Made by a program: the position numbers and the translations under genes
Shown: positions 1-40,194 of the stretch, in pieces
How the letters are laid out: every line of letters begins with the position of its first letter
Numbering within the stretch: the first letter of the stretch is position 1
Notes under the pieces: generated by a model
Told to the model about the DNA's origin: nothing
The model's database searches: none
What the model saw: the letters and a program-made list of their open reading frames with translations, nothing else
From: Prasinococcaceae sp. CCMP 1430
Taxonomy: Eukaryota > Prasinodermophyta > Palmophyllophyceae > Prasinococcales > Prasinococcaceae
Length of the DNA stretch: 40,194 nucleotides
Direction of reading: 5' to 3'
Assembly: GCA_013416795.1 (NCBI GenBank)
Contig: RQSC01001332.1
Span: 20,497 to 60,690, forward strand

Positions 1-179
1 CGTGCGGCGGTCCCCCGCGGGACTGGGCGGCGCAGCGCAGCGCGCGCCGCGCTGCCACAGCGCACGCGCAGCTGCGCGACGTGCCTCGCGACATCGCGCA
101 GCGCGGGGGTTCGGGGGTAAAGTGGCCGGGAAGGGGGGCTGCGGGCGGGCGGACAGGCCGGACAGGAGCTTAGGGGCCG

Positions 180-914
180 ATGGCGGCGTCGACTGCCGCA
201 GCCGCACTCGGTGCGGCGCGGCCGGCGGCCGTGCGGAGGGCCCAGCAGCGGGCTTTGCCGGCGCGGGCCGGCAGCGCGCCGCTGGGGCGCCGAGTGGTGC
301 CGCGCGCGCAGGCGTCGAAAAAGGAGTACGGCTCGTTCGACGACATGCTCCGCTCAGGGGGAAAGCCCACGCTCGTGGACTTCTATGCAACCTGGTGCGG
401 GCCATGCGTGATGATGTCCAAGATCCTGAGCGACGTGCGTGCCTGCTCGCGCGCGCCGAGGGGAAAGACACTTACTGCACGCGCACATACATGCAACGCG
501 CGCACCACGCGCGCCCGCTTTCCCTCTCCCGCTCTCTCGCTCTCTCACTGCGGTGGGCTTGAACCTGCCCGCCAGGCTGACATGCGCTCGCAACCTGCGC
601 ATTCCTCGGCACGTCTTCGCCCACCCTGCACCCACGCGCTTGTCGCTCGCGCCCGCAATCGCCCTGTTGCCTCCCTTCGAATGTAGATGTCGCCGCAGCT
701 CAAGGAGAAGGTGCAGATGGTGAAGATTGACACGGACAAGTACCCGCGCATCGCGAGCCAGTACCGCATCGAGGGCCTTCCCACGCTCGTCCTCTTCTCT
801 GAGGATGGCAAGGTGCTCGACCGCATGGAAGGCGTGGTGCAGGGGCCGCAGCTCGTGGAGCGCGTCAACTACTTCCTCGCTGGCCTCGAGTCGCAGCAAG
901 CGGAGAGTACGTAG
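180..914 (+). CDS. TRXy: Plastid thioredoxin, y-type
   Basis: Two exons, 180-434 and 687-914, join in phase to give 160 residues. The intron runs from GTGCGT to TGTAG. Residues 1 to about 45 are Ala/Arg-rich and look like a plastid transit peptide. The thioredoxin fold follows, with the active site W72-C-G-P-C76 inside a DFYATWCGPC core and the cis-proline near residue 117 (GLPT). The stretch SFDDML...KPTLVDFY before the active site and the VKIDTDKYP strand after it fit the y-type branch, which in plants reduces peroxiredoxins and methionine sulfoxide reductases in the chloroplast. That role is inferred from the family. ATG 180 is the first in-frame start giving a transit peptide. The subtype could also be a related x-like form; thioredoxin itself is secure. 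Confidence 0.9.
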
Positions 915-1281
915 GCCTCGGCTGCATCAATGCCCCAGTACGACTCTCTCGATTTCGACCGGCCAGAGTGTTGAGTGTACTATACATACGGACGCGGGCG
1001 GGCGCGTTTAGGGTTGAGCCTCTGCGGGCGCGGCATGTGAGGCCGCGGGGCGGGCGCGGCGCGCGCAGCCACTGGCGCCCGAGCTGACACCTCCGCGCCG
1101 ACTGCGTTTCATCAAACCCCGCCGTCCATCCCGCCCTCACCGCGGCGCTGCGGCGGCTGGCGCACGCGCTCGCGCTTTGCTGCGATGGCGCCATCGGACA
1201 CCTGCCCTCGCCGCTGGCTGCCTTGCCATCCACGTCACATTCGCCGCCGCCCGCGCCCACGCCGGTGCTCGCGCAATAGCC

Positions 1282-1518
1282 ATGAGCGATTCCATCACCG
1301 TCGCAACCACCGGCGCCGACTCGCGCTTCCCGACCACCAACCAGGCGAAGCACTGCTTCACCCGCTACAACGAGTTCTACAAATGCATCGGTGAGAAGGG
1401 CGAGGATGCCGCCGAGTGCGAGAAGTACGCCAAGGCGTTCCGCTCGCTCTGCCCGACCGACTGGGTGAACAAGTGGGAGGAGCAGCGTGAGGAGGGCATC
1501 TACGCGGGCAAGTACTAA
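1282..1518 (+). CDS. COX6B: Cytochrome c oxidase subunit VIb
   Basis: A 78-residue protein from ATG 1282. It carries the twin-cysteine pattern of the COX6B/Cox12 family: a CX9C pair in the first helix (CFTRYNEFYKC) and a CX10C pair in the second, followed by a short WV-x-KWEEQR tail. Length and motif order match the family. The protein sits on the intermembrane-space face of complex IV and is imported by the Mia40 disulfide relay, so no cleavable presequence is expected and none is seen. The frame is open upstream to an ATG at 1177, but that extension is low-complexity and unlike the family. The gene lies about 370 bp downstream of the thioredoxin on the same strand, as an independent unit. 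Confidence 0.92.
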   Translation: MSDSITVATTGADSRFPTTNQAKHCFTRYNEFYKCIGEKGEDAAECEKYAKAFRSLCPTDWVNKWEEQREEGIYAGKY

Positions 1519-2032
1519 GCAGCGGAGCGAGGCCGCTGCGCGGGCCGCTGGGCAGGATGCCGCCCGACATCTACCTCCACCAGCCGGCTTGCGAGGCAGG
1601 CGAGTTGGTGCGCGGGAGTGGGGATGCGCGAAGGGGGTGGAGAGGCGCGTAGGGCTGGCAACGGGCGGCGCTGGTGCCCCTCAGCAGCGGTGCCCACAGC
1701 AGCGACGCCGCGCCCGCAGCGGCGCTGACCTCGAGACCACCCGCCATCGGGCTCCCTCGTCCATCGGCCGCGGTAATTTTTTGGCGCATTTGTACACAAC
1801 ACGTCTCTCGGTGCGCCCTCGCCTAGCATCCCCTCACGCATCACCACGCACGCGGCCCTTGCGCGTCGCCCCCTGCGAGCGCCGCCTTGTGCCGTCGTCG
1901 CTGTCGCAGGCGCGCGCCGCGCGTCGACGCTGTGTCGTGCAAATGATGGCGCCCCTCCCGAGATTTACCTTGGCGCATCGAATGGTTCCGCGCGCGTGCC
2001 GCACCTGCGGAGCGCGGAGGCTGCCCCGCGCC
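1519..2032. other. Intergenic, convergent 3' ends
   Basis: About 510 bp between the stop codons of COX6B (+) and the SRPBCC gene (-). Open frames across it are compositional. I see no gene or repeat; 3' untranslated regions are expected here. Confidence 0.6.
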
Positions 2033-2928
2033 TCACAGCGACACTCGGCCCTCCATGACGTCCAACGCATAGATCTCGAACCTCTCCAGGTCAGCCTTGA
2101 TCACAGACTCAAGCACGGGCTTCACGAGCGGCTCCACGGCGGAGAGGCCGTCGGGCACCTTCGGTGCGAGCGCAGCGGTCGCCCGAGTCGAGCGACGCCG
2201 GTCAGCACGCAGGTTTGGCTGGCCGCCCCGGGGGCGCGCGGTGCGCCCACGCGCTCGGCGTCGCGCGGGGCGCCGGGCGCGGGGACGAAGCAGGTCGGTG
2301 GGTGGCCGATCGACCCGCACGCGCCGCTGCGCCGCGCGTGCGTACCTCATACGAGATGCTCATCTTGAGCACGCAGCCTTCACCGGCATCGTCCTCGTAG
2401 AAGCGCACGGCACCGCGGTTGGGGTAACCATCGATCGCCTGCGAGGCGCAAAGCGCCGCGAGGCCACGCCAAGGCGCGTCAGAGCGCGCTCAACGCGCAC
2501 GTCGCGCGAGGCGCGCACCCTTCGCGCGGTCCTTGCGGCTCACTCACCTTCCAGTGGATCTTCTGCCCGGGCACGGCGGCGAGGTTCCTCGCCGTCCAGC
2601 TGTACTGCAAACGCTGGCCCAGCTGGTCGAGCACTGCACGCATCGGGGTCGAGTCTGTCGAGAGCGTCCACTTGGAGTTGCGGTCGTCCGCCTCATCGAC
2701 GACGACGCTCGTGACCCACGGCATCCACTGGGGGATGAGCTCGCGGCGCGACCACAGGTCCCACGCGACGGCGAGCGGCACGCGCGTGCACCGCACGCTC
2801 ACCTCCGACTCCAGCCACGTGGCTGCGTGCACGGTCGTGCGCCGCGCCAACGGACGTGGTCGCCGGTGCAACGGTGCGCTCCGAGCCACGCGCGCCGGGC
2901 CGCGCGCTACAGCGCTCGCAGCCACCAT
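2033..2928 (-). CDS. SRPBCC (START-like) lipid-binding family protein, plastid
   Basis: Three exons on the minus strand, 2928-2548, 2438-2346 and 2158-2033, join in frame to 199 residues. Introns are 109 bp (GTGAGT donor) and 187 bp (GTACGC donor). Residues 1 to about 35 are Ala/Arg-rich and transit-peptide-like. The rest follows the plant polyketide-cyclase/dehydrase-like SRPBCC proteins: a W-x-LWSRREL-PQWMPW strand/helix near the start, GQKIHWK across the first junction into PNRGAVRF, and an amphipathic C-terminal helix (KPVLESVIKADLERFE). Members have a hydrophobic cavity; the ligand is unknown. Family conservation runs unbroken across both junctions, which supports the splice model. ATG 2928 is chosen because longer versions would run antisense into the AlkB-like gene. 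Confidence 0.82.
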
Positions 2929-3055
2929 TGCTGTCACTGCGCGGCGCAGCGCCGCGGCACGCGCAGCGCGGTTGCCGCCCGCGCGCCGTGTGGCACACCG
3001 GATTCGGTGGTTGGCGCGGCGCGAACGAGTGCGCCGGGCAGCCAGAGCGCGCGCG
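2929..3055. promoter_or_regulatory. Shared divergent promoter region
   Basis: Only 127 bp separate the divergent start codons of the SRPBCC gene (-) and the AlkB-like gene (+). Both promoters and 5' untranslated regions must fit here or overlap the genes. No TATA box is evident. This is inferred from gene layout. Confidence 0.5.
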
Positions 3056-3799
3056 ATGGGCGCCGCCAATGGCGCCGGCGTCGAGGTGCTGGTGGACGAC
3101 GCAGTGCGTGGGGCACGCTGCGAGTACCACGCGCACGCGCTCGACGCGCGCTCCGCCGACGGGCTGCTCGCGGAGCTGCTCGCGGCGCCCGTGGCCGGGG
3201 GCACAGGCCGGGCTGGTGCGGGCGCCGCCAGCGGGCGCGTCGTTTGGCGCACGCACGTGGACGACTTCGGCCCGCAGGACCGGCTGACGGCGTACTGGGG
3301 CGACGCTGGAACGGCCTTCTGGTTCGTTGGGCTGCGGCTGGAGCCTGAGGCGTGGCCACGCTCTCCACTCCTCGCAGCGGCGCGTGCCGCTGCGCAGCGC
3401 GCCGCCGGTGATGGCGTCGCACTCACAGCATGCCTCGCGAACCGCTACGACGCGGGTGAAGGTTTCATCGCGCCTCACGGCGACGAGGTGCGCGCCCACG
3501 GACCGGAGCCCGTCATTTGCACGCTGTCGCTGGGTGGCCCGCGTGAGATCGTGCTCATGGAGCGCGAGGGGTGTGAGGGCGCCGCCGGCGAGCGGCGCCA
3601 GGTGCGGCGGCGGCTCGAGCCCGGCTCGGTGCTCGTCATGCGCGGCCGCGCGATGCAGGACGAGTGGCGGCACGAGCTGCCGCTCGCATCGGGCGGCGCC
3701 GGTGCCAACCCGGTGCGCATCGCGCTCACGTTTCGCTCCATCGTGCCCGGGTACGAGGACAGCCTCGCCGCCACCAGAACCGCCGCCGGACACGCGTGA
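3056..3799 (+). CDS. AlkB-like 2-oxoglutarate/Fe(II) dioxygenase
   Basis: A single exon of 247 residues. The iron-binding facial triad is visible: H141-G-D143 in PHGDEV and H206 in WRHELP. The 2-oxoglutarate-binding arginines appear as R221 and R227 in VRIALTFRSIV. The preceding NRYDAGEGFIAPHGD segment is the usual N-x-Y...H-x-D lead-in of ALKBH2/3-type enzymes, which oxidatively demethylate alkylated DNA or RNA bases. The substrate cannot be told from this sequence. Start 3056 gives a family-typical length; the frame is open further upstream but that part is low-complexity and antisense to the neighbour. Codon use and GC match the surroundings. Confidence 0.87.
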   Translation: MGAANGAGVEVLVDDAVRGARCEYHAHALDARSADGLLAELLAAPVAGGTGRAGAGAASGRVVWRTHVDDFGPQDRLTAYWGDAGTAFWFVGLRLEPEAWPRSPLLAAARAAAQRAAGDGVALTACLANRYDAGEGFIAPHGDEVRAHGPEPVICTLSLGGPREIVLMEREGCEGAAGERRQVRRRLEPGSVLVMRGRAMQDEWRHELPLASGGAGANPVRIALTFRSIVPGYEDSLAATRTAAGHA

Positions 3800-4475
3800 T
3801 GAAGAGGCGGCAGCAGAGCACCCTGCGCCCCGCAGCGCCCCTTGTAGAGGTAGCTACTGTAGCCAGCTCTGGATAGCTATAGAGAGGTAGAGATGGACGC
3901 TCGCGTACATACGGTTGGTCCCGTTGTGACAGGAGGACCTCGTGCTCACAGAGCTCTGTCGGCGCCCCCCGTCTCACGGCACCGCTGGTGGGTACACGCA
4001 CGCACCCGGATGCACCCCCACGAGCTTGGTCAGACGTCCCACCTGCATGAGCAGACGCACTCGTGGCCTCGCTGCGTTGCGCGCGCCCGCCCCGACCCTC
4101 AGGGTCGCGGAGCCCGGCGCGCTCGCCTATCTCGGTCGGCGCGCTCTGCAGGTCCTCGCGCATGGGGGGCATCTCAGCTGTCGAGCGCGTCCCGGACGCG
4201 CCTGCGCCAGCATTGACAGCAACAACTCATGCGTGACGGAGGAGACGCAAATGTTGTTATCAATGTTCGGCATGGGACACATTTTCGCCAGAATATTCCT
4301 CGCAGCGCACATGTGTGCTCAACACCTGCGACGTGGCCCGGCGGGTGGTGGGGGGGTGCCACACCGGCGGCGGCGGGCGCAAGCAGAGGGGGCCTCGGCG
4401 CGCGCTGGCTGGTCCCGGCGACGGCGGTGGCAGCGGGTCGCGTCGCGGTGCAAGCGCGCACTGTGAAGCGCGATC
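3800..4475. other. Intergenic with an imperfect inverted repeat
   Basis: About 680 bp without a supported gene. At 4209-4264 there is a local AT-richer patch with an imperfect inverted repeat: CATTGACAGCAACAA on the left arm, TTGTTATCAATG on the right. It may be a 3'-end hairpin or a decayed repeat end. The rest is GC-rich with no recognisable signal. Confidence 0.45.
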
Positions 4476-5840
4476 ATGGCGGTGGCGAGCGCGCCTAGCG
4501 CGCCGCCGCCACCACCGCCCGGTGCAGTGCGCCTCGCGACGGTGAACGTGCGCTCCGTGTGCGACCGCTGGATGCAGCGCCGCCCGCTCCTGCGCGCGCG
4601 GCTCGCTGAGCTCGACGCGGATGTACTCGCCATGCAGGAGGTGCTCACTGGATCGTACGGCCAGGATCGGGCGCTGCTACAAGTGGGGGCCCACGACCTT
4701 CGCACGCACGGGCAGGAAAGGTCGCGGGAAACGGCGAAGGCCGACAGTGGCGAAGTTGGTCGCGCGAAGAGTGAGAGCAGCGACCACGGCGAACTAGACG
4801 AGGTGCGCGCTCGAACTGCAGGCCGAGGCTCCGACTCGGTGACGGGGTATCAGACTGTGCTCGGATGCCGCGCGGCGCTGCATGCGCTCCGCGCCGAGAA
4901 GCGCTGGTACTGGGTGATAATTGCAGGACCCTACGGCCTGGTACAGCTCATTGGCTCCGCGGTCATGAGGCCGTTGCCCGCCGCCATCGAGATTCTGCGC
5001 GAGAGGCTCGCAGCAGGCAGCGGGCGAATGTGCGGTAGGCTTTTGGCCGAGCTCCTGCTCCCTCTGAGGCAGATCGTGTTTCTGCCGTGGTACGGCAACT
5101 CGATCGCTGTGCGCGGCGCCGAGCTTGTGCCAGATGGTTCCTCATTGGAGCCACTTGCAAGTGCAGGCCAGCGAATCGCAGAGGACGGCGAGGTGGATGG
5201 GCCGGCCGTCGTGCGTCCAGTGGTCGGCACGCATGACTTGCTAAGCATAGGCCACATGCGCAGCGCGCACCGAGTGCTCTGCGTTGTGCCGGACGACCGA
5301 GTAGCGCGCACCGAAAAGCGCGCCCATGACCGGTCGCCGGGCGTCAGCAATGTCGCCGGGCGAGGAGTCGAGCGTCCGCAGCAGGACGCCTCGGCCTCGG
5401 CTGGTACGAGTCATCCCCGGCGCATGTGGGTGGTGAATTGCCACCTGCATCATGACAGCGATGCGCCAGAGGTGCGCGTGCGTCAGCTGCAGAGCGTACT
5501 GGACTGGCTGGACGCCGCCGAGCACGAGCAGCCCTCCGACGCCACGGTGCTGATGGGTGACCTCAACGCCTCGCCTGACGAGCCTGCGCTCGCGCTGCTG
5601 CGCGACGCGGGATTCTGGTCGGCGCATGCGGCCGCCAACAACGGCCACGAGCCGAAGGCTACATACCCATCTGGCATCGAGGCCCCGCTCACAGACCAGG
5701 ACCCGCCCGCGACGATCGACTACATTTTCGTTCGCGGCGCGGCGCGCTGCGTCGGCGCGCATGTGGTACTTACGCGCCCTGACGACGACGACCCGACGCT
5801 GTTTGCTTCCGACCACTTCGGCATCATGGCAGGTGCGTGA
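4476..5840 (+). CDS. Endonuclease/exonuclease/phosphatase (EEP) family protein
   Basis: A single exon of 454 residues. The DNase I-like catalytic positions are in order: N24 (ATVNVRS), E55 (AMQEV), the HLHHDSD strand, D362 and N364 (MGDLNAS), D415 (TIDYIF) and D446-H447 (SDHFGI). This supports an intact metal-dependent phosphodiesterase fold of the kind found in phosphatases, nucleases and deadenylases; the substrate is unknown. Between E55 and HLHHDSD lies a long insertion, about residues 60-310. It includes a charged linker, a possibly membrane-associating hydrophobic segment (WYWVIIAGPYGLVQLIGSAVM) and low-complexity stretches. The stop falls eight residues after the SDH motif, normal for the fold. 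A GTGCGTGA donor-like string just before the stop leaves open a short extra 3' exon. Confidence 0.83.
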   Translation: MAVASAPSAPPPPPPGAVRLATVNVRSVCDRWMQRRPLLRARLAELDADVLAMQEVLTGSYGQDRALLQVGAHDLRTHGQERSRETAKADSGEVGRAKSESSDHGELDEVRARTAGRGSDSVTGYQTVLGCRAALHALRAEKRWYWVIIAGPYGLVQLIGSAVMRPLPAAIEILRERLAAGSGRMCGRLLAELLLPLRQIVFLPWYGNSIAVRGAELVPDGSSLEPLASAGQRIAEDGEVDGPAVVRPVVGTHDLLSIGHMRSAHRVLCVVPDDRVARTEKRAHDRSPGVSNVAGRGVERPQQDASASAGTSHPRRMWVVNCHLHHDSDAPEVRVRQLQSVLDWLDAAEHEQPSDATVLMGDLNASPDEPALALLRDAGFWSAHAAANNGHEPKATYPSGIEAPLTDQDPPATIDYIFVRGAARCVGAHVVLTRPDDDDPTLFASDHFGIMAGA

Positions 5841-6108
5841 GCGCGCGCGCGAACGTGTCTGACACGCACCCGTACGTAGCGGCGCTGTCGATGCTGACAG
5901 CGCGCGCCCTGCTGCAATTCTCGTCGGATGCGCCGTCGCAATACACAAGACATTGAGATGCGCACCCCAGATCTGTGATCTGCACATCCTTTGCTGCTGC
6001 GATGCGTGCGTGATGCAGTGAAGTGCTGGTATGAGAACAGATTACTGTACAACAATAGAGGCCAGCAACGCGCGCGCGCGCGCGCGCCTCTCAGCGGCCC
6101 GAGGCGGC

Positions 6109-7617
6109 TCAGCCCGCCAAGTCCCCTAGCATGTCGAGCACACCCGCGAACTGCTCGCGAGCCTCAGCCTTGGTCCGATCGCCTTCAACAGCGTCTGCGA
6201 CGTCATTACCGTCGCTCCCGCTATCAGAGCCGATGCCTCCCTTCCTATCGCTGCCATGAATGACGTCAGCGGCGCCATCAGAGCCGTCGGTTTCTCCTCC
6301 GGCGTGGACGGTGGGCAACGGTGGCGCATGCGACTGCTCCCGTGCCGCCGCCGGATGCGCGTCCCCTACTCTCCATGGTGGCGGAGGCAGGCCCTCGTCG
6401 GGGACGTCGCCCAGGGCGCGTGGCTCCCACGAGTCGCAGAGGGTCCATGGGCCGTGTGACGTTGGCGGCTGCCGTTTGCGCTTCTTGCCTTTTGCACCAC
6501 TCTGCGAGCGAGCGCGCGCAGCGGCGAGAAGACGCGCATGCGCCTGCTCGGCCGCTGCGAGCGCGTCGCCACTGTCGCCATCTCCGTTGCCTCCGCCCGC
6601 CTCACCCGCAACGGTCTGAGCCGACCCTCCCGCGTCGAGTCGCTCCGCCGCTGCCGCCGCCGCCTCCAGAGCGTCCGCCTCGGCCTTCCGGTCGGCGTCA
6701 AAGTGCGCATCGGCCGCCGCGCGCAGCTGCGCAGCCCACCGCGAACTGCGCGCGCGGCCAGCGCCGATGGCCCCGCAGCGGCCTTCTAGCAACGCCTGTG
6801 CCCACCACGCGAGCTCTGCGACATCCGACTGGGTGGATGCCTCGGCTGCGGCGACGGGGTCCGCGGCGAGCGCCACGGCCTCCTCGGCGAGGCAGGGAAC
6901 AAGCTGCGGTCGTCGCACGGCCGCTGCACGCAACGCAGCGACGAGGCCCTCCGTCTCGCTACCTGAGGGTACTAGGCCGTCACGGGCAAGAAGCGCACGC
7001 GCGGCGAAACGCCCGTCCGCCCCGATGGCCTCGGCGAGCGCGCTCGCGTCCACGTCTGCACCCGCGTCCGCGTCTGCGCCGCGGTCGCCCGCAGCGGCGG
7101 CGGCCGCGCGCAGCTCGGAGCGCAGCTTGCTGCCGGCGGCGCGCAACGCCGCGAGCTGCTCACCCCAGTACCGCTCGGCGAGCCACACCATTGCCTGGCG
7201 CGCGGCATCCTCGAGCTGCGCCGTGCCAGGCAGCACGTTGTGCGTCGCCTCGTGGCGTACGTCCACGACAGCGCGCGGGAGCCCTGCGGCAGCCGCGAGC
7301 GCTGCGACGGGTTGCGCGTGCCGCCGCGTCTGCTGCGCGTCGGCGACGGCATTGGCGAGGCGCGCGAGCGCCATGGCGGTGGCGAGCCGCCACGAATGCG
7401 CGCTCGCCGCACTCGCGTGCCCGGTGGCGCGCTCCGTGAGTAGCGTGGCGAGCGCGGCCGTCGCCTCGGCGGCAGCGGGCACGCGGCCCCTTGCGCGCCA
7501 CGCGGCGGCGATCACATGTGGGCCGAGAGGCCCAAGAGGTTCGACGAGCTCGACGGCCGCATGCCCAGGCTCAAGCACGGCTGGAAGCTCGAGTCGAACC
7601 GCTTCCCGATGGTCCCC
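6109..7617 (-). CDS. LAS1: LAS1-like pre-rRNA endonuclease, 5' end missing
   Basis: 503 codons are readable from the single N at 7620 down to the stop at 6109. The N-terminal part carries the Las1 signature: AWRARGRVP-AAEAT (like the family's AWRSRG-LPVAVEST), then DVRHEATHN and a helix ending WLAERYWGEQL. RHEATH (7257-7240) is the R-x4-H catalytic motif of the HEPN nuclease fold. LAS1 cleaves ITS2 in pre-rRNA together with the Grc3 kinase in the nucleolus. The C-terminal half is Ala-rich, with a basic GKKRKRQPP patch that may be a nuclear signal, and ends in an acidic tail. No start codon lies between the N and the domain, so the true 5' end is probably lost in the assembly gap. The frame stays open to 8406, but that part is antisense to TraB. 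Confidence 0.85.
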   Translation of the reverse strand, partial: GDHREAVRLELPAVLEPGHAAVELVEPLGPLGPHVIAAAWRARGRVPAAAEATAALATLLTERATGHASAASAHSWRLATAMALARLANAVADAQQTRRHAQPVAALAAAAGLPRAVVDVRHEATHNVLPGTAQLEDAARQAMVWLAERYWGEQLAALRAAGSKLRSELRAAAAAAGDRGADADAGADVDASALAEAIGADGRFAARALLARDGLVPSGSETEGLVAALRAAAVRRPQLVPCLAEEAVALAADPVAAAEASTQSDVAELAWWAQALLEGRCGAIGAGRARSSRWAAQLRAAADAHFDADRKAEADALEAAAAAAERLDAGGSAQTVAGEAGGGNGDGDSGDALAAAEQAHARLLAAARARSQSGAKGKKRKRQPPTSHGPWTLCDSWEPRALGDVPDEGLPPPPWRVGDAHPAAAREQSHAPPLPTVHAGGETDGSDGAADVIHGSDRKGGIGSDSGSDGNDVADAVEGDRTKAEAREQFAGVLDMLGDLAG

Positions 7618-7619
7618 TA

Positions 7620-7620
7620 N
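7620..7620. other. Single-N assembly gap between LAS1 and TraB
   Basis: One undetermined base at the meeting point of two divergent genes that both lack recognisable 5' ends. It probably stands for a gap of unknown length holding both starts and the promoter region. Confidence 0.6.
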
Positions 7621-8950
7621 GGCTTCGACGCGGTGGCGGCGTGCGCGGCGGATGACGCGTGGCTCGCTGCGCGCCACCCGTCGCTCGCGCCGCTCGTCGC
7701 GAGCGGCGCGCTGCACTGCGTGCGCCGGCCCGACACCGTGCCGGGAGCGGGCCCCGACGCCTACGTCGAGCGGCGCACCGATGGCTACGTCGAGCCGGAG
7801 CTCGTGGTCGTGCTCGGCTCCAGCCACCTCTCCGAGCGCAGCGCTGAGCACGCCGACGCCGTCGTGCGGGCTCTCGAACCGCAGAGCGTGGTCGTTGAGG
7901 TCTGCCGCTCGCGTGCGGCGCTGCTCGACGACGAGAGCGACGCTGGTGATCTCTCCATCTCGGGCCGCGACGGGGCAGTCGGCACCGCGGCGATGGCGGT
8001 CGCGCGGTCGCTGCGGCTCGGCGGCTCCGCGGCAATGCTCATGCGCGTGGCGATGGCGTCGAGTGCTGACGCGCTCGCCGAAGGCGCGGGTCAGCGCGCT
8101 GGGGGCGAGTTCCGCGCGGCCGCACGCGCGGCCGAAGCGGTTGGCGCGGAGGTCGTGCTGGGCGATAGGCCGCTGGAGATCACCCTGCAGCGCGCCTTCG
8201 CTGCGCTCTCGCCGCTCGACAGGCTTCGCTTCGCAGCCAAGATGGCGGGTGCGTTGCAGCAGGCGCGGTGGACGAGCCCATGTGCGCGCGCGCGCTAAGC
8301 CTGGTGCCCCGCCCGCGCGTGCTGACTCGCGCGCAAAACGCCACCGCGAGCGCAGCGTCTGCCGCCGAGGCCCGCCGCGCCGGCAGCGAGGCAGTGCGGG
8401 AGGCAATCGAGGCCGCGCGCACTGAGGACAGCGTTCTGGACGCCGCCGTTGCGGAGCTCCAGTCCTCCTTTCCGGCCATCCTGCGGCCCCTCGTGTGGGA
8501 GCGCGACGTGTACCTCGCGTGGTCGCTCAAGAGGAGCAAAGCAGTGTGCGGCACAAAGGCCGTGGTGGGCGTCGTGGGGAAGGGGCATCTGCGCGGCGTT
8601 GTGCACGCGCTCAAGGCGGACCACGGGGACCTCAGATTCAAGGACCTGACCGGGGGTGCGGTAAGTGCACTGCGCAATCTCCTCTGCGGCGCCAGCGTGC
8701 GCACGCGCTGCGTGTGCTGCTCGCCCACGCGCGCACGTGCGCATGGAATCGGCCGCGTGTGCAGTAGCGATGCTGACGACGTGGCCCATCTCGTCGCTAA
8801 ATCGTGCGGGCGCCTCGCCTCTCGCAGCGCTCGCGGCTGAAGCCGCCGTCCAAGCGTGAGGTCGCGGCGCGGCTCGCCCGCGAAGCGGCGCTACTCGCAG
8901 GCTGCTACGCCCTGTGGGAGGCCCTGCGTCCCGTCCTGGCGATGGGCTGA
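7621..8950 (+). CDS. TraB/PrgY-domain protein, 5' end uncertain
   Basis: Three exons, 7621-8267, 8387-8660 and 8828-8950, join in frame to 347 readable residues. The TraB domain opens with LVVVLGSSHLSERSAEHA and VVEVCRSR. It continues through GGEFRAAARAA and LGDRPLEITLQR, then across the first junction to FPAILRPLVWERDVYLAW and VGVVGKGHLRGV. The last exon gives a short hydrophobic helix (LLAGCYALWEALRPVLAMG) matching the C-terminal membrane anchor of plant and animal TRABD-like proteins. The conserved H (GSSH), E (VVEVCRSR) and GKGH are present. The fold resembles gumN/Tiki hydrolases, and plant members sit on mitochondria or ER. The splice phases agree, although the first donor (GTGGAC) is weak. 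The codon spanning 7618-7620 is TAN, so the sequence before 7621 is not trusted. Confidence 0.84.
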
Positions 8951-9203
8951 TCGCGCACTTGTAAAGTACGCCCACCACATTTGGGGGGGATTCACCATGG
9001 CGAGCGGGCAGCGCTTTCACGCGCACACTGTGGGAGCAGCAGAAGGGCATTGCGCGAGTGAGGGCTCGTGCCACAGCCCACGGGTGCCACATACGAAGCG
9101 AGTTCTTATGACAGCATGTGAGGCGGGGCGGAGTATGATGATGAGTCGGAAGGCCGTGCGGCTACGCGCGGCTGCGTGTCGGTGGTGCCAGAGCGCTGGC
9201 TGC

Positions 9204-9991
9204 TCACTGAGCGAGGAGGAAGGCGCCTGCGGCGGTGACCACGGCCATGAGCACCTCGGGCACTGGTGCGTGCGAGCCAAGCGCGGGAGTCGCACGCGCG
9301 CACGGCATCTCAGCGTCAGCGGCCGACGAGGCGTGGGATTGCAAGGCCAGCGGCACGCGGGCGCCCACGGGCGCGCACGTAACGCACCATAGTGCATCGG
9401 ATACTTGATGGGGAGCTTCTCGCCGATGAGGTTGAACTTCGCGTTGTACGGGTAGAGCACCGCGATGGCCGCGGAGCACGCCGCGCAGATGGGGAGCGCG
9501 GCCTCGGTGTTCAGCTTCGACACGCAGTAGATCAGACCTGGAAAGGATGCTCGCGCGCGTCAGTGCATGCGAGCGCAGCGCTCGCAATAGTCGGAGACGC
9601 GCACGTGCTCCCACACGTGCGCACGCTCACGCGCGCCGCATGCTGCAACCCCATGTGCTCGCGCGCGTCGCACCGAGCAGGGACACCGACTGGCCGCGGA
9701 CCCAGAACGTCAGGAGCGGGGTCGCCGGCGCCTCGAAGTGGTCCGTGATCATCTTGGCGGGGACGGCGAGCATCTGCACACCGTAGATCCCGAAGATCCA
9801 GCTCCAGGCCTTGCAGTACAGCTGGAGCGGGGGCGCGGCGCGCACGGTCAGCTCCCGCGGCCCGCGCGGCGGCGGGCGCAACGCAAGCCAGGGTGCGCGC
9901 GGACGCCGGGGAGGGGGGCAGGGTGGGTGGGTGGGGAGGAGGAGGACGGGCTGGCGCCGCGCGCGCGCACCTCGGGCGTCAGGAACGACAT
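9204..9991 (-). CDS. Small four-helix membrane protein, family not recognised
   Basis: Four exons, 9991-9971, 9821-9674, 9537-9388 and 9262-9204, join in frame to 125 residues. The first exon encodes only seven residues (MSFLTPE). Donors are GTGCGC, GTGCGA and GTGCGT; introns are 149, 136 and 125 bp. The product has about four hydrophobic segments: WSWIFGIYGVQMLAVPAKM, LLTFWVRGQSVSLLGLIY, LPICAACSAAIAVLYPYN and VPEVLMAVVTAAGAFLLA. Short polar loops separate them. No catalytic motif or targeting peptide is apparent and I cannot name the family. All three junctions keep frame and hydrophobic periodicity, which makes the gene model strong even though function is unknown. Confidence 0.75.
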
Positions 9992-10505
9992 GGCTCCTCG
10001 GCGATCGGGTTGGGGGCGGGGTTAGCGATCGTCGGTGTAGGCTGAGTGGCGCGCGCCCCCGCGCGTCCGCGGGTCTGCGCGCGCGCGCCACGCGGGCGCT
10101 CGGGGGAACCCAAGGTTCCAAATACGCACAGATACCCTCTAAAAATTCAAAGTAAGGAATCCATCCCCGATATTTTTAGTATATTTATAATTTACATCAG
10201 CCGGGAGGTCAGCGTGGATTCCAAATCTTCGAGGGGTCAAAGCAGGGCGGGTTCCCGCTCCGTTCCCCCGCGCGCGCGCATTTCGAGCGCGCGCGCGCGC
10301 CTGCAGCGGGGCACGTGGCACGTGGGAGGCCCCCAGGGCGAGGCCAGCGGGCCGTGGCCCCGCAGGCGCGAGGGGGCCGGGGAGGTGGCCCGCGTCCCCC
10401 TCCTCCTCTCTGCCTCTCCCTCCCTCCCTCCCTCTCTCTCGCGCGCGCTCTCTCGCGCGCGGCTGTGGGCGCGGGCGCGCGCGCGGTCTCGGCGCGGGCG
10501 CCGCN
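9992..10505. other. Intergenic or lost carrier sequence, with AT-rich island
   Basis: The stretch from the membrane-protein start to the N at 10505 is mostly GC-rich simple sequence (CG and CT runs at 10270-10500). It contains a sharply AT-rich island at about 10117-10235, with GGAATCC and GGATTCC flanking a TATTTTTAGTATATTTATAA core. No carrier-family protein sequence can be read in it, although the carrier fragment upstream (minus strand) should continue in this direction. Confidence 0.5.
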
Positions 10506-10642
10506 ATAGAAGCCGTTGATGAAACCCTCTTTGCTGGCGATGGTCACCAGAGCGTTGCCCATGCTGCTGTACGTGTTGCCCGCCATCTGCATCCTCCTCC
10601 GCACCGTATCGAGGGGATAGCACACCGTAGTGGCCACCGTCC
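10506..10642 (-). CDS. Mitochondrial carrier family exon, truncated at a gap
   Basis: The minus strand encodes GTVATTVCYPLDTVRRRMQM followed by a helix and KEGFINGFY. The P-L-D-x-x-R-R-R-M string is the Px[DE]xx[RK] signature that ends an odd-numbered helix in each carrier repeat. The RRRMQM form is typical of the third repeat of ADP/ATP and ATP-Mg/Pi carriers of the inner mitochondrial membrane. KEGFINGFY is the expected matrix helix, normally followed by RG and a further helix. Instead the sequence meets the N at 10505 and continues as unrelated CG-rich sequence. Upstream it merges into a GCC-repeat alanine run, so its acceptor is not placed. Only this fragment of a roughly 300-residue protein is visible; it is probably an assembly casualty rather than a pseudogene. 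Confidence 0.7.
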
Positions 10643-12716
10643 CCGCCGCCGCCGCCGCCGCCGCCGCCACGCGCGCGCCATGCGTGCGCCTCGAGATTCT
10701 CGCCGAGCGCGGCGCGCGGGCGCGGCCGCGCGCAGAGGGCGCGGCCGCAGCTCTCATCCGTGCGTCAGTCGGTCGGGGAACCGCGGCGCGCTCGGTCGGC
10801 CGGGGGAAACCCGCCGGCGGGGGGGGAGCAAAATTCGGAATCCCAATCGTATCGTCGGTGCATTGTGTTTGTCGCGACACCGCTGTGCACGTCGGAATTT
10901 AATAACAGAAATCTGCCAACGGCCGCACCGACCGACCGACGGTGCAACGGCAACGACGGGGACACGTCAGGGGGAACACGCCAGCCAATTTCAGCGCCGC
11001 GTCCCGCGTTGGAGTATGGCTGGCGTCAACCTTTCCAGAAAATTGGGGGAGCAGTCATGTTTTTTGTGTGGGGGGGGGGCGGCAGCGGGGCTCGGACCGC
11101 TCGATGCGGGGCGCCGCGGCGCGCCAACGGGGGAACAGTCGCCGTGGATGGCGTGCGCGCATACGTTGCGTGTGTGCGTGTGCGTGCATGTGCGCGTGAT
11201 GGACGACGTGCAGGGCGCCGTTTGCGGGGTCAGCACCTCCGACGGGGTGATGCGCGCGGCGCTGCGCTCCGTGCGACGCTGCTGCGAGACGCTCGAGGCG
11301 CTGCGCGAGGCGCCCGTCGAGGCGCTGTGCGAGGCGCTGCGCTTCGAGTAAGCCAGGGCAAACTCGACCTCGACCTCGCGTCGGTCTTGTCCATGCTAAA
11401 AGGGGCGCTGTGCCGTCGACGTGGCGGCGCCACCGCGTCCAGCCTTCGCTCGGAGTTGGGGACCCCCAACTGGGCCCCGAGCGCCAGACGGGCTCCACGC
11501 GCGAGCGGATCGCCGCGCTGAAGCACGAGGGGCGCAGGCCTCGCGCGCCGCAGGCGGATGCTGGCCGACGCGCCGCGGAAGCGCTCGAGCTGCAGCGGCG
11601 GCGATAGCACGAGCAGCTGGCCATTGCATCGCTCCGGCCCTCCGAGGGCGTGCATGGGTGCTTTACCAATCGGCGGGCCTCGACGGCCGGCCGCGAGGCG
11701 CCGCCGCGGAAAGGAGTGCTGTCTGTACTGCACATGCTCGCTCACGCGATCGAGCGCCAGCCGGCGTCCATCTCCGCGCTCGCGCTGCCCGCGGGACGCG
11801 AGGGCGCGAGCTCGCGAGAGCGTGGAGCGCTACTCCCCGCGTCGTGCCGCGAGTCGCATCGAGCCGTCGAGCTGCGTGTTAAAGGGTCGATGATCCATCC
11901 GCGCACGCCCTCGACGGCGCGCCTGACACCTGACACCCGCGCTCCGCTCGCCAACTTCCGTCCGAGTCCCTCCAGGGCGCGGGGCACCGCGTGCGCGCCA
12001 GGAGCGCGCGCCTCGGCCGCCGAGTCGGCGCCCAGCGTGGGCTGCCGGGTATCGGGCCGCCCCGCACTGTTGCCATCCCACCCACCTCTCGAAACCGTCT
12101 CGATCGCCCTCTTCCTTTTTCCGTTTCAATGGCTTGCTTGAACGTGCTCTCTCGGAGAGTGCGGCGCGCGAATCAATGGCACTCACTGGTCGCACAGCCG
12201 CAAATCGACGCCCATCATTTCTGCGCCTCGAAACACGTCGCTAAAAAAACGAAGATGGGCGCGGTCGGTTCCGACCCTGGGCGCAAACCCACCGGGGGGC
12301 GCCAGTTCGCGGCCACGATCAGCGCGCCCGCGCAGAAAATACAGTGAGACACATCCGCAGCGCAAAAAAAAGATAAAAAAGTTGGGCGGATCCCTCGCAG
12401 ATCCGCGTTCCGTCCCGTCGGTGGTCCCACTTCGCCGCCAACGGTCCCACAGCGCCCCCCCGGCACCCCATCTTGGGGCCCGCGGCGCCTCCGCGCGCGT
12501 GTCCACGCGGCCACCCAACAGTCTCCGGCGCGCGCCGGCCGTCGGTTTCGCGCAACCCGCGCGGCGCGCGCGCCGGCGGCAATCTCTGCCGGGCCTCAGA
12601 CGCGCCGCAGCGTGCGCGTGCTGTTACGTTTGGCGAGGCGGGCGCGCAGGCCCGCGCATGCACGCGCACATGGCACATGCGCGCACACGCGCCGTGCGCC
12701 CGCACACAGAGGCACA

Positions 12717-12860
12717 CACACACACGCACACACACGCATGCACACGCACACAGTCACACACACACAGTCACACACACACAACACAGCACACACACGCACG
12801 CAGCAGTGGAGGCAGGTGCGCACGCGCGCGCGCGCCGCACACACAGCGCGCGCGCGCAGA
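12717..12860. repeat. CA/GC dinucleotide microsatellite
   Basis: Long alternating CA tracts with interspersed CACG and CACT units, passing into CG alternation. It generates spurious His/Thr-rich and Val/Cys-rich open frames on opposite strands, which should not be annotated as proteins. Confidence 0.9.
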
Positions 12861-13302
12861 TCGCCCCTGCTCCTCTGTCACGCGGCGCTTCCGCTCCGGC
12901 GCGCCGCGCCTTTTTTTTTTTTTCCTGCCGGAGCCGATCGGAGGCGGAACCGGAACCGAACCGAACCCGAGCCGCCGCGGAGCTGTGGCCGGCCGGGGGG
13001 CGCCCGCCCGCGCCCGCGGCTCCGCGCTCCCCCGGATCGGATCCGTTCCCTGGTCTGGCGCGCCGCGCGCGCGCGCGCGCCCGCGTTCCGACCGACGCCC
13101 GCCCACCCCCACCCCAACCCCAACCCCAGAGCTTCCATCCCACGTACCGGTACCAGGTACCTAGGTACCATCGCTCTGTTACAAAAAAATAGTACTACTG
13201 TAGACTACTGTACAGTAACGACTCGTTCGTTTTGATAAGCAAATAGGGTCTGACCCCAATGTCGCGTACATTCGTCTGCGATACGTCACTTCGAATCTGT
13301 TT

Positions 13303-13314
13303 GGGTTAGGGTTA
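13303..13314 (+). repeat. Interstitial telomere-like motif
   Basis: GGGTTAGGGTTA lies about 300 bp upstream of the 13620 start codon, in an AT-richer patch. It may be a telo-box-like promoter element or a relic; too short to be a telomere. Confidence 0.5.
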
Positions 13315-13461
13315 CGCCGCCGCGACCGGCCGCGGCCGCGGCCGAAAAGCCGAGTCGCCGACCGCGCAACCGACTCTGCGGCGACGCGATCGATCCGATC
13401 GCCCGCCGGTTAAAAAAAAAAAAAAAGACCGGCGACGCGCGGGTGCGCGCGCGCACGCGGC

Positions 13462-13478
13462 NNNNNNNNNNNNNNNNN
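13462..13478. other. Assembly gap (17 N)
   Basis: Seventeen undetermined bases in CG-rich sequence upstream of the 13620 start codon. The real length is unknown. Confidence 0.95.
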
Positions 13479-13619
13479 GGGGGTGCTTCGTTCTTGGTGC
13501 GCGGCGCGAGGGGACGCTGACGCGCCGCGCGCCCACGCACGCCCCGCTCGCGGCCGGCGGTGGCAGTCGGCAGCGCGCCGCGCGGGGCCTCGCCGCCGCT
13601 CAGGCGAGGGAGGGGGTTG

Positions 13620-15995
13620 ATGGACGGGACGGCGGCGTTCGCCTCGACCGACCCCGCCCTCGCCGCAGTGCCCGCGCACCAGGCGTCGCCGAAGCTGATC
13701 TCGTTGCTCAACGGCGACCTGCCATCGCAGAGCGCGCCCGCGGCGCGCGAGGCCGGAGAGGCGGGCGCGAGGGCGGGGCCGAACAGCGTCGTGCTGCTCG
13801 ACTCGAGACTGGAGCTGCCCATGCCCCTCTCCTCCCCGGGGGTCGACGCGCCGGCGAACGACGGCGGTGCGCTGCCGCAGGGCGCCGCGGCGCAGCTCGG
13901 ACCCGAGGCGCAGTGCCAGCAGCCGATCAATCCGGCCACGCCCGGCACCTCGCTCGAGGGCACCCTCGAGCACCCCAGCCCGGACCGCAGCCCCTCCGTT
14001 CCGACGTCGGAGGAGCGCGCGCGGGAGGACGAGCGCCCTGCCTCCGCGGGCCCGGCGCCAGCTGCTGCACCCCATCCTAGGGAGGACGACAAGCACCCTT
14101 CGTCCGCCGACGAGACCCACCAGGAGCTGGTCGGCGGGGGCACGGCGCCGGCTCCCGCCGCGACCCACGCCGCGCCCTCCGCGCCCGACACGACGATCGT
14201 TGTTTCGAGCATCGAGGCGGTGCACAGCCTGGTCGGCGGCAGCGCCTGTCCAGACGGCGACGACGACGCTTTCGCCTTCGACGCCTCGTCCGGCGTGGAG
14301 CTGCATCTTGGTCGGCCTGAGGAGCCCGACGAGGTGAGGCGGCGCCACTTGGAATCCGAGTGCGCGCTGGCGCACGCACCCGCCCTTCCGGACGGATCCC
14401 TGGCCGCGGCGGTGTGCGGAACAACTCCGACCCTGGTCGACATGCAGGCCGGCACGGTCGCGCTGGAGGAGCACCGGGCGCGACAACGGGGGCAGGAGGA
14501 GCGCGACGGCGGCGGCGGCGGCGGCGCGGCGGATGACCGGTCCGGACATGAGCACGCGCCGGGCGGCGGCGCGCCGCCTGCAGGTGCCGACGGTGGCGGC
14601 AAGCAGCCTCCCCAGCCCAACGACGACAAGGATGGCGGCGAGGGTGCCGACACGCAGCGCCATGAAGTGCGCTGCATCAACCCGGCCCATCGGTCGGCCG
14701 CTTCCCTGGAGGCCGGCGGGCGCACCTGGTTCTGCACGAAGTGCCGCCCCGCGCCAGCCCTGGAGGAAGAAAAGGCCTACGAGCTCGTGGGCGACCCCGG
14801 CCTCAAGAATGGGGAGAAGAAGCTGCGCGCGCGCATTCTGCGCACGCCAGAGTGGGAGAGCCACGACACGCGCACGGCGCTCGCAGACGAGCTCGACGCC
14901 GCGTCGCCCGACCCGGGGAGCTCCGACGCCAGGCTGGCGCGTGCCCTGCGCAAGAAGGACGTGCCGTCGCTCCGCAAGGCGCACTTGCTCGCGCTCGCGC
15001 GCCGCTGGGGCATCGCGTCGGACATCTGGCTGAAGAAGGGCGAGGCCACGCGGCGCAGGTCCGTAGCCGCCAAGAAGAGGGTGCGTGGGCCCAAGGCCAA
15101 GGGCAGGGGCGCCAAGGGCACTGCCATGCCTGGCAACGCGAGCGGCGGCGCGGCGGCGGCGCTGCCCTTCGCGTCGATGGGCGCCATCGGACAGGCCACG
15201 GCCCAGGGCGCCGGGCCTTCCGCGAGGGGCTTCGAGGACTACAGCCCCAGGGCCCAGGACGGCAGCGGCGCGCGCCCGCGTCGCAACGCGGTGTCCGCGA
15301 AGAGGCGCAGGGGGCCCTACGGCGACGACTTCGAGTACGGGGCCGTCGCCATGGGTGCAAAGCCCCCACCTGGCGCCAAGCGCGCCCGTGTCACCAGCCG
15401 GGCGGGCAAGGCGAGGGCGGGAGGCGCGGGCCGCGGCGCGGTCGCAAACATCGGGAACATGATGGCTCCGCCGGCGGGTCCCTTCTACGCCGCGCACTCT
15501 CCTGTCTTTTCGTGGGACGTGATGCTGATGTCAGGCAGCGCAGACCCCCCGGCGCCGTCCCTCAGAGCGGTCGGCGGCGGCGGTGGGACCTTGGGTGCCA
15601 CAGGCGGGAGCAACACCGCCGGCATCCCGGCGGAGGGAATGGTGGGGCTCGACATGCAGTTCTATCACAACGCGCCGGCAGGCATCCCCGGCCAGCTCTC
15701 GCCGGCCCTGTCCTTCCCCGTGGGGAACATGATGCCGCCGGCGCTGCCGATGGGGACGCTGCCCCCCAACCCCAGCTCCCACCAGTCGCATCTCGAGCAA
15801 CCCACCGCCCCTCGCGGCGGCACGTACCCACCGCCTGCTCAGATCGACGACAACGTCGTCTTTGCTCCGACGCCGCACGCTGCGGCCACCGGTGTGGACA
15901 CTTCCAGCGCGCCGCTCTCGTCGGCGGCGTGGCTGAACACGGAGATATGGACTGACATCCTCCAGGGCGGGCTCCCTGCCGGCCGTGGCCTGTAG
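13620..15995 (+). CDS. Orphan low-complexity protein with a Cys/His cluster and basic region
   Basis: A single exon of 791 residues from ATG 13620. The N-terminal 340 residues are Pro/Ala/Gly/Asp-rich and probably disordered. Residues 352-375 hold a compact cluster, C-x4-H-x14-C-x2-C (CINPAH...CTKC), which looks able to bind one zinc. A charged helical region follows (about 380-480, ending in LRKAHLLALARRWGI). Next come basic patches (KKRVRGPKAKGRGAKG, AKRRRGPYG, AKRARV) that look like nuclear signals or nucleic-acid contacts, then a Gly/Pro/Met-rich tail. I do not recognise the family. A nuclear regulatory protein is a reasonable guess and no more. The codon pattern (G/C at third positions through about 2.4 kb without a stop) and the organised cluster make a real gene likely. 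Confidence 0.72.
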   Translation: MDGTAAFASTDPALAAVPAHQASPKLISLLNGDLPSQSAPAAREAGEAGARAGPNSVVLLDSRLELPMPLSSPGVDAPANDGGALPQGAAAQLGPEAQCQQPINPATPGTSLEGTLEHPSPDRSPSVPTSEERAREDERPASAGPAPAAAPHPREDDKHPSSADETHQELVGGGTAPAPAATHAAPSAPDTTIVVSSIEAVHSLVGGSACPDGDDDAFAFDASSGVELHLGRPEEPDEVRRRHLESECALAHAPALPDGSLAAAVCGTTPTLVDMQAGTVALEEHRARQRGQEERDGGGGGGAADDRSGHEHAPGGGAPPAGADGGGKQPPQPNDDKDGGEGADTQRHEVRCINPAHRSAASLEAGGRTWFCTKCRPAPALEEEKAYELVGDPGLKNGEKKLRARILRTPEWESHDTRTALADELDAASPDPGSSDARLARALRKKDVPSLRKAHLLALARRWGIASDIWLKKGEATRRRSVAAKKRVRGPKAKGRGAKGTAMPGNASGGAAAALPFASMGAIGQATAQGAGPSARGFEDYSPRAQDGSGARPRRNAVSAKRRRGPYGDDFEYGAVAMGAKPPPGAKRARVTSRAGKARAGGAGRGAVANIGNMMAPPAGPFYAAHSPVFSWDVMLMSGSADPPAPSLRAVGGGGGTLGATGGSNTAGIPAEGMVGLDMQFYHNAPAGIPGQLSPALSFPVGNMMPPALPMGTLPPNPSSHQSHLEQPTAPRGGTYPPPAQIDDNVVFAPTPHAAATGVDTSSAPLSSAAWLNTEIWTDILQGGLPAGRGL

Positions 15996-16639
15996 ACTAC
16001 TATTCATGATGGGCCGCGCCAACACGGCGCGGCGACCGCCGAGACGGCATGTGGCATATGCACACTGCTTTTGCTGACTGCGTGTTTGCTCTCGCCCGTA
16101 TACTACTACTCAACAATTGGTCGCACCTTACAGATACTTCGAAGCAAGTCGGACGCAGCATAGTTTGCCTCCTCTCTCCGCGAGTATGCCAGCGCTACGT
16201 GCGAAGGATGCCCGAGTGAACCCAGAGACTGGAGGAGGGAAGGGCGAGGGGAAACGCGCGCCGTCAAACCACTAAGCGTAACACCAATGTTTAGCACTGT
16301 CAGACTGTGTGTCACCGACCACAGGAGGCCAATGCTGGGCGGCGGACAGTCAGAGACGAGCGAGGCCCAGTGCTGGCCGCTACCTTACGCGTCGTTGGTC
16401 GTAGCGGCCAGGACATGGCCGGGCGCGCCTAGCGGAGCCGCCGCGCTCAGCACTTCTCGCCGCGCCCCCGGTTTCAACAGCCTCCCGTGCGCGCTTCGGT
16501 ACTCGTTTGATGCGCGGGAAATATAGCAGGGTGGTTGGTGTTTGAGGGGATGCCACAGCGCGCGCGGCCTCGCCGCGGTGGCGGCCGGCCACCGCGTGCT
16601 CATCGAGCTCGTGGTGTGTCGGTCGCCGCGCGCGCCGCG
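15996..16639. other. Intergenic and promoter of the PLAC8-like gene
   Basis: About 640 bp without a supported gene. Immediately after the orphan's stop is an AT-richer stretch (16000-16150) suited to a 3' end. GC rises again towards 16640. An in-frame ATG at 16550 is an alternative start for the next gene. Confidence 0.5.
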
Positions 16640-17762
16640 ATGGGGTGGTTTTCGTCCTCTTCTCCTGCCACGCCCGCGGGCGCTGCCGCCGCCTCGGGCG
16701 AGGCTGAGCCCTCCAGCGCGGCAGGCGGAGCGCCCGGGGAGAGCCCCGACTCGCCGACCCCCGAGGCGGCCGCAGCGGCGGCCGCGGCGGCCTCAGCGGC
16801 GACCGCCGCAGCCGCGACCGCTGCGGTCGGGGCGATGGTCGGCAAGGCGGAGCCGGAGGGCGCAGCCAAGAAGGGCGGCGGCTGGACCTCGTACGTTGAA
16901 AAGCAGCTCGGCCTCAAAAGCGCCGAGGAGCTCCGGAGTGAGAAGGCGGCCGCGCCAGAGAAGGAGCGCACCGAGGCCGAAGGGGAGGCGGCGCCGGACT
17001 TGACGCGCTTTCCGTTCCGCCCATTTGGCTGCTGCACCACGGCGTACGCAGTGCCGACGTTTGCGCCGCTGTCGTTGACCAACCCTGCCTGCCTCGTCGG
17101 CCAGCACGTTTCGCTGATGACCGGTGAAGACTATCACTGCGGCTCGTGCTTTCCGCTCGGTGCGGGCGCGCCCGCCAAAGTGCGCACGCTCCCGCTGGAA
17201 GTCCTATGCGTGTTACTGACAGTGCCCAAATGTACATGCGCGCGCGCGCGCGCACACACACACACACACAGAGGATGGGCCGTGCGCGAGCTGCAACCGC
17301 TGTTGCGCCAATAGAGTGTGCCGGATGGGCACGAAAGGCTGGGCGGTCTGCGCTTGCTTCAGCTGGCTGGACTTTCTTCCGTGCTGCTCATGCCCGCCCG
17401 TCGGCTGGTTCTTCTGCGTGCCGCACTTTTCTATGTCCGCGGCTGCCGCTACATATCTCCTCCGCCAACGCATCATCTTCGCGCACGACGTGAAGCTCGA
17501 TCCGCCCGGCGCCAAAGGCAAGGTAGAGGGCATGGGAACCGACCGCATGGGAGCGGGCGCGCCACACTGCTGCTACTGCTGCCTGCTCACGCAGCAGGTG
17601 GCCTTTCTGGAGGCCGTCACTGGGAAGGACGCGAGGATGCGCGCGCGCGAGGCCAGCCTGAGGGAGCGGAAGGCGGCGGCCGACGCCAGCGCTGCTGCTG
17701 CCGCCGATGAGGAGGCCGCGCCGCAACAGGAGCAGATGGCGAAGACGTCCAAGGACGACTGA
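16640..17762 (+). CDS. PLAC8-like cysteine-rich membrane protein
   Basis: Two exons, 16640-17159 and 17317-17762, give 321 residues. The intron uses a GTGCGG donor and contains a CG/CA microsatellite (17237-17271). After an Ala/Ser-rich N-terminus and a charged segment (to about residue 125) comes the cysteine-rich part: FGCC, NPACLVG, YHCGSCFPLVC, then CACFSWLDFLPCCSCPPVGWFFC, a TYLLRQRI step and HCCYCCLLTQQVAFLEAV. The last two blocks match the order in PLAC8/DUF614 proteins (R-x-R-x..., then C-x-x-C-x-x-x-Q-x-x-RE-like). Plant members act at the plasma membrane in cell-size control and metal tolerance. The leading CC block is rearranged relative to textbook PLAC8, so membership is likely but not certain. 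The C-terminus is a charged, Ala-rich helix. The acceptor could instead be three bases earlier. Confidence 0.68.
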
Positions 17763-17960
17763 GGAGCGGAGCATGCGTGGGCGCGGCGCGCTGCTCGTGC
17801 GCTCACATGCAACCTCTGCGCGCGCGCGCGCGCGCGCGCGCCGTGGCCGCCGCAACGCACGGCGCTCGCGCCAGGCGACGCGGACGAACGTAGGAGCGAA
17901 CATAGTAAGGGGGCCCCACACATTTTGCTAGCTAGCTAGAGGCCGGACGACGCGTGCCGT

Positions 17961-19159
17961 CTACTCTTCGGAGAGTCGCTTGTCGATGGCCTCGCGCAGC
18001 CGCCCACGCAGAACTGCGACCTTGCCCGCCGTGGGCACGCCAAGAGCTTTGAGATACGCACGCAGCTCCGTTTTCTCCAGTGAGTCCACATCCAACGCCT
18101 GCAGGTTCACCACCTCAGCACCTAGGCCAGGGCCCTTCTCCTGTGCGCCGGCCGCCTCCTGCGCTCCACCCTCCAGCTGCTCGCCTCCCGCCGCCGCCGC
18201 TGCCTCATCTGCCTCCCTGTTCTCCTCATTGATGTAGAACGACGTCCGCAGCTTGCCTTTTGAGTCCTCAAGGATCTTCTCGAGCTGCGCGTACGTCGGC
18301 CGCTCGGCGAACTCGTCCACGAACTTGGCGTCCCGGCCCGTCATCAAGTAGAGCGAGTAGACCTTGTCTGGATACGCCCTGAGCAGGCGAAAGACTGCGC
18401 CCTGGACCCCGTCGAGGCCGCTCTCACCAGGCAGGATGCTTCCGATGCGCACCTCCTCGAGCGCGAAGACCAGCTCAAAGCCGTCAACGAACTTCTCGTT
18501 CGCTGCGCGCCAGGGACCAACGCCGAAGTCGCTCAACAGATTGCCACTGGTCACCCACTGGGGATTGAGGAGCGTCAGCGGCCGCTCGGTCTTCTCGGCA
18601 TACCTCTTGAGCAGTGGGAGGTTGTCGGCGCCAGGGTCTATGTGAGGTTGTCAGAGCCTTGCAGAGCAACACGTGCGCGCGCGCTGGGTGGGGGGGTGGC
18701 GCGCGCCTCCTGAGGGGGCCAAGACCGCTGGCGTCACGCACATACGACCGTCACTCGGTCCCGACTCTCCGTGGGATACAGCACGGCCGCATTGTCGCCA
18801 TCGAGGCCGCCGTCGCCGATGCGCTCCACGCTCAGATCCTCGTCGCCGTCGCTGACGCTTCGCGCGAGCGTCTTCCCAGCGTCGAGCGCGATCCTGAACT
18901 CTTCGGACGCGCTGCAGGGATAGTCCAGCGCTTCCGTATTGCAATACTGCCCGGGGCCTGCCCGCTGGTTGACGGGCATGAGCACCTGAACGCGCTGGCG
19001 AACGATGCCATCTGCGAGGGCCGCGCGCGATGCTGTCGCCGCCGCGGCGAGGGCCTCGGCGGCCGACTGCGGCAGCGCGGCCGCGGATGCCGCGGCAACG
19101 GCCAAACGCTGCTGTGCCCCCCCCCCCTTTCCCCACCCCCGCCACCACTCTGGTGCCAT
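17961..19159 (-). CDS. DUF1995-like plastid protein with C-terminal SAP motif
   Basis: Two exons, 19159-18742 and 18637-17961, join in phase to 364 residues across a 104-bp intron with a GTGCGT donor. The front half (LPQSAAEALAAAATASRAA...RVQVLMPVNQR, later RDRVTVVYPGADNLPLLKRYAE and LTLLNPQW) has the layout of DUF1995 proteins, plastid factors of unclear function in algae and plants. FVDGFELVFALEEVRIG and RLLRAYPDKVYSLYLM continue the domain. After an acidic, Ala/Glu-rich linker, the last 45 residues (DSLEKTELRAYLKALGVPTAGKVAVLRGRLREAI) form a SAP helix-loop-helix, a nucleic-acid-binding motif. The N-terminus is uncertain: it starts at ATG 19159 and runs through an 11-base homopolymer at 19117-19127, where an assembly indel or a missed intron could hide the transit peptide. 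Confidence 0.75.
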
Positions 19160-19237
19160 CGCTCGTGGCGCCGCACTCCCTCCCGGCGCGCACCGGCACG
19201 GCACCGCCGCAATCTGCGCGTCGCGTCCAGATAAGGT

Positions 19238-19250
19238 AAACCCTAAACCC
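19238..19250 (-). promoter_or_regulatory. Tandem telo-box (AAACCCTAAACCC)
   Basis: Two overlapping copies of the plant telo-box, the reverse complement of TTTAGGG, sit about 80 bp upstream of ATG 19159 of the minus-strand DUF1995-like gene. In plants this element is enriched near starts of highly expressed genes. Its role here is inferred from position. Confidence 0.5.
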
Positions 19251-19882
19251 GAAGACTGCCCCCAGACAGCCCGGGTCCAATACCCAAAACGTCGTCGCCC
19301 TCGCCAGGCGGATTTACGCCCGGCCAAAAATAGTTCCAGCGCGCGCCGCTTGGCCGGTGCGCGCGGGTTTACCCAGGATTTTCATAGGGAGATTCCCGGC
19401 CGCATGCGTTCCTTCCGTTTCGGCCGTTTCTACATACGGTTGGAGTCGGTGCCGCAGTCTAACCGCTGTGCTCCCCGTTTTGGCGCGCGGGGACAGGGCG
19501 CGCGCCGCCCTCGCGCCGACGCGCGCTGCGGCTGCCACACGGAACGCGGGGAGGAGGGGCGGCGGGGAGGGGAGGGAAGGAGGGGTGAGGGGGTCGGGGG
19601 TGGGGGGGTGGGGAGGTGGCGCCAGGCCGCCAGGATGGCGCCCCGCTGCACGCAGCCCCCTCCATCAAACAGCACGCGCGCGCGTTTTACACCCACGGGA
19701 GAGTTCATCGTACGTCAAAGCGAACCCGCGATTCTCCGAGTCGGATTCGATGCGTTTTCCTCTGGTGTTTTTTTTGTTTTGTTTTGTTTTTGGCGGGAGC
19801 GCTCGCGGATGGCGTTGTGGATAAGCTTGCAGGGGGTCGCGGGGTCGCCGATGGGGGGCGCCACACGCGGCGCGCGGGGAGT

Positions 19883-19915
<33 letters not shown>
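19883..19915 (+). repeat. Homopolymer run of 33 G
   Basis: An uninterrupted G33 tract flanked by GT and TGG, 31 bp before a candidate first-exon ATG at 19947. Its exact length is likely to be unreliable. It could form a G-quadruplex on the plus strand. Confidence 0.95.
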
Positions 19916-19916
<1 letters not shown>

Positions 19917-19946
19917 GGAGGCGTTGCAGCGGTGCGTAGGGGCGAG

Positions 19947-20042
19947 ATGGTTTCGGCCGCGCTGGGGTCCGCCCGCGCGGCGGCGGCGCAGCGGCGCGGC
20001 GGCTCCTGGTCGTCGTACAGCGCGCGCGCGGTGGCGAGCAAG
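19947..20042 (+). other. Possible non-annotated first exon of the coiled-coil gene
   Basis: ATG 19947 opens 32 codons (MVSAALGSARAAAAQ...WSSYSARAVASK) ending exactly at an AAG/GTGAGG donor in phase 0. The long reading frame that starts at 20069 has a low-complexity N-terminus, so its real start may be this exon spliced to an acceptor inside the Gly/Ala-rich part; 20294 is one site of compatible phase. Confidence 0.35.
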
Positions 20043-20068
20043 GTGAGGCGCTGCCCCGAGAGAGCGAA

Positions 20069-23000
20069 ATGGCGCCGCGCGCGTCGGCATCCGAGCTGCC
20101 GCCCGAGGGCCACCAGGGCGACAGTGGCGGCGGCGCGAATGGGGGAGCATACGCCGGCGCGGGTGCGCACCACGCCACGGGGGGGCGTATGGCATCGCGT
20201 ACTCTCGGCGGCAGCGGTGGTGGGTACACGAACCGTCTGGCAGCGGCCGCTGCCAGCTCGGACCGCCGCGCGCACAGCCAAGCCAGACCCCAGCAGCAGC
20301 GACGCCCGCAACACCTGCGGTCGCTCGCGACGGGTGGTACGCATGAGCGCGCGCTTGCGGCGCAGGCCAGCGACAGGGCGCGCGCGCACGCGAGCGAAGG
20401 GCTCGGTCGAAGCCTCGGAGGCGCGCATGGCAGCGGCGATGGGCCCCGCGCCTACAGCGGTAAGGGCGCGCACGGGGCACGCGGCGAGAAGGTCGTTGGC
20501 AGTGGCCGTGCGTTCGGCGACGGCGCGATCGAGCGCTCGCCGGGGGTGGCGGGCCTCGCATTGCTGAGCGACCTGGACTTGCCGCCGGAGCTCGACGAGC
20601 CGCTCACGCGCCAAGCGCTCTCGCGCGACGAGCTCGATGACTGGCTCGAGCGCCATACCGGCGGGGCGGAGCGCTTCGCGTCGGTGGCGCTCTACTGTGA
20701 GCTTCGACTGCGCGCGTCCCAGCGCGCCACGGTGGCACTGCCGTCTCCCAACACGACGCGTACGCTCGTGGCCGCGGAGCTCCTCGCCGCGCTCGTCACC
20801 AAGTCGCTCACGCGGCTGCCCATTCTGATCGAGCTCCTTCGCGAGGTGTTCTCGGCGCTCTTCGTCGACCCCGACGAGGCATCGCCGCAGCCATACTTTG
20901 TGGCGTACGCCGAGGGCATGGAGGAGCTCTCGCGCTTGCGCGCCGACCTCGCCGAGGCGCACCGAGCGGCGGGCTTTTGGCAGCGCAACGCCGAGAATCG
21001 CCTGGCCTCGTACTCGCGCGCAATGACGATGCTCTTCGCGAGCGTCGCGCACGAAAAGTTTCACTTGTGGCGGACCTCTGTGGTGCAGCGGAAGATGACG
21101 CGCCAGAAGCTCGACCTGGCCGTCACTAAGTTCAAGCGCCGCGCCGAGCTCATGCGCGCTTTCTCGCACTGGCGCGACGCTCTGCTGCAAAGCAAGCTTG
21201 ACGTGATGTCAACAACCGCGGATGAGCTTCGGCAGACCACGGTCACGCAGGCCGAGCGCATACGCGAGCTCGAGGGGCTGCTCCAGGCGGAGCAAGACGC
21301 CCACAGCGAGACCAAGATGGAGATGCAGAGACTCAAGGACCGGCTGGCTGAAGGCGACAATATCATCAAGGAGCAGGCTGAAGAGATCGAGCGCCTCAAG
21401 GCGAAGTTGCTCGCCATGGAGGAGGAGAGTGCGATGGGCGCCCGCTACGCGGCCGAGGTGCGGCGAGGGCGGCGCGCGCTCGCCGCGCTCGCCGCGGACG
21501 AGGAGGCCGAGCTGCGCGCGCGAATGAAGGCCCTTGTCGATGGCACCTTCCAGGACTGCTCCGTGCTTCTCAAGCAAGACGAGGATACACAGTCACTGCT
21601 GGAGGTCGACCCCAGCCAGATCATGCTGCGTTGGGCCAACTTCCACCTGCAGCGACAGGGCTTGGACACCATCCGCAACTTTGGCGCCGACCTGGCGGAT
21701 GCCAAGGAGCTCGTACCACTGCTCAGAGCTGCCCTGCCGGACTCGGTAGACGCGAAGCTCGCGGATGAGGTGGACCCACTGCTCATTGCGCAGAAGTGCT
21801 TGGGCGTCATGCGCCAGCGCATCGACCTGCCCGAGGACGTGATTTTGCCCGCCGAGGTTCTGGACAAGACAACGGCCGATTTGGTGTACGTGGCTCTCGA
21901 GCAACTGTTCAGCTTCGACGCGGGCCTAGACCTCGACCGCGTGAGCCAGGCACCGACCGAGCACATCGACACCGTGGTGGTTCGAGCTAGGGAATCGCTG
22001 GCACAATCGCCGCTGATCCACATGGATGAGCCCGGCGAGGACGACGACGAGTGCATCGGCGCCGGGGCTCGGTCCCTCCTCGAGGCGATGCGAGATGCGC
22101 GACGCATGGTGAAACGCGAGGAGGAGAGCATGTGGGGACTGCACGCCACCTATATGGATGCGCGCCGTCGAGCGGCCAACCTGAGCAAGGAGTGCCTGGC
22201 GGCGCGCGCGCGAGGCAACGTGCGTGAGATGGTGGACGACAGCGCGGAGGACATGCAGGTGGCCTACACGCAGCTCGTGCCAGCACGTGTGATGGACATC
22301 ATTCCCGAGGGCCCAGGCCAGGCCGAGGCGCTCGACATGGTGAGCTGCGTGCTTGGGAAGCACTACAAGGACCTGAAGCGCATTTTCGTCTTCTACTCGG
22401 CGGGCGGCTTCATGTCGAGCGCCGAGTACTGGAAGCTAATGAAGGATGCAAAGATTCCCACCAAAAAGTTCGGCTCGGCCAGGATCGATCTGGTGTTCCT
22501 CAAGGCCAATAAAGAATACACGGACCGCGAGGCCGCAGGCGGCGTCGCAAGTGAAGACAACCCTGATACGGAGCTGATGCCTGCCGAGTACGTCGAGGCG
22601 ATCGTGCGGCTTGCGTGGGGGCGCGCAGGGGAGAAGGGCGAGCTGCACGAGGTCGTGGAAAAGTTCATCGAGCAGCAGATCCTGCCCAACGCGTGCAAGA
22701 GCGACGCCGAGCAGTTCCGACGCATGCTGAAAGAGCCGGACTTCGCCGCCGTGCTGGCCACGCACCGCCCCGCACTACGCAAGATCTTCAGAAAGTACAG
22801 CGGCGCCGACGCGAGCGACGCGGACGGCCTCACCATGAATATGAAGGAGGTGGCGCAGCTCTTCAAGGACTCGCTGCAGATCTCCGGGGGGTTCACGCAC
22901 CACGACGTGAAGAAAATCTTTGGGAACGTCCAGGATGCGGAAGGCAATCACGGCGACGGCGCGGACGACGACGACGAGCTCGTCTTTACCGAGTTCATTG

Positions 23001-23128
23001 AGCTGCTCGTCTGCACGTGCGTGTACCGCGACCCGAATCCGTTCATGCCCCTCGACAAGCGCTTCAGCGCGTATGTGACGAAAGACCTCGTGAAGCCGTT
23101 GAAGGCCGCAAAGAAGGTGAAGTTCTAA
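20069..23128 (+). CDS. Coiled-coil protein with calponin-homology-like and EF-hand/p25-like modules
   Basis: A 1019-residue open frame. Residues 1-165 are low-complexity. About 165-320 is helical (DELDDWLERHTGG...LLREVFSALFVDP). About 335-380 has repeated HxxFxxWR units (EKFHLWRTSVVQRK, MRAFSHWRDALLQSK) like short IQ/SFI-type helices. About 385-455 is a strong coiled coil (TQAERIRELEGLLQ, EEIERLKAKLLAMEEE). Around 505-620 LLEVDPSQIMLRWANFHL and GLDTIRNFGADLADAKELV resemble a calponin-homology domain of the fimbrin type. The C-terminus has two EF-hand-like blocks, one recalling p25-alpha/TPPP (LKRIFVFYSAGGFMSSAEYWKLMKDAKI) and one with an acidic loop (DADGLTMNMKEV...DDDDELVFTEFIELL). A cytoskeletal, probably axonemal, role is inferred from this architecture. 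The start is uncertain (see 19947-20042). Confidence 0.8.
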   Translation: MAPRASASELPPEGHQGDSGGGANGGAYAGAGAHHATGGRMASRTLGGSGGGYTNRLAAAAASSDRRAHSQARPQQQRRPQHLRSLATGGTHERALAAQASDRARAHASEGLGRSLGGAHGSGDGPRAYSGKGAHGARGEKVVGSGRAFGDGAIERSPGVAGLALLSDLDLPPELDEPLTRQALSRDELDDWLERHTGGAERFASVALYCELRLRASQRATVALPSPNTTRTLVAAELLAALVTKSLTRLPILIELLREVFSALFVDPDEASPQPYFVAYAEGMEELSRLRADLAEAHRAAGFWQRNAENRLASYSRAMTMLFASVAHEKFHLWRTSVVQRKMTRQKLDLAVTKFKRRAELMRAFSHWRDALLQSKLDVMSTTADELRQTTVTQAERIRELEGLLQAEQDAHSETKMEMQRLKDRLAEGDNIIKEQAEEIERLKAKLLAMEEESAMGARYAAEVRRGRRALAALAADEEAELRARMKALVDGTFQDCSVLLKQDEDTQSLLEVDPSQIMLRWANFHLQRQGLDTIRNFGADLADAKELVPLLRAALPDSVDAKLADEVDPLLIAQKCLGVMRQRIDLPEDVILPAEVLDKTTADLVYVALEQLFSFDAGLDLDRVSQAPTEHIDTVVVRARESLAQSPLIHMDEPGEDDDECIGAGARSLLEAMRDARRMVKREEESMWGLHATYMDARRRAANLSKECLAARARGNVREMVDDSAEDMQVAYTQLVPARVMDIIPEGPGQAEALDMVSCVLGKHYKDLKRIFVFYSAGGFMSSAEYWKLMKDAKIPTKKFGSARIDLVFLKANKEYTDREAAGGVASEDNPDTELMPAEYVEAIVRLAWGRAGEKGELHEVVEKFIEQQILPNACKSDAEQFRRMLKEPDFAAVLATHRPALRKIFRKYSGADASDADGLTMNMKEVAQLFKDSLQISGGFTHHDVKKIFGNVQDAEGNHGDGADDDDELVFTEFIELLVCTCVYRDPNPFMPLDKRFSAYVTKDLVKPLKAAKKVKF

Positions 23129-23487
23129 AGAGCGCCCCTCTGAGCGGGCCCGTGCGCCTGAGCCGGAGCGCATGCATCCGCAAGGAAAACCAACGTGCTG
23201 GTACGCAAACTTTAATATCAGCCATTGTGCGAGTGGCGGTGACCTACCCAGAAGGGAAGGCCTTGTGCAGATGGGTCGCTCTGGTGAAGATTGGCTTGGC
23301 GGTATCAATCTGTGCTTCAATCCTTGCGCACTTGAGGTTGCTTCGCGAATCGCTTTGCCAGCGAATGTGCGTGCGCGCGTGCACGAGTCAAAGTGGCGCG
23401 AGGCGCGCTCGAATGGTCCGAAGCCGCGATGGTCACGGTCCTGCGCGCTCCGTGGCACGGGCAGCGGCCTTCTGTGCGCGGTCGGCG
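23129..23487. other. Intergenic, convergent 3' ends
   Basis: About 360 bp between convergent stop codons of the coiled-coil gene (+) and the orphan (-), with lower GC than the genes. I see no gene or repeat. Confidence 0.6.
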
Positions 23488-24456
23488 CTACTCAGCGGCG
23501 TCCATGTGCTCACGCACGTGCGCATCGCCTCCTTCGCAGTCTGCCTGCGCGTACTCGTTGATGTCTTGCACGGCCTTCAGCGCGGCAATAGTGGCATCCG
23601 AGTCGTCGCCTCCGTGCTCGAAGACGCTCGCGACTTCAGTCAGGAACACGTGGACCGACGGGCCGACAAATCTGGCGTTCTGCTGCTCGGCTGCGCGGCG
23701 CAGATCTTTCGCGCGCTCGGCTCTTTTCTGGACCTCGCTTAGCGTTGCTGCTAGGCGGACGTGAGCCCTGCTTGTTTGTGCGTAAGCGCAGCCGAAGTTC
23801 TTCTTCAGGTCGCGCAGCATAAGTACGAGAATCTCCATGACAGTGTTGGCGATTTGCTGCATCGCCTCGTCGTGCTCCTCGAGCCGCAGGTCCGACGAGC
23901 TGTTGATTTCGTGCAGAATCTCTAGCATTTTCTCGATTTCGTTCTGTGCAGTGTCCATGACGTCAGGCTGATCATCTCCATCACCCTCGTTGAGACTCTT
24001 TTCGAGAATGGTTCTCGCCTGGTCCATCTGGAGCTCCGATACTTCTGGGACTGAGATCGCATACGCAGCCGCGCCACCGTTGCCCGTTGGAGGTGCTCCA
24101 TCCTCGCCCTCGTCAACCACTTCTTCTCCTGCAGGCAGCGGCGGGGCCTCGGTGTCATCAGCGTCGCCGCCCTGCAGCTGCTCATTGCGAGGCGCTCCTT
24201 CATGCCCGTCCGTAGCAGCGCCGTCTGCATGCGCGCTCGCCAAGACAGCGATCGACGATAGCCCAGAGCGATCCTCGACGGAGGCCAGAGCGATGGGAGG
24301 CGCCAACTCTGCCGCTGGGGCGGCGGCGGCAGCGGCCCCGTCGACCGGCCTACTTTCGCTCCTCGCGCGCTTGTGCGGCAGGTCCGAGTAGTCGGGGCCC
24401 ACTACCACGAGGGGCACCGCCTGCTGCGGCGCTGTGCCACCGCCGTCGCCGGACAT
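23488..24456 (-). CDS. Orphan acidic helical protein
   Basis: A single exon of 322 residues. Residues 1-130 are Ala/Gly/Asp/Glu-rich with a short basic string (PHKRARSESR) that could be a nuclear signal. Residues 135-305 are well ordered and helical: LQMDQARTILEKSL, TAQNEIEKMLEILHEIN, LRLEEHDEAMQQIANTVMEI, then LRDLKKNFGCAYAQ and SEVQKRAERAKDLRRAAEQQN. The protein ends in an acidic tail. Heptad-like spacing suggests a coiled coil, so a partner-binding role is plausible. No family is recognised. Frame, composition and the clean ATG at 24456 support a real gene. Confidence 0.72.
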   Translation of the reverse strand: MSGDGGGTAPQQAVPLVVVGPDYSDLPHKRARSESRPVDGAAAAAAPAAELAPPIALASVEDRSGLSSIAVLASAHADGAATDGHEGAPRNEQLQGGDADDTEAPPLPAGEEVVDEGEDGAPPTGNGGAAAYAISVPEVSELQMDQARTILEKSLNEGDGDDQPDVMDTAQNEIEKMLEILHEINSSSDLRLEEHDEAMQQIANTVMEILVLMLRDLKKNFGCAYAQTSRAHVRLAATLSEVQKRAERAKDLRRAAEQQNARFVGPSVHVFLTEVASVFEHGGDDSDATIAALKAVQDINEYAQADCEGGDAHVREHMDAAE

Positions 24457-24754
24457 CTCCGACGGTGGACGGGGACGGAATTTAAAACGCGCACGTCAGT
24501 CGTGGCGCCCGCGGTCGCTCGGTGGACTGTGCGAGCGACCAATGAAGGCGATGAGAAGGCGCGGCGAGGGCGGGCGCGCGGGCGCGATGAGCAAGGCGGG
24601 GCTGGTTTTAGGGCGGAGAGGGAAGGCACTCGGGCAGCGGGCCCGTGCGCGCCGCGCGCGTGGAGTGGCGCCCTGCCTGCCAGCACACATCGAACACAAA
24701 AAAACCAAACCAAAACAAGCGCGCGCGGCCAACCCGTGGGGGGTGTCGCCCAAA
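24457..24754. other. Upstream region of the orphan gene
   Basis: About 300 bp upstream of the minus-strand orphan, GC-rich with an A-rich patch (AAAAAAACCAAACCAAAAC near 24698). It probably holds the orphan's promoter. No gene is seen. Confidence 0.45.
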
Positions 24755-25281
24755 TCACCCGGGAAAACCATCCGGAATCCGCGCGAGCCTCGCAAGATCG
24801 TGCCACAGCCGCGCCCTGCGCATCCCCCGGAACAAACGGGAGATTTCGTCGGGTACGCGCTCCAAACGACCGACCACCAACCAAATGAATCTTTCCCGTT
24901 TTTTTTTTTTTTTCCAACCGCGGCGGCCATTTCTTGCTGACATTCTGAATGCGCCAATGTATGTATATTGATGGCGAGGATGTGACACGTCAGCACGCAC
25001 ACCAGCGAGGCGGAGGCGGAGGCGGGGGAGGAGGCGAGGGCGGAGGCCGCGCTGCGCCTTGAGCGACTCCGCCTCGAGCATGCACAGCGCGCACACGGGC
25101 ATCACGCGCGTCGCGTGCCGCGTGCGCTGCGCGCCGGAGTCGAGCGCGTCGGCCACGCACGCCGCAGCCAGGCGCGCAGCGGAGAGCTGGCGCGCAACCG
25201 CGTCGCCCCCCGCGGGCTTCTTTGTGTGTGTGTGTGTGTCAAGTGTTTGTGTGTGTGTGTGTGTGTGTGTGCGTGTGCGAG

Positions 25282-25315
<34 letters not shown>

Positions 25316-26104
25316 CCGTGTGCGTGTGTGCGTGTGTGTGTGTGCGTGTGCGTGTGTGAGTGTGTGCGCGCACGCGTCAGTGTACATTCGCTCAGGCACG
25401 CGCACACGCCCATGTACACGCGCGCACACGCAGTCAAGCCCGCGAGGGCGATGACGCGTGCGCGCGCGCACACACACTAACACACACACACACATAGACA
25501 CACACACACACACACACAGACACGCACACACACACACACACACACGCACACACGCACCTCGCCCTGCTCCCCCCCGAGGCCGAGCCTGAGCAGCACGATG
25601 CCGCGGCCGAGCACGCGCGCGGGCGCCAGCGAGAAGGCGCCCTCCGCCGCGCCCGCGCGCGCCGCCAGCAGCGGGCTGAGGAGCCTGACGATCTCCTTGG
25701 TGGCGGAGATCTCGCGGCCCATCGCGCAGAAGACCAAGAAGCCCGCGAAGCCCGACAGGTCGTTCACGGCGGAGTAGTCGTACCTGCGCGGGCGAGCTCG
25801 TGCGCGTGAGCGTGTGCGTGTGTACGCGTGCACGCGCAAGTTTGTACACGTGCGCGCAAACACGTACGCACACACACACACACACACACACAAAAACATA
25901 CACACACCACCACACACACATACACACACACACACACACACACAGGCACACGCTCACGACGGCGCGTACGCCCACGCACCTGGTCCGGTTGCCCTCCTTG
26001 GCGCCCTCGTCGACCTTGAAGACCTTGCCGGTGTTGTAGTCGAACTCGAGGCCGCCGCCCTCGCCGCCGCCGCCCTCGCCGCCGTCGCGCGCGCGCTTCG
26101 ACAT
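24755..26104 (-). CDS. Three-exon protein, family not recognised
   Basis: Exon 1 is 26104-25980 (MSKRARDGGEG..., then LEFDYNTGKVFKVDEG). Exon 2 is 25783-25558 (YDYSAVNDLSGFAGFLVFCAMG, ISATKEIVRLLSPLLAAR). Exon 3 starts at 25219 (KPAGGDAVARQLSAARLAAACVADALDSG, RVMPVCALCMLEAESLKAQ). Both donors are GTGCGT and both acceptors are in phase, giving 117 residues before exon 3. Both introns are largely CA/GT microsatellite. The middle exon has a moderately hydrophobic helix and the third is helical with two cysteines. I do not recognise the family. The 3' end is uncertain: the frame stays open to 24755 only by running through Arg/Pro/Leu repeats and a T15 tract (24899-24913), so the true stop or a further intron probably lies near 25030. 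Confidence 0.6.
25220..25557 (-). repeat. Intron built from GT and CA microsatellites
   Basis: The second intron of the 24.8-26.1 kb gene, 338 bp. On the transcribed strand it opens with GT repeats (plus strand CA, 25467-25556) and closes with CA repeats (plus strand GT, 25222-25372). The two arms are mutually complementary around a non-repetitive centre (25373-25466). Confidence 0.8.
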
Positions 26105-26214
26105 GGCCCCGAGCTTGGCGTCGCCGCCACGACCGCCGCGCGCGCGCGCGCGGCCTCGTGTGGCGCCCGGAGAGGGCTCGCGCCGCCTCCCGCCCTCTCG
26201 CACGCGTGTGTGCG

Positions 26215-26245
<31 letters not shown>

Positions 26246-26725
26246 GCGCAGCCGCACACACACCACGTAAGCACACACGCTTTTAAACCTCAACATGCCA
26301 CAATATTTAGGGTTACATGTACTTTCACGTTGGTGTACTTACGTGTCATCATATTATCAAATGTACCATCAAACAGGTACTACGGATCTAGGGTTTACAA
26401 AAATACTGTACATGAAGTCTCCCGTGGGTACATAATCTTAGTATTTGAATCAACAGTTCACCTAAATACTTTACAGTCTCCCGTGGGTACATGACCGGAT
26501 TACTTGCATAAACCAAACCGCCCTGCAACGGTTTCGAGCGATGCGCCGGCTTTTCCTTCCCCAGTGCGTTCATTTTGATATGTTATTTCAGTTAAGGCAT
26601 ATCAATTTGAATGAGGGATGTTGCGCGGTAGGTGCCGGCGGGGCGCCACACACCGCGCGCGTGGCGCTCCCCCCTCCCCCCTCCTCACACCTCCGCCGCC
26701 CCTCTCCCCCACCCCAACCCGCGCC
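26105..26725. other. Intergenic with GT repeat and AT-rich direct-repeat patch
   Basis: A GT microsatellite at 26217-26244 is followed by an AT-rich island (about 26280-26610), unusual for this GC-rich window. The island carries a TTTAGGG motif at 26306, TAGGGTTT at 26389 and a direct repeat at 26401-26433 and 26464-26492. It is the likely promoter for the ARM/patatin gene at 26726. Confidence 0.6.
26401..26492 (+). repeat. Imperfect direct repeat sharing AGTCTCCCGTGGGTACAT
   Basis: Two copies of AAATACT...AGTCTCCCGTGGGTACAT, with the 18-base core identical at 26416-26433 and 26475-26492. The first copy has a 4-base insertion (ATGA) before the core. Core spacing is 59 bp. Confidence 0.85.
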
Positions 26726-29700
26726 ATGAGCGCGGGTGGGGCGCCGGCGGAGGCCTCGGACGGCGCGGCGTCGGCGTCGGGGGGCGGCGGCGGCGGCGCG
26801 GCCTCGGCGTCGGGCGGCGGCGCATGGAGGAGCTGGCTGCCGTACGGCGGCAGCGGCAAGCCCGCCGAGCTGAGGGTGGAGCTCGACTACGAGGTGGGCG
26901 CCGAGGGGGATGGCGGCGACGATCGCGCAACCGTGACGCTGCGCGAGAGCCTGTTCTCCGACGACGCGAGCGCGGCGCGGGCGCGCGACTCGCTCGTGGC
27001 GGCGCTCGACGCCGCGACGTCGGGGTCGCGGCGGCCGCGGCTNNNNNNNNNNNNNNNNNNNNNNNNNNNNNNNNNNNNNNNNNNNNNNNNNNNNNNNNNN
27101 NNNNNNNNNNNNNNNNNNNNNNNNNNNNNNNNNNNNNNNNNNNNNNNNNNNNNNNNNNNNNNNNNNNNNNNNNNNNNNNNNNNNNNNNNNNNNNNNNNNN
27201 NNNNNNNNNNNNNNNNNNNNNNNNNNNNNNNNNNNNNNNNNNNNNNNNNNNNNNNNNNNNNNNNNNNNNNNNNNNNNNNNNNNNNNNNNNNNNNNNNNNN
27301 NNNNNNNNNNNNNNNNNNNNNNNNNNNNNNNNNNNNNNNNNNNNNNNNNNNNNNNNNNNNNNNNNNNNNNNNNNNNNNNNNNNNNNNNNNNNNNNNNNNN
27401 NNNNNNNNNNNNNNNNNNNNNNNNNNNNNNNNNNNNNNNNNNNNNNNNNNNNNNNNNNNNNNNNNNNNNNNNNNNNNNNNNNNNNNNNNNNNNNNNNNNN
27501 NNNNNNNNNNNNNNNNNNNNNNNNNNNNNNNNNNNNNNNNNNNNNNNNNNNNNNNNNNNNNNNNNNNNNNNNNNNNNNNNNNNNNNNNNNNNNNNNNNNN
27601 NNNNNNNNNNNNNNNNNNNNNNNNNNNNNNNNNNNNNNNNNNNNNNNNNNNNNNNNNNNNNNNNNNNNNNNNNNNNNNNNNNNNNNNNNNNNNNGCGGCG
27701 CTGGCGCGCGCCCCCGGTGCCGTGCAGCAGCTGCTCGCCGCGGCGCTCAGCGGCAGCGCGCACGCCATCGAGGAGGGCTGCGGGGCGCTCGGCGCGCTCG
27801 CCGAGAGGGGCGGCGCGCCGCTGGCGTGGTTCGGGGGCGGTGCGGACGAGGAAAAGGGTGGTGGTGGTGGCGATGGTGCTGGAGGAGGAGGCACCGCCGG
27901 TGGCGGCGCTGGTGGCGGCACCGTCGCGGCAGCGAGCCTCCTGCCGATGCTCGCGCCCGGCGTATGCGACGCCAGCCTGGTGAGCGCGCTGCGGATGCTC
28001 GCAGCGGTGTGCCTCGCGTCGCGCAGCGCGGCCGAGGCGCTTATGGTGGGAAACGAGGTTGTCGGCGAGGGCCTCATTGATGAGTTCGGAGAGGGCTTCG
28101 AGGGCGATGAGGTGCACCGCCGAGTGGAACGTGGCGCCGTCGGGAACGCTGGGGAAGGCGACGGAAGCAGCGGTGACAGAAGTGGCGGCGGGACGCTGCG
28201 TGCCGATCCGCCGGCGTCGCCCTGCGCCGAGCTCTACTTGCGCGTGCTCGCGCTCTGCCGCGCCGGGGACGATTTGGGCACCGCAGGTCTTAGGAAAGAG
28301 CGCGCGCCGGCGGTGCGGAGGCACGCGCTCCTATGCCTGGGCAACGCCGCGCTGGCGCCGCGCGTGCGGGCGCGCGTGCTGGGGGACGCGCGCGCGATGG
28401 GTGCGCTCGCCGACGCCGCGGCCGTTGGCGGTGCCACCGAGCGCGTGCGCGCGCGAGGAGCAGCGCCACGCGTGCCGCTGCTGCCGCGGCCGCCGCAGCC
28501 GCGGCTGCCGCGGCAGACGGCGCGGCGCGTGACCCTTCTGGAGGCGGCGGAGGCAGCCTGCCTTCGACGCCCACGGCGTCCACCCCAACGCTCACCAAGG
28601 CCCACAAAGCGCTCAGCGGGCTGCTGCGGGGATTTTTCTCCGCGTCGACTCCCGACGTGCGTGACCCTGAGGGCGATGGTGACGATGGCATTGCAGAGGA
28701 GAGCACGCCATCGCCGTCAGCTGCGGTATTCGCGGTGTCCGAAGAGGCCGAAGCCGCCGATGCGGTGGGCGCGACGGACGGGGGTGAGGACGTGAGCATC
28801 GTTACAGGCATGGACACGCAGCAGGCGCAGCCACCACAACCAAGCGATACGGGAGGTGCCGATAGCCCCCGCAGAGCAAACGATACCACGCCGCCCCACG
28901 ACGACGCGCGGACGCCACAGCAAACACCCGAAAATGTACTCAGCAGCCACCTTGGCACTAGTGCCGACGGTGAGGAAAGCAACGAGGAGGGTGATTCTAG
29001 TGGCGACGCCCTCGTCTCGCCGCCGACGACTCAACCCAGCCAGCTGGCGGACCCGCTGTCGCCCGCCGCGGCGAGCCCTGCGAGCCCCTCGCCCGCCGCT
29101 CTCGGCCGTCTGGTGCACTCGCCGCCGCGCACGATCCGGAGCAGTGCGACCACAGGCGCGAGCCCGAGCCCGCTGCGCAGCGCCAGCCTCGAGGCGCGCT
29201 CGCCCGCGCGGGTGGTGGTCGGTGGCGCGGGCGGCAGCGTGCGGGGCGGCACGCCTGCCGTCTCCACACCCGCGCCGCCCTCGCCGGCGGCCATTCTGGA
29301 GGCCGAGGCCGGCGAGGGCGCGGAGCTGGCCAGGGAGGCCGTGCGCCTGGCGTCCGTTCGCGCGCTAGCGATCCTCGGCTGCAACGAGCGCGTCGCTCGC
29401 TGCGTGGGGCAGCGCTCGCGCGCCGAGATGACTCGCACCGGCGTGCGCGTGCTCAGCCTCGACGGGGGCGGGATGAAGGGCCTCGCGACGATCGCGCAGC
29501 TCAAGGCGATCGAGGCTGCGGCGGGCAAGCCCATCCAGGAGCTCTTCGACCTCATCGTGGGCACGAGCATCGGCGGGCTCCTCGCGGTCGCGCTGGTCCT
29601 CAAGCGCATGACGCTCGACCAAGTCGAGACCGAGGTCTTCATGCGCATGTCCAAGCAGGTCTTCAACGACGCCAACGACGGCGCCGACGCCGCGAGCGGC

Positions 29701-31209
29701 GACGGGGCGGCCGACGGGGGCACGGGGGGAAGCACGCAGGAGACGTGGCTCGCTGGCCTGGGCACGCTGGGCTCGGGGCTCGTCAAGCGCGGCACCAGCC
29801 AGGTGGCGATGCTGCTCAGGGGCGTCAAATACAAGAGCAATCTCCTCGAGGCCTTCCTGAAGGAGTACGACTTCAAGGCGACCATACCCGACGACGAGCT
29901 CGGCTTTCCGCAGCACCTGCTCGCGACGATCGACGGCGAGAGCGTCGAGCACTCGAGCTACCACAGGATGATCGACACCAGCGTGTGCGGCGGTCCCAAG
30001 GTGGCGACCGTCGCGACGCACACGCGCTACTCCCCCGCGCGCCCCTTCGTCTTTCGCAACTACAACCTGCCGCCGGGCACCGCCGAGGCGCTGGACTCGC
30101 CGGCCGACCCGCGCGGCGGCGGCGCGAACGGCACGGCCGGCGGGCGCGCCGACCAGCGCGCGTCGCGCGCGCGCGCGCGCGCCTTGCTCGGCAGCGCGAA
30201 CTTCTCGACGTGGGAGGCCGTGCGCGCGAGCAGCGCCGGGCCCTACTACTTCTCCGAGTTCACCGTCGGCGCCGACCGGTGGCACGACGGCGCGTGCATC
30301 GCCAACAACCCCGCGCTGCTCGCGTGCCGCGAGGCGCAGTGCCTGTGGCCCGGCGTGCCCGTCGGCGTGCTGGTGTCGGTGGGCACGGGGCGCGAGCCCA
30401 CCAAGCCGCGCGAGCGCGCGGGCAACTGGATCGTCGACGGCGGGACGACGCTCGTCGAGATCGCCGCGGGCACGCACGAGCAGGACGACGTGCTGCGGGC
30501 GCTCCTGCACGGCGTCAACGGCGTTGGTGAGGAGCGGGGTGGGCGCGCGGGATCGGGGGCGGGAAGCGCGCCGGCCTACTTCCGCTTCCAGCCGACGGCC
30601 GACGTGTACGGCTGCGAGATCGACGACACCGACGACGCCAAGCTCGCGCGCGTCGCCCGCGCGGCCGAGGAGTACGTGGCGGCGCACGCGGACGCCGTGA
30701 AGGAGCTCGTGCGGTTGCTTAGCGACGACGGCGGAAATGTCGGTGAGGTGGGTGGCGGGAGGGCGGGAGAGGGTGATGGTGGTGATTTGGATGATGGTGG
30801 GGAAGGCGAGGGCGGTGGTGACGTCCTTGATGCTCGCAGTGGCGAGGGTGATGACGAGGTGGATGCCCATGTCAGCGACGGTGCTATCAATGAAGTCGGG
30901 AGCGGTGAAGAGGCCATAACGCGCGGGGTGCAGGGCGCGGACGTAGCCGCAGCGCATCGCCCTCACAGCGGAAAGACTGCGGACCGCACGGCAGCTGTGC
31001 ACGACGCACGCGTGCGCTCTGCCGAATCTCTTGGCGGCGTAGTAGGAGGCTGGGCAAACGAGCGCGTAGAATGTGGTGCGCCTGAAGGGAGCGCCGCTAA
31101 CGCTGGTGGCGACATGGACGCCCGCATGAACAAGCTCGAGCGCAAGCTCGACATGGTGCTCAACGCGCTCGTGGGCCGGCCCGACAGCGGCGGTGCGGGT
31201 CAGGGGTGA
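26726..31209 (+). CDS. ARM-repeat/patatin-like phospholipase, broken by gap and frame shift
   Basis: One gene is inferred from ATG 26726 to stop 31209. The N-terminus (AWRSWLPYGG, LRVELDYEVG) recalls the start of large plant ARM/LRR/patatin phospholipases. A 652-N gap (27043-27694) follows. After it come ARM-like helices (AVQQLLAAALSGSAHAIEEGCGALGALA; VRRHALLCLGNAAL). Between about 28420 and 28470 the reading frame moves by one base inside GC repeats. The second part has an acidic/Ser-Pro linker and then the patatin domain: LSLDGGGMKGL (oxyanion DGGG), GTSIGG with nucleophile Ser at 29566-29568, and catalytic Asp in WHDGA at 30286-30288. The Ser-Asp dyad is intact, so a calcium-independent phospholipase A2-type acyl hydrolase is expected. 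The acidic Gly-rich tail ends in a short coiled coil (MNKLERKLDMVLNALV). Confidence 0.8.
27043..27694. other. Assembly gap (652 N)
   Basis: Undetermined bases inside the ARM region of the phospholipase gene. The flanks read in the same frame as represented, but the real length is unknown, so that agreement means little. Confidence 0.97.
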
Positions 31210-31360
31210 GGACCGTCGGGTGGTGGCATTTGGTAGCACGGTTGCTGGCGGCGCTGGTGTTGGTGGCGTGGACGGTAGCGCTGCTGGCGGCGGTGCGCGT
31301 AGCGATGAAATGGTGTAATGCAGTGGTGATTGTGGCTCGGACGTTGAGCAGAGGCTTACA
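30961..31360 (+). repeat. Duplicated module, copy 1
   Basis: Includes the phospholipase tail and the stop of the antisense LRR exon. Shared landmarks with copy 2: CTGTGCACGACGCACGC, ATGAACAAGCTCGA, GACGGTAGCGCTGCTGGCGG and GGCTTACAACAAAAGCT, in the same order. Similarity continues into the antisense LRR sequence. Confidence 0.88.
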
Positions 31361-32079
31361 ACAAAAGCTCCTTGATGGAGCCGAGGGCCTCGCGGAGGGC
31401 TGTTTTGCCCTCGGCGCTGATGCCGTTGCTCCGGAGGTTGAGCGACTTCAGCGCCGTGTTGGAGCCAAGGCCCTCGCCGATCGCCGCGGCGCCCTCGGCG
31501 CCGATGTTATTCTCGCTGAGGTTGAGCGACTGCAGCGTCGTGTTGGAGCCGAGGCCGTTGCCGATCGCCGCGGCGCCCTCGGCGCCGATGTTATTCTCGC
31601 TGAGGTTGAGCGACTGCAGCGTCGTGTTGGAGCCGAGGCCGTTGCCGATCGCCGCGGCGCCCTTGTTGCAGATAGCGTTGCCGCCGAGATCGAGTGACTG
31701 CAGCGTCACGTTGGAGCGTAGAGCCTCGCCGATCTTCGTGGCACCCTCAGCGCCGATGGAATTGCCACCGAGGTAGAGTGACTGCAGCGTCGTGTTTGAG
31801 CGCAGGGCGTCGCCGATCTTCTCGGCACCAGCAGCGCCGATGGAGTTGACGTAGAGGTGTAACGACTTTAGCGCTTTGTCGGACTTCAGGCCGTTGGCAA
31901 TCGCCTTGGCCCCCTTGTTGCCAATGTAGTTGCTCCCGAGGTTTAGGGACTGGAGTGTCGTGTTGGAGCCGAGGTCCTTGCCGATCGCCACGGCGCCCGC
32001 GGCCCTGATGTGGTTAGTGCTGAGGTTGAGTGACTGCAATGAAGGCTCGAAGGCGCCTTGGAGCAGCTGAATCTGAATG
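31356..32079 (-). CDS. Leucine-rich-repeat (ribonuclease-inhibitor type) last exon
   Basis: The minus strand reads about eight 28-residue repeats of the form LQSLNLSENNIGAEGAAAIG..LGSNTT, the RI/NLR-type LRR, ending EALGSIKELLL and stop TAA at 31358-31356. No ATG exists in the frame; the only start-like codon is TTG at 32039. Just upstream, a pyrimidine-rich CTTTCTGCCTGCCTGCTAG at 32080 makes a good acceptor, so this is best read as a 3' exon starting at 32079, with the 5' exon not found. Alternatively it is a headless copy. Such LRRs bind partner proteins; nothing attached reveals a specific role. Two central repeats are identical at the DNA level, indicating recent repeat gain. It is convergent with and partly duplicated alongside the phospholipase tail. 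Confidence 0.7.
31476..31643 (-). repeat. 84-bp perfect tandem duplication of one LRR unit
   Basis: 31476-31559 and 31560-31643 are identical by inspection, and 31644-31662 begins a third partial copy. The period equals one 28-residue LRR, so the frame is kept. Confidence 0.92.
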
Positions 32080-32105
32080 CTAGCAGGCAGGCAGAAAGGT
32101 CGTCG

Positions 32106-32378
32106 ATGGAGGGGTCAGGAATCGATGCGAAGGAGGTCGAGGCCTTGAAAGAGGCGGTGATCGCTGCCATCGGCGAGGCGACGAGGGAGCTCTCCGATAA
32201 GGCGACCAGGAGGAGCATGCGGGTTAAGAATCAGCGTGTCACAAGCAAGGGCAACAGCACCGCCGTTGGCAATAACTTTGGCAACCTGGAGGTGAACCAC
32301 GGCAAAGTCAAGAAGAAGAAGAAAGAAAAGAAGGAGAACAAGAAGAAGGGCGCACGCAATGAGGGGTGGAGAGGTTGA
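32106..32378 (+). CDS. Small lysine-rich orphan ORF
   Basis: Ninety residues from ATG 32106. A helix (AKEVEALKEAVIAAIGEATRELSDKATR) is followed by NSTAVGNNFGNLEVNHG, then a poly-lysine tail (KVKKKKKEKKENKKKG). The composition, less GC-biased than its surroundings, and the organised first half suggest a genuine reading frame or the last exon of a gene. No family is recognised. It lies between the two duplicated modules, 26 bp from the LRR exon acceptor on the opposite strand. Confidence 0.4.
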   Translation: MEGSGIDAKEVEALKEAVIAAIGEATRELSDKATRRSMRVKNQRVTSKGNSTAVGNNFGNLEVNHGKVKKKKKEKKENKKKGARNEGWRG

Positions 32379-32525
32379 CTGAACTTCGTAGAAAGAGATC
32401 TAAACAGAGCGAAGAATATCACTAGAAGGGCACAGAATAAATGAACATCATCGCTCGAGGCTTGCCCGCGCGCGCTCGCGCAGGTCGCCGAATGAAGAAT
32501 GCCGCGCGCGCGCGCCCAACCACCA

Positions 32526-33160
32526 CCCCACAGCGGAGGGCCTGCGGAGAGCACGGCTGCTGTGCACGACGCACGCCTGCGCTCTGCCGATTCTCTTGAC
32601 GGCGTAGCAGGCAGGAGGCTGGCAAAACGAGCGCGTAGAACTCGTCGTGCCTGAAAGGAGCGCCGGTACCGCTGGCGGAGACATGCAAGCCCGCATGAAC
32701 AAGCTCGAACGCAAGCTCGACATGGTGCTCGCCGCCCTCGTTAGCCGGCCGGGTAGCGGCGGTGCGGGCCAGGAAGGTAACAGTCAAGCGGGGGCGTCTA
32801 GTGGCGCTGTCGCTGACGGCGCTGGCTTCGGTGCCGTGGACGGTAGCGCTGCTGGCGGCGGTGCGCGTAGCGAGGAGGCTGTGTACGGCAGCGCTGACTG
32901 TGGCTTAGGCGTTCAGTTGAGGCTTACAACAAAAGCTTCGCGTTGGTACCGAGGCCCTTAGGTTGAGCGACTGCAGCGCCGTGTTAGAGCCGAGCCCCTT
33001 GCAGATTGTCGCGATACCCTTGATGCTTATGCGGTTTTTGCTCATGTTGAGCGACTGCATTGTCGAGTTGATGCCGAGAACCGTGCCGGTTGTTGCGGCG
33101 CCAACGGCGCCGATCTTTTTTCGCTTAGGTCGAGCGACTGCAGTGTCGTGTTGGATCCGC
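32526..33160 (+). repeat. Duplicated module, copy 2 (diverged)
   Basis: Same landmarks and order as copy 1. Its plus strand again encodes GGDMQARMNKLERKLDMVL, but the frame continues into a different tail and stops at 32961. The LRR part is degenerate. Confidence 0.88.
32940..33160 (-). pseudogene. Decayed LRR copy
   Basis: The minus strand still shows LRR units (NTTLQSLDLSEK, INSTMQSLNMSKNRISIKG, SNTALQSLNL), but the frame breaks at an A-run (GAAAAAAGATC, one base short of the pattern needed for EKKIGA). A deletion removes most of the last repeat before the conserved TTTTGTTGTAA end. It is homologous to the LRR exon at 31356-32079. Confidence 0.75.
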
Positions 33161-33346
33161 GCGAAAGCTACGGACGGTCTCGCGTCCGTGGATGGGTTTC
33201 CCCCCCCCCCCGTCGAGCAAAAGGTGAGACTATCTCTCTCTCTCTGTCTCTCGTGCTCTCAGGCAGCACGCGCGCGCGCGCGCGCTCACGCCCCGACGCC
33301 GCGCTGTACGGCAGCCAAGCCGGAGGAGCCTTCTCAATCGGTACTT

Positions 33347-36050
33347 TTACGACGTGGTAAAAAAGCCCGCCATGCACAGCACGCCGTCCATGAGCTCACC
33401 CACGCGCCCCCACGCGCTCGCCGTCGCTCCGTGCAGCTCGCCGCACGCCTCGCGCAGGTCGGCGCGGCTCCCCAACACCTCGGCGTGCGTGGCCAGTAGG
33501 CGCGCGAGCAGCGCCTGCACAAGCTCGAAGTTGCCGCCGCGCTCCGTCTCGCGGCGCAGCATCGCCAGCACGGTGCCGAGCGCCTCGCGCGTGGCGACGT
33601 CGTCGCCCACCACCTCCAGCTCGGCGATGGCCGCGTCGAGCTCCCCCGGCGAGAGCGCCCGCAGCTCCTCCAGCGCCTCGCCGCCGTCCGCCTCGTGTGC
33701 GCGCGCGAGCGCCGCCAGCCGCAGCGCGCCCGCGCCCTCGACGCCCGGCGCGACCCTCCGCACGCGCTTGTTGGCCGGCGCCGGGTCAGTATCGTCCTCG
33801 TCCTCCATATCGCCGTCGCCGTTCTGGTCCGCCCCCCCCACACCAAAGAAGCTCACCGCCGCGTCCACCGCTCCCGCCGCGTTGCCGCTGGTGGCCTTTT
33901 CCAGGTCGCCAAGCCCCGGCAGGAAAAAGGGCGCGCTCTCCGGCTTGGACACGGCCTCGGCGGGCTTGGAGCGCGCGCGGATCTCGTCGAGGCGCACGAG
34001 CCCCTGCCACTTCGCCTTGGCGAGCATGCCGAGCGTGACGGCGCCGCCCTCCAGCGGCTCGGGCCCGGCGCCTTCGTTGGCGTTCGCCCCCCCGAGCTCG
34101 GCCTCGGCGGCGTCGAGGATGGCGCGGCCGTCCAGGGCGTCCTCGTCGTCGGCGCCGTCCACCTCCACGCCGTCGCTGTCACTCCCAGGGTCGCCGGCCA
34201 GCCCGAGCGCCTCGTCGTCGGAGTCGAGCGCCACGCCGTCCGTGCGCGCCCACCCGGACTCGCCCGCGGCGTCGTCGCCCCCCTCCTCGCCGTCGTCCTC
34301 GCCCGCGCCCACCTCGGGCATGGCCACGCGCCGCCGCATCCTCGCGCTCGCCCCCTCGCCGCCGCCGTACACCTCCGAGTTCGCCCACAGGTAGACGGCG
34401 CGCTGCTCCGAGTGGGCGGTGGCCATCGCCGCGCCGTTGGGCGAGAGCGCCACGGCGACGGCGGGGCTCGCCAGCCGCATGACGTCCCTGCACGACGAGG
34501 CCTGCACGTCCCACACGCGCACGGTGGCGTCCATGGCGGCGCTCACCACCAGCCGCGCGTCGGCGGAGAAGGCCAGCGCCGTGGGCCTGTCAACGTGGCC
34601 GCCGAAGCGCCGCACCACGCGCGGCGCGTGCGGGGCGGCGTCCACCACGCGCACGTCCAGGTCGGCGCACGCCACCGCCAGCAGCCGCGCCGACGCGTGC
34701 CACGCCGTGCACACGGGCGCCGCGGGCAGCGGCAGCAGCGCGCGCAGCCGTCGCGATCGGAAGGCCCACACCTTCACCTCCCCCCCCACGCCGGCGCCGC
34801 CGGCCTCGCCCGCGCACACCGCCACCGACGCCGCCACGCGGTTGGCGGCGCACGCGTGCACGCCGACCACCGCGCCGGCGTGCGCCGCGTTGTCCGTCCC
34901 CAGCCGCGCGTCGGCGTACGAGCCGCGGTGCGCGCCGCTCTGCACGTTGAAGCGCTCCACGCGCCCGCCCTCGGTGCCCAGCAGCGCGTAGTTGCCGCAC
35001 GCGCTCATGCACACGCAGCTCACGGGCCGCAGCCTGAGTTTTTGGAGAAAGAAGGTGCGTGTGTGTCAGTGCAGCAGTCTTCGTCAGCATCACAGACGCA
35101 CACCGACATGTTCCTCAGCGCGACATTCGCGCGCACTCGCGCGCATTCGCGCACCTCTTGCCCGGGGGCGTGAGCACGTGCTCGCCCACCGCCAGCTTGT
35201 CCAGCCGCCAGGTGTACGCCGACGTGGCCCCCTTGTGCGCGGTGACGCAGCTCGCCCAGTCGCGCTCGCGCGCGGCGCACGCGGCGAGCGCGCGCACGGG
35301 CGGCAGGCGCAGCTCGGCCTCGGAGACGCCCAGCTTGCGCGCGCGCGCCGTGACGCCGCCCTGCGACACCTCGCGCGACTGGTGGTCCTGGAAGGTGGAG
35401 AGCGCGCGCAGCGTGCGGTCGTCGCCAGCCGAGAGCAGCCAGCGCCCCTCGATGCCGTGGTACGCCAGGTGGCGCGGCGGCGCGGCGTGGCCGCAGCGCG
35501 AGCGCAGCAGGCGCGCCGCGGCGCCGTGCGCGGCGTCGGCCTGCGTGCTCCCGAAGGCCCACTCGCGCAGCGCGTTGTCGCTCCCCGCCGACAGCAGCAT
35601 GCACTCGGCGGCGGCGCCCGACGCGGCGCGCAGCGCGTGCAGCGCCGTCACGGCGCCGTCGTGCGCCTCCTTGATGACTCNGTCGTGCAGCGCCACGCGC
35701 CCGTCGGCGAGCCCCGCGGCCACCACGTCGAGCGCGGGCGCCGCCACGAGCGCGCGCACGCCCGCGCCGCCGAAGGCGTCGAAGGTGTACAGCTTTCGCC
35801 GCGTGGCGACGTTCCACAGCTGCATGGCGCCGTCGGCGCCGCCCACCAGCACCTTGTTCAGGTACGTGGGCGGGTGGCACAGCGCCGTCGGGACCATGCC
35901 GCCCAGGTCGATGACGAACTCCGGCTCGATTTCGGTCGGGGGCGACTTGCGCGGTGCGCCGGCGCCGTCGCCCGGCGCGGGCGCGCGCGGCACCGCCCAC
36001 GCGAGCAGGCTTCCGTCCCTCGCCGCGCCGAGCAGCATGTCCGCATCCAC
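33347..36050 (-). CDS. UTP21: UTP21/WDR36 small-subunit processome protein, damaged by gaps
   Basis: Exons 36050-35155 and 35033-33347 join in phase over a 121-bp intron (GTGCGC donor). WD-repeat landmarks follow UTP21 order: TYLNKVLVGGADGAMQLWN, ALDVVAAGLADGRVALHD, EAHDGAVTALH, ILSAGDD-like LLSAGDDRTLRALSTFQDHQSREVSQ, ERDWASCVTAH, AYTWRLDKLAVGEHVL, VCMSACGNYALLGTEGG-VERFNVQSG. A C-terminal helical UTP21 domain follows (GELDAAIAEL..., ELMDGVLCMAGFF). The protein is a component of the nucleolar U3 snoRNP complex in 18S rRNA maturation. Two defects appear: at the N (35681) about one WD repeat expected between ALHD and EAHDG is missing, and the N-terminal roughly 200 residues are absent upstream of 36050, next to the N at 36192. 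These are probably assembly losses. Confidence 0.88.
35681..35681. other. Single-N assembly gap inside UTP21
   Basis: The N falls between two segments that in UTP21 homologues are separated by roughly 50 residues, so real sequence is missing here. Confidence 0.7.
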
Positions 36051-36191
36051 TCCTCGACCTTCATCGAGGCGATGCCAGCGCCGGCTGCGAGGGCGCCTGC
36101 GGTGAGCAGCGCGCCCGAGGGGCTCCCAAGTGGCGCGCTGAGCACATCCGCCGCCCCGCCGCCGCCCGCTGCGCGCGCCGCCGCGCCACCC

Positions 36192-36192
36192 N
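36192..36192. other. Single-N assembly gap near the UTP21 5' end
   Basis: The N lies upstream of the first readable UTP21 repeat. The remaining N-terminal exons are not found on the far side. GC content drops abruptly after the N, consistent with a join. Confidence 0.55.
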
Positions 36193-37112
36193 ATACGTAC
36201 ATTTGAAGGCACACGCACACACATGCATTTCAAACTCATCGACATCTGCATTCACACTGGCCAAGATAGAAACATTTAATTTGGATTGACCAAGATCTGG
36301 TGAAGGTCATAATGAATGTCCTTTGTGTTTGTAATGGAGTTTGATATGGGGTTTGTACGCGCATTAGCATTAGGGCACGCCGCGCGAGGCGGGCCTGGGG
36401 CCCCGCCAGGCGCGGGCTCGGCAGGGGAGGAGGGTGTGGGTGTGTATGCCGGCGTACGGCACACTGCGCGCGGCGAGCAGGCGAGCGGGCAGGCGGGCGG
36501 CGTCGCGCCGCTCGCCGGCCGCGTCCTTCGCCTTCCCTTGCCTCGCTGGCCGCTCGTTCCTGCGACCGCGGGCGCGGGCGAGAGGTGCGCGCGCGAGAGA
36601 GGGGAGCGGCGGCTGCGGCGGCTGCGCTCGCGCCGGGGGTCTGCGTGCGCTGCCGCCGTGCGTGCGCCCTCCTCTGCCTCGCGGCTGCCGCCGCCGCAGC
36701 GACGCGCGGGGGGCTCGCGTGCGCGCTGAGCTTGGCGCCCTCGCGCCGTGGCGCCCACGCGCCGTCTTTCCTTTTCATTTTGCGACCTCTCCGAGACGTG
36801 ATGTTGCGTTGCTGCAAGCAATGCTGGCACCAGACTCGAGTCGCGGGCACCAACAACAACAACACGCCCGCGGCGGTGACGATCAACTTTGGCTGACTGA
36901 TCCCGGACGTCGACGAACTCGACGCGCCCCGCGCGCGGGCCGCCGCGCGCGACGCGTGAAATGAGCGCGCGTGGCCGCACCGCCGCGCGTGCGATGCAGC
37001 CACTCCCCGGCGAGCCCGGCGCTGACTCGCCGCGCTCACCACGCGCACGCGCGCGCGCACGCACACGCGCGCTTCTTCCCCGTCGCACATCACGTTGCCA
37101 GCCAGCGCAGCC
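36193..37112. other. Gene-poor interval
   Basis: AT-richer sequence (36193-36370), then strongly CG-rich sequence without a convincing reading frame. An ACCAACAACAACAAC patch lies at 36850-36864. No UTP21-like coding sequence was found. Confidence 0.45.
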
Positions 37113-37349
37113 ATGGGCTGCGCGCGCGACGAGCTCGAGGGCACCTCCACGGTGTCCGAGCTCCGCAAGCACGTCGACGACTTCCGCAAGGCGTCGATGG
37201 AAGAGCACACCAAGTGACTCAAGGACACGCTGGGCTCGCTCTTCGGCGCGCTCGGCGGCGGCTCGGCCGCGACGTCCGACAAATCGGCGACCGCTGCCGC
37301 TGGCACCGTGGCCCTGGACCTGCGCGCCAACGCACCGCCCGGGGCGTAG
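37113..37349 (+). CDS. Tiny ORF split by an in-frame TGA
   Basis: ATG 37113 opens 34 codons (MGCARDELEGTSTV then SELRKHVDDFRKASMEEHTK), a TGA at 37215-37217, then 43 more open codons (LKDTLGSLFGALGGG... ending LRANAPPGA) to TAG 37347-37349. Both halves look coding: an amphipathic helix before the TGA and a natural continuation after it. MGC at the N-terminus would suit N-terminal acylation. Possible readings are a short 34-residue protein, stop readthrough (TGA followed by C), a sequencing error, or a pseudogene. No family is recognised. Confidence 0.4.
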
Positions 37350-38877
37350 GAAGCGCGGGCGCCGACGGCGCTCCTGCAGCACATGCGCACGTATTCGTCC
37401 GCAGGGCCACGCACGCACAAAGACGCAGGCGCACGCGCGAACGCGCCCGCATCCGCCGACCGCCAAGCAGCACGACGCATGACGGGAGCTCTTCGCACAG
37501 AGCCGGCTCGCATCGAGCCGGCGGCGGGCCCCCCGAGCGACCGCCGGCCGACTCCTATCGCCACACCGCGAGAGTCGCCGGCGGGTGTGCCCGACGCCGA
37601 GGCACGGCGGCGCCCCTTCGCTCCAAGGCATGCGTGCGCGTCGTGGGAGGAGAAATGAGCGCGTGCGCCATTCAGGGCTGTGCGCCCTCTCCGTGGGAAG
37701 GTGCGGACGCGAGCTCGCGCGCGTGCGCGTCCCCAACGCGTTGGGCATCGTGCGGGCGGGCGGGGAAGGGTGTGCTCGGGGTGCTGCAGCACACGCCGGC
37801 GCAGGATGGGACTTGTGCGTGCGTGTGCGCGTGTGTGAGGCCGCTCTCGCGCTGCTCGCGCGCGCGCGCAAGCCCGTTGTCACGCCGGTCGACCTTCTTC
37901 CCACGGTCGTCTCGGCCCTCAAACTTTGTTATTTGGGCGAGAGCGAAGGGGGGCGCTAACTAAGCTTCGGTGCGGTTGGGGCCGCGGCAGGTGCCGCGCG
38001 CCCCGGGCCGTCCGCACACGTTGCGTGCCAATGTGTCCACACTCTTGACTCCCTCTTCTTCCTTGGGAGGCGCGCCCCAGCCGTGTGCGTGCGAGCGTTT
38101 GCTTCCGCCCTTGTCGCTGGCCGTCGGCTGACCGCACCGCCTCGATCGCGCGCGCGCAGGGCGCGCAGCCACCACCGCCGGCGCGAGCTCCTCTCCGCCT
38201 CGCGCCCACCACTCGAAGTTGTAACGTTTTGTACCCTACTACTACGACGTGCGCGCGTCCCTCTGCGCGCTGTGTGTTGTTGTGTCTTCTTCTCTGGGTG
38301 TGTGTCAGCGTTTGTGTGGTCGCAGGGCACAATCGCAGCCGTACCGTTGTGCTGACTGGAGTCCCAGGTCTGCCGCTTTGGAGGGCATCATGGAGGCGCG
38401 GGCGTGCCACATCGCGCACGCGCGCGATCGAGGGGCGGTCTGGCGCGCGCGCGCGCGTGCGTGCGGGCTGGCGGGGCGCTGCGGCCGGGCAGCACGCACG
38501 CCAAGATCGCGGTCGCGCGTGGAAGTTGCTGGCGAACGCCTGTTGGTGCCACATTATGCGCGCCACGCACGCGCGGAGGAGTGTCTCGAGGGTGGGGTAG
38601 GGGGGCTCTCTTCGCCGAGCCGCGCGCTGGCGTGCTGCTCGCAGGCACGCGAGCGCTCGTGCTGCGCGCAGCGCTCGTGCGCGAGGACGGACACACGTGT
38701 GTGCACACACGCGCCCCCCAGAGCATCCCTGTCTCTCTCGCGCGCGTGCGCAAGCGAGCCCCCCCGCGCGCGCGCCGAGCTTGACGTGTGGTCTTAGAAT
38801 AGGGTCGATCCTCACTTACAGGGCCGCGATCGCGGCGACAAGGCAGGGGCGTTTCGCGCTGTGAGCAATCTCTGCGC
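37350..38877. other. Gene-poor GC-rich interval
   Basis: About 1.5 kb with no supported gene. The best lead is 37845-37959 (+), reading LALLARARKPVVTPVDLLPTV and VSALKLCYLGESEGGR to a stop, which could be a terminal exon but has no visible partner. There are several CG-alternating runs and a T/G-rich patch near 38270-38320. Confidence 0.45.
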
Positions 38878-39921
38878 TTAGAACATCTCCTCCTCCTGGT
38901 GGGTCATGATGGTGCAGTCCGACGAGGGGTACGCCACGCAGGTGAGCACGAAGCCCTCGCCCATCTGGTCGTCGTCAAGGAACGACTGGTCCGACTGGTC
39001 GATCTCGCCGGCGGTGACCTTGCCCGCGCACGACGAGCAGGCGCCCGCGCGGCACGAGTAGGGGAGGTCGATGCCCTCCTCCTCGGCCTTGTCGAGGATG
39101 TACATGTCCTCGGGGCACTCGATGGTCTGTTAAGCGTGTGCAGAAGAGGAAGGCCGGCCGTCAGCGCGCGCTCGCACAGAGGCGGAGAGGTGCGCGCAAG
39201 ACGTGGCGCTCGCGCCTGGGGACTCGACGCGAGGGGTGCCTGCGCCGGGGGGCGCCGACAGCGGCGCGCGGCGCGAGCGAGGCGCCGCGCGGCGGCGGAG
39301 CGGCGGCGGCCGCCGGCGAGGGTTTCTCCCGCGGGGTTTTGCGCGCGCGCGCGCGCGGCCCCGATCGGTTCGGAGTGCAGGGCACCTCCCCACCCAACGC
39401 GATCGCGATCGCGATCGAGGGCCTCGCGAGCACCGCGGCGCCCTCCGCGAGGACCCTGATCCCCCCCGAGACCGCGCGCGATCGCCGCCCGCGCGCGCGC
39501 CTGCGCGCGCGCCCCCGCGCCCGAGATCCCGCCGCCCAAGCGCATCACCGAGGCGGCGACGAGCTCCGCCCTAGGCATGGCCCACGACGCGAAACCCATC
39601 ACCCCACTCCCCACGCGCGGCGCGTCGCACGCCATCCCCGACATCTCCCCTCCCCCCTTACGAGCGCACACAAGCACCCCGCTCCCCCCACAGCCACCAG
39701 CGGCCGCTCGCGCGGGCGCTCCCCGCGCTCGCCGCGCTCCCCGCCGCGCTCTCCGCGCCCCTCACCTGCTCGCCGTCGGGCGTCACCAGCGTCACGGTGT
39801 ACATGGCCGTCACCGAGCGCGCGTTCACCGGCTTGAGGCCGAAGCGCGCCGAGGCGCGCGGCGCGCGGAGCGCCACGGGGCGGGCGGCGAGCGACATCGA
39901 GGAGAGCTGGGCGGCGGCCAT
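38878..39921 (-). CDS. PETF: Plastid [2Fe-2S] ferredoxin
   Basis: Two exons, 39921-39766 and 39126-38878, encode 134 residues. The intron is 639 bp, the longest I could reconstruct in the window. Residues 1 to about 39 form a plastid transit peptide ([16 protein letters not shown]..., ending near ARSVTA). The mature part [10 protein letters not shown] joins [16 protein letters not shown] across the splice. It carries the plant-type cluster ligands C77, C82 and C85 ([10 protein letters not shown]) and C115 (LTCVAYP), with the acidic C-terminus HQEEEMF. This is photosynthetic ferredoxin, which carries electrons from photosystem I to FNR, thioredoxin reductase and nitrogen and sulfur assimilation. 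It therefore feeds the same redox network as the thioredoxin at the other end of the window. The donor is GTGAGG and the acceptor TTAACAG. Confidence 0.96.
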
Positions 39922-40194
39922 TGTGTGTGGAGGGTGTGTGTGTGCGTGTGGTGAGGTGTGGCGCGTGCTCGCCACGCGCCACTCACGTCACCCGCGCGTG
40001 GCACACACACGCTCCCTCGCCATCCCCGAAACCCCTTTGAAATTACTGACGTAAAATCCATGATATGCATACGCATGCGTAATCAGAGAAAAAACGCGGT
40101 TGAGGAGTGACGAATTCGCGGCTTCCGCGGGGCGCGCGCCGCCCCCGCCCACGCGCGCGCGCACGCGAGCACACACACATACAATCGATGATGA
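39922..40194. other. Upstream region of the ferredoxin gene
   Basis: About 270 bp to the window edge. It has GT-rich sequence next to the start and an AT-richer patch (40035-40095) with ATGCATACGCATGCG; the ferredoxin promoter is expected here. Confidence 0.5.

Follow-up and report, generated by a model that had tools for sequence, protein, structure and literature searches.

By convention, some scaffolders such as SSPACE write a one-base placeholder at the join between two contigs, and a single n is also what some scaffolders write for a negative gap estimate. Contig ends themselves often contain misassemblies, as stated in a section of the GapFiller paper (PMC3446322). For earlier, mostly short-read assemblies, the part of PMC9516821 considered here describes the missing sequence as biased to GC-rich 5' exons and promoters.

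The stretch of DNA analysed in this study, called the window below, comprises the 40,194 nucleotides of C46:20497-60690 and is part of a 24.5-Mb genome in 145 contigs. Its GC content is 60-79% per kilobase of called bases, and its gene content (LAS1, UTP21, a mitochondrial carrier) points to a eukaryote whose genes are spliced. Counting N over the window gave four single Ns, at 7620, 10505, 35681 and 36192, all of them present as listed in a preliminary description of this DNA. The remaining Ns form two runs only, one of 17 (13462-13478) and one of 652 (27043-27694). A run of As stands shortly before the 17-N run, with GGGTTAGGGTTA about 150 bp to its left, and the 652-N run lies upstream of a frame at 28333-31209 that matches Pfam Patatin and is patatin-like phospholipase in type. 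Between the two runs there is an open frame of 1,019 aa (20069-23128), which contains a calponin homology domain and matches p25-alpha in part.

With a probability of about 0.88, we consider that the lone Ns are joins between contigs, some of them with chimeric ends, and not single unread bases. The features on which this reading rests are given below in window positions, where a foreign cap is a piece copied from another contig.

6109 to 7508, minus strand: LAS1 frame without its N-terminus (Pfam Las1 positions 34-148 only)
7509 to 7619, plus strand: foreign cap A, an exact 111-bp copy of C75:521748-521858
7620, no strand: lone N, probable join between contigs (N count; flanks without suffix-prefix overlap)
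7621 to 8660, plus strand: TraB/PrgY/gumN-like gene in two frames, 7621-8295 and 8268-8660 (Pfam, both scores below the curated cut-off)
10505, no strand: lone N, probable join between contigs (N count; flanks without overlap)
10506 to 10652, minus strand: foreign cap B, an exact 147-bp copy of C120:106100-106246
33350 to 36043, minus strand: UTP21/WDR36, incomplete, with the N-terminus absent beyond 36043 and about one blade absent at 35681
35681, no strand: lone N, probable join, with about 45-51 UTP21 residues absent (Pfam and human WDR36 alignment)
36044 to 36169, minus strand: foreign cap D, an exact 126-bp copy of C89 sequence (matching interval C89:70274-70402 on the minus strand)
36170 to 36191, no strand: 22 bp between cap D and the N, present among the fetched loci at its own place only
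36192, no strand: lone N, probable join between contigs (N count; flanks without overlap)
36193 to 36512, minus strand: foreign cap C, an exact 320-bp copy of C100 sequence (matching interval C100:25344-25667 on the minus strand)

The two flanks of each lone N were compared with each other. The suffix-prefix match was 0 at all four Ns, and with 300 bp taken on each side no direct stretch common to both sides was longer than 11 bp. These values contradict an overlap-type gap, in which the contigs truly overlap and the sequence is duplicated rather than missing; the single-n habit of some scaffolders for negative gap estimates would speak for such a gap, and we regard it as extremely unlikely here. 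It is possible that the caps caused a false negative gap estimate.

When the flanks were searched against the same genome, four pieces turned out to have exact copies on other contigs: 111 bp on C75, 147 bp on C120, 320 bp on C100 and 126 bp on C89. These caps adjoin three of the four Ns in the window (7620, 10505 and 36192); three of the copied pieces abut the N exactly and the fourth, cap D, stops 22 bp before it. No exact foreign piece was found by the flank search at 35681. The alignment of cap C has 325 positions with one gap, and its exact run stops at 36512. Caps A-D are also the sole exact runs of at least 40 bp common to the window and a comparison set of 225,739 fetched bases from loci outside C46, a set that includes the cap donors and overlapping copies. 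An N-free control of 5,001 bases gave, with self matches excluded, one match of 49 bp at 98%, one of 40 bp at 90% and two of about 190-200 bp at 72-73%; since it held no match like the four exact copies of 111-320 bp at or near Ns, the caps exceed what is expected by chance. Short matches of about 75-91%, many of them of low complexity, were excluded from the cap count. Weaker matches were seen near 10505 (77-89%, within the low-complexity stretch to its left) and near 35714-35799 (78%, within C46). Hi-C ligation junctions were considered as the source of the caps and rejected: GATCGATC occurs twice in the window, at 13388 and 22483, and is so absent from the cap junctions. Outside the window it has 4 occurrences in 127,009 readable bases.

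At the other location of each copied piece, no N lies within 1.5 kb at any of the four donors, the donor loci of about 3 kb being continuous sequence, and open frames continue through the copied piece at the donors of caps A, B and D. On C75, cap A has its home in an open frame with a Pfam DNA_methylase match in the part downstream of the copied piece. Cap B belongs on C120 to an open frame of 367 aa that matches Mito_carr in three stretches (237.9 bits) and continues beyond the residues KEGFINGFY. The home of cap D on C89 is a 248-aa open frame with a DUF1664 match below the cut-off; as chance often produces long frames at such a GC content, the evidence from this frame is weak. The donor loci look like the true homes of the copied pieces. 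Cap A also has a 90% copy of 106 bp on C8 (locus L006), which suggests a second related methylase gene.

The piece beside 10505 had been taken for a mitochondrial carrier exon stopping after KEGFINGFY, and the N for an interruption of a recognisable local gene. Neither statement held, as the exon is the exact 147-bp copy from C120, coding on the minus strand, and no carrier sequence was detected beside it. Mito_carr covers residues 73-125 of the frame at 10506-10880, which is approximately the copied piece, and the local frames on either side of 10506-10652 yielded no further carrier match (on the left, three minus-strand frames adjoining the N matched no family). What was read as a carrier "gene" at 10505 is thus a fragment copied from a gene that appears complete on C120. 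No damaged local gene was seen at 10505, where sequence may or may not be missing. A different account would treat the Ns as clean gaps in otherwise correct local sequence, the carrier exon being part of a local truncated gene. It fits 35681, where the search gave no exact foreign piece, and it fits the missing N-termini of LAS1 and UTP21. However, exact foreign copies adjoin the other three Ns, and the carrier has a continuous home with three repeats on C120 while the local side frames are without further carrier match, so that at 7620, 10505 and 36192 this account is contradicted, real duplications aside. We judge it to be unlikely, at long odds.

Both LAS1 and TraB had been described as lacking their 5' ends at 7620. 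For LAS1, the N-terminus is indeed missing: the match to Pfam Las1 (149 positions) starts at position 34, which is residue 2 of the piece ending at 7509, and in an alignment to a solved Las1 the next residue, 3, falls on residue 59. The place of the break was not correct, since 7509-7619 is foreign and the break is therefore at 7508, 111 bases before the N. LAS1 homology ends where cap A starts. The readable genome has one Las1 match, at positions 34-148, and profile positions 1-33 are absent from it. For TraB, the claim of a lost 5' end holds less far, as the start of the domain is present and just the ATG is absent; the frames cover profile positions 12-154 and then 179-253 (both below the Pfam cut-off), and between the N and the TraB domain there is no in-frame ATG, GTG codons only.

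In UTP21, about one WD repeat had been called missing at 35681, and the alignment to homologues that was proposed along with this claim bears it out, as about 45-51 residues, or one WD blade (PF25171, WDR36), are skipped. On the profile, the match to PF25171 positions 96-178 (90.7 bits) runs up to the N, and a weak one of 19.2 bits takes up again after it at positions 230-265, with 51 skipped. In the comparison with human WDR36, alignment of the left piece stops at 275, while in the right piece residue 23 lies opposite 343, which by extrapolation is a jump from 275 to about 321, or about 45 residues. The UTP21 reading frame is preserved on both sides of 35681. Such preservation of frame would suit the reading in which each N is one ambiguous base and the sequence is otherwise continuous, but short of a true blade loss in UTP21 the 45-51 absent residues argue against it, as do the foreign pieces beside the other three Ns, and we give it almost no weight.

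The UTP21 N-terminus, said to be missing by 36192, was indeed not found. Both 36044-36169 and 36193-36512 are foreign, which places its break at 36043, 148 bases short of the N. From 36513 to the window end, PF25171 positions 1-95 were not found in the 10 minus-strand segments tested out of the 23 listed. A family search of the genome gave 77 matches. One of them, on C90 (PF25171 positions 6-94), seemed to complement the local piece; it was considered as the missing N-terminus and rejected, as the fetched frame scores far better as a general WD40; other WD40 matches in the genome include one on C15 at positions 7-225. Donors or missing exons may escape notice because part of the genome reads as N, as does most of C46 beyond the window.

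LAS1 and UTP21 belong to families that are required for ribosome production, and this bears on whether the caps could be biological. Real insertions, i.e. filler DNA at break repair or template switching, might have produced recent exact repeats that broke the assembly and left the Ns. Exact repeats can break assemblies, and the pieces are exact copies of unlinked loci, as this explanation would have it. A real insertion would, however, break LAS1, for which there is only one match in the readable genome, and UTP21 as well, and exact pieces of 111-320 bp ending at or near an N suit contig ends better than real insertion; we therefore think it highly unlikely. In a variant to which we attach just as slight a probability, the caps would be genuine, very recent captures from other chromosomes at breaks in C46, interrupting one LAS1/UTP21 allele, with the intact alleles collapsed or lost in the assembly.

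Lone Ns also occur elsewhere in the genome. Loci L016-L040, of which 127,009 of the 202,689 fetched bases are readable, contain five more; some of these stretches were chosen near donors, and the sample is not random. Flank searches found no exact or near-exact foreign piece at any of the five, two of the searches giving weak matches only. Capped lone Ns are thus three out of nine tested, all on contig C46, and caps are not a general feature of lone Ns here (0/5 elsewhere). Two of the five cut recognisable genes directly at the N:

L028:1956, contig C10: lone N, with FBPase_glpX (GlpX-type fructose-1,6-bisphosphatase) from profile position 34, 208.7 bits
L023:7034, contig C120, about 1.8 kb from the donor of cap B: lone N, with tRNA-synt_1e (PF01406, class I tRNA synthetase) from position 66, 29.2 bits (cut-off 27)

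The N-terminal parts of GlpX and the tRNA synthetase were not found in the left flanks (1,955 and 6,649 readable bases, searched with crude motif patterns). At the third lone N (L027), one frame was without a Pfam match, and the remaining two Ns showed no sign of a lost gene. An additional lone N is present on contig C72 (L048:1311). The GC content near the nine Ns has a mean of 0.728 compared with 0.685 at random places, a weak and suggestive difference (z of about 2.1). The nine lone Ns fall within 166,530 readable bases, of which 39,521 belong to the window and 127,009 to L016-L040; if this sample, which is not random, were typical, about 1,300 would be expected across 24.5 Mb.

An assembly artefact, rather than biology, is the most likely origin of the lone Ns and the caps. 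We account for them as follows. A lone N would be a placeholder where contigs were ordered yet neither overlapped nor filled, in which case the N count is uninformative on the true gap length. Local sequence would be absent at three places: at 35681, in the interval between the divergent 5' ends of LAS1 and TraB (7508 to 7621), and where the N-terminus of UTP21 should be encoded (36043 to 36513). Of the four joins, three would have a chimeric contig end on one or both sides, with 111 to 320 bp from unlinked loci; chimeric reads at contig ends, or a gap filler on a wrong path, may each have had this effect. The absence of microhomology at the cap junctions might have told against wrong gap filling, but this argument was given up, since it would need the true local continuation. 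The caps would be absent from the real chromosome at these places; we infer both this absence and the assembly step that produced them. The join at 35681 simply lacks sequence, and the other three add wrong sequence too. The general claim of the preliminary description, that single Ns stand for missing sequence, is thus upheld, with 35681 as the clearest case and by homology at the 5' ends of LAS1 and UTP21, and the description went wrong in taking foreign DNA at three of the four Ns as local.

Annotation of this assembly would cut LAS1 and UTP21 short and add a spurious carrier exon and methylase fragment, and the caps would suggest false duplications between contigs. Truncated or fused genes had been foreseen for automated annotation; the truncation is seen in LAS1 and UTP21, and the caps yield false exons and false duplications besides. 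A screen for lone Ns and exact caps is advisable before gene loss, exon shuffling or gene fusion is claimed from this genome.

The kind of artefact described here is ordinary. The lone Ns resemble the single n of SSPACE-type scaffolders, a one-base placeholder at a contig join, with the difference that the flanks here do not overlap. A printed statement of the single-n convention was not found in the parts considered of PMC8110574, PMC5368935, PMC3446322 and PMC6733440. As far as the section of the GapFiller paper used here goes (PMC3446322), wrong bases at gap edges occur both there and in our window, but GapFiller trims 10 bases by default, whereas here the wrong stretches extend over 111 to 320 bp and have their matches on other contigs. 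In the part of PMC9516821 that we draw on, the likeness lies in losses at gene 5' ends in GC-rich sequence, represented in this GC-rich genome by LAS1, the UTP21 N-terminus, GlpX and the tRNA synthetase. That work deals with vertebrates and with absent sequence, whereas in our data there are also foreign caps, one internal loss (35681) and a weak GC enrichment.
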